In this document: positions 1 to 64,000 of the stretch, piece after piece
Numbering within the stretch: position 1 is the first letter of the stretch
Layout: the number at the start of each line of letters is the position of its first letter
Assembly: GCA_031432545.1 (NCBI GenBank)
Contig: JAVKGX010000001.1
Location: 194,411 to 258,410, forward strand
DNA: 64,000 nucleotides
DNA from: Armatimonadota bacterium
GTDB taxonomy: Bacteria > Sysuimicrobiota > Sysuimicrobiia > Sysuimicrobiales > Sysuimicrobiaceae
Reading direction: 5' to 3'
Program-made: the position numbers and the translations under genes
The notes under the pieces: model-generated
The model's input: only the letters and a program-made list of their open reading frames with translations
Told to the model about the DNA's origin: nothing
Databases searched by the model: none

Positions 1-5
1 GGGGC

Positions 6-296
6 ATGGCGGGCGCCGGCCTGGCGGACTACGAGGCCGCCTACCGCAGGCTTCGCGGAGGGCGCGTCATCGGCCCCAGATCGCTCGCGTCGGCCGGCGC
101 GCTACGCATTCGCCCTCCGTCGGAGGAGGGGCCGGTCGCCACCAGGGCCCAGGTGCGGGAGATCGTACACCGCCTGGGAGACTACCGAACGATCCGATGT
201 CCGTGCGGGGCCACGGTGTCGGTGCCGCAGCCGTACGAGCGCGAGGAGGTCCGGTGCATCCGTTGTGGGGCGGTCCACAGGGTGGTGCGAGGCTAG
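6..296 (+). CDS. Small zinc-ribbon protein, probably the C-terminal part of a larger protein
   Basis: The readable part is 96 residues and the window edge may cut off the true start. Its C-terminal third holds a four-cysteine zinc ribbon, C65-x-C67 and C84-x-x-C87. The rest shows no motif I recognise. A zinc ribbon at the tail of a membrane metalloprotease or similar enzyme is possible, but nothing here proves it. No ribosome site can be judged because only five bases precede the first ATG. The gene ends 26 bases before the next start, and a promoter for the next gene sits just after its stop. Confidence 0.5.
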   Translation: MAGAGLADYEAAYRRLRGGRVIGPRSLASAGALRIRPPSEEGPVATRAQVREIVHRLGDYRTIRCPCGATVSVPQPYEREEVRCIRCGAVHRVVRG

Positions 297-310
297 CGGC
301 GACCGCCGAC

Positions 311-316
311 TATAAT
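311..316 (+). promoter_or_regulatory. Consensus -10 box (TATAAT) placed for a leaderless transcript
   Basis: A perfect TATAAT lies exactly 7 bases before the GTG at 323. No good -35 is seen 17 bases upstream. There is no Shine-Dalgarno sequence between box and GTG, so transcription would start at or within a base of the start codon. Confidence 0.65.
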
Positions 317-322
317 GTTCCC

Positions 323-595
323 GTGCGCGGCCAGCGGCTTCCCGGCCAGGACCTCGTGGACGCGGGGCTCGCCGACCTGGAGCGCGGCGTCGAGTCGGTG
401 CCCGCGCTGCTGGTCTCCATCGGTGCCCCTCGGCTGCGGCGCATCGGCTTTTCGATCCCCACGACCATCCCCTCGCCGGAGCGCCGGCTGTACGAACGGC
501 TGGCGGCCGAGGATCCCGATTCGGCGCACTCGCGCTACAACGCCCTACTACGCCGTCTCGTCAGCTTCGAGCGGGCCGCGGAGTGCGCCAGGTAG
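323..595 (+). CDS. Small protein partner of the downstream nucleotidyltransferase
   Basis: About 90 residues, soluble, rich in Leu, Arg and Glu, with no known motif I can name. The GTG at 323 is chosen because a perfect TATAAT ends 7 bases before it, and because codons further upstream are antisense-like and GC-random. Its last 13 bases overlap the start of the nucleotidyltransferase at 583, so the two are translationally coupled. Short gene plus minimal nucleotidyltransferase is the layout of MNT-type antitoxin/toxin or AbiE-like modules. This partner does not visibly match HEPN or AbiEi, so the toxin-antitoxin reading is only inference. Confidence 0.6.
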   Translation: MRGQRLPGQDLVDAGLADLERGVESVPALLVSIGAPRLRRIGFSIPTTIPSPERRLYERLAAEDPDSAHSRYNALLRRLVSFERAAECAR

Positions 596-1107
596 CCGAC
601 GCCGCGCGCATCCGTGCGTTCATGCGCGCATTGGGCCGCGCATCCGATGAGGAGGCGCGCGTGTACTTCACCGGCGGTGCCACCGCGGTGCTGATCGGCT
701 GGCGCGCGTCCACGATCGATGTGGACATCCGGATCGTGCCGGAGGTCGACTCGGTGTTTCGGGCCATCCCCAAGATCAAGGAAGAACTGCGCATCAACGT
801 CGAGCTCGCCTCGCCCGAGGACTTCATCCCCGTGCGGCCGGGGTGGGAGGACCGCAGCCCGTTCGCTGCGCGGGAGGGTCGCCTGTGGTTTCACCACTTC
901 GATCCGTACGCACAGGCGTTGGCGAAGATCGAACGGGGGCACGCTCAGGACGTCGAGGATGTCCGCGCGATGATCCGCCTCGGGCTAGTGGACCCGGCTG
1001 GCCTGCGGGCCTACTTTGCAGAAATCCAGCCCCGCCTCTATCGGTACCCAGCCGTGGACGCCACGAGCTTTGGGCGGGCCGTCGACGACTTCCTCGCAGA
1101 GCTGTGA
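583..1107 (+). CDS. DUF6036-like nucleotidyltransferase
   Basis: 174 residues. Residues 28-50 carry the nucleotidyltransferase signature: a Gly-Gly pair (G31, G32) in a turn, followed about 14 residues later by D46-x-D48, the metal-binding carboxylates of the polymerase-beta fold. The length and the C-terminal helical half fit the DUF6036/AbiEii-like family of stand-alone nucleotidyltransferases, which are often found with a small partner gene. It starts with GTG inside the stop region of the 90-residue gene (13-base overlap). The substrate is unknown. A role in a toxin-antitoxin or tRNA-modifying module is plausible but not shown. Confidence 0.7.
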   Translation: MRQVADAARIRAFMRALGRASDEEARVYFTGGATAVLIGWRASTIDVDIRIVPEVDSVFRAIPKIKEELRINVELASPEDFIPVRPGWEDRSPFAAREGRLWFHHFDPYAQALAKIERGHAQDVEDVRAMIRLGLVDPAGLRAYFAEIQPRLYRYPAVDATSFGRAVDDFLAEL

Positions 1108-1131
1108 CGGCCGCGTAGGTCTCTCGCCCGG

Positions 1132-1226
1132 TTGACGTTGCGCCGGCACGGAGCGATGCTGGCACCATGACAGCGGGCAGGCGGCGCCGATTGACAAACC
1201 GGCGGGTGCCTGCCGTCGGGCGTTGA
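1132..1226 (+). promoter_or_regulatory. Promoter and possible 19-codon leader peptide
   Basis: TTGACG (1132-1137), 17 bases, then GATGCT (1155-1160) make a reasonable promoter. Six bases later an ATG at 1167 opens a 19-codon, Arg-rich reading frame that stops at 1224-1226, three bases before the ATG of the next gene. That gene has no ribosome site of its own, so reinitiation from this leader would explain its translation. The leader could also be chance. Confidence 0.35.
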
Positions 1227-1229
1227 TCC

Positions 1230-1679
1230 ATGCGGCTGCCCTACCGGGAGTGGGACGAGGACTTCGAGGTGTTCGGCGTCGTCTACCGGTTTGCCTTCCG
1301 GGGCCCGGTCGAGGACCCGCCGCGCTGGGAAGTCCGGGTGTTCGACGCGGCGGGCGAGGCCGCGGTGCCCGGGGTTGTGCGGGGGAAGACCGAGGACGAC
1401 GCTCGATGGCGCGCCGAAGAAGCGATCCAGACATGGGCTGCGGTGCGCCGCCTGCACGCGGTCGCCTCACGCGTCGCGGATCGGATCGCCCCGGGCTCAG
1501 AGGTGTTGCTGAGCGAGCGGGCGACCGAGATGGAGGTGGAGCTGATCGGCGGCTGGGCGCTGGGGGCACCGTTGCTTCTCGATCGGGACGACGTGCTCGA
1601 TCCCGATCGAACCGAGGAAGAGTGGGAGGCGTGGATCGAGGCACACCTCCTGGAGCACGCGGTGCAGACGAGCGGGTAG
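1230..1679 (+). CDS. Hypothetical acidic protein
   Basis: 149 residues, acidic and Trp-rich, with no signal peptide or membrane segment and no motif I recognise. The N-terminal 50 residues look like a small beta-rich unit and the middle (about 55-80) like a helix. No Shine-Dalgarno precedes the ATG, which is why coupling to the short upstream reading frame is proposed. The gene is followed 14 bases later by another small gene on the same strand, so they are probably co-transcribed. The reading is based on length, codon pattern and position only. Confidence 0.55.
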   Translation: MRLPYREWDEDFEVFGVVYRFAFRGPVEDPPRWEVRVFDAAGEAAVPGVVRGKTEDDARWRAEEAIQTWAAVRRLHAVASRVADRIAPGSEVLLSERATEMEVELIGGWALGAPLLLDRDDVLDPDRTEEEWEAWIEAHLLEHAVQTSG

Positions 1680-1693
1680 ACGACGGGGAGACC

Positions 1694-1846
1694 GTGACCC
1701 GGCGCGAGAAGACGAAGCTCCCGCGGCGCGTCGCGCTGTTCGACGGCGTCGGCGCGCGTGCCCTGGGCCGGATCGCCGACTCACTGCCGGACGACCTGCG
1801 CCAGGTGTTCTTGGACAGCCCGCGGGCCGCGATCCTCCGCGGGTGA
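1694..1846 (+). CDS. Small basic protein of 50 residues
   Basis: A 50-codon frame starting at GTG with GGGGAG three bases upstream, 14 bases after the preceding stop. The product has a basic N-terminus followed by an amphipathic-looking helix ending near the C-terminus. I know no family for it. Its support is the ribosome site and the operon spacing; it could be a chance frame. Confidence 0.35.
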   Translation: MTRREKTKLPRRVALFDGVGARALGRIADSLPDDLRQVFLDSPRAAILRG

Positions 1847-1918
1847 GCCGACGAGCGTCGCCTTCGGGCTCGGTGCGCGGGAGGCGTCGGCCGACGACCG
1901 GGATTGGAGGTGCTCGTC

Positions 1919-2398
1919 GTGGTCGCACCGCAAGCCGTTCGCCGTCACCTGCTGTGGTTGTTGCGCGGAGGCGACGCCCACGCCAGCTTCGACCGCGCAG
2001 TACGGGGCCTGCCGGTGCGTCTGCACGGGGTACGCCCCGCCGGCCTGCCGTACTCACCGTGGGGACTGATCGAGCACATGCGCACCGCGCAGTGGGACAT
2101 CCTTGAGTTCACCCGCAACCCCGATCACCGGTCCCCTCCGTGGCCGGCCGGCTACTGGCCGAGTGAACCCGCCCCCGCGGACGTCGACGCATGGCGTCGG
2201 AGCGTGGCTGCGTTCCGCGCCGATCTTCGGGCGATGCAGCACTTGGTCGCCGATCCCGCCACCGATCTGTTCGCGCCGATCCCCCACGGCCAAGGGCAGA
2301 CGGTTCTGCGCGAGGCGCTCTTGGTCGCCAACCACAACGCCTACCACGTCGGGCAGCTGATCGTCGTCCGCCGCTTGCTGGGCGCGTGGGCGGACTGA
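1919..2398 (+). CDS. DinB-like family protein
   Basis: 159 residues. The sequence has the DinB/YfiT four-helix-bundle pattern: an N-terminal helix with a conserved His, a central segment ending in a GLIEH-type motif (a His about 40 residues in), and a final helix with a N-H-N-A-Y-H-x-G-Q motif, giving the usual three-histidine metal site. Members include metal-dependent thiol transferases and many uncharacterised proteins induced by stress. GTG 1919 is preferred because GGAGG lies 8 bases upstream. The earlier TTG at 1904 lies too close to that site to use it. Confidence 0.75.
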   Translation: MVAPQAVRRHLLWLLRGGDAHASFDRAVRGLPVRLHGVRPAGLPYSPWGLIEHMRTAQWDILEFTRNPDHRSPPWPAGYWPSEPAPADVDAWRRSVAAFRADLRAMQHLVADPATDLFAPIPHGQGQTVLREALLVANHNAYHVGQLIVVRRLLGAWAD

Positions 2399-2476
2399 GC
2401 GCCCGGCTGCTGCGGCGCCGAGGGAATCGGATGGCAGGCGGTCGGGGCGCCACCTCGAGTTCACCGTCGGCGTCGT

Positions 2477-2986
2477 TCAGATGAGCCCGGCGAGGGCGCT
2501 GGGCAGCTGCGCCTGGTGATCGAGGGTGCGGCAGTCGAACAAGGGGTGCACGGACAGGACGTGCTCCGTGACGTTTCCCGCGCGGTGCAGGTAGACGACG
2601 GGACGGTGTTGGCCGTGCGCGTCGGTCTCCTGGACGATCGCGACTGCGTCGGGCCCCGGCGCGTCGACGAAGTGCTGCAGAGGCACGATCCCCTCGTCGC
2701 AGATCCCGTGCGGGCCGAACGAGACCGCCCGGGCGAGGTAGCCCCTCTGGCCCCACAGTTCGGCGGCCTCGGTGACCTCGAGGAGCAGGTAGAGCACCAC
2801 TTCCTCGGCCCTCAGCGAGCGCCGTGCGGGCTCGATCCCAAAGTGCGTGCGCACGATGTGCTCGGCCATCGGCGAGGGGGCAAAGTCCAAGGAGGAATAC
2901 GACGCCACCACCCGAATTGCCCGTTGCCGGGCCGTTGCCCGGCCAGGGGCGGGCAGGGGGAACGGTCGTCTGCCCAAGGAAGTCAT
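2477..2986 (-). CDS. Hypothetical protein
   Basis: Up to 169 residues if it starts at 2986. The first 25 residues are low-complexity (Pro, Arg, Ala) and coincide with a GC-rich inverted repeat near 2925-2945, so the true start may be GTG 2911 or the internal ATG that begins M-A-E-H. The body looks like a compact alpha/beta domain with no motif I can place. It stands alone between two plus-strand genes. Function unknown. Confidence 0.5.
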   Translation of the reverse strand: MTSLGRRPFPLPAPGRATARQRAIRVVASYSSLDFAPSPMAEHIVRTHFGIEPARRSLRAEEVVLYLLLEVTEAAELWGQRGYLARAVSFGPHGICDEGIVPLQHFVDAPGPDAVAIVQETDAHGQHRPVVYLHRAGNVTEHVLSVHPLFDCRTLDHQAQLPSALAGLI

Positions 2987-3053
2987 TGACAGCGAGGCGG
3001 CCTACGCTGGTTGACTGGCCGGTACGCTGGCGGAGCCAGCGCTGATCGCGAAG

Positions 3054-3239
3054 ATGGAGAACGCGGGCTTCGTGCGCGTGGAGGCGGTCGGTAACCGCGT
3101 GACGCTGGACAAGACCCGGCTCCGCCTGTACCCGCTGTTCACGGAGGAGTTCTTGGACTGGCTGTTCGACCAGTTCGGCTGTGCGTCACCCATCTACACG
3201 GTCCACCTGCGCGGGATCCGTCCGGTGCAAGGGGGGTAG
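3054..3239 (+). CDS. Short frame, possible C-terminal remnant of a larger protein
   Basis: 61 residues from ATG 3054. The frame stays open and protein-like upstream to 3015, where an in-frame TGA closes it, so the natural protein seems to have been longer. It reads like the tail of an enzyme domain, with alternating strands and an aromatic-rich helix. No ribosome site lies before the ATG. It may be a gene remnant rather than a working gene. Confidence 0.35.
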   Translation: MENAGFVRVEAVGNRVTLDKTRLRLYPLFTEEFLDWLFDQFGCASPIYTVHLRGIRPVQGG

Positions 3240-3293
3240 GACCGCTGGGGCGATCACAACGGAGTGCGAGCACGCGCGGCGCCGGGCTGCCTG

Positions 3294-4235
3294 CTACCCG
3301 CCGCTGCGCTGTCCCTGTGTGCGGTGGCGTTCGAAGTACCGGATGAACCCCGCGACGTTCATTTGGTAGTTGGCCGCTATCTCGTGCCGTTCGGCGGCAT
3401 CGGACCCGCACGCCGCCTCCACCTGCGGTTGCATGTGCGCCCGCATGCGCGCGACCAAGGACTCGAGGCTTTCCCCCGCTTCCCACCCCGGATACAGGAC
3501 CTCCGAGAACTCGCGCAACCGACGGCGCATCTGTGAGAGCACTTCGCGCGGGTCTTCACGCACCCCGAAGTGCGTGAGGCACAGCCGGCGCGCGCGCAAC
3601 TCCTCAAGCCGGTCCAGCGTTCGCGTCCACGCCTCCAGGTCCAGTTCGGGCGGTGGTGTGGGCGGCCGGACGTAGTCGCATCCGGGCAACGCCACGCCGG
3701 CTGCATCTCCCGTATACGCCGCGCCCGATGTCTCCTCCCAGTACACGTGGTGGTGGTTGGCGTGCCCGGGGGTGTCCACGGCCCGCAGGGTCCGACCGGC
3801 GACCGTGAGCGTAGCCCCGTCGCCGACTGAGACGACGCGGTCGGCCGGAACCGGCGCCACCTCCCCCCACAGCGCGTCCATGTCGTCTCCGTAGATCCGC
3901 CGCGCGCTGCGCAAAAGGCGGGAGGGATCTACAAGATGGGGTGCGCCAACGGGGTGGACGAAGACTTTCAGGTTGGGGTTGCGCCGCACAAGCACACCGG
4001 CCGCCCCCGCGTGATCGAGGTGGATGTGGGTGACCACCAACGCGCCGAGGTCACCGATTCCCAACCCAACTTCCGCCAAGGCCGCACCCAGCGCATCCAG
4101 GCAGGATGCGGGGCCGGTCTCGATCAGCGCGGGCGGATCGCCCAACAGGAGGTAGCAGCCGATGACCTGGGCGCGCCCCAGGAAGAACAGATCGATGAGC
4201 ACCGTCCGGTCGTCGATCCGATAGCTACGCTGCAC
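3294..4235 (-). CDS. MBL-fold metallo-hydrolase
   Basis: 313 residues. The metallo-beta-lactamase signature H70-x-H72-x-D74-H75 is intact. A further metal-ligand His lies in a T-P-G-H-x-N-H motif near residue 155, and the bridging Asp in a Y-T-G-D-A motif near 175. The C-terminal third is helical and probably shapes the substrate pocket, as in glyoxalase II-like and lactonase-like members. The substrate cannot be told from sequence. Start is GTG at 4235 behind GGGAGGG. It lies 48 bases downstream of the Nudix gene on the same strand, so the two may form an operon. Confidence 0.85.
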   Translation of the reverse strand: MQRSYRIDDRTVLIDLFFLGRAQVIGCYLLLGDPPALIETGPASCLDALGAALAEVGLGIGDLGALVVTHIHLDHAGAAGVLVRRNPNLKVFVHPVGAPHLVDPSRLLRSARRIYGDDMDALWGEVAPVPADRVVSVGDGATLTVAGRTLRAVDTPGHANHHHVYWEETSGAAYTGDAAGVALPGCDYVRPPTPPPELDLEAWTRTLDRLEELRARRLCLTHFGVREDPREVLSQMRRRLREFSEVLYPGWEAGESLESLVARMRAHMQPQVEAACGSDAAERHEIAANYQMNVAGFIRYFERHRTQGQRSGG

Positions 4236-4283
4236 GGCCCTCCCTCGGATTTGCCGGCCATTCGGACGGCTCTCACAGGTCGG

Positions 4284-4817
4284 TCACCACGGCCCGAAGA
4301 CCACTTCGCTGCGCGCGGCGTCCGGCACCCGCCGCGCCGTGCCGCCCGACAGCGGCGGAAGCGCGTCGAGCGGGAAGAACGCGGCCTGGGCGACCTCCGG
4401 GTTGCGCCAGGCGGGTTCCTGGGCCACAGCCACCGCGCGGAACAAGAACAGGTGGTCGTGCTTGTACTCCCGCGCGGCGTAGTAGACGCCGATGAGTCCC
4501 GTGGGCCGGATGCGCACACCGCACTCCTCCCACACCTCCCGGATTGCGGCTTCGATCGTCGACTCCCGCCGCTTCACGTGACCGCCGGGCAGGTGCCACC
4601 GCTCCGGCTCCGGGCCGTAGGTGTGGCGGACGAGCAACAGGTGGCCGTCCCGCTCGACCCACACCTTCACGCTGATCGCAACAGGCTGTACCACCCACCA
4701 GTAGAGCCCGGCCAGCGCGCGGACCGCTCGCATGAGCAGGGTGGTGACAGCGTGGCGCACCGGGCCGCGTTCCCCCCTGGATGCCGGCCCGGATCGAGTC
4801 GGTTGCGGTGGAGTCAT
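4284..4817 (-). CDS. Nudix hydrolase
   Basis: 177 residues. The full Nudix box is present: G79-x5-E85-x7-R93-E94-x2-E97-E98-x-G100, the magnesium-binding site that cleaves nucleoside-diphosphate-linked substrates. About 45 residues precede the domain; residues 28-48 are hydrophobic and Trp-rich and could associate with membrane. No Shine-Dalgarno precedes the ATG. A TAGACT lies 9 bases upstream, suggesting a one-to-three-base leader. Substrate unknown. It is likely co-transcribed with the MBL-fold hydrolase that follows. Confidence 0.85.
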   Translation of the reverse strand: MTPPQPTRSGPASRGERGPVRHAVTTLLMRAVRALAGLYWWVVQPVAISVKVWVERDGHLLLVRHTYGPEPERWHLPGGHVKRRESTIEAAIREVWEECGVRIRPTGLIGVYYAAREYKHDHLFLFRAVAVAQEPAWRNPEVAQAAFFPLDALPPLSGGTARRVPDAARSEVVFGPW

Positions 4818-4826
4818 CCTGGCCGC

Positions 4827-4832
4827 AGTCTA
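4827..4832 (-). promoter_or_regulatory. -10 box (TAGACT) nine bases before the Nudix start
   Basis: TAGACT on the minus strand ends 9 bases before ATG 4817. A TTGGCG lies 18 bases further upstream (4851-4856). This fits a promoter giving an almost leaderless transcript. Confidence 0.45.
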
Positions 4833-4953
4833 TCGTCCGCGGGCGGGCAACGCCAACGGTCAGTCGGCGACCCGTTCGGGACCGCGGTTCATCCGCTGCC
4901 GGATGAACGTCCGGATGGCGTTCTCGCCACTGCCGATGCCGCTGCGCCTCACG

Positions 4954-5535
4954 CTATCGACCCGAGACCTCGACGCTGGCGATGACGTCGTCGCACTCGC
5001 GCTGGCCGTCACGCCACCGTTCGATCGGCTTCGCGCACACGACGTGCAGCGCCCGCTCGCGGCCCACGATCAGCACGCCGACCGAAGCCCACTGGCCGAT
5101 CGCCGACGTTCCGGTTCCTTCGAACCGGTAGCGGGCCTCGCCGCCGGATACGGCTTCACGCTGGAACTTGGCGACGCCGTGGAACGGCAGCTCCGAGAAG
5201 GCGATCCCGCGCATCCGATCCTCGTCCGCGCTCCGCACGCCGCGGACCATACGGATGCTGACGAACTCGGAGTACCGGAGGGGATCGGGCTGGGCTCCGC
5301 TGCCCTGCGGGGGGACGATCTGTACCCAGTCGGCGTCCGGAGCCGTGAGGACCGTCCAGCCGCGGGGATGACGCAGCGCGACGCCGATGGATTCGTTCCG
5401 GTACTCCACCAGCGGCACCGGTCCGCGGTCGCAGGCGGCGATCAGCAGGCAAACGATCAGCGCCAACGATCCGCCCGCAAGACGCCGGCCGGAACGGGCC
5501 ACCGGCCCCTGATCACGGACCCATGCGAGGCTCAC
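4954..5535 (-). CDS. Predicted lipoprotein of unknown function
   Basis: 193 residues from GTG 5535. A basic N-terminus and a hydrophobic segment (about residues 19-34) end in the lipobox L-I-A-A-C35, so the mature protein should be lipid-anchored at Cys35 outside the cytoplasmic membrane. The rest is a single beta-rich domain resembling PsbP-like or DUF-type stress lipoproteins that match no named function. Its GTG overlaps the stop of the KimA-like gene (GTGA), so it is translated with that transporter. A role beside a potassium transporter is suggested only by this coupling. Confidence 0.75.
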   Translation of the reverse strand: MSLAWVRDQGPVARSGRRLAGGSLALIVCLLIAACDRGPVPLVEYRNESIGVALRHPRGWTVLTAPDADWVQIVPPQGSGAQPDPLRYSEFVSIRMVRGVRSADEDRMRGIAFSELPFHGVAKFQREAVSGGEARYRFEGTGTSAIGQWASVGVLIVGRERALHVVCAKPIERWRDGQRECDDVIASVEVSGR

Positions 5536-7394
5536 TTTGTCAGATAATACGGTACATCGGCCAAGACCTTGTAGCGGCGCCCTCTGCGCTGGCCGAACAG
5601 CAGCGCGAACTTCAGCATCATGGCCGTCTGGTTGTGCAGCAAGTTGTGCCACCACTTGCGGGGTACGAACTCCGGCAACACGATGGTGACCGCCGTGTCG
5701 GGTCCCGCTTCACGGTGGATCTGGTCTAGGTACAGGAGGATCGGCCCGACGACTGAACGGTAGGGTGAGGGCAGCACGACCAGCGGTACGTCGGTCACCC
5801 ACCGTTCCCACTTCTGTTCGATCTCCTCGCGCTTGGCTGCGTCGGTTTCCACGTACACGGCGGTCACATCGTCGCTGATGGCCTTCGCGTAGCGGAGCGC
5901 CTCCAGGACGCCGCGGTGCACGTTGTTGATGGGGACGATGACCTTGTGGGCTCGGAACGGCCTGGGGAGTCGGGCATGCTCCAGCGACAGCTGGCGTCGG
6001 ACGTCGTCGTAGTGATGGTGGACAGCACGCATCATCAGCACGAACAGCGGGATCACGACGACGGTGATCCACGCGCCCTCGGTGAACTTGGCGATGGCGA
6101 CGACGATGGTCACGGCGCCGGTGACGAAGGCGCCGAATGCGCTGATCGGCATCTTGAACCGCCACCCCGGCGGCCGCTGCGTCAGCCACAGGCGCACCAT
6201 CCCGGCCTGCGACAGCGTGAACGAGACGAACACGCCGACCATGTACAGGGGGATCAGCTGGTGCGTGTCGGCGTGGAAGACGACCAACAGCACGACCGCG
6301 CCCAGGCCCAGCAATAGGATGCCGTTGGCGAAGACCAGGCGGTCGCCCAGGTTGCTCAGCTGGCGCGGCAGGAAGCGATCTCGGGCGAGGATCGAGGCCA
6401 GGCGCGGGAATCCGGCGTATGCGGTGTTGGCGGCCAGCACTAGGATCATCGCCGTGGCGGCCTGGACGGCGTAGTAGAGCCATCCCGTACCGAAGACGTG
6501 GCGGGCGATCTGGGAGACGACGGTCTCGGTCTCCCTAGGCAACACGCCGAGGTGGCTGGCGAGGAAGCTCACGCCGAAGAACAGGGAGCCCAGTAGCGCC
6601 ACCATGACGACGAGCACCCGGCTGGCGTTGCGGGCTTCGGGCGGGTAGAACTCGGGCACGCCGTTGCTGACGGCCTCGATGCCCGTCAGCGCTGTGGAGC
6701 CGGAGGCGAACGCCCGCAGCACCAGCAGCAGCGAGAGCGCCTGAACGGGGCCGACTTCCTCCGACGGCCCCGGGGCTGGCGTCAGCTCGCCCCGCAGCGC
6801 GGCCACTACCCCGACGACGACCGTGCCGCCGAACGTTAACAGGTACAGGTAGGTCGGGATCGAAAAGATGGTCCCCGACTCCCTAACGCCGCGGAGGTTG
6901 ATGATCGTGATGACTGCGACGAGGACCGCGGCCAGGTCCAGCCGCAGCGGGAACAGCGCGGGCAAGGCGGACGTGATCGCGGCCGTGGCCGCGGACACGC
7001 TCACGGCTACGGTGAGCACGTAGTCGGTGAGCAGCGCGGCGGCGGCGACCAGGGCTGGCGCGACCCCGAGGTTCTCGCGGGCGACGACGTACGCGCCACC
7101 GCCCGAGGGATAGGCGTGGATCGTCTGATAGTAGGAGACGGCGACGACGACCAGCAGCACCACGATCGCCAGGGACACCGGCACGGTGAGGGCGAGCCCG
7201 GCCGCCCCCATCAGCACGAGTACGCGCAGGATCTCCTCGGTGGCGTACGCGCTGCTGGACATCGGGTCGGCCCCGAAGACCGCGACGCCCTTGATCTTGG
7301 TCAGCCGCTCGTGGATCAGCCGTTGGGTTTCCAGCGGGTTGCCGACGAGGACGCGCCACAGGCGAGAGGCAAGGAACCGGCGGGCTCTGAGCAC
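5532..7394 (-). CDS. kimA: KimA-like (YdaO-type) potassium:proton symporter of the KUP/APC superfamily
   Basis: 620 residues, close to the 607 of Bacillus KimA. About twelve hydrophobic segments fill residues 40-460 and a roughly 150-residue cytoplasmic tail follows. The signature around residues 41-55 resembles KimA closely, with D43 and Y50 spaced as the Asp and Tyr that bind potassium in KimA. The G-G-G-A-Y-x-V motif near 95 and L-x-D-Y-x-L-T-V-A motif near 120 also match. The GTG at 7394 is chosen because TATAAA ends 7 bases before it and TTGCAC stands a perfect 17 bases further up. The Bacillus gene is controlled by a c-di-AMP riboswitch, which cannot exist in a leaderless message. An amino-acid permease role is the alternative. 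Confidence 0.85.
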   Translation of the reverse strand: MLRARRFLASRLWRVLVGNPLETQRLIHERLTKIKGVAVFGADPMSSSAYATEEILRVLVLMGAAGLALTVPVSLAIVVLLVVVAVSYYQTIHAYPSGGGAYVVARENLGVAPALVAAAALLTDYVLTVAVSVSAATAAITSALPALFPLRLDLAAVLVAVITIINLRGVRESGTIFSIPTYLYLLTFGGTVVVGVVAALRGELTPAPGPSEEVGPVQALSLLLVLRAFASGSTALTGIEAVSNGVPEFYPPEARNASRVLVVMVALLGSLFFGVSFLASHLGVLPRETETVVSQIARHVFGTGWLYYAVQAATAMILVLAANTAYAGFPRLASILARDRFLPRQLSNLGDRLVFANGILLLGLGAVVLLVVFHADTHQLIPLYMVGVFVSFTLSQAGMVRLWLTQRPPGWRFKMPISAFGAFVTGAVTIVVAIAKFTEGAWITVVVIPLFVLMMRAVHHHYDDVRRQLSLEHARLPRPFRAHKVIVPINNVHRGVLEALRYAKAISDDVTAVYVETDAAKREEIEQKWERWVTDVPLVVLPSPYRSVVGPILLYLDQIHREAGPDTAVTIVLPEFVPRKWWHNLLHNQTAMMLKFALLFGQRRGRRYKVLADVPYYLTK

Positions 7395-7401
7395 AATAGC
7401 C

Positions 7402-7430
7402 TTTATACTCCTGCGTGCTGTGCCGTGCAA
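7402..7430 (-). promoter_or_regulatory. Promoter of the KimA-like gene, leaderless geometry
   Basis: Minus-strand TTGCAC (7425-7430), 17-base spacer, TATAAA (7402-7407), then 7 bases to GTG 7394. This is the best-formed promoter in the set of start-codon-proximal promoters in this window. Confidence 0.7.
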
Positions 7431-7446
7431 GGCGGTCGTGGGGCGT

Positions 7447-8172
7447 TCAAGGGGTGCGCGGCGTCCGCCGCAGGCGAGCGATCTCCGCAGGCGTGAGGGG
7501 GCGGGCCGCGCCGGGGGGCAGACCGGTCAGGCGCACCGGGCCGTAGGCCACGCGGATGAGCCGGGCGACCGGATGGCCGACGGCTTCCAGGACCCGACGG
7601 ACCTCGCGGTGACGGCCCTCGCGCAGGGTGACCCGCAGCCAGGTGTGGTTGCCGGCCGGCCGCTCGATGGCCGCCTCGATCGGCCCGGTGTGCCCGTCGG
7701 GGAGGGAGACCCCGCGCCGGAGTCGGTCGAGCGTCGCCCGCGACGGCATTCCGCGCACCCGGGCCCTGTAGGTGCGCGGGACGCCGTATCGGGGGTGCAT
7801 CAGGCGGTGGGCGAGTTCGCCGTCGTTGGTGAACAGCAGCAGCCCCTCGGAGTTCAAATCCAGCCTGCCGACGCTGAACAGGCGGGTGCGGGAAGGCACG
7901 AGGTCGCGCGCCTTCGGCCGCCCGGCGGGGTCGTGCAGGGTACTGACGTAGCCGGCCGGCTTGTGCAGCGCCCAGTACTCCAACCGCCTGGGTGGCGGCA
8001 GCGGCCTGCCGTCCACGCGCACCTCATCGTTGGCGGTGACGGTCTGCCCCAGCATCGCGGTGCGCCCGTTGACCGAAACCCGCCCGGCGCGGATCAACGC
8101 CTCGGCCGCGCGCCGAGAGGCGAGGCCCGACGCCGCGATCACTTTGTGCAATCTCTCGCCGCGGTTGCGCAT
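7447..8172 (-). CDS. rluB: RluB/RsuA-family rRNA pseudouridine synthase
   Basis: 241 residues from ATG 8172. An N-terminal S4 RNA-binding domain (about residues 6-60) is followed by the pseudouridine synthase catalytic domain. The family motif G-R-L-D-x-x-S-E-G-L-L-L near residue 95 carries the catalytic Asp. The length fits RluB/RsuA. It would modify 23S (RluB type) or 16S (RsuA type) rRNA; which one is not certain. No ribosome site precedes the ATG; a TAGGAT ends 10 bases upstream. It is divergent from the SLC13 permease gene and shares with it a near-palindromic promoter. Confidence 0.85.
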   Translation of the reverse strand: MRNRGERLHKVIAASGLASRRAAEALIRAGRVSVNGRTAMLGQTVTANDEVRVDGRPLPPPRRLEYWALHKPAGYVSTLHDPAGRPKARDLVPSRTRLFSVGRLDLNSEGLLLFTNDGELAHRLMHPRYGVPRTYRARVRGMPSRATLDRLRRGVSLPDGHTGPIEAAIERPAGNHTWLRVTLREGRHREVRRVLEAVGHPVARLIRVAYGPVRLTGLPPGAARPLTPAEIARLRRTPRTP

Positions 8173-8182
8173 CGCCGTCCGG

Positions 8183-8197
8183 ATCCTATCGTAGGAT
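8183..8197. promoter_or_regulatory. Back-to-back divergent -10 boxes
   Basis: ATCCTA-TCG-TAGGAT is a perfect inverted repeat. The right arm is TAGGAT on the plus strand, 7 bases before ATG 8205. The left arm is the same TAGGAT on the minus strand, 10 bases before ATG 8172. The two -10 boxes are only three bases apart, so RNA polymerase could open in only one direction at a time. Confidence 0.6.
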
Positions 8198-8204
8198 GGA
8201 TCCG

Positions 8205-9983
8205 ATGACACCCGAGATCACGACCCTGCTGGTCCTCCTCGCGATCGCCCTGGTCCTGTTCTCCCTTGAGTGGGTCTCCGTCGACGTCACCGCGCTGGGG
8301 TTGCTGCTGGCACTCGTCCTTACCGGTCTCGTGCCGGCGGAAGGGGCGTTTGCGGGATTCGGCAGCGACACCGTGATGACGATCCTGGGGCTGCTGGTGC
8401 TGACCGCCGCGTTGCTGCGCACCGGCGTCGTCGAGATGGTCGGCCGCGCCATCCTCCGGCGCGCCGGGGACGACGGCACCCGGCTGCTGATCCTCATCAT
8501 GGTACCGGCGGCGGCGCTGTCGGCGTTCATCAACAACACCGCGGCGACGGCGTTCTTCCTGCCGGTCGTGGTCGGCCTGGCCTCGCGGGCCCGGATGAGC
8601 CCGTCCCGGCTGCTGATGCCGCTGGCCTTTGCAACCATCCTCGCCAGCTCGGTCACACTGGTCGCCACCTCCACCAACCTCGTGGTCAGCGGTCTGCTGA
8701 CACAGTACCGGATGCCGCCGATCGGCGTGTTCGAACTGACGCCCGTGGGCCTACCGATCGCGATCGCGGGGATCGCGTACATGCTGGTCGTGGGCCGCCG
8801 CCTGATCCCCGAACGCGTCGCCGGCCGGTCGCTGACGGAGGATTTCGGACTGGGCGCCTACCTCAGCGAGGCGATCGTGCTGGCCGACTCGCCGCTGGTC
8901 GGGCGGACCCTCGCGGAGTCCGGACTGGGGCAGCGGCTCGATCTGCAGGTGGTCGGGTTGGTGCGCGACAAGAACCGCTACCAGACCCCGCGCGCGGACA
9001 CCCGCCTGCAACCGGGCGACGTGCTGCTGGTGGAGGGGGCGCGCGACGAGATCCTCAAGATCAAGGACACCACCGGTATCGAGATCAAGGCCGACGTGAA
9101 GCTGTCCGATCCGGACCTCGCACTCGGGGACGTGGCGCTGGTGGAGGCGCTTGTCGTCCCGCGTTCGCGGTTGATCGGCCGGACGCTGAAGGGCATCGGG
9201 TTTCGGGAGCGGTACGGCTTGCAGGTGCTGGCGATCAACCGGTATGGCTCTACGATCCGCCGCAAGATCAGTCAGCTCCGGCTCCAGATGGGCGATGCGT
9301 TGTTGCTGCAGGGGCCGCGTGACCGCATCGCCGCCCTCGCCAACGCCGACGCCGTGCGGGTGCTGGGCGCCGTCGGAGACGACAGGCCGAACGTCGGCCG
9401 GGCGCCGATGGCGGTCTTCGCCTTCGCGGCGGCCCTGGTGGCCGGCGCGGCGGGGGTCGTGGCGCTGCCCGCCGCTGTCCTGGCCGCAGCGGTGGTCGTC
9501 TTCGCGACGCGCTGCATCACTCCGGAGGAAGCCTACCGTGAGGTCGACTGGAAGGTGCTGATCCTGATTGGCAGCATGCTCGCCCTGGGCACGGCAATGG
9601 AGCAGACGGGCACCGCGAGGTACCTGGCGGGCCTCGTCGTCGAGGCGGCCGGCGATGCCAGCCCGCTGTGGCTTCTCAGCGGCTTCTTCGTGCTCACCGT
9701 GGTGCTCACCCAGCCGATGTCCAACCAGGCCGCAGCCGTCGTCGTCCTGCCGGTGGCCATTCAGACAGCGCTGCAGCTCGACCTCAACCCCCGCACGTTC
9801 GCTGTGGCGGTGGCGGTGGCCGCGAGCTGTTCGTACCTGACGCCGTTGGAGCCCGCATGCCTGATGGTGTACGGCCCGGGCCGATATCGATTCGTAGACT
9901 TCCTCAGGGTCGGTGGCCCGCTCACCCTCCTGGTCTACGCGATCGCGATCTTGCTGGTGCCGTTGATGTGGCCTTTCCGCTAG
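8205..9983 (+). CDS. SLC13/DASS-type permease with two TrkA-C domains
   Basis: 592 residues. About five to six membrane segments (10-205) and a second membrane block (about 400-590) flank two RCK/TrkA-C regulatory domains (about 215-290 and 300-375). The first half has the F-I-N-N-T-A-A-T-A motif and the A-T-S-T-N-L-V-V-S loop typical of the SLC13/CitMHS ion-transporter fold; the second has S-N-Q-A-A-A-V-V-V. Such proteins move anions such as sulfate or dicarboxylates, often with sodium. TrkA-C domains can bind c-di-AMP or nucleotides. ATG 8205 is chosen from TAGGAT seven bases upstream; an ATG at 8196 would overlap the promoter. Confidence 0.85.
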   Translation: MTPEITTLLVLLAIALVLFSLEWVSVDVTALGLLLALVLTGLVPAEGAFAGFGSDTVMTILGLLVLTAALLRTGVVEMVGRAILRRAGDDGTRLLILIMVPAAALSAFINNTAATAFFLPVVVGLASRARMSPSRLLMPLAFATILASSVTLVATSTNLVVSGLLTQYRMPPIGVFELTPVGLPIAIAGIAYMLVVGRRLIPERVAGRSLTEDFGLGAYLSEAIVLADSPLVGRTLAESGLGQRLDLQVVGLVRDKNRYQTPRADTRLQPGDVLLVEGARDEILKIKDTTGIEIKADVKLSDPDLALGDVALVEALVVPRSRLIGRTLKGIGFRERYGLQVLAINRYGSTIRRKISQLRLQMGDALLLQGPRDRIAALANADAVRVLGAVGDDRPNVGRAPMAVFAFAAALVAGAAGVVALPAAVLAAAVVVFATRCITPEEAYREVDWKVLILIGSMLALGTAMEQTGTARYLAGLVVEAAGDASPLWLLSGFFVLTVVLTQPMSNQAAAVVVLPVAIQTALQLDLNPRTFAVAVAVAASCSYLTPLEPACLMVYGPGRYRFVDFLRVGGPLTLLVYAIAILLVPLMWPFR

Positions 9984-10011
9984 TGTTGGGTACGGGGAGG
10001 TGCGCGCACGG

Positions 10012-10434
10012 GTGAGTGAAAATCGTTGGGCAGCGATCTCGACCGAAGGAGCCGGACGTCGTCACGTGGTCCTGTACGACGCCGACTGCGGTTTTTGCCG
10101 GTGGGCGGTGGCGAAGATCCTGGCATGGGACCGCGCGGGCGCGTTGCGATCGGTGGCGCTCCAAGACCCCGAGGCGGAGCGGCTGCTGGCCGGCGTGGAC
10201 GGTGGGCAGCGCATGGCTTCCTGGCATCTGGTGACGCCCGCAGGCCGTGTCCACTCGGGGGGTGCCGCCCTCGCGCCGCTTCTGCGCCTGCTGCCCGGCG
10301 GATGCCCCCTGGCCGCCGTCGCGGCCGCCCTCCCGGGCCTCGCGGAGGCGGTGTACCGGTGGGTGGCCCGCAACCGGGGGCGGCTGGGACGGATGCTGCG
10401 CGTCGACACCTGCGCCCGGGACCGGCGACGATGA
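10012..10434 (+). CDS. DCC-family (DUF393) thiol-disulfide oxidoreductase-like protein
   Basis: 140 residues. The family motif Y-D-A-D-C26-G-F-C29 lies near the N-terminus and resembles a thioredoxin CxxC site. The C-terminal half is helical and basic, as usual for DCC proteins. The biological partner is not known. GTG 10012 is preferred because GGGGAGG lies 11 bases upstream; the GTG at 10000 overlaps that site. It follows the SLC13 gene closely and is followed 16 bases later by the dehydrogenase gene. Confidence 0.75.
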   Translation: MSENRWAAISTEGAGRRHVVLYDADCGFCRWAVAKILAWDRAGALRSVALQDPEAERLLAGVDGGQRMASWHLVTPAGRVHSGGAALAPLLRLLPGGCPLAAVAAALPGLAEAVYRWVARNRGRLGRMLRVDTCARDRRR

Positions 10435-10450
10435 GAGCGGGGGGTTGACG

Positions 10451-11404
10451 ATGAAGGTCCTGGTGACCGGGGCGGCCGGATTCGTCGGCAACAACACGGT
10501 CCGGCGGTTGGTGGAACTCGGCAAGCCGGTGCGTGCGATGGTCCGCGACCCGGACAGGGCCGGTGCGCGCCTGGGCGACCTCGCCGGCAGGATCGAGATC
10601 GTCCGTGCAGACGTGACCGATCGCGACGCGCTTGCCCCTCTGATGGAGGGCGTAGATGCCGTCGTCCACCTGGTGGCCATCGCGCTCGAAAGAGGCGACC
10701 GGACGTACGAAGCGGTCAACCACCAGGGCACGGTGAACGTCGTGGACGCGGCACAGCGGGCCGGCGTGGGCCGGTTTGTCTTCATGAGCCAGAATGGCGC
10801 CGACAGCGCTTCGCCCTACGCATTCTTGCGCAGCAAAGGACGGGCGCAGGACTACGTGGCGCTGCGCGCCTCAGGCTGGACGACGCTGCGCCCGTCCGCG
10901 ATCTTCGGGCCCCAGGACGAGTTCTTCAACGCGATCGCCAGGCTGGTCCGTCTGACGCCGGTCGTCTTCCCGCTGATCGGCGGCGGCCGTGCGGAGTTCC
11001 AACCGGTGTCGGTGTACGACGTCGTCGAGGCCATCGTGCGGTCGCTGCAGGACGACACGACCATCGGCAGGGCGCTCGATTTGGGCGGGCCGGAGGTGCT
11101 GACCCTGGGCGAGATCGAGCGGCGTATCCTGAGGGCGCTGGGGGTGCGCCGGTGGCTGTTCCCCGCACCGGTCTGGCTGCTGCGCCCACCGGTCTTCCTC
11201 ATGGAGAAGGTGCTGCCGGGCACGCCGGTGTCGAGGAGCCTGCTCGACCTGCTGGCCGTGCCCAACACGACACCCAACAATGCGCTGATCGAACACTTCG
11301 GGATCGAGCCGCGCCCGTTCTCCGGCGAGCACATCGCCTACCTGCGCGCAAACGCGGCTCGCAGCGCGCTGCGACGCTTGTTCACCGGCGAGAAGGTGAA
11401 CTGA
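10451..11404 (+). CDS. NDUFA9-like atypical short-chain dehydrogenase
   Basis: 317 residues. The N-terminal Rossmann motif G-A-A-G-F-V-G (7-13) binds NAD(P). A Y-A-F-x-R-S-K segment near residue 125 replaces the classical Tyr-x3-Lys site, as in complex I subunit NDUFA9 and its bacterial relatives. The C-terminus is basic and hydrophobic. These proteins often act as structural NADPH-binding or quinone-pathway factors; the exact role here is open. The ATG is 16 bases after the DCC gene. The downstream convergent gene ends five bases away. Confidence 0.8.
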   Translation: MKVLVTGAAGFVGNNTVRRLVELGKPVRAMVRDPDRAGARLGDLAGRIEIVRADVTDRDALAPLMEGVDAVVHLVAIALERGDRTYEAVNHQGTVNVVDAAQRAGVGRFVFMSQNGADSASPYAFLRSKGRAQDYVALRASGWTTLRPSAIFGPQDEFFNAIARLVRLTPVVFPLIGGGRAEFQPVSVYDVVEAIVRSLQDDTTIGRALDLGGPEVLTLGEIERRILRALGVRRWLFPAPVWLLRPPVFLMEKVLPGTPVSRSLLDLLAVPNTTPNNALIEHFGIEPRPFSGEHIAYLRANAARSALRRLFTGEKVN

Positions 11405-11408
11405 GCCG

Positions 11409-12284
11409 TCAGCCGTCCTCGCGCAGATCGACGACGCGCGCGCCGGTGGCACGCACAAGGTCTTCAGGTGCGACGGCGAACATGGCGTCCGGGGCACCGG
11501 CGCCGGCGTAGACGACCTCGTGGCGGAGCAGATCCTGGTCGATGTAGGTCGGCAGCGGCGTTGTGTGTCCCACCGGTGGGATGGCCCCTACCGGAAAGCC
11601 CGTCGTGCGTTCCACCGTCTGGGCGTCGGCGGTCCGCACCTGCCCGGCGCCGGCGACCGCGGCGAGCTTGGCCCGTGAGACGCGGTTGGCGCCCGAGGCC
11701 AGCACGAGAACCGGTCGACCGTCTGCCAGGAACACCAGCGTCTTGGTGATGCGCTCTGGGGAGGTCCCGATCGCGTCAGCGGCTTCCTGGACCGTTCGCG
11801 TGCCGCCCAAAAAGCGCAGGACCTCGATCCGGACACCCCGCCGGGCCATCTCCTCCGCCACGCGCCGCGTGGCCGTGTCGTGGTCGTACATCCCACCCAA
11901 CACCTCCCGCGACCGCTGCACGTCCTCGGCGATCTGTGCGCTCAGCGCCTGAGGCGTCTCGAACCAGCGCACGGGCCGCAGGTACCGCACCACTTCGACC
12001 TCCACGCGATTGGGGGTCGCTTCCAGAGCCGTGTCGAGCAGGTGTACTTCCAAAGACGGCTCGTCTTCGCCGAATGCCGGTACGGGCCCGTAGTGGAGCG
12101 CCGCCTCATAGGTGCGCCCCTCGATTTGCACCCGTGCGGCGTAGATCCCGGGCTCGATGGTGAGGTCTGCGGGGATGTGCAGGTTGAGGGTCGGAAAGCC
12201 CAGGTCCCTCCCGCGCCCCTTGCCGCGGACCGGAATCGTGGCGAATCGCGCGACCGGCCGGTGGTCTTCGCGTTCGGTGCCCAT
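11409..12284 (-). CDS. Fusion of a riboflavin-kinase-like domain with a YbaK-type aminoacyl-tRNA deacylase
   Basis: 291 residues with two domains. Residues about 10-120 match the flavokinase barrel of RibF: G-R-G-R-D-L-G-F-P-T-L-N-L near the start, G-I-Y-A-A-R-V, a G-x-x-P-A-F-G-E loop and an E-V-H-L-L-D strand. The usual P-T-A-N and N-I-G motifs are altered, and the FAD synthetase half is absent. Residues about 130-290 are a YbaK/ProX domain, which hydrolyses mischarged tRNA (Cys- or Ala-tRNAPro). Its ordered motifs K-T-L-V-F, A-x-x-V-E-R-T-T-G-F-P-V-G and T-Y-I-D-x-x-L are all present. I know no standard family with this order. It lies 23 bases after the ExoD gene and follows GAGG. Confidence 0.75.
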   Translation of the reverse strand: MGTEREDHRPVARFATIPVRGKGRGRDLGFPTLNLHIPADLTIEPGIYAARVQIEGRTYEAALHYGPVPAFGEDEPSLEVHLLDTALEATPNRVEVEVVRYLRPVRWFETPQALSAQIAEDVQRSREVLGGMYDHDTATRRVAEEMARRGVRIEVLRFLGGTRTVQEAADAIGTSPERITKTLVFLADGRPVLVLASGANRVSRAKLAAVAGAGQVRTADAQTVERTTGFPVGAIPPVGHTTPLPTYIDQDLLRHEVVYAGAGAPDAMFAVAPEDLVRATGARVVDLREDG

Positions 12285-12307
12285 CGAACCTCGTGTCCCC
12301 CCCGAAG

Positions 12308-12964
12308 TCAGGACGGCAACAGGGAGAGCAGCCACCGCATGAAGCCCCGCAGCGCTTCCACCCCGAGCCCTATCAGCGACGCCACCACGGCGGCCAGCCC
12401 GATGCCCAACAAGAGGAAGATGCCGTCGCGGTTCATCAATCCGATGCCGACGACGATCATCGATATCCCGGGCAGCGTGTTCAAAAACGGCAGCGGCAGC
12501 CACAGCACGAATCCCATCGCGAGCACGACGACCGCCGCCACCCGCAGCAGGACAGCGTCGCTGAACGGCGTCCACCGCGGCCGCGACAGCCTCTCCATGC
12601 GTCGCAGCAGCCCGACGCCCTGGCGCCGCAGTCCCTCGACGACCCGGACAGACAGTCGGTAGTCGGCCACGCGCCGCGGCAGCCATGGCCGCTCGGGGGC
12701 CCACATCATCTGGGCCCCCACGAGTACGTACAGGATCCCGACCACGCCCGATGCGCCGGGTGGCAGGATCGGGATGAGGGTCGGCAACGCTAGGAGGATG
12801 AGCAGGAAACCGAAGCCTCGTTCGTCCAGACGGTCGGCGACGTCCCCGACGCGCACGGGGTGCGGCCCGTCGCTCGCCAGTGCCTCGTCGAGCAGTTCCG
12901 ACAGAGGCTTCTCACCGGGTGCGACGCCCCTCAGTTGGGGGATCGAACGTTTCCGGCTCGCCAC
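12308..12964 (-). CDS. ExoD-like exopolysaccharide synthesis protein
   Basis: 218 residues. The pattern is that of ExoD: a short soluble N-terminal part with a L-S-E-L-L-D motif, then several hydrophobic helices (about 55-95 and 135-210) including the L-P-x-P-F-x-N-x-x-P motif. ExoD members are integral membrane proteins linked to exopolysaccharide production and alkali tolerance, with no defined reaction. GTG 12964 is the best start, although no strong ribosome site precedes it. The stop lies 23 bases before the fusion gene, so the two are probably one operon. Confidence 0.75.
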   Translation of the reverse strand: MASRKRSIPQLRGVAPGEKPLSELLDEALASDGPHPVRVGDVADRLDERGFGFLLILLALPTLIPILPPGASGVVGILYVLVGAQMMWAPERPWLPRRVADYRLSVRVVEGLRRQGVGLLRRMERLSRPRWTPFSDAVLLRVAAVVVLAMGFVLWLPLPFLNTLPGISMIVVGIGLMNRDGIFLLLGIGLAAVVASLIGLGVEALRGFMRWLLSLLPS

Positions 12965-13065
12965 GCATCCATGATGCCGTAGGTCCGCCCGCCGTGACCA
13001 GAAGGACATGTCGGGGCGCGCTGCGACAGGCCGGTCAAGCGGATCCAGCCAAAGTGGCGGGCGGG

Positions 13066-14208
13066 TCAGCCCCGAGCCGGCCCCGCCCACCGCGACAGGG
13101 ACAGGAATCCGACCGGGAGATCCGTGCGGCCTTCCGTTGCGAGGTCGGTGAGGGCCTGACCGGTGACGCAGGTGAACTTGAACCCGTGCCCGGAGCACGC
13201 CGAGGCGAACACGACGGTGGGGTGCCGCGGGTGGCGGTCGATCACGAAGTGCTCGTCGAGCGTGTTCGTGTACAGGCACGCTGCCATCGCCTGCAACCTG
13301 CTGTCGGCTTCGGGCAAGCGGGAGGCGATCTGCCCGCGCACCCATTCAGATTCGGACGCCCTCGGAGGGGCTACGTCGTCCGGATCGGTCGTCGCACCGC
13401 CGTGGTGACGCGCCAGCTTGACCCCGCGGCCGCGCAGGGCGGGGATGCCGTAGAATGTGCCCTCGGGCACCTGCCAGATGAAGACCGGGAAGCGCTCGGG
13501 TGCGAAGAGTTCGGGTATGCGGGGTTCGAACCAGAACACGACCTGCCGTTCCACCTCCAGCGGGAGCGCCAGGTCGGCCAGCAGCCGCCCGATCCACGGT
13601 CCGGCGGTGACCACGAGTGCACCGGCCTGGTAGGCGGCACGTTCCGTCCGCACGGTCACGCCGACGTCGTCGGCCTCCCACCCGGTGACGGGTTCCTCGA
13701 ACTGCAACTCCGCGCCGTAGGCGGAAGCACCGTCCAGGTGCGCGCGGATGCAGTCTTCGGGGAAGAGGACCCCAGCTCGCGGCTCGTACAGCGCGACCTC
13801 CTCTGGCCCGAGGTGGAAGGCAGGAAACCGGGAACGCACGTCCTTCGGCGACAGCAGATCGTGCGGGAGTGCGTGCAGGCGGGCGCTGCGGGCCGAGCCG
13901 GCCACCACGGCACTGTCCGGCTGTCCGACCATCAACCCGCCGCACGTGAGCATCAGCTCCACCCCGCGCTCGCGTTCCAGCTCCGCCCACAGGTCGTAGG
14001 CACGCAGCAACAGCGGCACGTAATCTGGGTGCTCGAAGTAAGCCTGGCGAATGACGCGGGTGTGGCCGTGAGACGATCCGCGGTCGTGCAGCGCGGCGAA
14101 CCGCTCTAAGCCCAGCACGCGCAGCCCCCGCCGTGCCAGATGGTAGGCGGCCGCACTTCCCACGCCGCCAAGCCCCACGACGATGGCATCGAATGTCCGG
14201 GATGGCAT
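13066..14208 (-). CDS. Monomeric sarcosine oxidase / N-methyl-amino-acid oxidase family flavoprotein
   Basis: 380 residues. The FAD-binding G-L-G-G-V-G motif begins at residue 12, and the R-G-S-S-H-G-x-T-R-V-I-R segment near 45 is typical of sarcosine oxidase and MTOX. A Cys in the C-L-Y-T-N-T motif near residue 310 corresponds to the cysteine that holds FAD covalently in that family. A S-G-H-G-F-K motif follows near 340. The enzyme should oxidise an N-methylated amino acid to formaldehyde and the amine, with hydrogen peroxide. The exact substrate is not fixed by sequence. The ATG at 14208 aligns the FAD motif correctly. Confidence 0.85.
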   Translation of the reverse strand: MPSRTFDAIVVGLGGVGSAAAYHLARRGLRVLGLERFAALHDRGSSHGHTRVIRQAYFEHPDYVPLLLRAYDLWAELERERGVELMLTCGGLMVGQPDSAVVAGSARSARLHALPHDLLSPKDVRSRFPAFHLGPEEVALYEPRAGVLFPEDCIRAHLDGASAYGAELQFEEPVTGWEADDVGVTVRTERAAYQAGALVVTAGPWIGRLLADLALPLEVERQVVFWFEPRIPELFAPERFPVFIWQVPEGTFYGIPALRGRGVKLARHHGGATTDPDDVAPPRASESEWVRGQIASRLPEADSRLQAMAACLYTNTLDEHFVIDRHPRHPTVVFASACSGHGFKFTCVTGQALTDLATEGRTDLPVGFLSLSRWAGPARG

Positions 14209-14293
14209 GGTTTTCGCAGGCAGATTCGGTTCACGAAGAAGGGTAGCACAGCCGCCTGACCGACGGTGTGGTCCGCGCGGTTTGGCGACGCCC

Positions 14294-14716
14294 TCAGTCT
14301 CCCACCAGCGTGAGGCGGACTTCCCGGGTGGCAGGGCCTGCAAGCTCCACGAGGTACAGCGCCTGCCACTCGCCCAGATCGAGGGCGCCGTCGGCGACCG
14401 GGACGGCGATGGACGATCCCATCAAGACGTGCTGGACGTAGCTCCACATCGCCTTCGGGTCGCGCCGGCCGTGCAGCGAGGTGCGGCGGATGGCCGACTC
14501 GTTGAAGATGTCCTCCAGGAGCAGCAGCGTCTCTTCGGTCACGCGCTCCCGCCGGTTGCCCACGACCAGCGCGCAGGCGGTGTGCTTCACAAAGACGTTC
14601 ACGATCCCTCGGCGGACTTCGGACGCGCGCACGAATTCCCCTACGCGATGCGTCAGATCGATCACCTGATGGCGGTGCTCGCTTTTGACCTGCAACCACT
14701 CCTGCGACAACCGCAT
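14294..14716 (-). CDS. YjbQ-family (UPF0047) protein
   Basis: 140 residues, the full length of the family. The conserved V-x-H-T-x-A-x-L pattern near residue 45 and the D-x-x-x-W-x-x-L-Y-L-V-E-L motif near 115 are both visible. Members have weak thiamine-phosphate synthase activity in vitro; the true role is not established. ATG 14716 follows GGGAGGCAGGCGG. The gene lies 26 bases after the PEP synthase stop on the same strand, so it is probably co-transcribed with ppsA. Confidence 0.85.
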   Translation of the reverse strand: MRLSQEWLQVKSEHRHQVIDLTHRVGEFVRASEVRRGIVNVFVKHTACALVVGNRRERVTEETLLLLEDIFNESAIRRTSLHGRRDPKAMWSYVQHVLMGSSIAVPVADGALDLGEWQALYLVELAGPATREVRLTLVGD

Positions 14717-14742
14717 CCGCCTGCCTCCCTCGCCTGACGAGC

Positions 14743-17166
14743 TCAGCCCATCCCTCCGTCGGGCTCCGAGTCGGGGGCCCGCTCCGGGTGCACACAGCGT
14801 TCCAACAGCAGCCGCTGCTCGATCTGGGCGACCAGCCGACGGGTCCGGACGACGGCGTCGGGGTTGACGCTGACCGAATCGATGCCGGCCCGCACGAGCG
14901 CCTCGGTCATCTCCGGGTAGACCGACGGCGCCTGGCCGCAGATGGAGACCGTCGTCCCGAATCGGTGACAGGTGCGGATCACATGCCGGATCGCGCGCAG
15001 CACCGCCTCGTCGCGTTCGTCGAACAGCGCGCTCAGGCGGCCCGATTCTCGGTCGACGCCGAGGATCAACTGGGTGAGGTCGTTGCTGCCGACGGAAAAG
15101 CCGTCGACGAGCGGGGCGAACCGGTCGGCGAGGATCACGTTGCTGGGGACTTCGCACATCATCCAGATCTTGAAGTCTGGACCCCGCTCCAGCCCCCGCG
15201 TCCGCATGAGATCCAGCACGCGACCGAGTTCCTTGACGGTCCGGACGAACGGCACCATCACCCAGACGTTCCGCAGCGCCATCTCGTTGCGAACGCGCAG
15301 GATAGCCCGCAGTTCCAAATCGAACGCGCGCTCGAACACCGGGTCGACGTAGCGGCTGGCGCCGCGCCAACCGAGCATCGGGTTCTCCTCGGTCGGTTCG
15401 AACGCTTCCCCGCCCCGCAGCTCGCGGTACTCGTTGGTCTTGAAGTCGCTCAGCCTGAGAACGACCGGCCGTGGGGCGAACGCCCGGGCGACGCGTGCGA
15501 TGCCGTCCGCCAGCCGGTCCACGTAGCGGTCGCCCTCACCCCGCTCGATCAGCGCGAGCGGATGGTCGCCGATGTAGGTGGCGATGATGAACTCCTGTCG
15601 CATCAACCCCACGCCGTCGGCCGGCAGGGCTGCCACGTCCTCGGCGCGGTCGGGGACACCGAGGTTCACCAGGATCTTCGTGCCGGTGACCGGGACCGGC
15701 TCCGGGACGACGGTCGGTGTGGGCGCACTGACCTGAGGCTGGCGCACCGCCTCGGGGAGGATGCCCTCATAGACGATCCCGTTGCCGCCGTCGACGGTCA
15801 CGGTCTGACCGGTGCGCAGCACCTCGGTGGCATTGCCCGTCCCGACGACGCAGGGCACACCGAGTTCGCGCGACACGATCGCCGCGTGCGACGTCATCCC
15901 GCCGCTGTTGGTCACGATCGCCGCCGCCTTGAGCATCGCGGGCACCCAGTCGGGCGTGGTCATCTCGGTGACCAGGATCTCGCCGGACTGGAACTGGTCG
16001 ATGTGCGCCACGTCCAATACGATCCGCACGTCGCCTGCTGCCAGGCCGGGCGAGGCGGCCAGCCCGCGCACCAGGGGCACGCGTTCGGCGGCGACCTCGA
16101 CCTTGCGCGTGGCGGCTCGGGTGGCTTCCACGCGCTGCTGGGCCGGCCCGATGAACTGCCCCCGCGCGTCGGCTTCCCGCGCCGACCAAACGGTCTCCGG
16201 CCGGCACTGCACGATGTAGAGGTTGCCGTCGTCGGCGTCCAGCGCCCACTCGATGTCCAGCGCCGCGCCGTAGTGTTCCTCGAGGCGCAACCCCAGGCGG
16301 GCGAGCGTGCGGATCTGCTCTTCGGTGAGGGCTGGTTGCTCCTGTTGGGGGGGCGGCACGGTCTCGACGGCGTTGCCGGTGCCCGCGCGGACCATCCGCT
16401 TGCCCTTGCGGGAGACGCGCTGGGAGGCGATCGCCAGATCGGTCTTGCGCACCACGTACTCGTCAGGGGTCACCTCTCCCCTTACCACGAGTTCGCCCAG
16501 GCCCCAGGTGCCCTCGATCACGATCACGTCCTTGTCCCCGGTGACCGGGTGCAACGTGAACATCACGCCGCTGGCACGGCTGTTGACCATCTTCTGCACG
16601 GCGACGCTCAGGTAGACCCGTTCGTGATCGAACCCCTTCTGCGTGCGGTAGGCGATGGCGCGCGGGGTGAACAGGCTTGCAAAGCAGCCCCGGACCTTGT
16701 CCAGCAGGTCGTCTGCGCCGCGGACATTGAGGTAGGTCTCCTGCTGGCCCGCGAACGAAGCGGTCGGCAGGTCCTCGGCGGTGGCCGACGAACGCACCGC
16801 GACATATGGATCCCGCTCGCCGAGTTCGCTGCCCAGTCGGCGGTAGGCTTCGCGGATGGCCTCAGCGAGGTCGGACGGCATCTGTGCGCGCCGGATCATC
16901 TCCTGGATCTCGGAGGCAGCCTCGTGCAGTGCCTTGAGGTCGCGGGGGTCGATCCGCTGCAGCAGCCGGGTCAACCGCGTGGCCACGCCGGCGTGGGCGA
17001 GAAACGTCCGGTAGGCGTGCGCGGTGACGGCAAACCCGGGCGGCACCGGAACGCCGGCGCGTAGCATCTCACCCAGGTTGGCATTCTTGCCGCCGACGAG
17101 GGCGACGTCGTCCTTGGAAATTTCGGAAAACCAGAGGATGGGCGACTGCGGATCCGTCCTGCCCAT
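14743..17166 (-). CDS. ppsA: Phosphoenolpyruvate synthase
   Basis: 807 residues, matching the usual near-800 length. Domains run in order: ATP-binding PEP/pyruvate-binding domain (about 20-360, with G-G-K-N-A-N-L-G-E and V-A-V-R-S-S-A-T-A-E-D), swivelling phosphohistidine domain (about 400-490, catalytic His in G-G-M-T-S-H-A-A-I), and TIM-barrel PEP-utilising domain (about 510-790, with the Q-E-F-I and S-N-D-L-T-Q motifs). It converts pyruvate, ATP and water to PEP, AMP and phosphate for gluconeogenesis, which fits an isocitrate lyase elsewhere in the window. ATG 17166 follows GGCGGAGG. A 330-base leader region lies upstream. Confidence 0.93.
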   Translation of the reverse strand: MGRTDPQSPILWFSEISKDDVALVGGKNANLGEMLRAGVPVPPGFAVTAHAYRTFLAHAGVATRLTRLLQRIDPRDLKALHEAASEIQEMIRRAQMPSDLAEAIREAYRRLGSELGERDPYVAVRSSATAEDLPTASFAGQQETYLNVRGADDLLDKVRGCFASLFTPRAIAYRTQKGFDHERVYLSVAVQKMVNSRASGVMFTLHPVTGDKDVIVIEGTWGLGELVVRGEVTPDEYVVRKTDLAIASQRVSRKGKRMVRAGTGNAVETVPPPQQEQPALTEEQIRTLARLGLRLEEHYGAALDIEWALDADDGNLYIVQCRPETVWSAREADARGQFIGPAQQRVEATRAATRKVEVAAERVPLVRGLAASPGLAAGDVRIVLDVAHIDQFQSGEILVTEMTTPDWVPAMLKAAAIVTNSGGMTSHAAIVSRELGVPCVVGTGNATEVLRTGQTVTVDGGNGIVYEGILPEAVRQPQVSAPTPTVVPEPVPVTGTKILVNLGVPDRAEDVAALPADGVGLMRQEFIIATYIGDHPLALIERGEGDRYVDRLADGIARVARAFAPRPVVLRLSDFKTNEYRELRGGEAFEPTEENPMLGWRGASRYVDPVFERAFDLELRAILRVRNEMALRNVWVMVPFVRTVKELGRVLDLMRTRGLERGPDFKIWMMCEVPSNVILADRFAPLVDGFSVGSNDLTQLILGVDRESGRLSALFDERDEAVLRAIRHVIRTCHRFGTTVSICGQAPSVYPEMTEALVRAGIDSVSVNPDAVVRTRRLVAQIEQRLLLERCVHPERAPDSEPDGGMG

Positions 17167-17499
17167 GGCGACACCTCCGCCGGGTGGGAAGCAACGGTTC
17201 GCGGCCGACAGCGACAAACCCTGCCGCGCCAGGGCCGACCCTCCGCGAAACCCTGGCGAGTCAATGTCGCCGGTAGGCTTGGGGGGCCGCCGGGCTGGCC
17301 ACGGGCAGGGCCCGGACGATTGCGATCCCCCCGGATGGAGGGGGGACAACCCCCGCCCCCTGGTAGGCACTACTTGCGGGCGGATGCGGGTAGGAATGGC
17401 ACGGGTCAAGCATTGAGCGCTGTGAAACGTAACTTGCCACTTCGCCACCAGTTCCTCGGCGGGGCTGCAGACGGGGGAGCGCACGGTACCATGGTTGGC
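17167..17499 (-). other. Upstream region of ppsA with a perfect 8-base-pair hairpin
   Basis: A 333-base stretch with no gene. On the ppsA strand it holds CGCCAGGG (17251-17258) pairing with CCCTGGCG (17227-17234) across a 16-base loop, and shorter GC-rich repeats near 17280-17320. It may be a 5' untranslated regulatory structure. I see no known riboswitch consensus in it. Its right end contains the promoter of the ATPase pseudogene reading the other way. Confidence 0.35.
17487..17492 (+). promoter_or_regulatory. -10 box (TACCAT) of the ATPase pseudogene
   Basis: TACCAT ends exactly 7 bases before GTG 17500, the same geometry as the intact leaderless genes. The promoter has outlived the coding sequence. 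Confidence 0.45.
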
Positions 17500-19619
17500 G
17501 TGCGGGACTCATCCGCAAAAACTTCCAGGCCTGCCCCTGAGCTGCCTTGCCACGCCCTTTCGCCGGAGGAAGCCGCCCGGCACTTGGGCACCGACCTTCA
17601 GCAGGGGCTGCATCCATCCGAATCCGCCCGACGCGTCCGTTCCGTGGGGTCCAATGCGCTGGCGGAGACCACCGGTCCGAGCCCTATGCGCATACTGTTC
17701 GCGCAGTTCCAAAGTCCGCTGGTCGCAGTGCTTCTCGCTGCCGCGGTGGTTTCGCGGTTGCTGGGCAACACCAAGGAGGCGGTGGCGGTGGGTGTCGTGG
17801 TCGCCCTCAACACCGCGCTCGGTTTCCTGCAGGAGTATCGCGCAGAGCGGGCGATGTTTGCCCTTCGCCACTTGGTCGTGCCCAAAGCCCGGGTCCGGCG
17901 GGCGGGTCGCGTGACCGAAGTGGCGAGCAGCGAGCTGGTTCCGGGCGACTTGGTGTTGCTGGAGGCCGGAGACCGGGTGCCCGCGGACGCTCGCCTGGTG
18001 GAGGCCGTGGGGCTGCGGGTCGACGGAGCTGGGAAGCTCTCTGCCGGAAAGCGCCCACTTGGCGATCCTGGCGGCCTGCTTGTGCAACAACGCGGAAGCC
18101 GACGAGCAAGGGCAGACCATAGGGGATCCGGTGGACGCGGCTTTGGCCTCCGCGGCGTTCGGCTGGGGTTTCCGTAGGGGAGAGTGGGATGGCTTGTTGC
18201 CGCGGAGGCGCGAGTGGCCCTTCGACGGAGCTCGCAAGCGCATGACCACCGTGCACGAAGTGGCCGACGCGGACCGAGTGCGGGATCTTGACGGTGCCCG
18301 TCACTTGGTGTTCGTCAAGGGCGCACCTGAGGTGGTGCTCCCGCGCTGTGCACACATCCGGGTGCAAGGCCGTGCCGATCCGTTGGGTGAGCCATGGCGG
18401 CAGACCGTCGCGGAACGGGTGGAGGAGATGGCCCGAGGCGGGTTGCGGGTGCTGGCGCTGGCCTGCGGGTTTCCGGGGGAGCTGCCGTCCACCGAAGAGG
18501 AATCCGAAAGGGACCTGGTGTTCTTGGGCCTGGTGGCGCTGGTGGATCCGCTCCGGGCGGAGGTGCCGAAGGCAGTGGCGCGGTGCCGGCAGGCCGGGAT
18601 CCGGGTCGTGCTCCTCACCGGTGACCACCCGACCACCGCCCTCGCGGTGGCCAGGCAAGCCGGTATCGCAGACTCCCCTGCAGCACGGGTGGTCACCGGG
18701 CCCGAGTTGGACGCGCTGTCGCAGAACGAACGGTCGAGGGTTGTACGGGACGTCTCGGTGTTCGCGCGGGTGGTGCCAGAACACAAACTGATGTTGGTGG
18801 AGGCGTTGCAGGCGCGGGGAGAGGTGGTGCCGGTCACCGGGGGACGGGGTAAACGACGCTCCGGCCTTGCGTCGGGCGGAAGTGGGGGTCGCCATGGGAA
18901 GTGGCACCGAGGTGGCCAAGGAGGCTTCCGCGGTGGTGCTCTTGGACGACCACTTTGCCACCGTGGCAGCGGCCGTGGAAGAGGGGCGGGTGGTGTTCGA
19001 CAACGTGCAGAAGGTGGTCCGCTACCTGTTCACCACGAACGTGGCGGAGCTATGGACGGTCCTGGCGGCCGTAGTGGCCGGACTGCCCTTCCCCCTGTAC
19101 CCGCTACAGGTCCTGTGGATCAACCTGGTGACCGACGGGCCGCCGGCACTGGCGCTCAGCGTCGAGCCTCCGGAGGAGGCTGTGATGCGCCGGCCCCCGC
19201 GCCGCCGGGACGAGCCGCTTCTCACGGCCGGACACGCGCGGCAGGTGGTGGGGTTGGGGCTGCTCATGGGCGTGACGACCCTCGCTTTGGGTGCGTACTT
19301 CCTTGCGCGCGGACACCCCGGCTGGCAGACCGTGGTCTTCACGGCGCTGGCCGTGGCACAGTTCTTCAATGTCTACGCTGTACGCACATCTAAACCGCTG
19401 TGGCGTCCGGGATCGCGTAACCCGTCCCTCGGCGCTGCAGTAACGGTGGGCGCACTCCTGCTCGCTGCGGTGATCTACGTCCCGGGGCTTCGACCGTACT
19501 TTCAGACGTACCCACTAGGCGTCGTGGACGTAGCTGCCTGCCTGGTCCCGGGACTCGTGGCGGCGGCGGTGGTCGACGTCACCGAGTTGCGGGGCAGACG
19601 CCGAAGTGCGGAAGCATGA
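17500..19619 (+). pseudogene. Decayed calcium-type P-type ATPase
   Basis: Three fragments in three frames rebuild a cation P-type ATPase of the Ca2+/PMCA-SERCA-like class. Fragment one (17500 to about 18025) holds the N-terminal domain, the first membrane pair and the start of the actuator domain, ending at L-R-V-D. Fragment two (about 18035-18845, other frame) resumes inside the nucleotide-binding domain at C-L-C-N-N-A. So the T-G-E-S loop, membrane helix 4 and the D-K-T-G-T phosphorylation site, some 200 residues, are deleted. A second shift sits at 18836-18842: a run of five G breaks V-T-G-D-G-V-N-D-A-P, which reads correctly if one G is removed. Fragment three runs to 19619 with the C-terminal membrane helices. 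Without the catalytic Asp it cannot pump ions. An assembly error is possible for either lesion. Confidence 0.85.
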
Positions 19620-19667
19620 GAACTCACCTCCCTACCGGTCACCCCGCTGCTGCGATCGGCGCCGCCC

Positions 19668-20126
19668 CTACGGTGCCCTTAGGTCGAGGACGCCGGCTGG
19701 GGGGGCGCGCATGGCCCGCAGGGCGGCCAGCAACACCTCCACCGCCTGGGCCACCTCAGGGCTGCGGAGCACCTGCCATGCTTCCCTGAGGCTCAGGGGC
19801 CGGGTGCGCGGCCGGGCCAGTTTCTCGTTGGCCGCCTGGGCCGCGTACAGGGCTAGGCGGAACAGCGGCTCGTACCGCACCTGGCCCAGGGCGCCCAGCA
19901 GCATCATGAGGTTGGCGACCAAGGTCATGAGCTCCGGACGGGTGGCGGCGCTGAACTGCTCGTCGAACTCCGCCAGCACGCCGTCTACGGCGGCCAGCAG
20001 TCCGCTGCGCTGCAGCCGACCCACCACGTCCAAAAGCTGCTCCGCCGCCTCCGCGTGCTCGACCAGCTTGGTCAGCAGACGGTTGGTGGCCTCCCGGTCC
20101 GATTGGCGTGCGCTCATCTCCGTCAT
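19668..20126 (-). CDS. DUF1641-family protein
   Basis: 152 residues, mostly helical. It has the family pattern of an N-terminal helix pair, a central L-x-x-L-D-x-x-G-x-L-x-x-x-D segment and a C-terminal part rich in Ala, Leu and Arg. DUF1641 proteins are often encoded beside sulfide:quinone reductases or formate dehydrogenases and may be assembly or membrane-tethering partners. Here the ATG lies 14 bases after the SQR-like gene, behind GGGAAG, so the two are one operon. The molecular role is unknown. Confidence 0.8.
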   Translation of the reverse strand: MTEMSARQSDREATNRLLTKLVEHAEAAEQLLDVVGRLQRSGLLAAVDGVLAEFDEQFSAATRPELMTLVANLMMLLGALGQVRYEPLFRLALYAAQAANEKLARPRTRPLSLREAWQVLRSPEVAQAVEVLLAALRAMRAPPAGVLDLRAP

Positions 20127-20140
20127 GGCTGCTTCCCTAC

Positions 20141-21295
20141 TCACCGCCCGAACAGGCTGGCGAACCACAGGCGCTCGAACCCCACCTTCACCGACCGGAA
20201 CAGCCGCATGCCGCCCAACATTCGGCAGTCCGGATAGGGGGAGCGGCCGTACAGCTTGTCGGTGAAGTCGCACCACACGGCAGCCCCCATGTAGCCGGTG
20301 TCCATGACGCACACGCCCACCATGTTGTACAGCTCGCCCAGGTAGGCCCCACGCACCCGGTCCAAGATCTGGGTGACCACGTGGTCGGCCTGAAAGTGGG
20401 CGAACACACCGGCCATACCGAGCCCGATGGTGGGCGCCACCACGTCGCCGATCCCGTAGACCTCCGGGTAGCGCGGGGAGGCCATGCTGGGCAGGACCAC
20501 GTCCATGTAGCCGCCCGCAGCCGCCAGGGCCGAGTCGCCCACGGGCTCCGGCGGTGCGTGCGGAGGGATCAGGATGGCCAGGTCGTACTCCAGCGTCCGG
20601 CCCTCCGCGGAACGCAGCCCGCGGGCGCCGCGGTCGTGTGCTTGCAGCTGGAAACCTCCGAGGAAGTCGACGCGGAACTGCTGCAAGAATGCCCGGAACC
20701 CTTCCACCATGAGAGGGCCGAAGGTCTCCATGGGCTGCTGCCACGGGTGGAACACCGTGATGCGGGTGCGTTCGGACACGTGGCGTTGGTCCGCCAGGTA
20801 CCGCATCATGAACGCGACCTCAAAAGGCGCGGGCGGGCAGCGGTACGGCCACTCCACGGGCCCCACAACCACGTGTCCACCGCGGAACGCCCTCAGGGCC
20901 TCGCGCAGCCGCACCGCATACTCCAGCTCCCACGGCCCCTCGAAGCTGTCCGTGCGGGGATCGCCGCGGAGTACCGCGCCGAGGGCCACCACCAGGAAGT
21001 CATAGTCCAGCGATCCTGTGTCGGTGTCCACCCGCCGCGATTGCGGGTCGATGCGGTTCACGGTGGCCTGCACCACCCTCGTGCCGTACCGTGCCTCCAG
21101 CAGCTTCAGAGGACGGCGCACCTCGTCGGGCTCGCGCTTGCCGGTCATCACCCACAGGTAGCTGGGCCGGTACTCGTGCCACGGGCTGCGATCCACCAGA
21201 ACGACCTCAACCTCACCGGGCCTCGACCACTCGCCAAGCCGCTTGGCGGCCATGGCCCCTCCGCTTCCGCCTCCCAGGATCAACACGCGCTGCAT
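20141..21295 (-). CDS. Sulfide:quinone oxidoreductase-like FAD flavoprotein
   Basis: 384 residues. The N-terminal FAD motif is G-G-G-S-G-G (residues 8-13) and the second FAD motif G-I-G-D-V-V lies near 290. A Cys in the R-C-P-P-A-P-F-E motif near 140 matches the first redox cysteine of SQR, and a Cys in the V-G-V-C-V-M-D-T-G-Y segment near 330 matches the second. The C-terminus has the amphipathic, aromatic-rich region that binds membrane. It would oxidise sulfide and reduce quinone. A non-sulfide NADH dehydrogenase-like role is less likely because of the paired Cys. ATG 21295 follows AAAGGAGG, so the gene has a true leader. Confidence 0.82.
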   Translation of the reverse strand: MQRVLILGGGSGGAMAAKRLGEWSRPGEVEVVLVDRSPWHEYRPSYLWVMTGKREPDEVRRPLKLLEARYGTRVVQATVNRIDPQSRRVDTDTGSLDYDFLVVALGAVLRGDPRTDSFEGPWELEYAVRLREALRAFRGGHVVVGPVEWPYRCPPAPFEVAFMMRYLADQRHVSERTRITVFHPWQQPMETFGPLMVEGFRAFLQQFRVDFLGGFQLQAHDRGARGLRSAEGRTLEYDLAILIPPHAPPEPVGDSALAAAGGYMDVVLPSMASPRYPEVYGIGDVVAPTIGLGMAGVFAHFQADHVVTQILDRVRGAYLGELYNMVGVCVMDTGYMGAAVWCDFTDKLYGRSPYPDCRMLGGMRLFRSVKVGFERLWFASLFGR

Positions 21296-21377
21296 CGCCC
21301 CTCGCCTCCTTTCCGGGTGCATCCCACCCGCCCCGGCAGCGGTGCCCCATCCAGCGTCCGCCCGTTTCCCAGTCCGT

Positions 21378-21405
21378 CTATTACCCTACCTTGTAGGTGT
21401 ATCAA
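21378..21405 (-). promoter_or_regulatory. Promoter of the SQR operon with an operator-like palindrome in the spacer
   Basis: Minus-strand TTGATA (21400-21405), 16 bases, TAATAG (21378-21383). The spacer holds CCTAC-AAG-GTAGG, which extends on both sides into an imperfect palindrome (TACCCTAC / GTAGGTGTA on the plus strand). A repressor bound here would block both boxes. Its position before a sulfide-oxidising gene recalls persulfide-responsive repressors, but the sequence alone does not identify the protein. Confidence 0.5.
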
Positions 21406-21443
21406 GCGAACCGTGCACCAACTGCCCCCTCGCCGGCCGTGGG

Positions 21444-23894
21444 TCACTCCCCGTACGGGACCCAGATGTTCTTCACTTGGGTGGCGTGGCGGAGGAACTC
21501 CTCGCCCTCTCCCTGGAGCGGGTCGAGCCAGTCGCGCACTCCGTACCAGTCGACCCAGGTGCGCTTGATGTTGGTGGCCGACTCGTACTCAACCATCTTG
21601 CCGCCTTCGGGGGTACCGAAGTACCAGACCGCGTCCACGTCGTCGTGCTGGGCCAAGACCTTGGTGAGGGCGTCGCGCTCCCCGGTGACGATGTTCACGA
21701 CGCCGCCGGGCACGTCCGAGGTGTCCAGCACCTGGTAGAAGTCCGTGGCGGCCAACGGATGGTCCTGGGAGGGGATCGCGACGACGGTGTTCCCCATCGC
21801 GATGGCCGGTGCGACCAACGAGACGAAGGCCAGCAGCGGGTAGGGGTCAGGGCACGCGATGCCCACGACGCCCACGGGTTCGGGGATCGCGATCGTCAGG
21901 TCGCGGTGGGGGACGTTGACGTGGTGGACCCACCCGTCGTACTTGTCCGCCCAGGCTGCGTAGGAAAAGAGTCGTTCGATCGTCGCGGCGACTTCGACCC
22001 GCGCGGCCTCCGGATCGCCAGTCATCTGCGCGATCCGCTGAACGAATTCGGCTGCGCGCGACTGCAGGTTCTCGGCGACGTAGTACAGGATCTGGGCTCG
22101 CGCGTGGCCGGTGGTGAGTCCCCATGCCTCCACCGCGCGGGCGGCCTCGACAGCGTTGCGGATGTCCTTGCGGTTGCCCTCACCGACCTCGCCGACGACC
22201 CGCCCGTCCGGCGCGTACACCCGGCGTCCGTACGGCGCGTCGGGCCGGGTCTGCCGGCCACCGATGTACATCTTGGGCGACCGGTCGATCGGCGGGGGGC
22301 CGTCCGTCATCCCCGTACCGTCGGCGGTGAGGGGGCGGACGAAGTCGGGAGCTGAGCCCACCTGCACCTCCGCACCCCGCACCGGAGGCGGCTCGGCCTG
22401 GCGGACCGATGCGGCGCCCGCCTGCCAACTCGGCTTCAGATATTCCCACATCCCCTCGCGGCCGCCTTCGCGGCCAAAGCCGCTCTCGCGATAGCCACCG
22501 AAGCCGCTCGCCGCGTCGAACAGGTTGGTGCTGTTGATCCACACCGTGCCCGCCTTGATCTTGCGCGCGACGTCGAGGGCCAGGTTGATGTTCTCGGTCC
22601 ACACGCTGGCCGCCAGCCCGTAGCGCGTGTTGTTGGCGAGCGCAACGGCTTCGGCGGGCGTGCGGAACGTCATCGACACCAGCACGGGGCCGAAGATCTC
22701 GACCTGCGCGATGGTGGCCGAGGGCGCGACGTCTGTGAACAGGGTGGGTGGAAAGAAGAAGCCGTCGCGCGGCACCGCCCAGGAAGGCTGCCACATGCGC
22801 GCGCCTTCCCGCACCCCGATCTCGCACAGGGTACGGATCTTCTGCAACTGCACCGGCGCGATGATGGCGCCGATGTCGATCGCCTTGTCGAGGGGATCGC
22901 CCACCCGCAGGGTCTCCATTCGGGCGCGCAGCTTCGTGGTCAACAGGTCGGCGACGTTCTCCTGCACCAGCAGCCGCGAGCCCGCGCAGCAGACCTGCCC
23001 CTGGTTGAACCAGATGGCGTCCACCACCCCTTCCACGACGCTGTCGAGGTCGGCGTCGTCGAAGACGACGAACGGTGATTTGCCCCCCAGCTCCAGCGAG
23101 ACCCTCTTACCGGTCCCGGCGGTGGCGCGCCGGATGATCCGGCCGACCTCCGTCGACCCGGTGAATGCGATCTTCTGGACGCCGGGGTGCCGGACGATCA
23201 TCTCCCCGACCCGGCCGTCCCCGGTGACGACGTTCACGACCCCCGGGGGCAGGCCGATCTCGAGGAGGATCTCGCAGAAGGCCATCGCGCTGACCGACGT
23301 GAATTCCGCGGGCTTCAACACGACGGTGTTGCCGGCGGCCAGCGCCGGGGCGATCTTCCAGGCCAGCATCAGCAGCGGGAAGTTCCACGGGATGATCTGC
23401 CCCACCACTCCGACGGCTTCGTGACCGGGGAAGGTGCGCTCCGCCAGCTGCGCCCACCCGGCGTGGTGGTAGAAGTGGCGCGCCACGAGCGGGATGTCGA
23501 TGTCCCGCGTCTCGCGGATGGGCTTGCCGTTGTCCAGCGATTCCAAGACCGCCAGCAGCCGCGCGTGCTTGAGGACCTGGCGCCCGATGGCGTACAGGTA
23601 CCGGGCGCGGACGTGTCCCGGCGTGCGGCCCCAGGTCTGGAAGGCTTCGGCGGCGGCGCGGACTGCCGCGTCCACGTCCTCGGCGGACGCCTGGGCGACC
23701 TGCGCCAGCGGCCTGCCGGTGGCGGGGTCGAGGCTTTCGAAGAACTCACCGCCGGTCGGCTCGACCCACCGGTTCGCGACGAACAGGGTAAACCGTCGGC
23801 CGCGGGCGTCCAGCCACCGCAAAGCTGGCTCGGCCGACTCCGGTGCCGGCCCGTACTCCATCGTCTGCAGGATGTCAGGCACCCTGGGTGTCAT
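21444..23894 (-). CDS. ALDH16-type double aldehyde dehydrogenase
   Basis: 816 residues, two aldehyde dehydrogenase units in tandem. The first (about 30-510) is complete: N171 in P-W-N-F-P, E268 in L-E-L-G-G-K-S-P, and nucleophile C302 in G-Q-V-C-C-A-G-S, at the same residue number as in classical ALDHs. The second (about 540-810) is shorter and lacks the nucleophile and glutamate motifs, as in ALDH16. The family oxidises aldehydes with NAD(P). The neighbour aldolase makes acetaldehyde, so this enzyme probably oxidises that to acetate. The ATG lies 6 bases after the deoC stop, so translation is coupled. Confidence 0.85.
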   Translation of the reverse strand: MTPRVPDILQTMEYGPAPESAEPALRWLDARGRRFTLFVANRWVEPTGGEFFESLDPATGRPLAQVAQASAEDVDAAVRAAAEAFQTWGRTPGHVRARYLYAIGRQVLKHARLLAVLESLDNGKPIRETRDIDIPLVARHFYHHAGWAQLAERTFPGHEAVGVVGQIIPWNFPLLMLAWKIAPALAAGNTVVLKPAEFTSVSAMAFCEILLEIGLPPGVVNVVTGDGRVGEMIVRHPGVQKIAFTGSTEVGRIIRRATAGTGKRVSLELGGKSPFVVFDDADLDSVVEGVVDAIWFNQGQVCCAGSRLLVQENVADLLTTKLRARMETLRVGDPLDKAIDIGAIIAPVQLQKIRTLCEIGVREGARMWQPSWAVPRDGFFFPPTLFTDVAPSATIAQVEIFGPVLVSMTFRTPAEAVALANNTRYGLAASVWTENINLALDVARKIKAGTVWINSTNLFDAASGFGGYRESGFGREGGREGMWEYLKPSWQAGAASVRQAEPPPVRGAEVQVGSAPDFVRPLTADGTGMTDGPPPIDRSPKMYIGGRQTRPDAPYGRRVYAPDGRVVGEVGEGNRKDIRNAVEAARAVEAWGLTTGHARAQILYYVAENLQSRAAEFVQRIAQMTGDPEAARVEVAATIERLFSYAAWADKYDGWVHHVNVPHRDLTIAIPEPVGVVGIACPDPYPLLAFVSLVAPAIAMGNTVVAIPSQDHPLAATDFYQVLDTSDVPGGVVNIVTGERDALTKVLAQHDDVDAVWYFGTPEGGKMVEYESATNIKRTWVDWYGVRDWLDPLQGEGEEFLRHATQVKNIWVPYGE

Positions 23895-23900
23895 GGCGAC

Positions 23901-24878
23901 TCACGGCATCGGGTGGTGATGCGCCGCCGAGTAATGCCCGGTCAGGTTGTGCCACAGTTGCCGCTCGATGTCGGTGATCAGACCGCTCGCGCCGATCCGG
24001 AACAGGCGGGGTTGCAGCCAGTCCGCCCCGAGTTCTTCTCTCACCAACAGGAGCCACTCTAACGCCTGTCGGGCCGTGCGGATGCCGCCGGCCGGCTTGA
24101 ACCCCACGCGGAACCCGGTCCGCTCGAAGTGGTCGCGGATCTGCCGAACCATCACCAGCCCGAACGGCAGCGTGGCGTTGACGGCTTCCTTCCCGGTCGA
24201 CGTCTTGACGAAATCGGCGCCGGCCATCATGCAGACGGCGCTGGCCTGGGCCACCTGGCGCAGCGTGCCGAGTTCCCCGCAGGCCAGGATGGCCTTGAGG
24301 TGCGCACCGCCCGCGGCCTCACGGAAGGCGCGGACCTCGTCGTACAGCGCCTGCCAGTTTCCGGTCAGCACGTGCGCGCGGGAGATCACGACGTCGATCT
24401 CCTCGGCTCCGGCCCGCACCGATTCGGCAATTTCCTCGAGCTTCAGGCGCAGGGGGGTCTGGCCGGCCGGGAAGCCGGTCGACACCGCGGCGACCGGGAT
24501 CCCCGACCCCCCCAGCGCGTGTACCGCGACCGGGACCAGGTTGTGGTAGACGCAGACGGCCGCGACGCGGACCTCGGCGGGCGAAAGCCCAAAACCCTCC
24601 AGGATGTCCGATCGCACGGGCTGGCGGGCCTTGGCGCACAGCCGGCGGACGTTGCCCGGGGTGTCATCGCCGGCCAGCGTCGTGAGGTCCATGCACTGGA
24701 CGGCGCGGATGAGCCATGCCGCCTGCCACTCCCGCTTGACGGTGCGCCGGGCGGGGATCGCGGCGGCGCGCCGCTCCACCGCGCTGCGGTTGACACGGAT
24801 CTCCCGCACCCGATCCAGGTCGAGCGGCGTTCCGGGGTTGCGGGTCTCGATCTCCGGCGGTCGGACCGTCGTCGCCAT
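23901..24878 (-). CDS. deoC: Deoxyribose-phosphate aldolase
   Basis: 325 residues, longer than the 259 of Escherichia coli DeoC and closer to the long bacterial/animal type. The Schiff-base Lys lies in F-V-K-T-S-T-G-K near residue 230. An E-I-D-V-V-I motif near 165 and G-F-K-P-A-G-G-I-R near 265 complete the TIM-barrel active site. It splits deoxyribose-5-phosphate to glyceraldehyde-3-phosphate and acetaldehyde in deoxynucleoside breakdown. The ATG is 9 bases after a TAGCAT and has no ribosome site. It heads an operon with ALDH16. Confidence 0.9.
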   Translation of the reverse strand: MATTVRPPEIETRNPGTPLDLDRVREIRVNRSAVERRAAAIPARRTVKREWQAAWLIRAVQCMDLTTLAGDDTPGNVRRLCAKARQPVRSDILEGFGLSPAEVRVAAVCVYHNLVPVAVHALGGSGIPVAAVSTGFPAGQTPLRLKLEEIAESVRAGAEEIDVVISRAHVLTGNWQALYDEVRAFREAAGGAHLKAILACGELGTLRQVAQASAVCMMAGADFVKTSTGKEAVNATLPFGLVMVRQIRDHFERTGFRVGFKPAGGIRTARQALEWLLLVREELGADWLQPRLFRIGASGLITDIERQLWHNLTGHYSAAHHHPMP

Positions 24879-24887
24879 CTGGCCACT

Positions 24888-24893
24888 ATGCTA
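24888..24893 (-). promoter_or_regulatory. -10 box (TAGCAT) nine bases before deoC
   Basis: Minus-strand TAGCAT ends 9 bases before ATG 24878. No clear -35 is found 17 bases upstream. The message would carry at most about three untranslated bases. Confidence 0.45.
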
Positions 24894-25224
24894 CTCCTCA
24901 GTTCCAACTGCGCGCCATCGCCGGCGGCGCGCGGACCGTCCGTCCGGACGGGTGTCCGGGCTTTGGGTACCGTGCTCGTCGGGTTGTCGGAGCAGGCCCG
25001 CAGCCGGGAACGTGGCACCCTTCTTGCTCCGATGCTGCTCGACCCACCGCACGAGCGCGGTCGTCTCTTGGCCGGGGCTGCACGACGAGGGGGTGTGCGT
25101 GCGGACGAGAGTCAGACACCGCGTGCAGGGCAGCCGGCCCGCGCACGCCGGCGGCTTGCCGCTTTCGTCCGTTCCGGGCTCGGCCCAGGACGACCGTCCG
25201 GCGGACACTGCCGGGGAAGCATCT
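24894..25224. other. Region between deoC and the HD-GYP gene
   Basis: About 330 bases with no clear gene if the HD-GYP start is 25225. If its alternative start GTG 25093 is used, about 130 bases of this are coding. The left end holds the deoC promoter. I see a short palindrome near 24937-24952 (GTCCGTCCGGACGG core) and no terminator or riboswitch. Confidence 0.3.
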
Positions 25225-27660
25225 GTGCGCCAGCAAAACGAGGCCTTCCGGGCGCTGCACGAGATCGCCGTCGCGCTCGGTGGATGCATGGCGGTCTCGG
25301 ACCTGTTGCAGGCCATCCTCAGCCACGCCTGCCGGTTCGCCGGCGCGCCCCACGGCATCGTCGCCCTGTACAGCCCGGAAGAAGATATGCTCATAACCGA
25401 GGCGACGACCGACACTCTGCGGGCGTACATCGGCGTCGGCATCCGTCCCGGAGAAGGGCTGGGCGGGCGTGCGTGGCAACTCCGCCGGCCCGTCGTCGTC
25501 GACGACTACGACACGTGGCCCTGTCGGCGTCCGCAGATCCCACGCGGGGCGGTGCGCGCCGCCGCGGCCGTCCCCTTCTTGAGCCGCGGCCGACCCCTCG
25601 GCGTGCTGACCGTGGTGCACACCGATCCCGGCAAGAGGTTCGACCCGGAGCAGGTGGCGATGCTGACGCGGTTCGCAGAGGTGGCCGCGATCGCGCTGGA
25701 CAACGCCCAGCAGCACGCCGCCGTGCAGCGGCATGCCAGGGAACTGGAGTTGCTCCACCGGGTGCGCTCCGTCCTCGCCCGCGCCATGGACATACCGGCT
25801 CTGTTCGAGGCCGTGGTGTACGCGATCTCCGATGTGTTCGGCTACCCGAGGGTTGCGATCTACACGCGGGAGGACGCCCAACTCGTCTGCCGGGCCCACA
25901 CCGGGACCGGCTGGGCTCTGCCCCAGATCCCGATCGAACGTGGGGTGAACGGCCGCGTCGTGCGCACCGGGGTGGGAGCGCTGGTCCGGGACGTACGGCT
26001 CGACCCCGACTACGTCGGACCTCTGGAGGGTGTGGCCTCGGAGGTTTGCGTGCCGCTGGTGGACGAAGCCGCGGTCGTCGGGACCCTCAACGTCGAGACC
26101 CCGGAGGGGGTGCGCCTGGGGGATGACGATCTCCGCCTGATGACGATGGTGGCAGAATACGTCGGCATGGCGATGACGCGAGCGCGGCTGCACACGCGCG
26201 TCCGGGACAGCGAGCGCCGGTTCCGGGCGCTGGTGCAGAACAGCTCCGACATTCTCACGTTGCTGGCCGCCGACGGCACGGTCCTGTACCAGAGCCCCTC
26301 GATCGCGAGGGTCCTCGGGTACGCACCCGAGGACCTTTTGGGACAAAACGTGTTCGACTACGTACACCCAGAGGATCGGCCGGCGGTGCGGGCCGAGTTC
26401 CAGGCGATGCTGCGGGAGAGACGATCCGGCCACGTGGTGCGCTACAGGTTCCGCAACGCCGGTGGCGCGTGGACGTGGCTGGAGTCGATCGGCAGCGACC
26501 TGCGCGCGGACCCGGACATCGGTGCGGTCGTCGTCAACTCCCGCGACGTCACCGAGCGGTGGGAAGCGGAAGCCGCGCTGCGGGCGCGCACCGCCGAACT
26601 GGAGGCGGTCTACGAACTCAGCACCGCGCTGCGCCAGGCTTCGAGCGTGGAGGAAATGTACCCGATCGTCGTGCAGCGCGCCGTCCGACTGACGCGCTCG
26701 GATCACGGCGCGATCGCTCTGCTGACCCCGGACGGCAGCCTGACGTTCGCACACGTCGAGGGCGCTCTGCCGCACCTCGTCGGAACCCGCTTGCCTCCGG
26801 AGAGTCTGTCCGGCCGGGTGGTCGCCAGCGGGGTTCCGTTCGTCGCCGCGGCCTTTCCCGAGGACTCCGGCGTCCGCATTGGCGCGGAGGCCGGGCTGGG
26901 TCCGGTCGTCATCGTCCCGGTCCGATCGGACGACGGAACGATCGGCACGCTGTCGGTGGCGCGCCGCAGGGTCCCGGATGGGTGCGCGTACGCGCCTCAC
27001 GAGGTGAGGATCGTCGAGGCGTTGGCCGAGCTGGCCGGCAACGCGATCAGGCGGGCATCCCTGTTTGCCCACCTCGAGCACTCATACATCGAGATGGTCC
27101 TGGCGCTCGCTCGGGCCATGGACGCCCGCGACAGCTACACCGCCGGGCACGCGGACCGTCTGGCCGTGTGGGCCCAAGCGGTGGCGCGACGCATGGGCTG
27201 CCACGAGCAGCAGACGCGCGAGATCCGCTGGGCGGCCCTGCTGCACGACATCGGCAAGATCGGGATCCCGGACTCCATCCTCCTCAAGCCCGGGCCGCTG
27301 ACGGAACAGGAGTGGACCGTGATGCGGCGGCACCCGGCCATCGGCGAGCGGATCCTGCAGCCGGTCGAGCGGTTGCGGAACGTCGCGCGGCTGGTCCGAC
27401 ACCACCAGGAGCGCTGGGACGGCACCGGCTATCCCGACGGGCTGGCCGGCGACACCATCCCGCTGGGCGCCCGGATTTTGGCCACGGTGGATGCGTACGG
27501 GGCCATGATCGATCGCCGACCGTACAAGCAAGCCCGCTCGCACGAAGAGGCGGTGGCCGAGCTGCGGCGGTGTGCGGGGACGCAGTTCGATCCCGACGTC
27601 GTGGCCGTCTTCGTGGACTTCCTACAGGAGCAGCGGAGCAGCGATGCGCGTGGATCGTAA
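25225..27660 (+). CDS. GAF-GAF-PAS-GAF-HD-GYP cyclic-di-GMP phosphodiesterase
   Basis: 811 residues. Two GAF domains (about 20-160, 175-320), one PAS domain (about 325-450), a third GAF (about 470-610) and a C-terminal HD-GYP domain (about 625-805). The catalytic metal site is complete: H674-D675 followed by I-G-K-I-G-I-P-D, and G735-Y736-P737 inside H-H-x-E-R-W-D-G-T-G-Y-P. It should hydrolyse cyclic-di-GMP under control of small ligands sensed by GAF and PAS. GTG 25225 follows GGGGAAG at 6 bases; GTG 25093 is the alternative. The next gene starts 17 bases before its end, coupling it to a cyclic-di-GMP synthase. Confidence 0.87.
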   Translation: MRQQNEAFRALHEIAVALGGCMAVSDLLQAILSHACRFAGAPHGIVALYSPEEDMLITEATTDTLRAYIGVGIRPGEGLGGRAWQLRRPVVVDDYDTWPCRRPQIPRGAVRAAAAVPFLSRGRPLGVLTVVHTDPGKRFDPEQVAMLTRFAEVAAIALDNAQQHAAVQRHARELELLHRVRSVLARAMDIPALFEAVVYAISDVFGYPRVAIYTREDAQLVCRAHTGTGWALPQIPIERGVNGRVVRTGVGALVRDVRLDPDYVGPLEGVASEVCVPLVDEAAVVGTLNVETPEGVRLGDDDLRLMTMVAEYVGMAMTRARLHTRVRDSERRFRALVQNSSDILTLLAADGTVLYQSPSIARVLGYAPEDLLGQNVFDYVHPEDRPAVRAEFQAMLRERRSGHVVRYRFRNAGGAWTWLESIGSDLRADPDIGAVVVNSRDVTERWEAEAALRARTAELEAVYELSTALRQASSVEEMYPIVVQRAVRLTRSDHGAIALLTPDGSLTFAHVEGALPHLVGTRLPPESLSGRVVASGVPFVAAAFPEDSGVRIGAEAGLGPVVIVPVRSDDGTIGTLSVARRRVPDGCAYAPHEVRIVEALAELAGNAIRRASLFAHLEHSYIEMVLALARAMDARDSYTAGHADRLAVWAQAVARRMGCHEQQTREIRWAALLHDIGKIGIPDSILLKPGPLTEQEWTVMRRHPAIGERILQPVERLRNVARLVRHHQERWDGTGYPDGLAGDTIPLGARILATVDAYGAMIDRRPYKQARSHEEAVAELRRCAGTQFDPDVVAVFVDFLQEQRSSDARGS

Positions 27661-28894
27661 CCGGTCCGGAGAGTTCGTCGACGACATCTTCCTGGTGGCC
27701 GTCCCGACCACCGTGGCGGTGATCGCCAGCCTGCAACTGCTGATGTTCGATCGGTGGGCGGCGTTCGCGGAGCCGCAGACGTTCGACTTGCGTGGCCCGA
27801 GTCTGCTGTTCTTGGCCTTGAGCGTGTCGGCGGGTGCGGTCGCGCTCCGCCGCCTGCGCCGCCTGTACGAGATGAATGCCCGGCTGCGAGCGCTCGAGCG
27901 GACGGCTCAGATCGCCGCGTCAGCGCTGGAACCCAAGGAGGTGCTGCGCGAGTCGGTGAACGCGGTCCATAAGATCATGGGATACAGCCACGTCGCGGTG
28001 ATGTGGCTCGAGGAAAACAGGTTGGTGCCCGCGGTGTGGATCGGTTACGCGCACGTGCCGGAGATCCCGCTGAACCGCGGCGTGACCGGGCGTGCGGCGC
28101 GCACCAAACAGATCGTCTTCGTGCCCGACGTCCGCACATGTCCGGATTTCATCCCGGGTACGGACGGTACCACGTCGGAGATCGCATGCCCGATCCTCGT
28201 CGAAGGTCAAGTCGTCGGCGTCCTGAACGTGGAGACCGTGGGTGGGCGGCGTCTGTACCCCGACGACGTCGACCTGATCTGCAGCGTGGCAGCGCAGATG
28301 GGCGTGGCATTGCGGAACGCCATGCGGTTCGAGGAGACGCGCGAGCGGGCGATTCGCGACGGTCTGACGGACCTACTCAACCACGCCTACTTCCAGCACC
28401 GCATCCGCGAAGAGATCGCTCGGGCGCGCCGTCGCGGCCAGCGGCTGGCGTTGGGCTTTTTGGACCTGGATGACTTCAAGGCCACGAACGACACCTTCGG
28501 ACACGCAGAAGGCGACCGCGTGCTGCGGGCGCTGGCCGGCGTGCTGCGGGGCGTCGTGCGTGCCGAGGATGTCGTTGCGCGCTACGGTGGGGAGGAGTTC
28601 GCGATCGTGATGCCCGAGACCGGCGCGGACGAGGCCGGGAGGGTGGCCGAGCGGATCCGGGCCCGGCTGTCGGCGCGGCCGCTTGTGCACGTCGGGTCCA
28701 CGCCCGTGGTGGTCACGGCGAGTCTTGGCATCGCGGAGTTTCCCCGTCATGCCGATACGGCGGAGGAACTGATCCGCAGGGCCGACGAGGCGCTGTACCG
28801 GGCCAAGCGCGCGGGCAAGAACCGCGTCTGGGTCGCGGGTGATCCGGAACCCGGCGGCCCGCCGGCGGCCCGCAACAGCCGAGTGTTCGCGTGA
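27644..28894 (+). CDS. Membrane GAF-GGDEF diguanylate cyclase
   Basis: 416 residues. Two hydrophobic segments (about 15-35 and 48-68) anchor the N-terminus, then a coiled linker, a GAF domain (about 90-230) and a GGDEF domain (about 240-400). The active motif is the accepted variant G-G-E-E-F (315-319). The inhibitory site R306-x-x-D309 lies exactly five residues upstream, so product inhibition by cyclic-di-GMP is expected. The ATG overlaps the HD-GYP gene by 17 bases. The pair thus encodes opposing activities from one message. A small membrane-proximal signal is the likely input. Confidence 0.87.
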   Translation: MRVDRNRSGEFVDDIFLVAVPTTVAVIASLQLLMFDRWAAFAEPQTFDLRGPSLLFLALSVSAGAVALRRLRRLYEMNARLRALERTAQIAASALEPKEVLRESVNAVHKIMGYSHVAVMWLEENRLVPAVWIGYAHVPEIPLNRGVTGRAARTKQIVFVPDVRTCPDFIPGTDGTTSEIACPILVEGQVVGVLNVETVGGRRLYPDDVDLICSVAAQMGVALRNAMRFEETRERAIRDGLTDLLNHAYFQHRIREEIARARRRGQRLALGFLDLDDFKATNDTFGHAEGDRVLRALAGVLRGVVRAEDVVARYGGEEFAIVMPETGADEAGRVAERIRARLSARPLVHVGSTPVVVTASLGIAEFPRHADTAEELIRRADEALYRAKRAGKNRVWVAGDPEPGGPPAARNSRVFA

Positions 28895-28944
28895 GTTCTG
28901 TTGGGAAGGGATCGGGTTTTCACCCCATCCGCCGCGCCCGCCGT

Positions 28945-28967
28945 AGACTCCGGCCAGGGCGGAGTCT
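28945..28967 (+). terminator. Hairpin after the GGDEF gene
   Basis: AGACTCCG (28945-28952) pairs perfectly with CGGAGTCT (28960-28967) across a 7-base loop. It is followed by a weak pyrimidine stretch, not a clean U-run. It probably ends the HD-GYP/GGDEF transcript before the convergent tRNA gene. Confidence 0.45.
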
Positions 28968-29030
28968 GCATACGACCTTTCCCGCATCCCCAACCCGCTG
29001 AGGGGGAACGGCGTTCTGTTTGGAATCCCG

Positions 29031-29106
29031 TGGTGGGCCGTGAGGGACTCGAACCCCCGACGCCCGGGTTAAAAGCCCGGCGCTCTGCCCACTGAGCTAA
29101 CGGCCC
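29031..29106 (-). tRNA. tRNA-Lys (UUU)
   Basis: Read on the minus strand it folds as a full cloverleaf of 76 bases: acceptor GGGCCGT/ACGGCCC, D-stem GCTC/GAGC, anticodon stem CCGGG/CCCGG with loop CTTTTAA (anticodon TTT), T-stem GGGGG/CCCTC with TTCGAGT loop. The CCA end is encoded (29031-29033). A TAGAAT box ends only 6 bases before its 5' end. Confidence 0.96.
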
Positions 29107-29112
29107 CCAGGT

Positions 29113-29118
29113 ATTCTA
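29113..29118 (-). promoter_or_regulatory. -10 box (TAGAAT) almost touching tRNA-Lys
   Basis: Minus-strand TAGAAT ends 6 bases before the mature 5' end, so the primary transcript should start at or within one or two bases of the mature tRNA. A weak TTCCAA stands 17 bases upstream. The same bases read as TATTCT on the plus strand and could serve the hydrolase gene. Confidence 0.5.
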
Positions 29119-29199
29119 CGGGGCCTCAGCAGAATTTGGAAACGGCGAGGCCCGAGGCCGCGATCGGTTCCGGTGAGCGACAATAATGCGGGAGCGCCC

Positions 29200-29997
29200 A
29201 TGCCCTACGCGGCGTTGCACGGTCACGACATCTACTACCAGGACGGCGGGCACGGTGAAGCCGTGATTTTGCTCCACGGCTTCCCCCTTTCTTGTGAGAT
29301 CTGGGCCCCGATGCGCGAGTGGTTGTCGGAGACCTGCCGGCTCGTCACCCCCGACCTGCGCGGCCACGGGCTGTCAGCCAAGCCGGTCGGACAGTACGGC
29401 ATGGATGTGCTGGCAGACGACATCGTGGCATTGGCCGAGCACCTCGGCTTCGAACGGTTCGTGTTGGGTGGCCACTCCATGGGCGGGTATGTTGCCTTCC
29501 GGTTCGCCGCCCGGTACGCGGATCGTCTGTCTGGCCTCATCCTTGTCGACACCCGGGCCGAGCCCGATACCGACGAGGGCAAGGCGAAGCGGCTCGCCGG
29601 CATCGAGAAGATCCGCCGCGAAGGGGCGTCGGCGTTTTTGGATGGTTTTGTCCCGGGGTTGCTGGGCGAGACGACCAAAGCCAGGCATCCGGCGCTGTTG
29701 GGTCACGTTCGGCGGATCGCACTCCGCGTCCCCGACCACGTGCTGGCCGCCTGCCTGAAAGGCATGATGGACCGCCCGGACAGCCGGGATTTGCTGCCCA
29801 ACCTCGGCATCCCCGTTCTGATCGTGGTGGGTGAGGAGGACGCCCTCACACCGCCCGACAGCGCTCGACAGATGGCGCGATCGCTGCCCGACGCAGAACT
29901 CGTCGTGATCCCCCGTGCAGGCCACACGCCGAGTCTGGAGGCACCCGACCTGACCGCGAAGGCGATCGCGCATTACCTGCGCCGCGTTTCCCCCTAG
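29200..29997 (+). CDS. Alpha/beta hydrolase
   Basis: 265 residues. Oxyanion-hole motif L-L-H-G-F-P near 25, nucleophile S93 in G-H-S-M-G-G, acid near 215 and catalytic His in G-H-T-P-S-L-E near 240, so the triad is intact. The family includes esterases, lactonases and haloperoxidase-like hydrolases; the substrate is not known. ATG 29200 is chosen over GTG 29173 because GGGAG lies 5 bases upstream and because the protein then aligns end to end with the paralogue at 62416, whose nucleophile is also S93. Confidence 0.85.
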
Positions 29998-30040
29998 GAT
30001 TCCACGCCCGCGGCGTGGCATACGCGGCGGCGGTCGCGGG

Positions 30041-30093
30041 TTGCCGCGCGGGGGGATTCGTGAGATACTGCGCGGGCGCCGCAGTTGTGCGGC
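30041..30093 (+). promoter_or_regulatory. Promoter and leader hairpin of the first cold-shock gene
   Basis: TTGCCG (30041-30046), 17 bases, GATACT (30064-30069). The transcript would begin near 30076. The leader then holds GCCGCA (30078-30083) pairing with TGCGGC (30088-30093) over a 4-base loop, before the ribosome site AGGAGAGG. Confidence 0.5.
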
Positions 30094-30121
30094 AGCTCGC
30101 AGGAGAGGGATGGTCGAGAGG

Positions 30122-30328
30122 ATGCCGACGGGCACGGTGAAGTGGTTCAACAACGAGAAGGGGTACGGATTCATCACGCCGGAAGACGGCGGCAAGGATC
30201 TGTTCGTGCACTTCAGCGGGATCGAGGGTGAGGGCTACAAGACCCTCAACGAAGGCCAGCGGGTGGAATACACTGCTACGCAGGGCGCGAAGGGTCCGCA
30301 GGCGACGGGCGTGCGTCCGATCGACTGA
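30122..30328 (+). CDS. Cold-shock protein (CspA family)
   Basis: 68 residues, a single OB-fold. The RNA-binding motifs RNP1 (K-G-Y-G-F-I) and RNP2 (L-F-V-H-F) are intact. It binds single-stranded RNA or DNA and acts as an RNA chaperone. ATG 30122 gives the standard N-terminus; ATG 30110 would add four residues. AGGAGAGG lies upstream. A second copy lies at 51712 with the same length. Both have ordinary promoters and leaders, unlike the leaderless genes around them. Confidence 0.93.
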
Positions 30329-30394
30329 CGTCGCCGCCAACAGCCAACCGCTCGTCTTGGGGCCCGCGGCCGCGGTGGTCGTTCCCCGACACCT

Positions 30395-31285
30395 CTACAG
30401 CAGGACGAGCTGTTCGGGTTCGGGCCGGGGCGCGAGGCATGCGCGCCTGGCGATCCGGGTCTGCGCCTTCTGCTCGGCGACAATCCGCGATACCGCCTGC
30501 CGATACGTCCGCGGTGCGTACTTGCCCGAGTACAGGCGCGCGTAGCGGTAAACCAGTTCCGGGTGGTGCTGGTGCAGGAAGTCAAAGAACGCGTCCCGCG
30601 TGACGTCGCCCAGATGCAACACGTTGTGTCCCACGAAGTGTGCGCCGTGGTCGCAAGCGGCCCGGACCACGGCCGCCAGGCTCGCCGGATGGTCGGTCAA
30701 TTCCGGGAGGATCGGCGCCAGCAGCACACCGGTGCGGATCCCTGCTGCGACGAGCCGTTCCACAACCTTCAGGCGCTGAGCCGGCGGCGCCACGGTGGGT
30801 TCGATCTGCCTGGCCAGATCCTTGTCGGTCGTGGCGACGCTCACGCACACCGTCAGCCCCGCCGCCCGCGCGAGGTCGGCCAGGACATCGAGGTCGCGCA
30901 AGATCATCGGCGACCGCGTAACGATGCTCGCGGGCGTGCGGAGGTCCCGCAGCGCCTGGAGGATCCGGCGGGTGATCCGGTAGCGGCCCTCGGCGGCCTG
31001 GTAGGGATCCGTGGCCGTCCCCACGGCCACGAGCTCTCGCTTCCAGGACTGCCGGGACAGCTCTGTGCGCAACACCTCGGGTGCGTTGACCTTGACGAAC
31101 ACCTTTGTGGCCCACTCCCCGACTCCGTCGTGGTCCAAGAACCAGTGCGTGCGGCGGGCATAGCAGAAGACACACCCGTGTGAGCATCCTCTGTACGGGT
31201 TGATGGACCACCGGAAGTCCATGCCTCGGACGCGGTTGAGCACCGACTTGACCCGGATCTCTATCACTTCAACAGGGGGCTTCAC
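30395..31285 (-). CDS. Radical-SAM protein of the Rv2578c / spore-photoproduct-lyase-like family
   Basis: 296 residues. C34-x3-C38-x2-C41 binds the 4Fe-4S cluster that cleaves S-adenosylmethionine. The N-P-Y-R-G-C motif just before it and the T-D-P-Y-Q-x-x-E motif near 115 mark the Rv2578c family, distant relatives of the spore photoproduct lyase. A DNA-repair role is often guessed for the family but is not shown. GTG 31285 is selected because TATACG ends 8 bases before it and a perfect TTGACA stands 16 bases further up. The long open frame beyond that GTG runs through the promoter and is unlikely to be translated. Confidence 0.87.
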   Translation of the reverse strand: MKPPVEVIEIRVKSVLNRVRGMDFRWSINPYRGCSHGCVFCYARRTHWFLDHDGVGEWATKVFVKVNAPEVLRTELSRQSWKRELVAVGTATDPYQAAEGRYRITRRILQALRDLRTPASIVTRSPMILRDLDVLADLARAAGLTVCVSVATTDKDLARQIEPTVAPPAQRLKVVERLVAAGIRTGVLLAPILPELTDHPASLAAVVRAACDHGAHFVGHNVLHLGDVTRDAFFDFLHQHHPELVYRYARLYSGKYAPRTYRQAVSRIVAEQKAQTRIARRACLAPRPEPEQLVLL

Positions 31286-31293
31286 GTACCTAC

Positions 31294-31321
31294 CGTATAG
31301 CGTACATACGTTCGCTGTCAA
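31294..31321 (-). promoter_or_regulatory. Promoter of the radical-SAM gene
   Basis: Minus-strand TTGACA (31316-31321), 16 bases, TATACG (31294-31299), then 8 bases to GTG 31285. Near-leaderless geometry with a consensus -35. Confidence 0.65.
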
Positions 31322-31387
31322 TGGGCCTGAGCTGTGGCCGGGTGCGGCTGCGCCGACCCGCCCGCGCAAGGCACGCTCCCTTGGGGA

Positions 31388-31420
31388 TACAATCTGGACG
31401 AGGACACAAGAGGACACAAT
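31388..31420 (+). promoter_or_regulatory. -10 box and direct repeat before the zinc-ribbon gene
   Basis: TACAAT (31388-31393) would start RNA near 31401. From there AGGACACAA is repeated twice in tandem (31401-31409 and 31411-31419), ending just before the ATG. The second copy supplies the AGGA ribosome site. The repeat could be an operator or only a duplicated ribosome site. Confidence 0.45.
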
Positions 31421-31765
31421 ATGGCGCTGATGCTGGGCTTCCACTGCGGGCGGTGCGGGAGGGAGTACGCCGTCTACTACCCTAAGGCGGTCGTCTACCC
31501 CCTGTACGGCCAGGGTACGCGCGAGCAGGGGGCGCGCGAGGATGCCGAAGAGCAAGCCCGAGGAGCGCTCGATGCGCTGCGCAGACGCGCAGAGTCCGCC
31601 GGCCGGGTGTGGGTGAACGCCGGCCAGACGACAGCCGTCACCTGTGAGTGCGGCAAGAGCCTGAACCTCGACTTGGCGGCCCATCCGCGCGTGCCGCAGC
31701 GCAAGCCGGCCGGTCAGCGCCAGACTGGCCTGATCCAGTTCGGCGCCCCTCCGAAGAAGACATAA
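31421..31765 (+). CDS. Hypothetical zinc-ribbon-like protein
   Basis: 114 residues. Two cysteine pairs, C-x-x-C near residue 10 (F-H-C-G-R-C-G) and C-x-C near residue 73 (C-E-C-G-K), can form a split zinc ribbon, with a helical linker of about 60 residues between them. The C-terminus is basic. I do not recognise the family; a nucleic-acid-binding role is a guess. The ATG follows AGGA at 7 bases. Its stop faces the H1-like gene, with a hairpin between. Confidence 0.6.
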   Translation: MALMLGFHCGRCGREYAVYYPKAVVYPLYGQGTREQGAREDAEEQARGALDALRRRAESAGRVWVNAGQTTAVTCECGKSLNLDLAAHPRVPQRKPAGQRQTGLIQFGAPPKKT

Positions 31766-31787
31766 AGACCCCCGCAAAAGCAAGAGA

Positions 31788-31803
31788 CCGCCGGAACCGG
31801 CGG
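31788..31803 (-). terminator. Terminator hairpin of the H1-like gene
   Basis: CCGCCGG (31788-31794) pairs with CCGGCGG (31797-31803). On the minus strand the stem is followed by a T-rich run (CTCTTGCTTTTG), so it fits rho-independent termination of the gene ending at 31826. On the plus strand no T-run follows. Confidence 0.6.
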
Positions 31804-31825
31804 CCTCCCGTGATCTCGGGCGGCC

Positions 31826-32290
31826 TCAGCGGCGCCGCTTCGCCGTGCGCCGCACCGTTCCCTTGGCCGCCTTCCTGGCGGTGGTACGCCGCGCGGGTGC
31901 CTTCTTCGCCGCCCGTCGGGTGGTCTTTCTCCCCGCAGCCTTGCGGGCCGCGCGCTTGGTGGCGGCCGTCTTCCGCTTGGGAGCGGCCTTCGTCTTGGCG
32001 GCAGGCTTGCGTCGGGCTGCGGCCTTCTTCGCTGGCTTGCGGCGGGCCGGTTTGGCCGGCGCCTTCTTCGGCTTGGCCGGTGCTGCCGGAGGGACCGCCG
32101 GCGCCTCGGGCCAGCCGGGTCCGAACACGGTGCCCTGCTCTTCCTCCATCCGCGTGCGCTCGCCTTCCTCGTATTCGCCGTACAGCATCTCGTCCGCCTC
32201 CTCCTCCGTGGTCGACGGCAGATGGTCCTGCTCGCGCTGTTCCTCTTCCTCGGAGTCGTCGGGGAATCCTCCCGGATAGCGTCTATTCAT
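31826..32290 (-). CDS. Histone-H1-like basic protein with acidic head
   Basis: 154 residues in two halves. Residues 1-60 are acidic (many Glu and Asp). Residues about 68-154 are almost only Lys, Arg, Ala, Pro and Thr in A-K-K and R-K-x-A repeats, like the tails of bacterial H1-like/AlgP proteins that bind and compact DNA. The acidic head may mask the tail or recruit partners. Such tails vary quickly in length, so the repeat number should differ between strains. ATG 32290 follows GGGGAGG at 6 bases and a TACAAT lies about 30 bases upstream. Confidence 0.8.
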   Translation of the reverse strand: MNRRYPGGFPDDSEEEEQREQDHLPSTTEEEADEMLYGEYEEGERTRMEEEQGTVFGPGWPEAPAVPPAAPAKPKKAPAKPARRKPAKKAAARRKPAAKTKAAPKRKTAATKRAARKAAGRKTTRRAAKKAPARRTTARKAAKGTVRRTAKRRR

Positions 32291-32319
32291 CGCCGGCCTC
32301 CCCTGCGCCGTTTACCTGC

Positions 32320-32325
32320 ATTGTA
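32320..32325 (-). promoter_or_regulatory. -10 box (TACAAT) of the H1-like gene
   Basis: Minus-strand TACAAT about 30 bases before ATG 32290. The leader carries GGGGAGG, so this gene has a normal ribosome site. Confidence 0.45.
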
Positions 32326-32417
32326 GTGTCCCCGCCGATCCGCGGCACCGCAGACCGGGACGGTGTCTTTTGGCTGTCACCGCGCAGGGACGGCGGGCTG
32401 ATGCGGTGGGGGTGAGG

Positions 32418-32455
32418 GAAAAACGAAGGCCGGGTCCCGCCAGGACCCGGCCTTC
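32418..32455 (-). terminator. Strong rho-independent terminator of the subtilase gene
   Basis: Thirteen bases (32443-32455) pair perfectly with thirteen (32425-32437) across a 5-base loop. On the minus strand the stem is followed by CGTTTTT. It ends the subtilase message 17 bases after its stop. Confidence 0.85.
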
Positions 32456-32471
32456 GACCCGTGCCGACAGG

Positions 32472-33731
32472 CTACTTCACGGAGTTGTGGTAGTTGACGC
32501 GGCCCCACTTCCAGTAGTTGCCGGTGCCGGGGATCGGGTCCGCGGTGCTCTCGATCTTGTTCCGGACGCACGACGCGCTCGTGCACTGACCCCGGGCCCA
32601 GATCAAGCCCGCCTGCCCGGCGACGTGGGGCGTGGCCATCGAGGTGCCGTTGAGCGAGTCGTACAGCGTCTTGTATCCGTACTGGCTGTTCAGGTACACG
32701 ACCGTGTCGGGCATCGTCGACAGGATCCGAACCCCCGGGGCGGCGACGTCCACCCAGTCGGCACCGTAGTTGCTGAACGACGCCTTGTTGTCGTTCTCGT
32801 CCGTGGCCGCCACGGCGATGCAGTTCGTGTACGCCGCGGGGTAGGTCTTCTGCTTGGTCCCGCTGTTGCCGGCCGCGCAGGCCAGTACGGCGCCCTTGTT
32901 CCACGCGTAGTCGACGGCGTTGCGCAGCGTGCTCGACGGCAGGCTGCCGCCCAGGCTCAGGTTGATCGCCTTGGCACCCTGATCCGCGGCCCAGACGATG
33001 CCGTTGGCGACGGCAGAATAGCTACCCGATCCGGTGGCGCTGAGGACCTTCACCCCCAGCAGGCTGACCGCCCAGTTCGCGCCGGCCACGCCCTTGCCGT
33101 TGTTCGTCAGCGCGCCGATCGTCCCGGCGACGTGGGTGCCGTGCCCGTTGTCGTCCTCAGCGTTGTTGTCGTTGTTCACGAAGTCACGCTGGGCCGCCAC
33201 CGGCGGCAGGTCCTCGTGGCTGTTGTCGATGCCGGTGTCCACGACCGCGATGCGCACCGTGCCGCTGCCCGTGGTAAAATCCCAGGCCGCGTACGCCTGC
33301 ACCTTCTCCCACCCCCACTGCATCACGCAGCCGTGTTTGGACGACTCGTAGCACGTCGTGTTGTCGTAGGGGTCGTTCGGGTCCGCGAACAGCGTGGCGA
33401 TGCCGTTGCGCTCGGCGTACTCGACGTTGGGGTTGCGCGACAGGGCCTGCAGGACCACCTCGGCCCGCGCCGGTTCGACCCTCAGCACGTGCACGTCGAT
33501 CCCGCCGATCCGGTCGACGACGGATGCCCCGACCTCACCCGCGATCCGCGCGGCGCTGGCTCCGGGCCGGAAGCGGACGAGGAGTTCGTCGGGCACGAAG
33601 TCTCCGGATGCCGCACCGGCCGCAGGAGACATCGTAGGCGGCGGACCGAGCTGGAAGCCCGATCCGCAGGAGGAAACAACCAGGGCCGCGGCGAGTGCGG
33701 CCGCCAGGCGGCCGATACTTAGTGCTCTCAC
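32472..33731 (-). CDS. Secreted S8 subtilisin/thermitase-like protease, lipoprotein-anchored
   Basis: 419 residues. A basic, hydrophobic signal ends in the lipobox V-S-S-C22. A propeptide-like inhibitor domain follows (about 45-115), then the peptidase domain (about 135-410). The triad is complete: D165 in A-V-V-D-T-G-I, H197 in N-G-H-G-T-H-V-A-G, S364 in G-T-S-M-A-T-P-H, with oxyanion N289. The core resembles thermitase. Extra cysteines (127, 135, and two near 375-382) could form disulfides outside the cell. GTG 33731 follows GGGGAGG. It is a monocistronic gene with its own terminator and an inverted repeat upstream. Confidence 0.9.
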   Translation of the reverse strand: MRALSIGRLAAALAAALVVSSCGSGFQLGPPPTMSPAAGAASGDFVPDELLVRFRPGASAARIAGEVGASVVDRIGGIDVHVLRVEPARAEVVLQALSRNPNVEYAERNGIATLFADPNDPYDNTTCYESSKHGCVMQWGWEKVQAYAAWDFTTGSGTVRIAVVDTGIDNSHEDLPPVAAQRDFVNNDNNAEDDNGHGTHVAGTIGALTNNGKGVAGANWAVSLLGVKVLSATGSGSYSAVANGIVWAADQGAKAINLSLGGSLPSSTLRNAVDYAWNKGAVLACAAGNSGTKQKTYPAAYTNCIAVAATDENDNKASFSNYGADWVDVAAPGVRILSTMPDTVVYLNSQYGYKTLYDSLNGTSMATPHVAGQAGLIWARGQCTSASCVRNKIESTADPIPGTGNYWKWGRVNYHNSVK

Positions 33732-33761
33732 GAAAAACTCACCTCCCCCGTTGTGCACCTG

Positions 33762-33778
33762 ATACGGTCGTTCCGTAT
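33762..33778 (-). promoter_or_regulatory. Operator-like inverted repeat before the subtilase
   Basis: ATACGG-TCGTT-CCGTAT is a perfect 6-base inverted repeat, about 30 bases before the GTG. Its location suggests a regulator site or part of the promoter; no matching regulator gene lies beside it. Confidence 0.4.
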
Positions 33779-33889
33779 TCGAGATCGGACTCCGATTTCC
33801 TTTCCTGCGGAAAACCTCTCGCATTCTTGCAGAAAAGCCCACGAAAGGTGCTTGTCGGGATCCGCGGCTGCAGATCGCCGACGGCCCGG

Positions 33890-34951
33890 TCAGGCTAGGC
33901 CCCGGATGCGCAGGCGCAGGTCGTTCGGGGAATCGGCGTTGCGCAGGGCTTCTTCGTAGCTGATCAACTCGCGCTGGTAGAGGTCATGGAGGGCCTGGTC
34001 GAACGTCTGCATCCCCTCCTGCCGTCCGGCGTGCAGCGCCTGGCGGATCGACCCGATATCGCCCTTCTTGATGAGTTCGCGGATGCGGGGCGTCGCCACA
34101 AGGACTTCCACCGCTGCCACCCGTCCCCGGCCGTCGGAGCGCGGGATGAGGCGCTGAGAGACGATGCCCTCGAGCGTGATGGACAGGCGGTGGAGGATCT
34201 CCTGCGTGTGGTCGGGCGAGAAGAACGCCAGCATCCGCTCGAGGGTCTGCGCGGCGTTCATGGAGTGCAGCGTGCTCAAGACCAGGTGGCCGGTCTCGGC
34301 GAAGTACAGCGCGGCCTCCGCGGACTCCTGATCGCGCATCTCCCCGATCAGCACGACGTCGGGTGCCTGGCGGAGGGCACCGCGCAGCGCGTCGTGAAAC
34401 GTCGGGGTGTCGGTGGCGACTTCGCGCTGGCTGACGATGCTCTTCTTGTCCGCGTGCAGGTACTCGATGGGATCCTCGATCGTCACGATGTGGCCGTCGC
34501 GCTGCGCGTTGCGTTGGTCGATCATCGCGGCGAGCGTCGTCGACTTGCCGGATCCGGAAGGCCCCGTCACCAGCACCAGGCCCCGCTTGCGCATGACCAG
34601 ATCGCGCAGCACCTCCGGCAGGCCGAGGTCCTCGAAGGACGGGATGTCCGTTCGGACACGGCGCGCGACGATCGCGAGCGATCCGCGCTGACGGTAGACG
34701 TTGACGCGGAAGCGGCCGATCTTGGGCACGCTGTAGGCCAAATCGATGCTCTGGCGGGATTGCAGTTCGGCGAGTTGGTCTTCGCGCAGCAGTTGAGACA
34801 CGAGTTCCGCCGCCAGGTTGACCGTCACCCGCTCGTCGGAACTCGGACGCATCTCGTCGTGCACCCGGTACATCGGCGGGGAGCCCACCTTCACGTACAG
34901 GTCGCTGGCATCCAGTTCCACCATCCGAGCGAGCAGGTCGTTGATGTGCAC
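33890..34951 (-). CDS. pilT: PilT/PilU-type twitching-motility ATPase
   Basis: 353 residues. An N-terminal PAS-like domain (about 1-95) and a RecA-like ATPase: Walker A G-P-S-G-S-G-K-S-T near 135, Asp box, Walker B V-V-L-I-G-E-M-R-D near 205, and the PilT marker A-x-x-A-L-x-x-A-E-T-G-H. It powers pilus retraction as a hexamer at the base of the type IV pilus. GTG 34951 follows GGGAGG. It is the third gene of a three-gene unit, 31 bases after the other PilT. It may be the PilU-like partner, since its Walker A has Ser where the other has Thr. Confidence 0.88.
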   Translation of the reverse strand: MHINDLLARMVELDASDLYVKVGSPPMYRVHDEMRPSSDERVTVNLAAELVSQLLREDQLAELQSRQSIDLAYSVPKIGRFRVNVYRQRGSLAIVARRVRTDIPSFEDLGLPEVLRDLVMRKRGLVLVTGPSGSGKSTTLAAMIDQRNAQRDGHIVTIEDPIEYLHADKKSIVSQREVATDTPTFHDALRGALRQAPDVVLIGEMRDQESAEAALYFAETGHLVLSTLHSMNAAQTLERMLAFFSPDHTQEILHRLSITLEGIVSQRLIPRSDGRGRVAAVEVLVATPRIRELIKKGDIGSIRQALHAGRQEGMQTFDQALHDLYQRELISYEEALRNADSPNDLRLRIRGLA

Positions 34952-34982
34952 GATCCGTCCTCCCGACTCTATCGGCGGTCCG

Positions 34983-36080
34983 TCATCCCCACGCTCCGTG
35001 CAGGGACGGCTTGGCGACCCCACCGGTGACCCCGTCGCGGGCGAAGGTGTGCTTGTCGACGGCCCACCGCGCGGCCGTCTCCGGTGTGATCTGTCCGGTC
35101 TTCAGCAGGTTGCGCAGGCTCTGGTCGAGGCTCTGCATGCCGTCCTTCATCCCCGTCTGGATCGCCGAGAGGATCTGGTGGATCTTGTTCTCGCGGACCA
35201 GGTTGCGAATCGCCGGGGTGGCGACCATCACCTCGACCGCGGGCACTCGCCCCGATCCGTCGGCCGTGGGCAGCAGGATCTGGGCGGCCACGCCGACGAG
35301 TCCCTCGGCCAGCTGGACGCGGACCTGCTCTTGCTGGTGGCTGGGGAAGACGTCGATGATCCGACTCACCGTCTGTGGGGCGCTGGACGTGTGCAGCGTT
35401 GCCATCACCAGGTGGCCGGTCTCCGCGGCCGTCAGCGCCATCGAGATCGTCTCCAGATCGCGCATCTCGCCGACGAGGATCACGTCCGGATCCTCGCGCA
35501 GCGCGGCCCGCAGCGCACCGCTGAACGATTTGGTGTTCAGGCCCACCTCGCGCTGGTTGATGATGCACTTCTTGTGTTCGTGGACGAACTCGATCGGGTC
35601 TTCGATCGTGATGATGTGGGCGCTGCGGCGCTGGTTGATCAAATCCACCATCGCCGCCAGCGTCGTCGACTTGCCCGATCCGGTGGGTCCGGTGACGAGG
35701 ATCAACCCGCGGTCGCGCAAGGCGAGCTCCCCGAGGACGGGCGGCAGGCCGAGTTCCTCCAGCGTCTTGATCCGGGATGGGATCAAGCGGAAGACCGCGC
35801 CCTCGCCCAGGCGCTGCTGGAACACGTTCACGCGGTAGCGCCCGAGGTTGGCCAGTTCGATCGAGAAGTCCAGGTCCCAGTTCTCCTCGAACTTCGCCTT
35901 CTGATGGTCCGAGAGGATCTCGTAGATCATCGTGTGCAGCGCTTCCTTGGTCAGCGGGGCCCAGCCGTCGACGTCCACCAGAGCGCCGTGCAGGCGCAGC
36001 TTCGGTGGGATTCCGACTGTGAGGTGGAGGTCGGAAGCACCGCGCTCCTTGGCCAGGATCAGAAGCTGCGTGATGTCCAC
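34983..36080 (-). CDS. pilT: PilT twitching-motility retraction ATPase
   Basis: 365 residues. Same domain order as the following gene: PAS-like N-domain, Walker A G-P-T-G-S-G-K-S-T near 130, Walker B V-I-L-V-G-E-M-R-D near 200, and the A-I-R-N-L motif near 285. The C-terminal extension (about 340-365) carries a V-D-K-H tail. GTG 36080 is one base from the stop of the PilB-like gene, with GGAGG reaching over from its end. It should retract type IV pili. Confidence 0.88.
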   Translation of the reverse strand: MDITQLLILAKERGASDLHLTVGIPPKLRLHGALVDVDGWAPLTKEALHTMIYEILSDHQKAKFEENWDLDFSIELANLGRYRVNVFQQRLGEGAVFRLIPSRIKTLEELGLPPVLGELALRDRGLILVTGPTGSGKSTTLAAMVDLINQRRSAHIITIEDPIEFVHEHKKCIINQREVGLNTKSFSGALRAALREDPDVILVGEMRDLETISMALTAAETGHLVMATLHTSSAPQTVSRIIDVFPSHQQEQVRVQLAEGLVGVAAQILLPTADGSGRVPAVEVMVATPAIRNLVRENKIHQILSAIQTGMKDGMQSLDQSLRNLLKTGQITPETAARWAVDKHTFARDGVTGGVAKPSLHGAWG

Positions 36081-36081
36081 G

Positions 36082-37578
36082 TCACGCCTCCAGCAGGTCC
36101 CAGACCGCCTTTGGGGTCGTCCGCAGACGCTGCACGGCTTCCCGCGCGCCGTCCGCCAGCGCAGGCGCGAGAGTGGATCGGATCCGCTCAGCCAGGGCAA
36201 AGGGCGAGGGTTCCAGCAGGGCTCGCTGCAGTTCTGGCCCTGCCGGGTACCACTCGTGCAGCACGGCGTATCCGTCGTAGCCGGTCTGGCGGCAGTCGTC
36301 GCAGCCTGCGGGCGCCCCCCATCGGGCAGGCGGCTGCCCGGGCCAGCCGGGAGGGGGCTGTCGGTGTTCGGTCGCGCACCGGCACAGCGCGGGCACGCGT
36401 ACGGTGCAGAGGACGCCGGTCAGCGCCGCCTGCAGGTGCAGCCGGCCTGCCCGGGCGGCCAGGTCCTCCAGGGCCCAGGCCGCGCGCAGGTGCGGCGTCC
36501 CCACCACCAGGACCTGGCCAGGATGGCGGGCCGCGATGAGCAAGGCGGCCAGGTCCAGGTCGGCTCCGGTGTCGGCTGACACGAACTCGGCCCGGGTGTG
36601 GGCAACGAGGTCGGGGTCTGGCGTCTGGACTTCCACAGCGTTGCCGATGGCCGTCGCGCCTGGCGCGCCGGCGACGACGACCAGGGTGCGAGGGGAGTCC
36701 GCGCTCGCTGCCAGGGCCCGCAGGATCCCGCGCCGCAACGCCGGCTCGGGGGAACCGACGATCAGCACGCCGGGCTTCCGGATGGTCTCGCAAAGACGGT
36801 CCAACACCCCCTCGGGCAGCAGGTCGCCGAACGAACCCCCCGACAGGGTGCCGAACACCGCGGTGCCGTGCGGCGTGGCCGCAGCCCGTAGGTTCACGTC
36901 CAGCCAATGACCCGGAAGTGGGATCTGCACCCGCACGGGCTGCGGCGCCCGTGCGATCTCGTCGAGTGTGCCCGGTTCCAACGACGGGCCGTGGCTGGCC
37001 ACCAGGCCGCCGGGGGTTCGGTAGCGGACGCGAATGCCCGCAGCGAGCGGCTCGAAGTAGATCTCCTCCGCGCCCGCAGCGGCCGCGGCACTCAGGTGGA
37101 AGCGCAGGGCTGGGGCCCCCAGGGCGACCTCGGGGCTGCCGGTACGGGACTGCAGGGCGGCGAGCGTCGTCTCGATGTCGCTGGCCAGCGCGATGGCCGT
37201 GGCGACCCGTAGCCCGCTGATCCGTTCGACCTCGGCGACGGCGGCTTCGTCGGTCGGGTCGACCATCGCGACCGTGATCTCGTCGGTGGTGGCGATCACC
37301 GGGCACAGCCCCAGACGCCGCGCCGCATGGACGGGCACCCGCTCGACCGCCGCGGGGTCTACCAGCTCGGGAGACAGGTGCACGTAGGGGACCTGCAGCT
37401 GCGTGCTTAGCGCCCACGCGATGTCGTCCTCGGATGCATGGCCAAGCTGCAGCAGCGCGGCCCCCAGCCGAATCCCGCTCTGCTTGTGGGCTGCGATCGC
37501 TTCGTCCAGCTGTGCCCGGGTGATCAGGCCGGTCTGAACCAAAATCTCGCCGAGGCGTGTCCTCGTGGCTGTGCCCAA
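36082..37578 (-). CDS. Degenerate PilB/GspE-like protein without an ATP site
   Basis: 498 residues from TTG 37578, behind GGGGAGG. Residues about 8-140 form the MshEN/GspE N-domain that binds cyclic-di-GMP in PilB relatives (R-L-G-E-I-L-V-x-x-G-L-I motif). Residues about 150-490 follow the secretion-ATPase fold, but where Walker A should read G-P-T-G-S-G-K-T-T it reads G-S-P-E-P-A-L-R-R, and Walker B is also lost (L-V-V-G-T-P-H-L). The zinc tetracysteine is kept: C-R-C near 405 and C-D-D-C near 430. It cannot hydrolyse ATP in the usual way. It may act as a regulatory subunit of the pilus motor or a cyclic-di-GMP sensor. It heads the pilT operon. Confidence 0.8.
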   Translation of the reverse strand: MGTATRTRLGEILVQTGLITRAQLDEAIAAHKQSGIRLGAALLQLGHASEDDIAWALSTQLQVPYVHLSPELVDPAAVERVPVHAARRLGLCPVIATTDEITVAMVDPTDEAAVAEVERISGLRVATAIALASDIETTLAALQSRTGSPEVALGAPALRFHLSAAAAAGAEEIYFEPLAAGIRVRYRTPGGLVASHGPSLEPGTLDEIARAPQPVRVQIPLPGHWLDVNLRAAATPHGTAVFGTLSGGSFGDLLPEGVLDRLCETIRKPGVLIVGSPEPALRRGILRALAASADSPRTLVVVAGAPGATAIGNAVEVQTPDPDLVAHTRAEFVSADTGADLDLAALLIAARHPGQVLVVGTPHLRAAWALEDLAARAGRLHLQAALTGVLCTVRVPALCRCATEHRQPPPGWPGQPPARWGAPAGCDDCRQTGYDGYAVLHEWYPAGPELQRALLEPSPFALAERIRSTLAPALADGAREAVQRLRTTPKAVWDLLEA

Positions 37579-37659
37579 CTCTGCCTCCCCGCGGTGTGGA
37601 TCTGCCCAGGCAGGAAAGCAAGATCCCTGCCACCGCCCAGCCGGTCGCGTTTGGGCGGG

Positions 37660-39162
37660 CTACAGGCCGTAGATCTGGCTGTACTTCGCCTTGAGGTAAA
37701 GCAGGTAAGGCTGCGGCTCGAGCGGCCGTCCGGTCACCCGCTGCACCAGTTCGTGGGGTAGGAACTTGCGGCCGTGGCGGTAGACGTTGTCGACCAGCCA
37801 CTCCCGCAGGGTCTGGAAGCGGCCCTCGCGGATCTCGGAGGGGATCTCGGGACGGGCAGCCAGCGCCGTCTGGTAGATCTGGGCCGATAGCACGTTGCCC
37901 AGCGCGTAGGTCGGGAAGTACCCGAACGAACCGCTGGACCAGTGGCTGTCCTGCATCACGCCGTCGCGGTCGTCGGGGGGCGTGATCCCCAGGTAGGAGC
38001 GCATGCCGGCTGCCCAGGCCTCGGGGAGGTCCGCGGCGCGCATCTTGTCGGTCACCAGCTCGAGTTCCAGGTCGAACCGCAGCATGATGTGCAGGTTGTA
38101 GGTGACCTCATCCGCCACCACCCGGATCAGGCTGGGCTGCACCTTGTTGATCGCGCGGTAGAACTCCTCGACGGTCACGTCCCCCAGCGCATCCGGGAAC
38201 GTCTGCCGCAACTGGGGGAAGTAGTGCTCCCACAGCGGGCGGCTGCGTCCGACGACGTTCTCCCACATCCGCGACGACGACTCGTGGAAGACCATGCTGC
38301 ACCCCCGGGCCAGCGGGGTGCGTCCGAGGGAGGCGGCGGTGTTCATCTCGTACAGGGCGTGGCCGGTTTCGTGGAGGATCGCGAACAGCCCCTCGGACAG
38401 GCCGTTTCGGTCGTAGCGGGACGTGATGCGGACGTCGTCCCGACCGAAACTGGTTGCGAAGGGGTGGGGGGAGGTGTCCAGGCGCCCGCGGGTGAGGTCG
38501 TAGCCGTAGTCCTGCGCGATGCGCAGTCCGAACCCTGCCTGCGCTTCGACGGAGTAGTCGCGGTGGAGGAAGTCCGTGCGCGGTTCCGGCCGTTCGACGA
38601 TGGCCCGCACGAGTGCGACCTGCTCCGGGCGGATCGCATCGAAGATCCGACGGACGTCGGCGGTGCGCATCCCGGGCTCGTAGCCCTCCAGCAGCGCGTC
38701 GTAGGGGTGATCTTCGTATCCGTAGAAGTCCGCGGCCCGTCGCGCGTAGTCGACCATCTTCTCCAGGTGCGGCCGGAACGCGGCGAAGTCGTTCGCGGGG
38801 CGCGCCTGGCGCCAGACCTGGTTGCTCAGGACGCGGTCGCGCGCCCACGCGGCGACGAACGCCTCCGGCAGCTTGCGGGCACGGTCGTAGTCGCGGCGGA
38901 CGATCCGCACCAAGCAGCGGTCGTCGTGTTCTTCGGGCAGGGAAGCGACTTCCGGTTCGGCCGCGTCCAGCAGCGTCGCCGTCCGGTCCGAGGTGAACTT
39001 GGCATGGGCCAGCCGGCTGAGCGTGGAGATCTGTTCGGCGCGGTGCGGTCCCCCGCGCGCAGGCATATAGGTCTGCTGGTCCCAGCCCAGCACGCCGATG
39101 GCCTTGCCGATGTCGTGGATCTCGGCCAAGTGCTCCCGCAGTTCCTTCACGGCATTACCCAC
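37660..39162 (-). CDS. M32 metallocarboxypeptidase (Taq type)
   Basis: 500 residues, the family length. The zinc motif H264-E-T-G-H268 is intact, with the third ligand Glu in a H-E-S-S-S-R motif about 27 residues later. The family signatures D-Q-Q-T-Y-M-P near 30 and the I-R-x-x-A-D-E-V-x-Y-N-L-H near 350 are present. It removes C-terminal residues, except proline, from peptides, with broad specificity, and is common in thermophiles. Start GTG 39162 follows GGAG at 6 bases. TATACT lies about 43 bases upstream. Confidence 0.9.
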   Translation of the reverse strand: MGNAVKELREHLAEIHDIGKAIGVLGWDQQTYMPARGGPHRAEQISTLSRLAHAKFTSDRTATLLDAAEPEVASLPEEHDDRCLVRIVRRDYDRARKLPEAFVAAWARDRVLSNQVWRQARPANDFAAFRPHLEKMVDYARRAADFYGYEDHPYDALLEGYEPGMRTADVRRIFDAIRPEQVALVRAIVERPEPRTDFLHRDYSVEAQAGFGLRIAQDYGYDLTRGRLDTSPHPFATSFGRDDVRITSRYDRNGLSEGLFAILHETGHALYEMNTAASLGRTPLARGCSMVFHESSSRMWENVVGRSRPLWEHYFPQLRQTFPDALGDVTVEEFYRAINKVQPSLIRVVADEVTYNLHIMLRFDLELELVTDKMRAADLPEAWAAGMRSYLGITPPDDRDGVMQDSHWSSGSFGYFPTYALGNVLSAQIYQTALAARPEIPSEIREGRFQTLREWLVDNVYRHGRKFLPHELVQRVTGRPLEPQPYLLYLKAKYSQIYGL

Positions 39163-39204
39163 GGTGGTCTCCGGATTCCGCTTGATGGTCGTCTGGACGA
39201 GGAC

Positions 39205-39210
39205 AGTATA
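39205..39210 (-). promoter_or_regulatory. -10 box (TATACT) of the M32 peptidase
   Basis: Minus-strand TATACT about 43 bases before GTG 39162, giving a leader near 36 bases with a GGAG site. It lies between tRNA-Asn and the peptidase gene. Confidence 0.45.
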
Positions 39211-39250
39211 ACGGACGCCGCCGATCGGTGCGGTTCGGCAGACTCGGGGA

Positions 39251-39325
39251 TGGCTCCGGCGGTAGGACTCGAACCTACAACCCCCTGGTTAACAGCCAGG
39301 TGCTCTACCATTGAGCTACGCCGGA
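39251..39325 (-). tRNA. tRNA-Asn (GUU)
   Basis: 75 bases, full cloverleaf on the minus strand: acceptor TCCGGCG/CGCCGGA, D-stem GCTC/GAGC, anticodon stem CCTGG/CCAGG with loop CTGTTAA (anticodon GTT), T-stem GTAGG/CCTAC with TTCGAGT loop. The discriminator is G and CCA is encoded. Confidence 0.96.
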
Positions 39326-39341
39326 ACGCGCAGCACCAAGG

Positions 39342-39371
39342 ATGATACGGACGGGGCTTGACGGCTGTCAA
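39342..39371 (-). promoter_or_regulatory. Promoter of tRNA-Asn, overlapping a TTGAC inverted repeat
   Basis: Minus-strand TTGACA (39366-39371), 18 bases, TATCAT (39342-39347). RNA would start about 9 bases before the tRNA. The -35 is half of TTGAC-GGCT-GTCAA, whose other half is a plus-strand TTGACG facing the exporter gene. Confidence 0.65.
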
Positions 39372-39436
39372 ACTGTGCGGGAGTCCGGGGCCACCGGGGC
39401 GAAGGGTACGTCGGCGGCGCAGGAGGCTGAGTCCGG

Positions 39437-40591
39437 ATGAAGCGGACGGACGTGGCGGTGAACACGCTGGTCGTGACGCTCGTGGTCGGGGCCGTCTACG
39501 GGCTGCTTTGGCTGCTCGTCCGCATCTCCGACATCCTCGTGATCATGTTGATCTCAGCCATCCTCGCCGCGGGCTTGGCTCCCAGCGTCGCGGCCCTGCA
39601 GCGCATCCCGGTCGGGCGCGGCCGCCGGTTGGGCAAGGGGTGGGCCATCCTCCTGGTCGTGCTGGGAGTGTTCGCCGCGCTCGGACTGATCGTGACGATC
39701 CTCGTGACGCCGATCGTGCAGCAGGCAGCCGGGTTTTTGCAGAGCATCCCCGGCTACGTCCGTGACGCGGAGGCCTGGGTCGCGGGGATGCGCGCGCAGC
39801 ACCCTTGGATTCCGGACCTGAGCCGTTGGATCGCCCGGTTGCCCGCGGAGGTGGAGAACCTCGCCCAGTACTTCACCACCGCCGCCGGATTCTTCGGCCG
39901 GTTCGTCAGCGGCGTGTTCACGACCACGATGGTGATCGTCATCTCCATCTACATGTTGATCGAGGGGCCCCAGATCAAGCGCGGCTTTCTGCGCCTGTGG
40001 CCGCCGGCGCAGCGCCCGTTGGTGGGCGACGTCATCGAAGAGATCGGGCGCAAGTTCAGTGGCTGGCTGCGCGGCACGTTCGTGCTGTCGTTGTTCATCT
40101 TCGTGACGATCACCACGGGGCTGCTGGCGCTGGGGATCCCCTACCCGTTTTTGCTCGGGCTCGTGGCGGGGCTGATGGAACTGGTGCCCAACATCGGCCC
40201 GTTCCTCGGCGCGGTTCCGGCGGTCCTGGTGGCCCTGTTCCAGCCGACGTGGAAGCTGATCGCGGTCGTCGTCCTGTTCGTGGTCGTCCAGCAGGTCGAG
40301 CTGAACTACGTGGTGCCGCGCGTGATGAAGCGTGCCGTGGGGCTGTCGCCGATCTTGGCCATCTTCTCACTGCTCGTCGGCGGGGCGCTGATGGGCATCA
40401 TCGGCGTGTTGCTGGCCGTCCCGGTGGCGGCCGCCCTGCAGGTGATCTCCCAGGAGGTCGTGCGCGCCACCCTGCCCCACTCAGAGTCGGAGGCGAACTT
40501 GCCCCCGCTGGAGCCGGTGGAGCTGGAGGTCGTCGAACCGGAATCCCCCGCAGCCGGCCGCGGCCCCAAGGAAGCCGCCGGGGGCCCGTAA
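39437..40591 (+). CDS. AI-2E family (PerM/YdiK-type) membrane transporter
   Basis: 384 residues. About eight hydrophobic segments: four near the N-terminus (10-75), a soluble amphipathic middle (75-150), and four after 150, with the family motif P-N-I-G-P-F-L-G-x-x-P near 250. The C-terminal 35 residues are acidic and Pro-rich. Family members export small molecules or sodium ions; the AI-2 link is shown for one member only. The substrate here is unknown. The ATG follows AGGAGG at 12 bases. Confidence 0.8.
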   Translation: MKRTDVAVNTLVVTLVVGAVYGLLWLLVRISDILVIMLISAILAAGLAPSVAALQRIPVGRGRRLGKGWAILLVVLGVFAALGLIVTILVTPIVQQAAGFLQSIPGYVRDAEAWVAGMRAQHPWIPDLSRWIARLPAEVENLAQYFTTAAGFFGRFVSGVFTTTMVIVISIYMLIEGPQIKRGFLRLWPPAQRPLVGDVIEEIGRKFSGWLRGTFVLSLFIFVTITTGLLALGIPYPFLLGLVAGLMELVPNIGPFLGAVPAVLVALFQPTWKLIAVVVLFVVVQQVELNYVVPRVMKRAVGLSPILAIFSLLVGGALMGIIGVLLAVPVAAALQVISQEVVRATLPHSESEANLPPLEPVELEVVEPESPAAGRGPKEAAGGP

Positions 40592-40622
40592 AAGGGGCGG
40601 ATCCGGGTCCGCGCCGACCGGC

Positions 40623-41750
40623 TCAGGGCAGTCCCACTGCGCCCCAGGTGTCGAGTTTGGCGCGTACGCGGCGGATGACCTCGTCGGTGAACTCCGTCGT
40701 CGTGGCCGCCCCGCCCAGGTCGGCGGTCCGGACGCCGTCCTGGGCAGCCTCGAAGGTCGCCTCGTAGATGGCCCGGGCCACTCGCGCCGCCGCCCGGTCC
40801 TCCAGGTAGCCCAAGGCGGCAGCCGCCGCCAGGATCATCGCCATCGGGTTCGCAAGGTTCTTCCCGTGCAGCCTCGGTGCCGTGCCGTGCGGCGCCTCGG
40901 CGACCACGGTGCGCACGCGCAGAGGTTGGGTACCGCCGGGGGCCTGCGGGTCGTCCTCTGCGAGTGCCAGCACGAGCGACTCGGCGCCCGCGATGCTGCC
41001 GAACATCTGCAGCACCAGGTCCGACAGCGTGTCGCCGTCGCGGTTGAGCGCCGGGATGACCAGCGGCTCACCGGTCGTTTGCAGGAGCAGCGCGTACACC
41101 GCGTCGATGAGTTGAGGCTCGTAGGCGACGTCCGGATGCCGGCGGGCTGCGGCGTCCATCTCCTCCTTGAGCATGCCCTCGTAGATCGGGCTCACCGTGT
41201 ACTTCGGGCCGCCGAAGACCTTGGCGCCCATGCGCCGCGCGTGCTGGAACGCGAACTCCGCGACGACGCGGCAGGTGCGGCGGCTCACTTTGGTTGTGCG
41301 GTAGGCGATCTCGTCCGGCGCCGCTCCCTCGCGCCACTCCGTCGCGCCGTAGGCGTCCTCGACCGCCATCCGCACGACCGAGATCGGTGCGACCACCCCG
41401 GCGACGGGCCGGACGCCGGGGATGCGCCGGCCCGTCCGGAGGATGACCTGCGCCCCGATCGCCTCCCGCAGCAGCGCGTTGGGGCTACCGACGTCGTCGG
41501 CGCCTTCGGGTGTGATCGTGGCCGCCTTCAGCCCCACGCGGTGCTCGCGCAGCGCGCGTGCCGCGTCCAAGACGACCTGGTTGCGCGTGGCGCGGCGGTT
41601 GGGGAGGCCGAGGTCGTAGGTTGCAAAGCGCAGCTGCAGCCCGCAGACGCCGGGGGCCAAGACCCGCAGCGCCTGCTCCAGCAGCTCCTGTCCGGTCTGG
41701 TCCCCCTGGAGGACGACGAGGGTGGGCGGAGCAGGTGTCGGAGAGGCCAT
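40623..41750 (-). CDS. Isocitrate/isopropylmalate dehydrogenase family enzyme
   Basis: 375 residues. The family features are present: a substrate-binding S-P-N-A-L-L-R motif near 88 (phospho-site Ser region), R residues near 105-115, the G-P-K-Y-T-V-S-P-I-Y segment near 180, and the metal-binding D-G-D-T-L-S-D-L-x-x-Q segment near 255. Both isocitrate and isopropylmalate are possible, and homoisocitrate cannot be excluded. Since no leu genes are near and isocitrate lyase is in the window, isocitrate is slightly preferred. The ATG is 10 bases after TACAAT with no ribosome site. Confidence 0.82.
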   Translation of the reverse strand: MASPTPAPPTLVVLQGDQTGQELLEQALRVLAPGVCGLQLRFATYDLGLPNRRATRNQVVLDAARALREHRVGLKAATITPEGADDVGSPNALLREAIGAQVILRTGRRIPGVRPVAGVVAPISVVRMAVEDAYGATEWREGAAPDEIAYRTTKVSRRTCRVVAEFAFQHARRMGAKVFGGPKYTVSPIYEGMLKEEMDAAARRHPDVAYEPQLIDAVYALLLQTTGEPLVIPALNRDGDTLSDLVLQMFGSIAGAESLVLALAEDDPQAPGGTQPLRVRTVVAEAPHGTAPRLHGKNLANPMAMILAAAAALGYLEDRAAARVARAIYEATFEAAQDGVRTADLGGAATTTEFTDEVIRRVRAKLDTWGAVGLP

Positions 41751-41760
41751 CGGCAGGGCA

Positions 41761-41766
41761 ATTGTA
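41761..41766 (-). promoter_or_regulatory. -10 box (TACAAT) ten bases before the dehydrogenase
   Basis: Minus-strand TACAAT ends 10 bases before ATG 41750, leaving about three untranslated bases. No convincing -35. Confidence 0.45.
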
Positions 41767-41808
41767 AAACGCGAGGGTTGGCGCTGACCCGCCGATCACC
41801 ACCGCTGG

Positions 41809-44481
41809 CTAGCCGTCTGCAATCCGCCCCGTCCCCGCTGTGGGCTCCTGCAGGATCTCGCGCACCTTGCTGGCCAGCTCGGTGATCAGGTAGGGCTTCT
41901 GGAGGAACCCGCACGCCCCACGGCGCAGGACGTCCTGCGCTGCGCCCTCCTGCGTGTAGCCGCTGCTGAGCAGCACGCGGGCGTCGGGGTCGATCGCCCG
42001 GATCGCATGGAAGGTCTCCTTGCCGCTCATGCCCGGCATCGTCATGTCCAGCAACACCAGGTCGATCTCGTCCCGGTACTGCTGATAGATGCGGACCGCC
42101 TCCTCGCCGCCGGTCGCGGTCATCACCCGGTACCCGCGGCGGACGAGCACGTCGCGAAGCAGGTTGCACAAGGGTTCCTCGTCGTCGACGACCAGAATCA
42201 TCTCGCCTGCGCCCTCCGCCACCTCGGTCTCCCCCTCCCCTTGCTCCTCCGCGGTCCCCTGCGCCACCGGCAGGTAGACTTCGACGGTCGTGCCGCGCCC
42301 CACGGCGGTTCGAACGTCGAGGAAGCCGCCGTGGTTGTGGACGATCCCGTACACCATCGCCAGACCGAGGCCCGTTCCCTTGCCCGGCTCCTTCGTGGTG
42401 AAGAACGGCTCGAACATGCGGGCGCGCGTGCGTTCGTCCATGCCGACGCCTGTGTCGCCGACCGACAGCGCGACGTAGCGCCGCAGCGATGTGACGTCGC
42501 CTGAGGCGGGATCCGGCGCCAGGGCGGGGGCGAGGGCGATCTCCAGGATGCCGCCGTCGGGCATCGCGTCGCGCGCATTCATGCACAGGTTCAAGACCAC
42601 GTGGTGGAGCTGGCCGCTGTCGCCCTCGACGGCAGGCAAGCCTTCGGGGAAGTGCGTCCGCAGTTCGATCTTGCCGTCGAGGGTGGTGCGGAACAGCTGC
42701 ACGACGTCTTTGCACAGCGCCGCCAGATCGACCGGCTGGACCTCGAACTTGCCCTTGCGTGCGAACCCGAGCAGCTGCCGTGTCAGCTCCGACGCCCGCA
42801 TCGCGCTGCGCTCTACGACTTCGAAGTAGGCGTGCAGCTGCGTGTCGGGCGGGAGGTCTTCCTTCAGCAGCCCCAGGTAGCCCACCATCGTCCCGAGGAT
42901 GTTGTTGAAGTCGTGCGCGATACCGCCGGCCAGCGTGCCGATGCTCTCCATCTTCTGGGCCTGCAGGAGTTGGTCTTCCAGCCGCTTCTGCTCGGAGATG
43001 TCGCGGTAGACGCCGACGATGCCGACAGGTCTGCGCTCGGCGTCGGTCCGCACCGACAGGGTGGCGGACAGCCACAGGGTGCGCCCGCCGTCACCCCGGT
43101 GCTGGATCTCGCCGCGCCAGCTTCCGTCGCGCAGCAGCACCGGCCGCAGTCGGGCGATTGTGGCTTCGTGGGGCTCGGGTTGGACCAGTCGGTCGAAGGG
43201 GCGTCCTGCGACCTCGTCGCGCCGCCAACCGTACAGCGTTTCGGCACCACGGTTGCAGTAGACGATGCAGCCGTCCCAGTCCATGGCCACGATGGCCTCG
43301 TGGACCTGGTCCAGGAGATCGGCCTGCAACTGCAGCGTCTGTGCGGCGCGGCGCTGCTCGGTGAGGTCGCGCACCGTTCCCAACAGCATCGGCTTGCCGC
43401 GCAGCAGGACGCGGTTGGCATGGATCTCGCAGGTGCGCACCGTTCCGTCGGATGCCCGCGCCCGGAAGATCGCGGTCGTGCGCGGGCTCAGCATCGCCAG
43501 CCGATCGCTGAGGTAAGCGCTGAGCGCCGCCCGGTCTTCGACCTCGCACATCGCCAAAGGACCGATCCGGCCGATCACGTCCGCGGACCCCACGCCGAAC
43601 AGCTCGACGAACCGCCGGTTGACCAGGCGGAACACGCCGTCCTCCAGGAGAAACATCGCGTCCGGGGACTCCTCGATGAGCGCGCGATAGCGCGATTCCG
43701 ACTCGCGCAGCGCCCCCTCCATCCGTCTCTGCTCGGTGACGTCGAAGGCGAACGCGACCACGCAGCGGAGCTCGCCCGCACGGTTGCGGACCGGAGCCAG
43801 CCGGATGTCGACGAGGCGGGTGGGCCGGGGCGGGACGGTGCGCGGCCCGGAGGCCGGCAGCCACTCGAACGCCGGGATGTCGGCCGCTTGCCCGCGGAAT
43901 GCGGCTTCCAGGGCGGACCGCTGAGCCGGGCCGTAGACTGAGCCGCGGTGCAGGGCGTTGCCCCGGTGGCCCCGGGAGGCAGGCATCCCGAACAGCGCGC
44001 ACCAAGCGTCGTTCGCCGCCAGCACGTTGCCCTTGGGATCGTACACCTCGATGGCGATGGGCAGGTCTCGGATGAGCTGCTGCGTCCGCGCGGCGAGTGC
44101 GGCCGATGTGTGGACCTCGGCGCCGGGCACCGCGACGGTGCACACGCCGACGTCGCCGATCCATCCCACGCGCGCGGCCGCGTCGAACGTCTGGCCGTCT
44201 GGCCGACGAAAGGTGAGGCGACCTTCCCATGCGCCGTCCGACGGCGGCTGCCGGAAGGCGCGTTCGGCGGCAGGCGAGGGCGGGATCAAATCGCGCACCG
44301 ACAACCGCGCGAGCGCCGCCGGCCGCATCCCGAACGCCTCGCCGGCTCTTTGGCTCGCCCACGTCACGGCTCCTTGGGCGTCGAACAGGAACACCGCGTC
44401 GGAGATCAGCTCCGACACGACGGCAAGTGGCTCTTCGACGCGACGAAGAGCCTGCTGCGGGGAACGCCTGAAGATCGCCAT
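41809..44481 (-). CDS. Four-PAS hybrid histidine kinase with receiver domain
   Basis: 890 residues. Four PAS domains (about 20-115, 130-250, 265-380, 385-505), HisKA dimerisation domain with phospho-His in G-G-I-A-H-D-F-N-N (about residue 522), HATPase (about 620-740, with G-K-G-T-G-L-G-L), and a C-terminal receiver (about 765-880, phospho-Asp near 809 in L-L-D-M-T-M-P-G). No membrane segment, so it senses inside the cell. The hybrid form implies a phosphorelay, but no phosphotransfer protein is encoded nearby. It begins 70 bases after the GTPase gene on the same strand. Confidence 0.9.
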   Translation of the reverse strand: MAIFRRSPQQALRRVEEPLAVVSELISDAVFLFDAQGAVTWASQRAGEAFGMRPAALARLSVRDLIPPSPAAERAFRQPPSDGAWEGRLTFRRPDGQTFDAAARVGWIGDVGVCTVAVPGAEVHTSAALAARTQQLIRDLPIAIEVYDPKGNVLAANDAWCALFGMPASRGHRGNALHRGSVYGPAQRSALEAAFRGQAADIPAFEWLPASGPRTVPPRPTRLVDIRLAPVRNRAGELRCVVAFAFDVTEQRRMEGALRESESRYRALIEESPDAMFLLEDGVFRLVNRRFVELFGVGSADVIGRIGPLAMCEVEDRAALSAYLSDRLAMLSPRTTAIFRARASDGTVRTCEIHANRVLLRGKPMLLGTVRDLTEQRRAAQTLQLQADLLDQVHEAIVAMDWDGCIVYCNRGAETLYGWRRDEVAGRPFDRLVQPEPHEATIARLRPVLLRDGSWRGEIQHRGDGGRTLWLSATLSVRTDAERRPVGIVGVYRDISEQKRLEDQLLQAQKMESIGTLAGGIAHDFNNILGTMVGYLGLLKEDLPPDTQLHAYFEVVERSAMRASELTRQLLGFARKGKFEVQPVDLAALCKDVVQLFRTTLDGKIELRTHFPEGLPAVEGDSGQLHHVVLNLCMNARDAMPDGGILEIALAPALAPDPASGDVTSLRRYVALSVGDTGVGMDERTRARMFEPFFTTKEPGKGTGLGLAMVYGIVHNHGGFLDVRTAVGRGTTVEVYLPVAQGTAEEQGEGETEVAEGAGEMILVVDDEEPLCNLLRDVLVRRGYRVMTATGGEEAVRIYQQYRDEIDLVLLDMTMPGMSGKETFHAIRAIDPDARVLLSSGYTQEGAAQDVLRRGACGFLQKPYLITELASKVREILQEPTAGTGRIADG

Positions 44482-44551
44482 GCCCGTTGGCCCTTGTCGC
44501 GTGGGAGAGCAAGTCGCGTGCCGCCGCGGGTCAGACGGGTCGTGGGAGTCT

Positions 44552-45550
44552 TCAGACGTGGAGTTCGAGGACGTCCCCGTCGGCCAGCCGGTGGTCGCGG
44601 CCGACCATCTGGCCCTGGTAGCCCTGCCCCCATAGCCGGGCGAACTTCAGGCGATCCGCGAAGTCCTTGTGGATCAACTCGGCGGCGTCTAGCACCGTCG
44701 CACCGCGCCGGAGGACGAACGGCGCGGCCAGGTCGGGTCGCCGGCCCGGCGGCTTGCTGTACACGCGCACCAGGTCGAGCATCCGAAACACCCTCGCGCG
44801 CAGCTGCTCCAACCCGTCGCCGCGCACCGCCGAGATGGGCAGCACCTCGCCGGGCAGTCGGTCTGCCAGGAGGTCGCGCAGGATCCGGAGGTTGTCGGCG
44901 GCGTCGGGCAGGTCCCACTTGTTGGCCACCACGAGCGTCCGCTTGCGGGCTCCGCGTGGGAGCGCCGGGTCCTCCTCGATCGGAGCGTCCTCCGGCATCA
45001 AGTAGACGCGGTTTGCGGGCAGCAGGCGCAGCGCGTCCTCGATGTACAGGATGCCGTCGTCGCTGCAGTCCACGACGAAGATCGCCGCGTCCGAGCCGCG
45101 GATCAGGCCGTACAGCCAGCCCTCGTCGAACTCCGGGCAGACGGGCGGCGTGTCGACCAGCTGGATCTGAATGTTCTCGAAGGGCATCATTCCGGGCAGC
45201 GGCGCGCGTGTGGTCATCGGGTAGGCGGCGACTTCAGGGCTGGCGTGGGTGAGGGCCGCCAGCAGCGACGACTTGCCGGCATTGGGCGGTCCGATGATTG
45301 CCACCTGGGCCGCGCCCTCGCGTTCGACGTGATAGAATGGCTGCGCGCGCGCTCCGCCGCGCCGCCCCGTCATCTCCTGCCGCAGCCGGGCCATGCGGCG
45401 CTTGATGTCCGCCTGCAGCTTCTCCGTGCCCTTGTGCTTGGGCACCGTACGGAGCATCTCTTCCAGCGCCTCCATCTTCTCTTGTGGGGACGCCGCCTGG
45501 CGGAACCGCTGCTCCGCAGCGAGGTACTCAGGGGTGAGATTCGCTGGCAT
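44552..45550 (-). CDS. DRG/OBG-type GTPase with TGS domain
   Basis: 332 residues. G1 is G-P-P-N-A-G-K-S-S near residue 85, G3 D-T-P-P near 130, G4 N-K-W-D near 210. A TGS domain closes the protein (about 260-332), ending in V-L-E-L-H-V. This layout matches the DRG family of ribosome-associated GTPases more than Obg. No ribosome site precedes the ATG; TATCGT ends 10 bases before it. It is divergent from the HelY-like helicase and shares the 93-base gap with it. Confidence 0.85.
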   Translation of the reverse strand: MPANLTPEYLAAEQRFRQAASPQEKMEALEEMLRTVPKHKGTEKLQADIKRRMARLRQEMTGRRGGARAQPFYHVEREGAAQVAIIGPPNAGKSSLLAALTHASPEVAAYPMTTRAPLPGMMPFENIQIQLVDTPPVCPEFDEGWLYGLIRGSDAAIFVVDCSDDGILYIEDALRLLPANRVYLMPEDAPIEEDPALPRGARKRTLVVANKWDLPDAADNLRILRDLLADRLPGEVLPISAVRGDGLEQLRARVFRMLDLVRVYSKPPGRRPDLAAPFVLRRGATVLDAAELIHKDFADRLKFARLWGQGYQGQMVGRDHRLADGDVLELHV

Positions 45551-45560
45551 TCCAAGCAAG

Positions 45561-45566
45561 ACGATA
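45561..45566 (-). promoter_or_regulatory. -10 box (TATCGT) ten bases before the GTPase
   Basis: Minus-strand TATCGT ends 10 bases before ATG 45550. Geometry identical to the rluB and dehydrogenase starts. Confidence 0.45.
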
Positions 45567-45630
45567 CAGTGCGCGGCCGGGCGGTGAACAGCAGACCGCG
45601 AACCCCGCCGCTGCGGCCCACCGGCTCGGC

Positions 45631-45636
45631 TATCAT
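45631..45636 (+). promoter_or_regulatory. -10 box (TATCAT) seven bases before the helicase
   Basis: TATCAT ends 7 bases before GTG 45644. An ATG at 45635 overlaps the box and is therefore unlikely to be the start. Confidence 0.5.
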
Positions 45637-45643
45637 GGAGACC

Positions 45644-47968
45644 GTGAGCCGACGTGCACCTGCAGGCAGGCGCGCCGTCCGCCGCGCCCCGGTCCACCCT
45701 GCGCTCAAGTCGATTTTGCGAAGGGTTGGTGCGCCCCCATCCGTGGCGTTCGAACCATCTTTGTTCCAACGGGAGGCGCTGTCGCGTCTGCGTGAAGGCG
45801 ATGTGCTCGTCGAAGCGCCGACGGGCAGCGGCAAGACCTGGATCGCGGAGGAGGCGATCCGCGAAGGGCTGCGTGCCGGACGGAGCGCGTGGTACACGAC
45901 GCCACTCAAGGCGCTGTCCAATCAGAAGTTCCGCCGCTTCCAGAACCTCTACGGGGCCGACCGTGTCGGCCTGCTGACCGGCGAGCGGAAGATCAACGCT
46001 CAGGCCCCGGTGATCGTCGCCACGACCGAGATCCTGCGCAACGCGCTGTACGACCGGGGATCGCGCACCGAAGAGTCGCAAACCGCGCAGGAAATGGATC
46101 TCGTGGTGCTGGACGAAGCCCACTACCTGAGCGATCCGGAGCGTGGCACGGCGTGGGAAGAGATCCTGATGTACGCACCGCGACGGACGCGCCTGCTCTT
46201 GCTGTCAGCCACGCTGCCCAACGCAGGCGAACTGTCCGACTGGCTGGCCGAAGCCCGCGGCCGGCGTCCGGCCGTGGTCGAGGAAACCGTGCGGCCCGTG
46301 CCGCTTTGCTTCGTGGCAGTCGATGCGCGGGGACGGTTGCTGCCGGTCGAACTGGCCGAACAGGCCTCGGCGGGTTGCAAGCGCCCGGATTGGATCGCGA
46401 GTCTCCTTGGGGCGCTGCGGGCCGCGGATCTGCTGCCGGCGATCCTGTTCTTCCCGGCGCGCCGCGACTGCGACGAGGCAGCCGCTGTGCTCGCCCGGTC
46501 GTGGGCTGGCCCGCGGGGGTCGCCGCCAGATTCCGTCGCCGGTGCGAAGCGGCTGGAGGAGCGCCAGGCGGCGTGGGCAGCGTGGACGGCCGAGTTGCCC
46601 CACCTGGCGTCCCACGCGTTCCGGGCCGGCCTGCTCGCTGCCGGCGTGGCACCCCACCACGCCGGGCACACGACGTCGTGGCGGCTGGTTGTGGAAGACT
46701 TCCTGGAGCGCGGCCTGCTGACGGCGGTGTGCGCAACGACGACCCTGGCGGCGGGGCTCGACGTGCCCGCGCGGACTGTCGTGCTGACGACGCTTGTGCG
46801 CAACAGCCCGACCGGTCCCGTCAGCCTGTCCGCCACGGAATTCCACCAGATGGCCGGCCGTGCAGGACGGCGCGGCCGCGACAAGATCGGCGTCGTCGCG
46901 CTCCCGGCCACCCGGTACGGTGAGGTCGCGGAGGCGGAATCACTGGCCGGTGCGGCGCCCGAGCCCATCCGGTCGGCCTTCACCCCGAGTTACAGCCAGG
47001 TCCTCAACTGGTTGGCCGCACGGCCCCTGGACGCCGCGCTCGCTGAACTGGACCGGTCGCTGGCGGCCTTCCAGCGCCGCGGGCAGATCGCCTCGCTGCG
47101 TGCGCAGCTCGACGCGATCCCCCCGGATCCGCTCGTCGACAGGCCGTGCGACGACCGGCTGCACACGAGGGCTCGCTACGAGCGGATGGCCGCGCGGCGC
47201 GACCGGCTGCGCCGCCTCCGCGACCCGGACGCCGCTGAGGAAGTGCGCGTGCTGACGCACGAGATGTCCGTGTGGCCGTGCGCGTGCTGCGCCGTGGCGG
47301 CCGAGTGCCTATCCACCATCGACCGTCTGCGGGCCAGAGAGCAACGCCGTCTTCGGCTGCGCCGCGAGTTGCGCGAACTGCACGGCGGGCTGCGCGAGGA
47401 GTTTGCGGCCCGCGCGCGGGTCCTGCGCGGGCTGGGCTACCTCGACGCGGAGTTCCGCCCGACCGCGTACGGACGGTGGGCCGCGCTCGTTCGCCACCCC
47501 AGGTGCATCGTCATCGTGGAACTCGTGCGCCGCAGACTGCTCCCGGCCGAGCCGGAGCGGCTGGCCGCCTACGCGGCAGCCCTGAGCAGCGAACGGGCCC
47601 CCCGCGCCGGGGACGACGCCGACCTGGCGGCCCTGGCCCGCCTGGTGGAGGGGCTGGCGGAGATCGAAGCGCACGAGGGGGTCCGGCCCGATCCGCTGGT
47701 GTCCGAGTTCAAGGCGGAGTGGGATCGGATCCGGCGCCGGCGCGTGCCGTCACCGGCCGATCGGCGGGGCTGGGCTGCGATCCAGTGGATGCGGGAAGCG
47801 GAGTTCGGTACGCTGTGTGAGGCGTGCGAGGTGGCCGAAGGGGACCTGCAGCGGATCCTGTTGCAGGCCGCCGAGGTCTGCAACCAGCTCGCCGACCTGC
47901 CCCAGCCCGGTGTCGGCGAGGTGGCGCGCGCGACGCGCGATCGCATCCTGCGGGACCCGCTGCTGTGA
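45644..47968 (+). CDS. HelY-like (Ski2/Mtr4-type) DEAD/DEAH RNA helicase
   Basis: 774 residues. Motif I A-P-T-G-S-G-K-T near 60, motif II D-E-A-H near 165, motif III S-A-T-L-P near 192, and the second RecA domain with motif VI Q-M-A-G-R-A-G-R-R-G near 405. A Cys-rich patch (C-A-C-C near 545) matches the cysteine segment of actinobacterial HelY, and a helical domain like DSHCT ends the protein. Ski2-class helicases unwind RNA for decay or processing. GTG 45644 is chosen for its seven-base distance from TATCAT. Confidence 0.85.
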   Translation: MSRRAPAGRRAVRRAPVHPALKSILRRVGAPPSVAFEPSLFQREALSRLREGDVLVEAPTGSGKTWIAEEAIREGLRAGRSAWYTTPLKALSNQKFRRFQNLYGADRVGLLTGERKINAQAPVIVATTEILRNALYDRGSRTEESQTAQEMDLVVLDEAHYLSDPERGTAWEEILMYAPRRTRLLLLSATLPNAGELSDWLAEARGRRPAVVEETVRPVPLCFVAVDARGRLLPVELAEQASAGCKRPDWIASLLGALRAADLLPAILFFPARRDCDEAAAVLARSWAGPRGSPPDSVAGAKRLEERQAAWAAWTAELPHLASHAFRAGLLAAGVAPHHAGHTTSWRLVVEDFLERGLLTAVCATTTLAAGLDVPARTVVLTTLVRNSPTGPVSLSATEFHQMAGRAGRRGRDKIGVVALPATRYGEVAEAESLAGAAPEPIRSAFTPSYSQVLNWLAARPLDAALAELDRSLAAFQRRGQIASLRAQLDAIPPDPLVDRPCDDRLHTRARYERMAARRDRLRRLRDPDAAEEVRVLTHEMSVWPCACCAVAAECLSTIDRLRAREQRRLRLRRELRELHGGLREEFAARARVLRGLGYLDAEFRPTAYGRWAALVRHPRCIVIVELVRRRLLPAEPERLAAYAAALSSERAPRAGDDADLAALARLVEGLAEIEAHEGVRPDPLVSEFKAEWDRIRRRRVPSPADRRGWAAIQWMREAEFGTLCEACEVAEGDLQRILLQAAEVCNQLADLPQPGVGEVARATRDRILRDPLL

Positions 47969-47986
47969 CGGGGTCATCCGACGCCG

Positions 47987-49135
47987 TCAGCTGCGTGCAC
48001 GGTCGATCGCATCCAGGGCTTGGTCTGCGGCGCGCTGGGCCTGCTCGCGGTTGCGGGCGCGGATCCGGTCCGGGGCGTCGTCGGAGGGTGCGTCGCGCAT
48101 GGCGCGGGGAAGCGGGTGCGGGGCGCGCGGCTGCCACCGGTCGATCCACGCGTCGGGCACGACGTCGCCGACTACCTGGTGGGAGAGGACGCCGTAGACG
48201 AGCGTCCACGCACGCGGGACCACGCGCCAGATGTCGTACCCTCCACCCCCGGCCGCGAGCCAGCGCCCCCCGCACAGCTTGTGGGCCAGATCGTGCACCG
48301 CGGCGGCGAACCGCTCGGAGGTGTGGGTCGTGCAGCCGAGATCGGTCAGGGGATCCAACCGATGGGTGTCGCAACCGTGCTGGCTGACGATCACGTCCGG
48401 CCGATATGCGCGGGCGATGGGCGGCACGACGAGCTCGAAGCACTCCAGCCACGACGCATCATCGGTGCCGGGCAGCAGCGGCACGTTCACGCTGTACCCG
48501 GCGCCCGCACCCCTCCCCGTCTCGTCCACGAACCCGGTGCCTGGGAAGAGGAACTCGCCACTCTCGTGCAGGGAGATCGTCAGCACCTGCGGGGTGTCAT
48601 AGAACAGCGCCTGCGTTCCGTCGCCGTGGTGGGCGTCGCCGTCCACGTACAGCACCCGCCAGCCGCGCCGCCGGAGGAACTCGCACGCGAGGGCGATGTC
48701 GTTGTAGATGCAAAAGCCCGCGGCCAGCGATCGCATCGCGTGGTGGAGCCCGCCCGAGAAGTGGAAGGCGTGCTCGAACCGGCCTTCGGCGATCCCCTCG
48801 GCCGCCACCAGCGCACCCCCCACGATCGTCGCGGCGGCCTCGTGCATGCCGACGAACGGCGGGTTGTCGCCCGGCCCGAACCCGTAACGCAGGCCGGCGG
48901 CGCTCGGGTCACTGCCGAGCGCGCGCACCGCCGCGATGTAACCGGGGCTGTGCAGCATCGCGATCTCGTCGTCGGTGGCTAGGCGGGGCGGGAGGACTCC
49001 GGACGTCGGGCCGTCCAGCATGCCGGCCGACTCGAGCAGCGTGACCGTGAGCTCGAGCCGCATCGAGTTCAGCGGGTGGCCACCGCCGAAGTCGTACCGC
49101 CGGCACTCGGGCCCGTAGATCACCGGCGTGCGCAT
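47987..49135 (-). CDS. acuC: AcuC-type histone-deacetylase-family protein
   Basis: 382 residues. The zinc and catalytic motifs are clear: G-G-L-H-H-A-M near 130, D-G-D-A-H-H-G-D-G near 170 and S-Q-H-G-C-D near 250, with the Y in G-G-G-G-Y-D near 295. The family removes acetyl groups from lysines; AcuC of Bacillus deacetylates acetyl-CoA synthetase. A basic C-terminal tail of about 50 residues is extra. The gene faces the helicase gene, with stops 18 bases apart. Confidence 0.85.
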   Translation of the reverse strand: MRTPVIYGPECRRYDFGGGHPLNSMRLELTVTLLESAGMLDGPTSGVLPPRLATDDEIAMLHSPGYIAAVRALGSDPSAAGLRYGFGPGDNPPFVGMHEAAATIVGGALVAAEGIAEGRFEHAFHFSGGLHHAMRSLAAGFCIYNDIALACEFLRRRGWRVLYVDGDAHHGDGTQALFYDTPQVLTISLHESGEFLFPGTGFVDETGRGAGAGYSVNVPLLPGTDDASWLECFELVVPPIARAYRPDVIVSQHGCDTHRLDPLTDLGCTTHTSERFAAAVHDLAHKLCGGRWLAAGGGGYDIWRVVPRAWTLVYGVLSHQVVGDVVPDAWIDRWQPRAPHPLPRAMRDAPSDDAPDRIRARNREQAQRAADQALDAIDRARS

Positions 49136-49191
49136 CGCTTCCAGACTTTCGCATGGGTTTGCGCTCTCCCTGCTGCGCCGCTTGCGGCCGG

Positions 49192-49440
49192 TTGACAGCC
49201 AGGCCGGGGGCTGCAAGAATCAGCCGGACCCTCGCCCTTGCGATCCGGGAGGAGGTGGGCAGGCGCCGACCGGCTCCGAGATCCAAGGCCCGTCCGCCGG
49301 CCGTCCGGGCGTGAGCGTGCGCCCCGCCTGACCGCGTATCCGAACCGAGCCCGTCCCCTCCGGGCGGCGCGCCCGGGTGCCGACAGGCATGCCAAAGGCG
49401 CGTCGGTCGGACGCCCTACGGCGTACCCGAGGAGAGAGCC
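49192..49440 (+). promoter_or_regulatory. Promoter and about 214-base leader of the GNAT gene
   Basis: TTGACA (49192-49197), 17 bases, AAGAAT (49215-49220) form a good promoter. The predicted leader to ATG 49441 is long and GC-rich with several GGAGG-like runs near 49249. I match no known riboswitch in it. This and the gap to AcuC make up about 305 bases without a gene. Confidence 0.5.
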
Positions 49441-50427
49441 ATGCGGCGCACGCGGATGAGAATCGAGATCCGTCCCTTCGAGGAATCGGACTACCCGGCC
49501 CTGGCCGAGATGCGCAACGAGAACCATCCGACCGATCCGGTCACGGCCGACACGCTGCGGTTCTGGTGGGAGGCGGCGGCCGCCGCCGGTGTCCACCGCG
49601 AACGCTACGTCGCCACCGACCCGGACTCCGGAGATCCGATCGGCTCAGCTTGGTTCGGCCACAACGCGGAGATGTTCCACCCCGACAAGTACGACTGCCA
49701 AGTCATCGTGCGCCCCGCGTTCGGGGGGCGCGGTGTGGGCTCACAGCTGTGGGAGGTGCTGCACGCGCGCCTGCGCGAGCGCGCGGCGATCCTGGCCAGG
49801 GCCCGTGTGTGGGAAGCCCACCCGCATGCGGTGGCGTTCGCTCGGCGGCGCGGGTTCCGCGAACGGCGTAGGACCTGGCAGTCGATCCTCGACGTGCGCG
49901 GGGTGGACCTGGCGGCGCACGCACACCGCTGGGACCGCCTCCGCACCCGGGGGATCTGGATCACCACGCTCGCGCAGGAGAGAACGCAGGACCCCGACTG
50001 CCTGCGCAAGCTCCACCGGCTGCACGACCTGGCCCTGCGCAATATGCCCCTGCCGGACGAGCCGACCGGCGTGCCGTGGGAGAGTTTCCTGCGGTGGGTC
50101 ACCGGTGAGAAGGCGATCCCCGAAGCGACGTTTATCGCAAAGGACGGTGACCGATACGTCGGGTGTTCGCACCTCGAGCGCGACGACGAGCCCGGGACCC
50201 TCGGGCAGGGGCTGACCGCGACCGACCCCGACTGCACGGGGAGGGGCATCGCCTGGGCGTTGAAGCTGTGCACGGTGCGCTACGCGCAAGAGCACGGCTA
50301 CCAGCGCATCAAGACGTGGAACGACAGCGCCAACCACGCGATGCTGAGCATCAACCTGCGGCTGGGATTCGTGCCCCAGCCGGCGTGGATTACGATGGAG
50401 GCACCGTTGGGGCCCCAACGGGGATGA
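49441..50427 (+). CDS. Tandem GNAT N-acetyltransferase
   Basis: 328 residues, two GNAT domains. The first (about 5-150) has the acetyl-CoA loop R-P-A-F-G-G-R-G-V-G-S near 90; the second (about 170-320) has the weaker D-C-T-G-R-G-I-A near 270 and ends in a G-F-V-P motif. Tandem GNATs include mycothiol synthase and aminoglycoside or peptide acetyltransferases; the acceptor is unknown. The ATG follows GAGGAGAG. Confidence 0.8.
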   Translation: MRRTRMRIEIRPFEESDYPALAEMRNENHPTDPVTADTLRFWWEAAAAAGVHRERYVATDPDSGDPIGSAWFGHNAEMFHPDKYDCQVIVRPAFGGRGVGSQLWEVLHARLRERAAILARARVWEAHPHAVAFARRRGFRERRRTWQSILDVRGVDLAAHAHRWDRLRTRGIWITTLAQERTQDPDCLRKLHRLHDLALRNMPLPDEPTGVPWESFLRWVTGEKAIPEATFIAKDGDRYVGCSHLERDDEPGTLGQGLTATDPDCTGRGIAWALKLCTVRYAQEHGYQRIKTWNDSANHAMLSINLRLGFVPQPAWITMEAPLGPQRG

Positions 50428-50474
50428 GGAGCGTGCCTCCATCGGCACGCGGCGGCCAGGTGAGGGGGGCAGCG

Positions 50475-51578
50475 GTGACGGATCTGCCGCTCGTACCCCT
50501 GCGCGGGCGACCCCGAGAGCAGGGACGGGCGCACGGCGAGGCGCTTGGCGAGGCGGTCTGCCACAACGTGGCGGTGTACGAGCGGCGCCTTCGCAACGAC
50601 GCCCGCCTGAGCGCCGAACAGGTCCGGTCCCGATCGCTTGCCTACCTGGAGGTCTTCCGGTCCTGTGAGCCGGCCTACGCCGAGGCGATGGAGGGTGTGG
50701 CGGAAGGCAGCGGCTGCACGATCGAACAGATCGCGATGTTGAATGCACGGTACGAGCTGATGTACAGCGCCTACGCCGCCATCGGGATGGAGGAGGCGGC
50801 GGGGGAGTGCACCGCGTTCGCCGCCTCGCGCTCGGTGACCGCGGACGGGCACCTGTGGGTGGGTCAGAACTGGGACTGGATCCCCGAGGTGCGGGGCGCG
50901 CTCCTCGACGTCGTCCACGGGAGCCTGCGGATCCTCGCGTTCACCGAGGCGGGCATCGTCGGCGGCAAGATCGGCATGAACTCCCGAGGCCTGGGGTTGG
51001 TGATCAACGGCCTGCTCAGCCACCACGACGACTGGTCCCGTCCCGGCGTCCCATTCCACCTGCGCACCGCACGCATCCTTCGCGCCGGGGGCTTCGCCGA
51101 AGCGGTGCGCGCGGCGACCGCCGGGCCCAGTGCGTGCTCGGCGAACTTTCTGATCGCGCAGGCATCCGATCCCGAGGCGGTGGCGGACCTGGAGGTGGCA
51201 CCCATCGGCTGGCGGCGTCTGGCACTCCGCGACGGCACGCTGGTGCACGCCAACCACTTCCTCGCGGCGGAGTCGTTGGGGGTGTGGCAGCCGTTGCGCG
51301 AGGAACGGCAGTCCACCTACCGACGGTGCGCGCGCATGGACGCCCTGTTGGGCGCGCGCACGCGGCCGGGCCGGCTCTCGGTGGAAGCCATGGAGGACCT
51401 GCTGCGGGACCACGACGGCCATCCCGACTCCATCTGCCGTCACCCCAACCCCGCCCTGCCCCCCGACGAGCGTTCGCAGACGGTGTTTTCGGTCTTGATG
51501 GATCTGGATGCGCGGCGGATGCGCTGCGCCGGCGGCCCCCCTTGCACCGCTGCGTTTTCCGAGCGAAAGCTGGGCTGA
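50475..51578 (+). CDS. C45-family acyltransferase/peptidase
   Basis: 367 residues. The self-cleaving Ntn-hydrolase Cys is C112 in G-E-C-T-A-F. The nearby W-V-G-Q-N-W-D-W motif is typical of the C45 acyl-CoA:6-aminopenicillanic-acid acyltransferase-like family. Chain cleavage before C112 would give a small alpha and large beta subunit. Most bacterial members have unknown substrates, so antibiotic chemistry is not implied. GTG 50475 follows a GAGGGGGG run. It starts 47 bases after the tandem GNAT, so the two may work on one metabolite. Confidence 0.82.
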
Positions 51579-51619
51579 GTACACCGGCGGGCCGTACCGG
51601 CCCGTGGCCTGCCCACCCG

Positions 51620-51648
51620 TTGACAAATGCCCCGGCCTGGTCAATGAT
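51620..51648 (+). promoter_or_regulatory. Promoter of the second cold-shock gene
   Basis: Perfect TTGACA (51620-51625), 17 bases, AATGAT (51643-51648). The leader to ATG 51712 is near 57 bases and ends in CGGAGGAAGAGAGA. Confidence 0.6.
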
Positions 51649-51711
51649 TGGCTCGGTCCCACAAATCCTGAAACCGTGGGATCGGAAAGGATCGGATCGG
51701 AGGAAGAGAGA

Positions 51712-51918
51712 ATGGCAACGGGTACGGTCAAGTGGTTCAGTCCGGAGAAGGGGTACGGCTTCATCACTCCGGAGGACGGCAGCAAGGACGTGTTCGTGCA
51801 CTACAGCGCGATCAGCGGCGAAGGCTACCGGAACCTGCAGGAAGGACAGAAGGTCGAGTTCGAGGTCACCCAGGGCCAGAAGGGTCCCCAGGCCGCGAAC
51901 GTCCGGGTCATCGGCTAA
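51712..51918 (+). CDS. Cold-shock protein (CspA family), second copy
   Basis: 68 residues, same length as the copy at 30122 and about two-thirds identical. RNP1 (K-G-Y-G-F-I) and RNP2 (V-F-V-H-Y) are present. It should act as an RNA chaperone. Differences cluster in the middle (A-I-S-G-E-G-Y versus G-I-E-G-E-G-Y) and in the last strand. The ribosome site GGAGG is 8 bases before the ATG. Confidence 0.94.
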
Positions 51919-52074
51919 CCGCGCTCGACTTCAGCCAGACCCCGCAGTTTCTCTCACGCTTGTTCCTGGAACCGGCTGAGGGCGCCGGGAGGTTTCTGCG
52001 TTCTCGTCGCGACGCATCGATCTGTTGTCGGCGGTGGGGGCGGGGCCGATTCCCGTCCCTGCCGCTTCGGCGGT

Positions 52075-52887
52075 TTATGCCCGTCGCGCGATGACCTGCA
52101 GCCAGTTGCGGGGCACGAGCGTCAGATCGAGCTCCTCGAACGCCTGGCGTACCCCGACCTTTAGCGCCTCGCAGCCCTCCGCGAGCGGCACACCGGGAAG
52201 CGCCCCTTCGATGAACAGCTCGAACTCGCTGATGTCCTCCAGACTCTGGCGCGACAGCGGCTTCTGCTGAATCTCCACCCGGACGTCGGTGAACCCCTGC
52301 GACGCCAGGAGGGCACAGTAGTCCTGCGCGCCCAGCCACCGCATCGCGGTGGCCTTGACGCCGCGGGTCACCTCGATTCCTCGCTCTTTGAGGTGGCGGA
52401 CCGCGCGCAGCACCCACAGCTTGTAAAAGCGCAGCGTCTCCGCGGGGTAGGCGCCTTCGAAGAACGTCGTGTTGAACCCGAACGCGCCTCCGCGGCGCAG
52501 GACGTTGAACACCTCGCGGACGACATCCGCCTTCTCCCGCACGAGGTGGATGGCGTTGCAGAACAGCACGACGTCCGCCGCCGGCACGATGTGACTGAGG
52601 CGTTCTGCCGTCCCCTCCAGGAAGTGCACGATCGCGCAGCGAATCCGAGATCGGGCGATCTGCAGCGCCGACGGGGAGGGGTCGATTGCGTAGACCACCG
52701 CGCCGGAGGCGGGGTCGACGTACTCGAGGATGATCTCGGTGACGGCGCCGGGCCCGCAACCCAGGTCCACGACGGTGGCGTCGCGCCGGATCCCGACGTG
52801 CTCCACCAGCCACCGGTTCACTTCGGCGAAGAACGGGTGACTGGCGAACTTCTCGAACGTGAAGCGCGAACCGACCTCGGCGCCCAT
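52075..52887 (-). CDS. Class I SAM-dependent methyltransferase
   Basis: 270 residues. Motif I is V-V-D-L-G-C-G-P-G near 40, motif II A-I-D-P-S near 70 and motif III N-A-I-H-L near 112. The domain layout fits arsenite-like and ubiquinone-like methyltransferases, but the acceptor is not clear. No ribosome site is evident before ATG 52887, though AAGGAG lies about 30 bases upstream. It is divergent from the M24 gene by 65 bases. Confidence 0.8.
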   Translation of the reverse strand: MGAEVGSRFTFEKFASHPFFAEVNRWLVEHVGIRRDATVVDLGCGPGAVTEIILEYVDPASGAVVYAIDPSPSALQIARSRIRCAIVHFLEGTAERLSHIVPAADVVLFCNAIHLVREKADVVREVFNVLRRGGAFGFNTTFFEGAYPAETLRFYKLWVLRAVRHLKERGIEVTRGVKATAMRWLGAQDYCALLASQGFTDVRVEIQQKPLSRQSLEDISEFELFIEGALPGVPLAEGCEALKVGVRQAFEELDLTLVPRNWLQVIARRA

Positions 52888-52952
52888 GCTCTGGCATTCG
52901 CCGCCCAGAGCCGATCTCCTTGAAGCGTCCGAGAGGAGGCGAGACGACGTCG

Positions 52953-54143
52953 ATGCGGTTGGAGATCTCCCCAGCCGAGCGCACCCGGCGCCGAAACACC
53001 CTCCGTGAGCGCCTCACCGCCCACCAGGTGGACGGGGTGGTTCTGTTCGGCGGCCTGAATGTCCTGTACTTTGGCGGGTTCGGCTTCATCCCCACGGAGC
53101 GCCCGATGGCCCTGGTGCTGGCCGGTCCCGAACGCGTGCTGTTCGTCCCGCGGCTGGAAGTCGAGCACGCCCAGCAGCACGCGGACGTGGACCGCGTGGT
53201 CTCCTACCCGGAGTATCCGGACGACCGCCACCCGATGGAACGTCTGGCCGAGTTGCTGGCCCAGATGGGGTTTGAGCGGGCACGGATCGGCGTCGACGCC
53301 GACGGGTATGCAGGACGTTTCGGATACCGGGGCCCCCGCCTTTCGGAGGTGCTGCCGGCCGCGACGGTCGTGGTCGTCCGCGACGAGATCGAGCGGATGC
53401 AGATGATGAAGTCCGCCGAGGAAGTGGCGCTCATCCGCGAGTCGTGCCGGTGGGGCCATCTCGCGCACGCGCTGCTGCAGGAGTACACGCGTCCGGGCCT
53501 GACCGAGACCGAGGTCAGCAACCGGGCGTCGCACGAAGCGACGCTGGCGATGATCCGCACGCTGGGGCCCGGCTACCGGGCGGTCGGATACGGCGGGGTG
53601 GGGGCGCGGGCAGGGTACCGGGGCCAGATCGGTCCGTACTCCGCGCTCCCCCACGCCATGACGACCAATGCGCGTTTTGCGCCCGGCGACGTGCTTGTGA
53701 CCGGCGCGAGCGCCAACGTCGGCGGGTACCTGTCGGAGCTGGAGCGTACGATGGTCATTGCACCGGTGTCCGACCGCGCGCGCCGCTTTTTCGGGCTCAT
53801 GCTCGAAGTACAGCAGCGGGCAATCGACGCCATCCGGCCGGGCGAGCCGTGCAGCGCGGTGGATCGCGTGACGCGGGCGTTCTTCGACAAGTACGATCTG
53901 TGGGACTGCTGGCGGCACCACACCGGTCATGCGATCGGGTTGGACTACCACGAAGCACCGTTCCTCGACCGGGGTGACGACCGGATCATGGAGCCCGGCA
54001 TGGTCTTTACTGTGGAGCCGGGGATCTACGTGCCGGGTCTGGGCGGATTCCGGCACTCCGACACGGTCCTGGTCACCCCCAACGGCCACGAGGTGCTGAC
54101 CTATTACCCTCGCGACCTCGCGAGCCTGACGATTCCCGCTTGA
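52953..54143 (+). CDS. M24-family creatinase/ectoine-hydrolase-like protein
   Basis: 396 residues with the creatinase N-domain (about 5-150) and the pita-bread C-domain (about 160-390). The usual metal ligands of Xaa-Pro peptidases are only partly present. The D-x-G ligand is replaced by G-A-S-A, the next Asp by Glu (S-E-L-E-R-T), while H-H-T-G-H and V-E-P-G-I are kept, and the last Glu is replaced (H-S-D-T). This resembles creatinase and ectoine hydrolase DoeA, which work without metal, so the substrate is more likely a small amidine or amino-acid derivative than a peptide. ATG 52953 follows GAGGAGG. Confidence 0.78.
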   Translation: MRLEISPAERTRRRNTLRERLTAHQVDGVVLFGGLNVLYFGGFGFIPTERPMALVLAGPERVLFVPRLEVEHAQQHADVDRVVSYPEYPDDRHPMERLAELLAQMGFERARIGVDADGYAGRFGYRGPRLSEVLPAATVVVVRDEIERMQMMKSAEEVALIRESCRWGHLAHALLQEYTRPGLTETEVSNRASHEATLAMIRTLGPGYRAVGYGGVGARAGYRGQIGPYSALPHAMTTNARFAPGDVLVTGASANVGGYLSELERTMVIAPVSDRARRFFGLMLEVQQRAIDAIRPGEPCSAVDRVTRAFFDKYDLWDCWRHHTGHAIGLDYHEAPFLDRGDDRIMEPGMVFTVEPGIYVPGLGGFRHSDTVLVTPNGHEVLTYYPRDLASLTIPA

Positions 54144-54204
54144 TCCGGGCCAAGACAAGTTCCTCTCCTCTGAGAGAGGGGGGTAGGGGCTGGCACCTGC
54201 GGGT

Positions 54205-55368
54205 ATGCTGGGAGTCAAGCGGAAGTTCAAGACGCCGCCCATGGACGAGCGGAGCCGACGCAGCAGCCTGGGCACCACCATCCGGCACCTGGTGGTCATC
54301 GGCCGGCGTGCGCGGGAGGCGTTCCACAGCGGGCTGACCCACGACGCCGCCTCTCGCGTGGCGCAGATGCTGCGCGACGCCCTGCGCGCCGACGCCGTCG
54401 CCCTGATCGGCCGCGCCAAGGTGCTGGCGTTCGTCGGTGCAGGCGCCGACCATCACGTACCGGACCAACCGGTGGCCACAGAGCTCACCAAGCGCGTGCT
54501 GCGTACCGGGGAGGCGGCGGTCGCTCGCAGCCGCGAGGAGATCGGCTGCCCCCACCCCGGGTGCCCCCTGACCGGGGCCGTTGTGGTGCCGATGCGCGTG
54601 CGAGGCATGATCCCGGCCGCAATCAAGTTCTACCGCACCGACGGCCGCCCGTTCGCCCCGCAGACGCTGGAGGGGGCCGTCTTGGTGGGCGACCTGCTCG
54701 GAGCGCAACTGGAGATCGCGTTCTTGGAGTCGGAGGTCGACCGCCTCGCGCGGACCGAACTACGCGCTCTGCGGGCCGAGATCTCCCCGCACTTCGTGTT
54801 CAACACCCTGCACTCCGTGGCCGCCGTCGTCGGGCGAGATCCTCAGCGCGCACGACGGCTCATCACGGATTTCGCCGAGTTCCTGCGCCACGCGCTGCGT
54901 TCACACGGCGAGTTCTGCACGCTGGAAGAGGAACTGTGGTACGTCGAGCAGTACCTGGCGTTCGAGCGGACGCGGCTGGGTGACCGACTGCGCACGTCCG
55001 TGGAGGTTCCTGCGTCGGTGCTCGGGCGGCTGGTGCCGGTCCTCACGCTCCAGCCGCTGGTCGAGAACGCGGTCGTGCACGGGATCGAACCCAAGACCGG
55101 CCGCGGTACGGTGTGGGTGCGCGCCGAAGAATCCGAAGACCACCTGCGGTTGATCGTCGAGGACGATGGGGTGGGCATCCCGCCGCGCCGGCTGGAGGTG
55201 ATCACCGAACGCGGCATCGGATCGGGGTTGGGCATCGGGCTGTTCAACGTGCAGCGCCGGCTGCAGGCGATCTACGGGGAGGACTACGGCCTGCGCGTGC
55301 GCAGCGAAGAAGGCAGGGGGACGCGGGTCGTCGTGCGGATCCCGTACCGGTGGGAGGCTACGACGTGA
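54205..55368 (+). CDS. LytS/YehU-type sensor histidine kinase with GAF domain
   Basis: 387 residues. A GAF-like domain (about 40-180), with Cys pair C-P-H-P-G-C near 115, then the LytS-type kinase: phospho-His in S-P-H-F-V-F-N-T-L near 195 and HATPase (about 280-385; N-A-V-V-H-G and G-x-G-L-G-L motifs). There is no membrane helix. A TATGCT covers the first ATG (54204-54209), so ATG 54241 with a 24-base leader is an alternative start. The GTGA overlap at its end couples it to the LytTR regulator. The Cys pair may sense redox or metal. Confidence 0.82.
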   Translation: MLGVKRKFKTPPMDERSRRSSLGTTIRHLVVIGRRAREAFHSGLTHDAASRVAQMLRDALRADAVALIGRAKVLAFVGAGADHHVPDQPVATELTKRVLRTGEAAVARSREEIGCPHPGCPLTGAVVVPMRVRGMIPAAIKFYRTDGRPFAPQTLEGAVLVGDLLGAQLEIAFLESEVDRLARTELRALRAEISPHFVFNTLHSVAAVVGRDPQRARRLITDFAEFLRHALRSHGEFCTLEEELWYVEQYLAFERTRLGDRLRTSVEVPASVLGRLVPVLTLQPLVENAVVHGIEPKTGRGTVWVRAEESEDHLRLIVEDDGVGIPPRRLEVITERGIGSGLGIGLFNVQRRLQAIYGEDYGLRVRSEEGRGTRVVVRIPYRWEATT

Positions 55369-56075
55369 CGCGCACTCTAAGGTTGCTGGTTGCCGACGAC
55401 GATCCCCAGGCGGCCGAACACCTGGCCGGGTTGCTGCGACGCGTTGGCCCACACCAGGTGGACGTCGTCGCGAGCGCGCAGGCGGCGCTGGACAGGCTGC
55501 GGGCCGGACCGCTCGACGCACTGTTCCTGGACGTGCGGATGCCGGGGCTGTCGGGCATCGACGTCCTGCGCTCCGTCAATGCCCTGCCGCGTCGCCCCCG
55601 AGTGGTGCTGGTGTCGGGGTACGACGACCACGTCCTCGAGGCGTTCGAGGCGGCGGCGTTCGACTACCTCCTCAAGCCGGTGGACGAGGTTCGCCTCGGC
55701 CGCACGCTCGACCGCCTGCTGTCCGAGGAACCCTCCCAACACGGTGGCCGCGTGGCTCTGCCCGCAGGGGATCGGACCGTCGTTTTGCCACCTGAGGACA
55801 TCTACTACCTGCAGGCGCGCGGCGACGGCGTCCGGGCGGTGACCCGAGTCGGTGCGTTCGATGTCAAGGCGACCCTCGCGCAGGTCCTGCGGCGGCTGCC
55901 CGCAAGCCAGTTCCTGCGGGTGCACCGCAGCTACGCGGTCAACCTCGATCACATCCGCGAGGTGCACCCGTACTTCTCCGGGACGCTGCTGCTCCGGCTG
56001 GACGACCCGCCGGGGACGGAGATCCCGGTCAGCCGACAGGCCGCCCGCGCGGTGAAGCTGCTGCTGCACCTCTGA
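55365..56075 (+). CDS. LytTR-type response regulator
   Basis: 236 residues. Receiver domain (about 1-120) with D11, D12, phospho-D56 and K near 105, then LytTR DNA-binding domain (about 135-232; motifs [17 protein letters not shown]). It should activate or repress genes after phosphorylation by the upstream kinase, and LytTR sites come as direct repeats. The GTG overlaps the kinase stop (GTGA). The next gene downstream, isocitrate lyase, is a natural target candidate. Confidence 0.88.
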
Positions 56076-56206
56076 CCACTCGTCGCCTTTCGGTTGCCAT
56101 CCACCTTAAATTTCCAACCGTTCGGCGCTGTTGGGTCGAGGGCCGCCCCGCCGGCACGTCACATTGGTGGCGGGGTGCAGACCTCCAAGCGATGGGAGGC
56201 AGTCGG

Positions 56207-57555
<1,349 letters not shown>

Positions 57556-57574
<19 letters not shown>

Positions 57575-58938
57575 GTCACAACGAGCATCGATGGGACGGC
57601 ACGCTGCCGGCTCTCGTCGCGATTCACCACGCGCCCACCCACCACCAGCGTCGAGGATCCCCCGCCGTCGAGGTTCATCGCTTCGACCGCTCCCAGGTCG
57701 CGCATCAATGCAGCCACCTCGCGCAGGTTCATCCCCGTGTTCTCCTCGTCAGGCCCTTCGACCGCGACGAGGAGCACCTTGTCTGAGCGCGTGATCCCCA
57801 CCGCCGATCGCGACGTCCGCCTGGCGTACACGGACGGGCGAAAGCCCTCCCATCCATAGGGGATGTCCACCCGTCCGTCGCGCACCAGGCGCGGCCCGCC
57901 GCCCAGCGCGTGCACCACCCCCTCCGGCTCGACGGAGGTCTGCATCCGGACCGGCGCCCCTCGCTCCAGTGGCCGGAGCAGCCGATCGGTCTCTCGCGCC
58001 GTCGCCGTCACCACGTATCCGTCGTCCGGGATGGGGACCCGCCCGGCGGGCAGGCCGACGATGACGCCGCGGCGTACGAGCACGGGCCGCTCGTGGTGAG
58101 GCGTCAGCGGGCCGTACTCGGGAGTGTAGACGGCGACGCCGCCGGCGCGGGGCGGGCGGTTGATCGCCGAGATCGGCACCGCGCCGGTCGGGGTCCGCAA
58201 CGTGCCGCGGAACGCGAACGCCGAAATCCGTGGGCGGCCCGTTGCGGTGATGGCAAACACCGACCGGCGCGGGAACGGCGTGGACAGGACCTTGCCGTCG
58301 ATCATCACCAGGCCGAGGGGCTGGCCGTTGGACGGCGCGAAGAACCCTCCGTTGATCGCAGCGACCGCGTCCGAGCGGGTGGCCGCGTGCGCCGTCGCCT
58401 CCCGCCCCTGGACCGTCTCGGCGCCGAGCACCGGACGGATGGAGATCGCGGGGTCGGCAGGATCGACGGTCACCACGTGTGCGCGCGTGGAACCGGCGCC
58501 CGTGCGCACCCGGATCTTGCGATAGGCGACGCTGCGCGGCAGGCGCACCGCAGCCCGATGCGAGGGCAGGACGACGACGGCGATCTTGTGGGGGTCGGCC
58601 CGTCGGAAGACCTTGTAGCGCACGGCCCCGCGCAGAAAGACCGTCAGCCGGAGCACGCCCGGGCGCAGCGTCTCGTGACGCACCGCGCCCACCGGCCCGG
58701 TTGCGACGGGCTGCCAGCCGCGTCGGGTGCCCGCCACCGGCCACAGGTCCAAGACCAGCCGGTCGCCCACCACCGCCGACCGGTACCGTACGTGTCGGTC
58801 CGTGTGGACGACGACCTTCGGTGCCCCATCCTGCGTGGTCCAGCCGACCGACAGAAGCCGCGCGGCTGCGGAACCCGCGCCGCCGGCGGTGAGGAGGAGG
58901 AGGACGGCGGCGACGGTCGTTGCAGCGAAACGGATCAC
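57556..58938 (-). CDS. Secreted NAGPA/DUF2233-type phosphodiester glycosidase with AMIN-like domain
   Basis: 460 residues. A signal peptide (about 1-30, [16 protein letters not shown]) is followed by an AMIN-like beta domain (about 35-140), which binds peptidoglycan or envelope proteins, and a C-terminal NAGPA domain (about 150-455) with A-I-N-G-G-F-F near 225 and the N-L-D-G-G-G-S-S-T motif near 435. Members remove glycosyl phosphodiesters in bacterial cell walls. GTG 58938 follows GGAG. Its 3' end overlaps isocitrate lyase tail to tail. Confidence 0.85.
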
Positions 58939-59184
58939 GCCTATGCTCCGACGGGTGCTGCGTACGCTGCGGCGATTGCCGGGGTATTCGTCCACACCGC
59001 CCCAACTCCTCCTGCCCGCAGGGTACGAGCAAGACCGCGGCCAGGTTCGCCCCACGAAAGTCGGGACGATCGCCCCCGGCCGCCGGCCCGCGCGTCCCCA
59101 CGGTGACCGCGTGGGCGTCCTGCCGGGCAAACAACCAGGCAGCAGGAGAAACCGCAGCCGGCGTGGTATGTGCCAACATGATAG

Positions 59185-59832
59185 GTGACTCACTTGTCAA
59201 CTAACCCCGTTGTCGGAACGTCCGCGGCGCGCCGCGTCCCCGTGGCCCGCCCTGCCTCCACCCGCGGACAGCGCACGCGGCAGAAGCTGCTGGACGCCGC
59301 CGAAGCGGTCTTCGGGCGGAAGGGATACCACGAGGCGTCCATCTCCGACATCACGCGGCGGGCGGGCGTGGCGCAGGGGACGTTCTACGTGTACTTCGCG
59401 AGCAAGCGCGCCATCCTGGCGGAACTGGTGCGCGAGCGCAGCCGCAACCTGCGGCGGGCGATCCGTGAGGCGACCGCGGGCCTGGCGGATCGCCTGGAGA
59501 TCGAGCGGGTCGGGTTCGAGACGTTCTTCCGTTTCATCCGCCGCCACGAAGGCATCTACCGGATCGTCAACCAGGCCGAGTTCGTGGATCGGAAGCTGTT
59601 CCGCTGGTACTACCGTCGGCTGGCGAGCGGCTACGCGCGCGGCTTGGCGGAGGCGATGCGGCGGGGACAGATCGGCGCCTTCGACCCCGAGGTCGTCGCC
59701 TACTGCCTGATGGGGATCGCCGACTTCGTCGGCATGCGCTACGTGCTCTGGGAACCGGACGGGCCTCCCGCCCACACGATGGACCAGGTCATGCGCTTCA
59801 TCCGGCGTGCGCTTACGGGGGGGCCGGCGTGA
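59185..59832 (+). CDS. TetR/AcrR-family regulator, fatty-acid type
   Basis: 215 residues. The helix-turn-helix is clear: residues about 35-75 contain I-T-R-R-A-G-V-A-x-G-T-F-Y-x-Y-F. The C-terminal ligand domain is helical with no set motif. TetR proteins next to acyl-CoA genes usually sense acyl-CoA. The start is uncertain (GTG 59185 or TTG 59194) because no ribosome site is seen. The palindrome at 59186-59199 overlaps the start and looks like its own operator. Its stop overlaps the GTG of the next gene (GTGA). Confidence 0.8.
   Translation: MTHLSTNPVVGTSAARRVPVARPASTRGQRTRQKLLDAAEAVFGRKGYHEASISDITRRAGVAQGTFYVYFASKRAILAELVRERSRNLRRAIREATAGLADRLEIERVGFETFFRFIRRHEGIYRIVNQAEFVDRKLFRWYYRRLASGYARGLAEAMRRGQIGAFDPEVVAYCLMGIADFVGMRYVLWEPDGPPAHTMDQVMRFIRRALTGGPA
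59186..59199. promoter_or_regulatory. FadR-box-like palindrome at the TetR start
   Basis: TGACTCACTTGTCA is an inverted repeat (TGAC-N6-GTCA) matching the core of TetR-type fatty-acid boxes (TGAnTnACTnnTCAnTCA). It covers the TetR start codon, so binding would block its own gene and the operon. Confidence 0.5.
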
Positions 59833-60827
59833 CGCCTCCGGTGAGTATCGTGGGGATCTCCACCTATGTACCCGCGCGCGTGCAGACCGCGGCCGAGATC
59901 GCCGACCGGACGGGCATTCCCCTGGAGGTGGTCGAGCGCAAGTTCGGCCTGCGCGGCAAGCACATCGCCGCAGCGGACGAGCACGTCTCGGACATGGCGG
60001 TCAAGGCGGCCGCCCCGCTGGTCTTCGAGTACGGAACGGACGTCGGCGCCGTCGTCTATTTCGGGAGTGCGCACAAGGACTACTACCTGTGGAGCTGCGC
60101 CCCCAAGATCCAGCATGCGCTGGGGTTAGATCGTGCGTTCGCATTCGAGGTGATGGCGACCAGTGCCTGCGCGCCCATCGCCCTGCGGCTGGCTCGCGAC
60201 ATGCTGGCCGCTGACGCACGGTTGGGATCGGTGCTGCTGGTGGGCGCGTCGCGCGAGTCGTATGTGATCGACTACCGCAACCACCGCTCGCGGTTTGCCT
60301 TCAACTTCGCTGATGGGGCCGCCGCGGCGCTGCTGCGGCGGGGCGCAGACGGCCACAGGGTGCTGGAGTCGGCCGCGGTCACCGACGGTTCCTTCGCGGA
60401 CGACGTGATGGTCCCCGCGGGCGGGTCGGTGTACCCCGCTTCCCACCAGACGGTAGAGCGGGGGATGCACGCGTTGGACGTCCGTGACCCGCAGGGCATG
60501 AAGGAACGCCTGGATCCGGTGTCGCTCGACCGATTCGTACGGGTCGTACGCGAGGCGGTGGAGCGCAGCGGGTTTACGTCCGAGGACGTGGCGTTCATCG
60601 CCCCGCTGCATATGAAGCGGTCGATGCACGACGCGCTGCTGGCCGCGTTGGGGCTGGAGCCCCAACAGGCTACCTACCTCGAGGGCTTCGGGCACATGTC
60701 CGCGATCGATCCTCTGGTCGGACTGGCCGAAGCGTCGCGGGCGGGTCGGCTGCGGCCAGGCGACCTGGTCGTGGCCGTCAGCGCCGGCACCGGATACACG
60801 TGGGCGGCGACAGCGATCCGATGGTGA
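59829..60827 (+). CDS. FabH-like beta-ketoacyl synthase III / thiolase-fold enzyme
   Basis: 332 residues. Catalytic Cys is C114 in A-T-S-A-C-A-P-I-A-L. His lies in P-L-H-M-K near 258. The Asn of FabH is replaced: the segment near 290 reads G-H-M-S-A-I-D instead of G-N-T-S-A-A-S. So it may condense acyl-CoA or act as a hydroxymethylglutaryl-CoA-synthase-like enzyme, but standard FabH chemistry is uncertain. GTG overlaps the TetR stop by four bases. Confidence 0.8.
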   Translation: MTPPVSIVGISTYVPARVQTAAEIADRTGIPLEVVERKFGLRGKHIAAADEHVSDMAVKAAAPLVFEYGTDVGAVVYFGSAHKDYYLWSCAPKIQHALGLDRAFAFEVMATSACAPIALRLARDMLAADARLGSVLLVGASRESYVIDYRNHRSRFAFNFADGAAAALLRRGADGHRVLESAAVTDGSFADDVMVPAGGSVYPASHQTVERGMHALDVRDPQGMKERLDPVSLDRFVRVVREAVERSGFTSEDVAFIAPLHMKRSMHDALLAALGLEPQQATYLEGFGHMSAIDPLVGLAEASRAGRLRPGDLVVAVSAGTGYTWAATAIRW

Positions 60828-60846
60828 AGCAGGTCGGAGGAACCCG

Positions 60847-62412
60847 ATGACCGACATCCCGACGTTTGCGCAGCGTCCCACCACGAACTGGGGCATCTGG
60901 CACTGGCTGGAGCGCCGCGCCGACATCGCGCCCGGTCGGACCGCGTTGATCGACGGCCCCCGCCGCTTCACCTACAGAGCCCTGCACGACCGCGTCGCCT
61001 CGCTGGCGGGCGCCCTGGGGCAGATGGGTGTGCGGCGGGGGGATCGGGTGGCGATCCTGTCGGTCAACCGCGCCGAGTACGTCGAGGTCCTGTTCGCTGC
61101 GGCATGGCTCGGAGCGATCCTCGTGCCGCTCAACTGGCGGCTGACCGCCTCGGAACTGGCCTTCCAAGTAAGCGACAGCGAGCCAGTGGTCTTGTTCGTC
61201 GATCCCGAGCTAGGAGACCTCGCCCAAGCGCTGCGGGCTCGTCCCGAAGCGGGATCAATCCGCGCGGCGGTCGCGTTCGACACCGACCTCCCCGTACCTC
61301 CGTGGGCGGCCGCCTACGGCGAACTGTCGGCAGACCCGCCCGCACCGGCCGGCGGGTTCGACGACCCCTTGCTGATCATGTACACCTCCGGAACGACCGG
61401 ACGCCCCAAGGGCGCGGTGCTCACGCAGCGGACGCAGCTGTGGAACAGCATCAACATCGGAACGGCGGTCCGTCTGACCTCCGACGACGTGACGCTGAAC
61501 GTCCTGCCGATGTTCCACATCGGCGGGATCGGCTTGTTCGCACTGCCGACGCTGCACGTCGGCGGCACCGCGGTCCTTCAGCGCCGCTTCGATCCCGAAG
61601 AGGCGGTGCGGCTGCTCGAAGAGCACCGGGTCAGCGCGATGTTTGGCGTCCCTTCGATCTACCTGATGCTGCTGGAGTCCGAGGCCTTCCGTCGCGCGGA
61701 CGTATCCGGTGTCCGCTTCAGTTGCGGCGGAGCCCCGTGTCCGCTGCGGATCATCGAGGCCTTCCAAGAGCGCGGCCTGCTGTTTCAGCAGGGCTACGGC
61801 CTCACCGAGACCGCACCGACGTGTCTGATCCTTCCGGCCGAAGACGCCTTCCGCAAGGCGGGGTCGGCCGGCAAGCCCGCCGTCCACGTCCAAGCGCGCG
61901 TCGTCGACGACGACGGACGCGAGGTGCCGCCGGATGCGGTCGGCGAGGTGTGGACCCGTGGCCCCAACCTCTTCTCGGGATACTGGCGGCGCCCACGCGA
62001 GACGGAGGAGGCGTTCGAGGGCGACTGGTTCAAGACCGGAGACCTGGCGCGGCGGGACGCCGAGGGGTTCTTCTACATCGTGGACCGCAAGAAGGACATG
62101 ATCATCTCCGGCGGCGAGAACATCTATCCGGCCGAGGTCGAAGATGTCCTGTACCGTCACCCCGCGGTCGCCGAGGCCGCGGTGATCGGCGTCCCGCACG
62201 AACGCTGGGGCGAGGTGCCCAAGGCGATTGTCGTCCTGCGCCCTGGACACGCGCTGACCGCCGACGAGTTGTTCCGGTTCTGCGAGCCGCACCTGGCCCG
62301 CTACAAGATCCCGCGCCTGCTGGAAGTGGTGCCGGCGCTGCCGCGCAACGCCGCCGGCAAGGTGCTCAAGCGCGTGCTGCGCGAGCACCTCGCGCAGACC
62401 GGGGGTGGCTGA
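60847..62412 (+). CDS. Acyl-CoA synthetase (AMP-forming)
   Basis: 521 residues. P-loop Y-T-S-G-T-T-G-R-P-K-G near 180, Q-G-Y-G-L-T-E-T near 320, K-T-G-D-L near 400, and the adenylating Lys in A-A-G-K-V-L-K-R near 505. The S-G-G-E-N-I-Y-P-A-E-V-E motif near 420 is typical of long- and medium-chain fatty-acid ligases. It activates a carboxylate to its CoA ester. ATG 60847 follows GGAGG at 6 bases and lies 19 bases after the FabH-like gene. Confidence 0.9.
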   Translation: MTDIPTFAQRPTTNWGIWHWLERRADIAPGRTALIDGPRRFTYRALHDRVASLAGALGQMGVRRGDRVAILSVNRAEYVEVLFAAAWLGAILVPLNWRLTASELAFQVSDSEPVVLFVDPELGDLAQALRARPEAGSIRAAVAFDTDLPVPPWAAAYGELSADPPAPAGGFDDPLLIMYTSGTTGRPKGAVLTQRTQLWNSINIGTAVRLTSDDVTLNVLPMFHIGGIGLFALPTLHVGGTAVLQRRFDPEEAVRLLEEHRVSAMFGVPSIYLMLLESEAFRRADVSGVRFSCGGAPCPLRIIEAFQERGLLFQQGYGLTETAPTCLILPAEDAFRKAGSAGKPAVHVQARVVDDDGREVPPDAVGEVWTRGPNLFSGYWRRPRETEEAFEGDWFKTGDLARRDAEGFFYIVDRKKDMIISGGENIYPAEVEDVLYRHPAVAEAAVIGVPHERWGEVPKAIVVLRPGHALTADELFRFCEPHLARYKIPRLLEVVPALPRNAAGKVLKRVLREHLAQTGGG

Positions 62413-62415
62413 CTG

Positions 62416-63213
62416 ATGCCGTACGCGCAGGTCAACGGCATCCGGCTCTACTACGAGGAGGAAGGAACCGGCCCGCCCCTGCTCCTGCTGGAGGGGCTTG
62501 GGTACGCGCTGTGGATGTGGTTCAAGCAGCGGCCCGCGCTGCGAAGACGCTTTCACCTGATCGCCCCGGACAACCGGGGCGTCGGGCTGTCCGACAAACC
62601 CGATGCGCCCTACACGATCGATCTGTTCGCCGACGATGCGGCGGCGCTGCTGGATCACCTCGGCGTACGTCGGACGCACGTGCTGGGCGTGTCGATGGGC
62701 GGGATGATCGCCCTCAATCTGAGCCTGCGTCACCCCGATCGCGTCGACCGACTGGTCCTCGTCAACACCACGCCGGGCGGCCCCGACGCGGTCCCGATGC
62801 CGCCGCAGACCGCGCAGGCCCTGCTGGCCGCGCGCGCACTGCCCCCGCGCGAGGGGCTGCGCGCCGCGATGGCGCTGGCTTTCAGCCCGCCTTACATGCA
62901 ATCCCACCCGGAGGAGATCGAGCGCATCGTGGACTGGCGGCTGCAGAACCCGCAGCCGCCCGAGGCGTGGATGCGGCAGTTCGCGGCCGGCCAGGCCTTC
63001 GACGTCTCGTCGCGCCTGCATGAGGTCCGCCACCCCGCGCTGGTGATCGCGGGATCCGACGACCGCGTGCTGCCGCCGGCGAACGCGCAGCTGCTCGCCG
63101 ATCGCCTTCCGAACGCCGAACGTGTGGTCTTCGAAGGGACCGGACACCTGCTGTTCATCGAGCGGTCAGAAGAGTTCAATCGGCTGGTCGAGGAGTTCTT
63201 GCTCGGCCCGTAA
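62416..63213 (+). CDS. Alpha/beta hydrolase, operon member
   Basis: 265 residues. Nucleophile S93 in G-V-S-M-G-G, oxyanion motif L-L-E-G-L-G near 25, catalytic Asp near 215 and His in G-T-G-H-L-L-F near 240. It aligns end to end with the protein at 29200. It sits 3 bases after the acyl-CoA ligase, so it probably acts on the same acyl compounds (thioesterase or esterase). Confidence 0.83.
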   Translation: MPYAQVNGIRLYYEEEGTGPPLLLLEGLGYALWMWFKQRPALRRRFHLIAPDNRGVGLSDKPDAPYTIDLFADDAAALLDHLGVRRTHVLGVSMGGMIALNLSLRHPDRVDRLVLVNTTPGGPDAVPMPPQTAQALLAARALPPREGLRAAMALAFSPPYMQSHPEEIERIVDWRLQNPQPPEAWMRQFAAGQAFDVSSRLHEVRHPALVIAGSDDRVLPPANAQLLADRLPNAERVVFEGTGHLLFIERSEEFNRLVEEFLLGP

Positions 63214-63257
63214 CCACCAGCCCGTCCGGAGGACGGAAAACCAGGGGAGGGGGGACG

Positions 63258-64000
63258 ATGAGCACGTGGCGATGGAAGACGTGGGCGGTTCTGTCGGTGC
63301 TGATCCTGCTGGCCGGGTCGGTGCCGGCGCAGGCGCAGCGGCCGACGATCAGGGTCGGCGCGATCGTGCCGCTCACCGGAGCCGCCGGGGTGAGCGGTCA
63401 GTTCATGCAGAGGGGCTACCAGCTCGCTTTGGACGACGTCAACCGCACCGGCGTGCTCGGCCGGCAGGTCGAGCTGATCATCGAGAACGACCGCGGCGAC
63501 CCGCCGACGGGGGCTGCCGCGTACGTGAAGTTGGTCACCCGCGACGAGGTGATCGCGGTCCTGGGCGGGCTGCAGTCCTCGGTCTCGATCGCCGTCGCCG
63601 CGCAGGCACGGCAGCGTCCGGTGCTGATGGCCTGGACGGGCGCGGCGGCCGTCATCGTCGAACAGGCGCTGGCCGACGCGGAGTGGTTCTTCCACTACCA
63701 TCCCTGGCAGTACCACAACGCCGACTCCACCTACCGGTTCATCCGCAGCGCCGGCGCCCGCACGATCTTCCTCGCCTACGAGGACGGTCCGTTCGGCGCC
63801 AGCGCCGTCGACGAGGCACGGGCGTTCGCGCGGCAGTACGGGCTGACGATCGTCGCGGCCGAACCGTTCCGCACCGGCTCGCCCGACCTCACTCCTCTGC
63901 TGACGAAGGCGAGGGGGTCCGACGCTGACGTGTTCCTGTTCGTCGGCTTCGACCAGGACGTGGTGCCGATGGCTACGCAGGCGCGGCAAGTCGGCTACTC
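63258..64000 (+). CDS. ABC-transporter solute-binding protein, branched-chain-amino-acid type, cut by window end
   Basis: 247 codons are visible; the window ends inside the gene. A signal peptide (about 1-27, cleaved near A-Q-A-Q) is followed by the periplasmic-binding fold: V-G-A-I-V-P-L-T-G-A near 33-42, and L-G-G-L-Q-S-S near 97. This is the LivJ/UrtA family, which binds amino acids, amides or related solutes for import. ATG 63258 follows GGGGAGGGGGG. It lies 44 bases after the hydrolase and continues the same strand, so permease genes should follow beyond the window. Confidence 0.85.
   Translation, partial: MSTWRWKTWAVLSVLILLAGSVPAQAQRPTIRVGAIVPLTGAAGVSGQFMQRGYQLALDDVNRTGVLGRQVELIIENDRGDPPTGAAAYVKLVTRDEVIAVLGGLQSSVSIAVAAQARQRPVLMAWTGAAAVIVEQALADAEWFFHYHPWQYHNADSTYRFIRSAGARTIFLAYEDGPFGASAVDEARAFARQYGLTIVAAEPFRTGSPDLTPLLTKARGSDADVFLFVGFDQDVVPMATQARQVGY

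Follow-up and report, generated by a model that had tools for sequence, protein, structure and literature searches.

A stretch of 64,000 nucleotides from a Sysuimicrobiaceae genome (bases 194411-258410 of a 728-kb contig; genome of 2.19 Mb in 21 contigs), hereafter the window, contains eleven start codons that are closely preceded by a -10-like promoter hexamer. A -10 box so near to the start codon means that the message must begin at that codon or a few bases from it, and the question raised by this locus is whether the genome as a whole is rich in leaderless genes, as the original prediction proposed, or whether the window represents something less general. The original prediction read the sequence correctly, and its inference was too wide: judged from promoter geometry, only about one gene in 20 is leaderless or nearly so, and the genome is not leaderless-rich.

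All eleven hexamers occur at the predicted place and on the predicted strand, and the spacings, given here as the gap (the number of bases separating the hexamer from the start codon, neither included), agree with the prediction except at 323, where the gap is 6 and not 7. The use of start codons was as described (GTG in four of the five cases taken as 7-base, ATG in all 10-base cases), and both -35 elements, at 7394 and 31285, were found with the spacers claimed for them. Two hexamers, TATAAA at 7394 and TATACG at 31285, do not fit the TANNNT pattern, and the proposed absence of Shine-Dalgarno sites holds for most of the eleven genes, though GGAG lies three bases from the GTG at 45644 and 31285 has GGTAGG. 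In addition, an in-frame ATG at -9 lies within or touches the box (TANN-ATG) at 8205, 17500, and 45644, so that the start codon itself is ambiguous at these three sites. The two TAGGAT boxes stand back to back. Overall, with gaps of 6-10 bases at the eleven sites, transcription would begin on the start codon or no more than a few bases from it.

Table. Promoter-like elements in the window, in order of position (window coordinates).
Feature	Sequence	Position	Strand	Spacing	Gene
-10-like box	TATAAT	311..316	+	6 bases from GTG 323	90-aa ORF without family match
-10-like box	TAGACT	4827..4832	-	9 bases from ATG 4817	NUDIX gene
-10 box	TATAAA	7402..7407	-	7 bases from GTG 7394	amino-acid permease gene, 7394-5532
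-35 element	TTGCAC	7425..7430	-	17-base spacer to TATAAA	
-10-like box	TAGGAT	8183..8188	-	10 bases from ATG 8172	RluB-like pseudouridine synthase
-10-like box	TAGGAT	8192..8197	+	7 bases from ATG 8205, or runs into ATG 8196	CitMHS/TrkA_C transporter
-10-like box	TACCAT	17487..17492	+	7 bases from GTG 17500, or part of ATG start 17491	P-type ATPase, N-terminal part
-10 box	TAGCAT	24888..24893	-	9 bases from ATG 24878; near-leaderless	deoC
-10 box	TATACG	31294..31299	-	8 bases from GTG 31285	Rv2578c/PA0069-type radical SAM gene
LexA/SOS-type operator (predicted)	CGAACGTATGTACG	31301..31314	-	between -35 and -10 of 31285	
-35 element	TTGACA	31316..31321	-	16-base spacer to TATACG	
-10-like box	TACAAT	41761..41766	-	10 bases from ATG 41750	isocitrate/isopropylmalate dehydrogenase
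-10-like box	TATCGT	45561..45566	-	10 bases from ATG 45550	TGS-domain GTPase
-10 box	TATCAT	45631..45636	+	7 bases from GTG 45644	Hel308/DSHCT-like helicase gene, 45644-47968

Orthologues from related genera of the same family and the same order allow these boxes to be judged locus by locus, against a background box frequency of 0.3-1.8% per position in the same upstream regions. Of the eight genes whose orthologues were compared, five have the box equally close to the start in most or all relatives, which supports the view that some starts in the window are leaderless or near-leaderless. All five same-family orthologues of the permease carry TATATA at a gap of exactly 7 to GTG (box frequency elsewhere, 1.5% per position), with TTGCAC or TTGCGC at the corresponding -35 place, and in five of five same-family orthologues of the helicase TATSAT precedes ATG or GTG by exactly 7 bases. 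For deoC, each of five orthologues has an in-frame ATG with a -10-like box 7-10 bases before it; for the radical SAM gene, the distance is 6-9 bases in five of seven orthologues, and 12 and 15 in the remaining two; and for the P-type ATPase, the box is kept in three of four. The P-type ATPase gene is itself broken downstream by frame changes. The GTPase box lies at 9-10 bases in two of five same-family orthologues, while in the other three a box lies 17-18 bases away and is followed by GGAGG. None of five orthologues keeps the box of the isocitrate/isopropylmalate dehydrogenase. The transporter at 8205 has one close orthologue only, and the upstream arrangement of the RluB-like gene is absent in the sole order relative with a close orthologue; a species scan with RluB found no close relative. 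The ORF at 323 has a posterior of 0.53 for being leaderless, and no orthologue of it was found in the 400 kb searched of the same-family relative G023. Set against the background frequency, this conservation indicates that at least four of the eleven boxes represent a functional promoter geometry kept by selection. One or two further boxes are likely functional, and at least one of the eleven is probably due to chance.

How common this geometry is was assessed over 720 kb of the 728-kb contig (660 genes, 69.5% GC), with the actinobacterium Microbispora corallina (400 kb, 357 genes) as a positive control in an identical pipeline. Gene calling used the coding signal only, which kept upstream motifs out of the choice of starts, and the codon-position GC filter applied in gene calling left the counts for the Sysuimicrobiaceae genome nearly unaltered. 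Expected numbers of TANNNT were taken from gaps 20-59 of the same upstream regions. At gaps 5-9, 20 hexamers were observed against 12.1 expected, or 32 against 28.8 when starts were let vary, whereas the control gave 29 against 7.2 and, with variable starts, 47 against 14.4, sharply peaked at 6-7 bases. The genome-wide TANNNT excess at 7-10 bases, which the original prediction named as its test, amounts to only about 2-5% of genes, compared with about 18% in the control. A scan for bipartite TTGACA/TATAAT promoters gave distances to starts that were spread out and did not peak at the start codon. In the comparison with G023, a box lay 6-10 bases away in both members of three of 147 reciprocal-best pairs (mean of controls, 0.6), one of the three looking weak; variable N-terminal lengths and noisy starts make this pairwise survey insensitive.

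Motif models lead to a similar figure. A free two-motif model identifies GGAGG as the main signal (53% of genes) and, from several seeds, fails to settle on TANNNT: the second motif drifts to a GA-rich word in this genome and leaves TANNNT in G023 as well, whereas in Microbispora corallina it keeps TAngnT at 6-7 bases in 18.6% of genes (29% of divergent vs 5% of operon-internal genes). Because of this drift, the shares given here were obtained with the control's matrix held constant. With that matrix, 4.3-5.6% of this genome's genes are assigned a box, compared with 0.8-2.1% for shifted gap windows; with the fixed actinobacterial -10 matrix at gaps 5-10, the share is 5.2-5.6%, with a likelihood gain of 343.2 vs 328-331 for shifted windows. 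The weight falls mainly on gaps 6, 7, 9, and 10, more broadly than in the control. When T, A, and T were placed over six columns in all 120 ways, sub-patterns of TATNAT, TAnnnT among them, were mostly best; some permuted matrices score at least as high as TAnnnT here, the best (nATnnT and TnnnAT) being TATNAT sub-patterns, with ATnnTn equally high. A model that mixes -10 boxes with GA-rich, Shine-Dalgarno-like sites reaches at most 12%, which we take as an upper bound.

The uneven distribution of such genes explains how the window could mislead. In successive 64-kb tiles, the counts of genes with TANNNT at gaps of 6-10 are 0, 2, 0, 6, 1, 4, 4, 2, 3, 1, 0, and 0, and the window is the densest tile, with 6 of the 23 such genes over 720 kb where about 2 per tile are expected. 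The run of eleven boxes therefore follows from a dense window combined with free choice of start, spacing, and hexamer, and, as conservation of the upstream sequences shows, it is partly real. The original prediction generalised from the densest tile, an over-reading that is put right here. Its contrast between these starts and operon genes, said to carry GGAGG instead, also does not hold, as modelled Shine-Dalgarno sites are found at 54% of operon-internal genes, 53% of same-strand genes further apart, and 50% of divergent genes. Depletion of Shine-Dalgarno sites at the first genes of transcription units is thus absent here, whereas the control shows it (61% of divergent vs 85% of operon-internal genes). 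The 3' end of the 16S rRNA, GGATCACCTCCTTTCT, retains an intact anti-Shine-Dalgarno sequence, so that Shine-Dalgarno-led initiation is available for the remaining genes.

Three other readings deserve consideration. A heavily leaderless genome, with at least 20% of genes of this kind as in Deinococcus and the actinobacteria and with the window as the general rule, would account for eleven candidate starts within one 64-kb window, several of them conserved; it is nevertheless very improbable, given the slight TANNNT excess beside that of the control, a modelled share of about 4-5% vs 18%, Shine-Dalgarno shares that are alike in divergent and operon-internal genes, and the ceiling of the mixed free model. 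At the other extreme, all the genes might have ordinary leaders and the boxes might be chance TANNNT words gathered through the same freedom of choice, as the small total excess, the three ambiguous starts, and the unconserved dehydrogenase box would allow. Two loci keep the exact spacing in all five orthologues and three others a close one, at 60-80% protein identity and against a background near 1% per position, which makes this unlikely for the set as a whole; chance probably explains some of the eleven, namely 41750 and perhaps 8172 and 4817.

A narrower objection concerns the three TANN-ATG sites (8196/8205, 17491/17500, and 45635/45644), where translation might begin at the ATG inside the box, which would then be coding sequence and not a promoter. 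The in-frame ATG at -9 is present at all three and also in the helicase orthologues, and the coding-only gene finder picked 8196. In the helicase family, on the other hand, the codons between the ATG and the second start codon vary, while that second codon, 7 bases later, and the TAT that precedes the ATG are both kept, and the upstream ATG has no preceding Shine-Dalgarno site. We regard this objection as rather doubtful, though less so than the two readings above, and it is inapplicable to 7394, 24878, and 31285.

The reading that we prefer, with a probability of roughly 0.8, is that a small class of genes, about 4-5% of the total, has ordinary promoters of the housekeeping-sigma type with 6-10 bases separating the -10 box from the start codon, most genes instead using GGAGG leaders. 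The -10 element would be TATNAT-like, sometimes with a TTGAC or TTGCAC -35 element. From the sequence we infer that a sigma-A-type polymerase would start 7-10 bases past the box, the message then opening with the start codon itself or with 1-4 bases ahead of it, and that the ribosome would initiate directly at the 5'-terminal ATG or GTG with no Shine-Dalgarno site.

Leaderless transcription is already known, and the conserved loci described here are new members of this class. An earlier study described leaderless genes marked by a TA-like signal some 10 bases ahead of the start, with shares of 4.0-5.7% in four of 12 Chloroflexi genomes (Table 2 of that study) and averages of 19.2% in Actinobacteria and 39.4% in Deinococcus-Thermus (Zheng et al., 2011; PMC3160421). 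The geometry and the kind of inference are the same as ours, and the Chloroflexi share is close to the 4-5% estimated here, whereas the higher averages of the other two groups are not reached. In Mycobacterium tuberculosis (Cortes et al., 2013; PMC3898074), 5'-end sequencing classed 26% of genes with a primary start as leaderless, the criterion being a transcription start at most 5 bases from the start codon, and placed the centre of a TANNNT -10 motif 7-12 bases upstream of transcription starts. That geometry is similar to the one found here, but the 26% was measured, compared with a few percent deduced in the present case; we found no published 5'-end mapping for this lineage. Kinship with Deinococcus or actinobacteria is not borne out by a GyrB tree, in which this genome, its family relative G023, and the order relative G040 form their own well-supported clade, apart from sampled Actinomycetota and Chloroflexota; the tree leaves phylum placement and kinship with Actinomycetota or Chloroflexota undecided.

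As a rule, then, this genome uses Shine-Dalgarno leaders, and the conserved minority offers clear test genes, namely the permease, the helicase, deoC, and the radical SAM gene. In addition, the GTPase family, in which the box either lies next to the start or stands 17-18 bases off together with GGAGG, makes a switch between the leaderless and the Shine-Dalgarno-led state visible within one family.

The radical SAM promoter has a further feature. Its -35/-10 spacer reads CGAAC-N4-GT(T/A)CG in order relatives, and this motif is also found before the genome's own lexA (two copies; gene confirmed by Pfam domains PF01726 and PF00717), gyrB, and a WYL/DeoR-like regulator. At 31285 the operator overlaps the promoter, as it does at lexA, which is the arrangement expected of a LexA/SOS regulon member, and its position between -35 and -10 resembles that in LexA-repressed SOS promoters with the CGAAC-N4-GTTCG operator. 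This layout suggests that the radical SAM gene may be repressed by LexA through promoter occlusion. A search of the available literature for Rv2578c together with LexA found no report. We tentatively propose, at somewhat less than even odds, that the radical SAM gene of this order is DNA-damage-inducible, with a LexA operator between the -35 and -10 elements of a promoter that is leaderless or nearly so, from which the SOS response would release a leaderless message, while lexA keeps a Shine-Dalgarno leader behind a like operator and -10 box. The two SOS-type promoters differ in just this respect: at lexA, 17 bases that include GGAGGTG separate the box TATTAT from the ATG, whereas the radical SAM gene has essentially no leader, so that one type of operator serves both a leadered and a nearly leaderless gene.

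Promoter-to-start spacing differs within a single family in the case of the TGS-domain GTPase gene, which is present across most of the order: the distance is 9–10 bases where no Shine-Dalgarno site occurs, versus 17–18 bases where a GGAGG site is present, and this difference falls between genera of one family.

The RluB-like pseudouridine synthase gene and a CitMHS-type gene are divergent, with 32 bases between them, and their TAGGAT boxes lie back-to-back within the near-palindrome GGATCCTATCGTAGGATGGATCC. Among 81 divergent pairs on the 728-kb contig holding the window, one more of this kind was found (window-relative coordinates 197467/197528). Because a close match to the RluB-like protein was found in only one of the 40 relatives searched (G028, a genome of the same order, 69% identity), the gene was probably either gained by transfer or repeatedly lost.

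Coordinates of the features discussed (window positions)
Feature	Position	Remark
RluB-like pseudouridine synthase	7447-8172	
RluB-like/CitMHS-type interval	8172-8205	divergent
P-type ATPase, pieces	17488-18024, 17984-18841, 18840-18995	
LexA-type operator	31301-31314	promoter of Rv2578c/PA0069-type radical SAM gene
TGS-domain GTPase	44552-45550	

From the start at 17500, reading of the P-type ATPase continues in two further frames, whereas relatives carry one long frame, and part of the relative's protein has no match across the three pieces. The arrangement suggests a gene in decay, or else errors in the assembly.

Comparison of upstream regions from order relatives shows that most of them keep the LexA-type operator of the radical SAM gene. 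At position 125175 of the 728-kb contig there is another such operator, some 68 bases upstream of gyrB as its start was called; gyrB would be an unusual SOS target.

A 400-kb stretch of contig C1 from the same-family relative G023 has 57% GC versus 69.5% in the contig holding the window, a big gap inside one family.

Follow-up and report, generated by a model that had tools for sequence, protein, structure and literature searches.

A PilB paralogue with an erased ATP site heads a pilT operon and is a candidate signal-receiving subunit of a retraction module

The window is a stretch of 64,000 nucleotides from contig JAVKGX010000001.1 of an Armatimonadota bacterium. Its minus strand carries a gene for a PilB paralogue predicted to be motor-dead, referred to below as PBD (Table 1). 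The TTG start at 37578 is preceded by GGGGAGG and the gene ends with a TGA; the plus-strand frame over 36082-37578 is interrupted by stops. The original prediction, made from the sequence of the window, had given the same coordinates and had placed the gene one base before pilT, and both points hold: the stop (36084-36082) is followed by a single C and then by the GTG of PilT1 at 36080. The Shine-Dalgarno of PilT1 (GGAGG) is located within the PBD coding sequence, and the two genes are likely to be translationally coupled. A second pilT gene, PilT2, which is PilU-like, lies downstream of PilT1 (a longer PilT2 frame opens at 35023), so that PBD stands ahead of the pilT genes, as had also been predicted. 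On the other side, a gene for an M32-type carboxypeptidase (37660-39162, minus strand) separates PBD from an AI-2E-type permease gene; it is absent from this place in the loci L045-L048.

Table 1. Positions of the features discussed (window coordinates unless a locus is given)
Feature	Position	Strand	Basis
PBD, motor-dead PilB paralogue, 498 aa, TTG start	36082..37578	minus	ORF, Shine-Dalgarno, orthologs
MshEN c-di-GMP motif I, RLGEILVQTGLITRAQLDEAIAAH, last position H instead of Q	37486..37557	minus	motif alignment
MshEN c-di-GMP motif II, RLGAALLQLGHASEDDIAWALSTQ	37399..37470	minus	motif alignment
MshEN C-subdomain DP motif (D107, invariant)	37246..37266	minus	ortholog alignment
Erased Walker A, GSPEPALRR for GPTGSGKTT	36730..36756	minus	ortholog alignment
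Erased Walker B, EFVSADTG, GE replaced by DT	36565..36588	minus	ortholog alignment
Zinc-type cysteines C399-x-C401 and C426-xx-C429	36292..36384	minus	ortholog alignment
PilT1, intact PilT/PilU-family ATPase, Walker A GPTGSGKS, GTG start	34983..36080	minus	TIGR01420, E 5e-149
PilT2 (PilU-like), intact ATPase, Walker A GPSGSGKS	33890..34951	minus	TIGR01420, E 5e-134
PAS-rich hybrid histidine kinase with receiver	41809..44481	minus	upstream of PBD, syntenic in the window's family (L045-L048)
Intact PilB, N-terminal TPR region before MshEN	L032:11269-13794 (contig C9)		own genome

The loss of both Walker motifs, already claimed in the original prediction, is confirmed by alignment and goes further: the PBD of the window has no Walker A (GxxxxGK[ST]), no catalytic glutamate in Walker B, no Asp box and no His box. 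Walker A is gone in 15/15 aligned orthologs, with an invariant arginine at the old lysine position, and none of them keeps the Walker B glutamate (in families f2 and f5 most members show DD instead), the Asp box or the His box, while PilBs of the same phylum retain GPTGSGKT. By its sequence PBD should no longer be able to hydrolyse ATP, and this loss, common to all orthologs, is older and deeper than the protein of the window alone would suggest.

With the PBD of the window as sole query, the T2SSE domain (PF00437) matches the C-terminal third only (E 1.5e-7, above the cut-off). The PilB model TIGR02538 gives 71.6 bits, under its cut-off of 675.65, and the PilT/PilU model TIGR01420 gives no match up to E 1. 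A profile built from 15 orthologs (A1) can be aligned over its whole length to solved PilB and PilF (E 4e-93 to 6e-66) and also with GspE across N2D and core. We take PBD to have a PilB-like fold of the T2SSE superfamily, co-linear over N2D and core, as far as these alignments tell. A structure prediction, with the protein of the window aligned to those of related loci, is confident for MshEN only, and Foldseek scores outside this domain were left out of the evidence. The RYR motif in N2D is largely retained among orthologs. As for the zinc tetracysteine attributed to PBD by the original prediction, the four cysteines are present but they are arranged as C-x-C plus CxxC, not as two CxxC; the first pair is C-x-C in the family of the window and CxxC in the other PBD families.

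The MshEN domain is well established as a receptor of c-di-GMP and occurs fused to ATPases, glycosyltransferases and other proteins (PMC5013675). Its retention in PBD, which had been predicted, is borne out by matches to Pfam PF05157 (E 1e-16, span 61-147) and to the NCBIfam c-di-GMP motif NF053729 (E 6e-17, 61.2 bits for a cut-off of 38), residues 8-31 and 37-60 forming the two 24-residue motifs with a 5-residue linker. D107 in the C-subdomain is the probable counterpart of MshE Asp108. In motif I the pivotal arginine (MshE R9) is kept, but a histidine occupies the position of MshE Q32, a residue named pivotal (PMC12943098); this glutamine is kept in all 14 other aligned orthologs. In motif II of the window PBD a histidine occupies a hydrophobic position. 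The orthologs of G007, G016, G017 and G038 are motif-complete. A histidine at the same place in motif I is also found in the GSPII-A domain of Thermus PilF, a domain that is not credited with binding c-di-GMP and that departs much more in motif II than does the PBD of the window (PMC11731258).

Orthologs of PBD were found in 17 of the 43 genomes of the phylum, including one copy (G015) truncated at the edge of its contig, and all the readable ones are Walker-less. Uninterrupted orthologs, 42-46% identical to the PBD of the window, occur in four members of its family, and orthologs without internal stops are also present in two further families. Profile scores separate them from PilB: 440-780 bits for the orthologs (the G015 fragment apart), at most 284 for full-length PilBs. 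A scan of the contigs with the window PBD alone as query picked up nothing beyond ordinary PilBs and a single MshEN fragment. PBD was not found in the 343 genomes outside the phylum (search of 386 genomes, three candidates scored per genome). A tree built together with 28 PilBs places the orthologs in one clade with 100/100 support, the program giving a long-branch warning. Pairwise dN/dS of close PBD pairs is 0.10-0.30, which indicates purifying selection; the value of the distant pair G000/G005 (0.57) is near saturation and was not relied on.

The genome of the window (2.19 Mb, rated 100% complete) has a second, intact PilB of 841 aa, for which the original prediction had proposed to search. 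It lies on another contig (C9), where PilT, PilC and a pilin are found nearby, as are a small protein of roadblock-like type and a sigma-factor-like gene. The genome also holds PilM, three PilT and nine GGDEF domains. The best GGDEF match is a GAF-GGDEF protein (GGEEF) encoded in the window (27644-28894, plus strand); the PBD locus, on its pilT side, ends about 5 kb away.

The neighbour of PBD does not vary. A gene of the PilT1 lineage directly follows PBD in 16/16 loci with visible downstream DNA, the two genes overlapping by up to 28 nt or lying up to 19 nt apart; in these loci the other PilT lineage is never directly after PBD. G002 (98% complete) has no PBD, and no PilT1-type gene is among its matches listed. 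Nine PilT1 genes are without adjacent PBD, and in G036 and G037 (L101, L108) a PilT1-PilT2 pair without PBD occupies the syntenic site that holds all three genes in G039 and G040 (L050, L051). PilT1 can thus work without PBD beside it, and a dependence of PilT1 on PBD was considered and discarded. G036 has a receiver-bearing PBD copy with its own PilT1 at another site. In G009 the divergent neighbour of PBD is a Walker-intact PilB-like gene (L058:6369-8111, plus strand). We read the linkage as the sign of a shared pathway rather than of contact; PBD might act on PilB or on the platform (PilC/PilM).

At eight loci PBD carries an in-frame receiver domain at its N-terminus (Pfam E at most 1e-21 in the six that were scanned), and the phospho-acceptor aspartate and the KP motif are visible in the receivers inspected. 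This domain is absent from the PBD of the window and of its family. The gene order of the G008 operon is PAS hybrid histidine kinase, receiver-HD-GYP, receiver-GGDEF, receiver-PBD, PilT1, PilT2; adjoining starts and stops touch or overlap, and the receiver-HD-GYP has an intact HHExxDGxGYP. The receiver-GGDEF of this operon (L057:8101-9033) has a dead active site (ENDTF) together with an RxxD I-site, and is possibly a second c-di-GMP receptor. In G016 and G017 receiver-PBD, PilT1 and PilT2 are preceded by a dCache-HAMP hybrid kinase (scanned in G016) and a receiver-HD-GYP (scanned in G017), and in G007 two receiver-HD proteins and a single receiver lie upstream of PBD. For the locus of the window, the hybrid kinase listed in Table 1 may be an upstream partner of PBD. 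The PBD of the window is a reduced version, in which the receiver is absent and the pivotal glutamine of MshEN is replaced by histidine.

Conservation along the protein points in the same direction as these fusions and operons. In the PBD clade the mean pairwise identity is 0.56 for MshEN, 0.40 for N2D and 0.35 for the core, while the corresponding values for the PilBs of the phylum are 0.45, 0.58 and 0.59. MshEN is thus the best kept part of PBD and the core the worst, the reverse of PilB, which is the pattern expected once a receptor has ceased to drive a motor. MshEN is also the best-conserved part between the PBD of the window and its relatives.

This inverted conservation, the receiver fusion in relatives and the operons with a hybrid kinase and an HD-GYP phosphodiesterase strongly favour a signalling role for PBD, and the invariable PilT neighbour favours a link with retraction. 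PBD would be a conserved pseudo-motor, predicted to be ATP-dead, in which the fold and the zinc site are preserved along with the MshEN c-di-GMP receptor domain; within a retraction module made up of PBD, PilT1 and PilT2 it would be the subunit that receives the signal. The c-di-GMP state at MshEN, and in relatives the phosphorylation of the fused receiver as well, would alter the conformation of PBD, and retraction would be gated through the effect of this conformation on how PilT1 and PilT2 engage with one another or with the pilus base. We give about even weight to PBD being the signal-receiving pseudo-motor that gates PilT1 and PilT2, a reading in which three things are inferred: that PBD binds c-di-GMP, that it physically touches PilT or the platform, and the direction in which it acts. 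More tentatively, and with somewhat less conviction, we propose that kinase, phosphodiesterase and receiver-MshEN-pseudoPilB, in one operon with PilT and its PilU-like partner, may constitute a combined c-di-GMP and phosphorelay switch for retraction. The original prediction had suggested a dead motor subunit that senses c-di-GMP and tunes retraction; this is still the preferred reading, its signalling and retraction parts being both favoured, but the histidine at the pivotal glutamine of MshEN calls for caution over c-di-GMP sensing in the protein of the window. If the gating reading is true, the retraction motor, rather than the extension motor, would be under direct second-messenger control. 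In the literature covered, c-di-GMP acts on type IV pili via the extension motor (MshE, PilB, PilF) or via adaptors of that motor (FimX). A natural motor-dead PilB dedicated to signal reception and genetically tied to PilT and its partner would also show a route from motor subunit to regulator.

Other functions of PBD have to be considered. PBD keeps the architecture of PilB end to end, zinc region included, and could be a decoy extension motor that stops extension on a c-di-GMP or phosphorylation signal, either by competing with active PilB for PilC/PilM or by poisoning PilB hexamers; the linkage to pilT would then reflect a joint control of the switch from extension to retraction. The presence of PilM and of an intact PilB in the same genome agrees with this, and multiple PilB-type motors and interactions between different motors are known (PMC11656802). 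We nevertheless find a decoy rather unlikely, since PBD is linked to PilT and not to PilB or PilC, except for the divergent PilB-like gene in G009, and since the core changes fastest, which is unexpected for a surface obliged to mimic PilB.

PBD could alternatively signal in the manner of a nucleotide-free PilB, reporting the state of the pilus or of the second messenger to another output, e.g. exopolysaccharide. In M. xanthus a Walker A mutant PilB signals dominantly (PMC5544727), and the receiver fusion and the kinase/phosphodiesterase operons of relatives would fit such a function. But no exopolysaccharide genes were noticed beside the PBD loci, whose constant neighbour is PilT, and we consider this output improbable.

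The likely translational coupling, the RYR largely kept in N2D and the invariant arginine at the old Walker lysine position would also suit a partner in the assembly or stoichiometry of PilT1 and PilT2, i.e. a chaperone or an arginine-finger donor in mixed hexamers, with little or no response to c-di-GMP at least in the family of the window, where the receiver is absent and the MshEN motif eroded. This is decidedly improbable, for MshEN is still the best-conserved part, the comparison of the window PBD with its relatives included, and some PilT1 genes manage without PBD.

Finally, a decaying pilB pseudogene, which the original prediction had named as the outcome should the genome have no intact PilB and the gene show decay, accounts for the loss of every nucleotide-handling motif but is hardly credible and was rejected on the grounds of purifying selection (dN/dS as above) and conservation: the frames of the orthologs are uninterrupted, PBD forms one clade separate from PilB, and an intact PilB lies elsewhere in the genome.

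Returning to PBD as a signal-receiving pseudo-motor, its closest known relatives are PilB, MshE and Thermus PilF (TIGR02538, PF00437 + PF05157), with which it shares the order MshEN-N2D-core-zinc site and a full-length profile match. It differs from them by the absence of Walker A, Walker B, Asp box and His box, by its linkage to pilT and by the receiver fusion in relatives. PilU is a motor paralogue encoded with PilT that acts through PilT; it retains its ATPase motifs, whereas PBD does not, and the likely counterpart of PilU at the PBD locus is PilT2. With the MshEN receptor of Vibrio MshE, as described by NF053729, PBD has in common the two 24-residue motifs, the 5-residue linker and the aspartate of the C-subdomain; its motor is dead, however, and the PBD of the window deviates at two motif positions. 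Compared by description only, Bdellovibrio Bd2402, an MshEN-containing response regulator that binds c-di-GMP (PMC5013675), resembles the orthologs of families f2 and f5 in joining response regulator and MshEN in one protein; what we saw of that description does not give it a PilB-type core or a place in a pilT operon. Searches of the open-access literature turned up no Walker-less PilB in a pilT operon; the original prediction had called the role undescribed. The Walker A mutant PilB of M. xanthus is likewise an ATP-dead PilB acting as a signal protein, but it is an engineered variant of an active motor, while PBD is a natural dedicated paralogue (PMC5544727). With respect to that literature, PBD is a previously undescribed variant within the known PilB/MshEN proteins.
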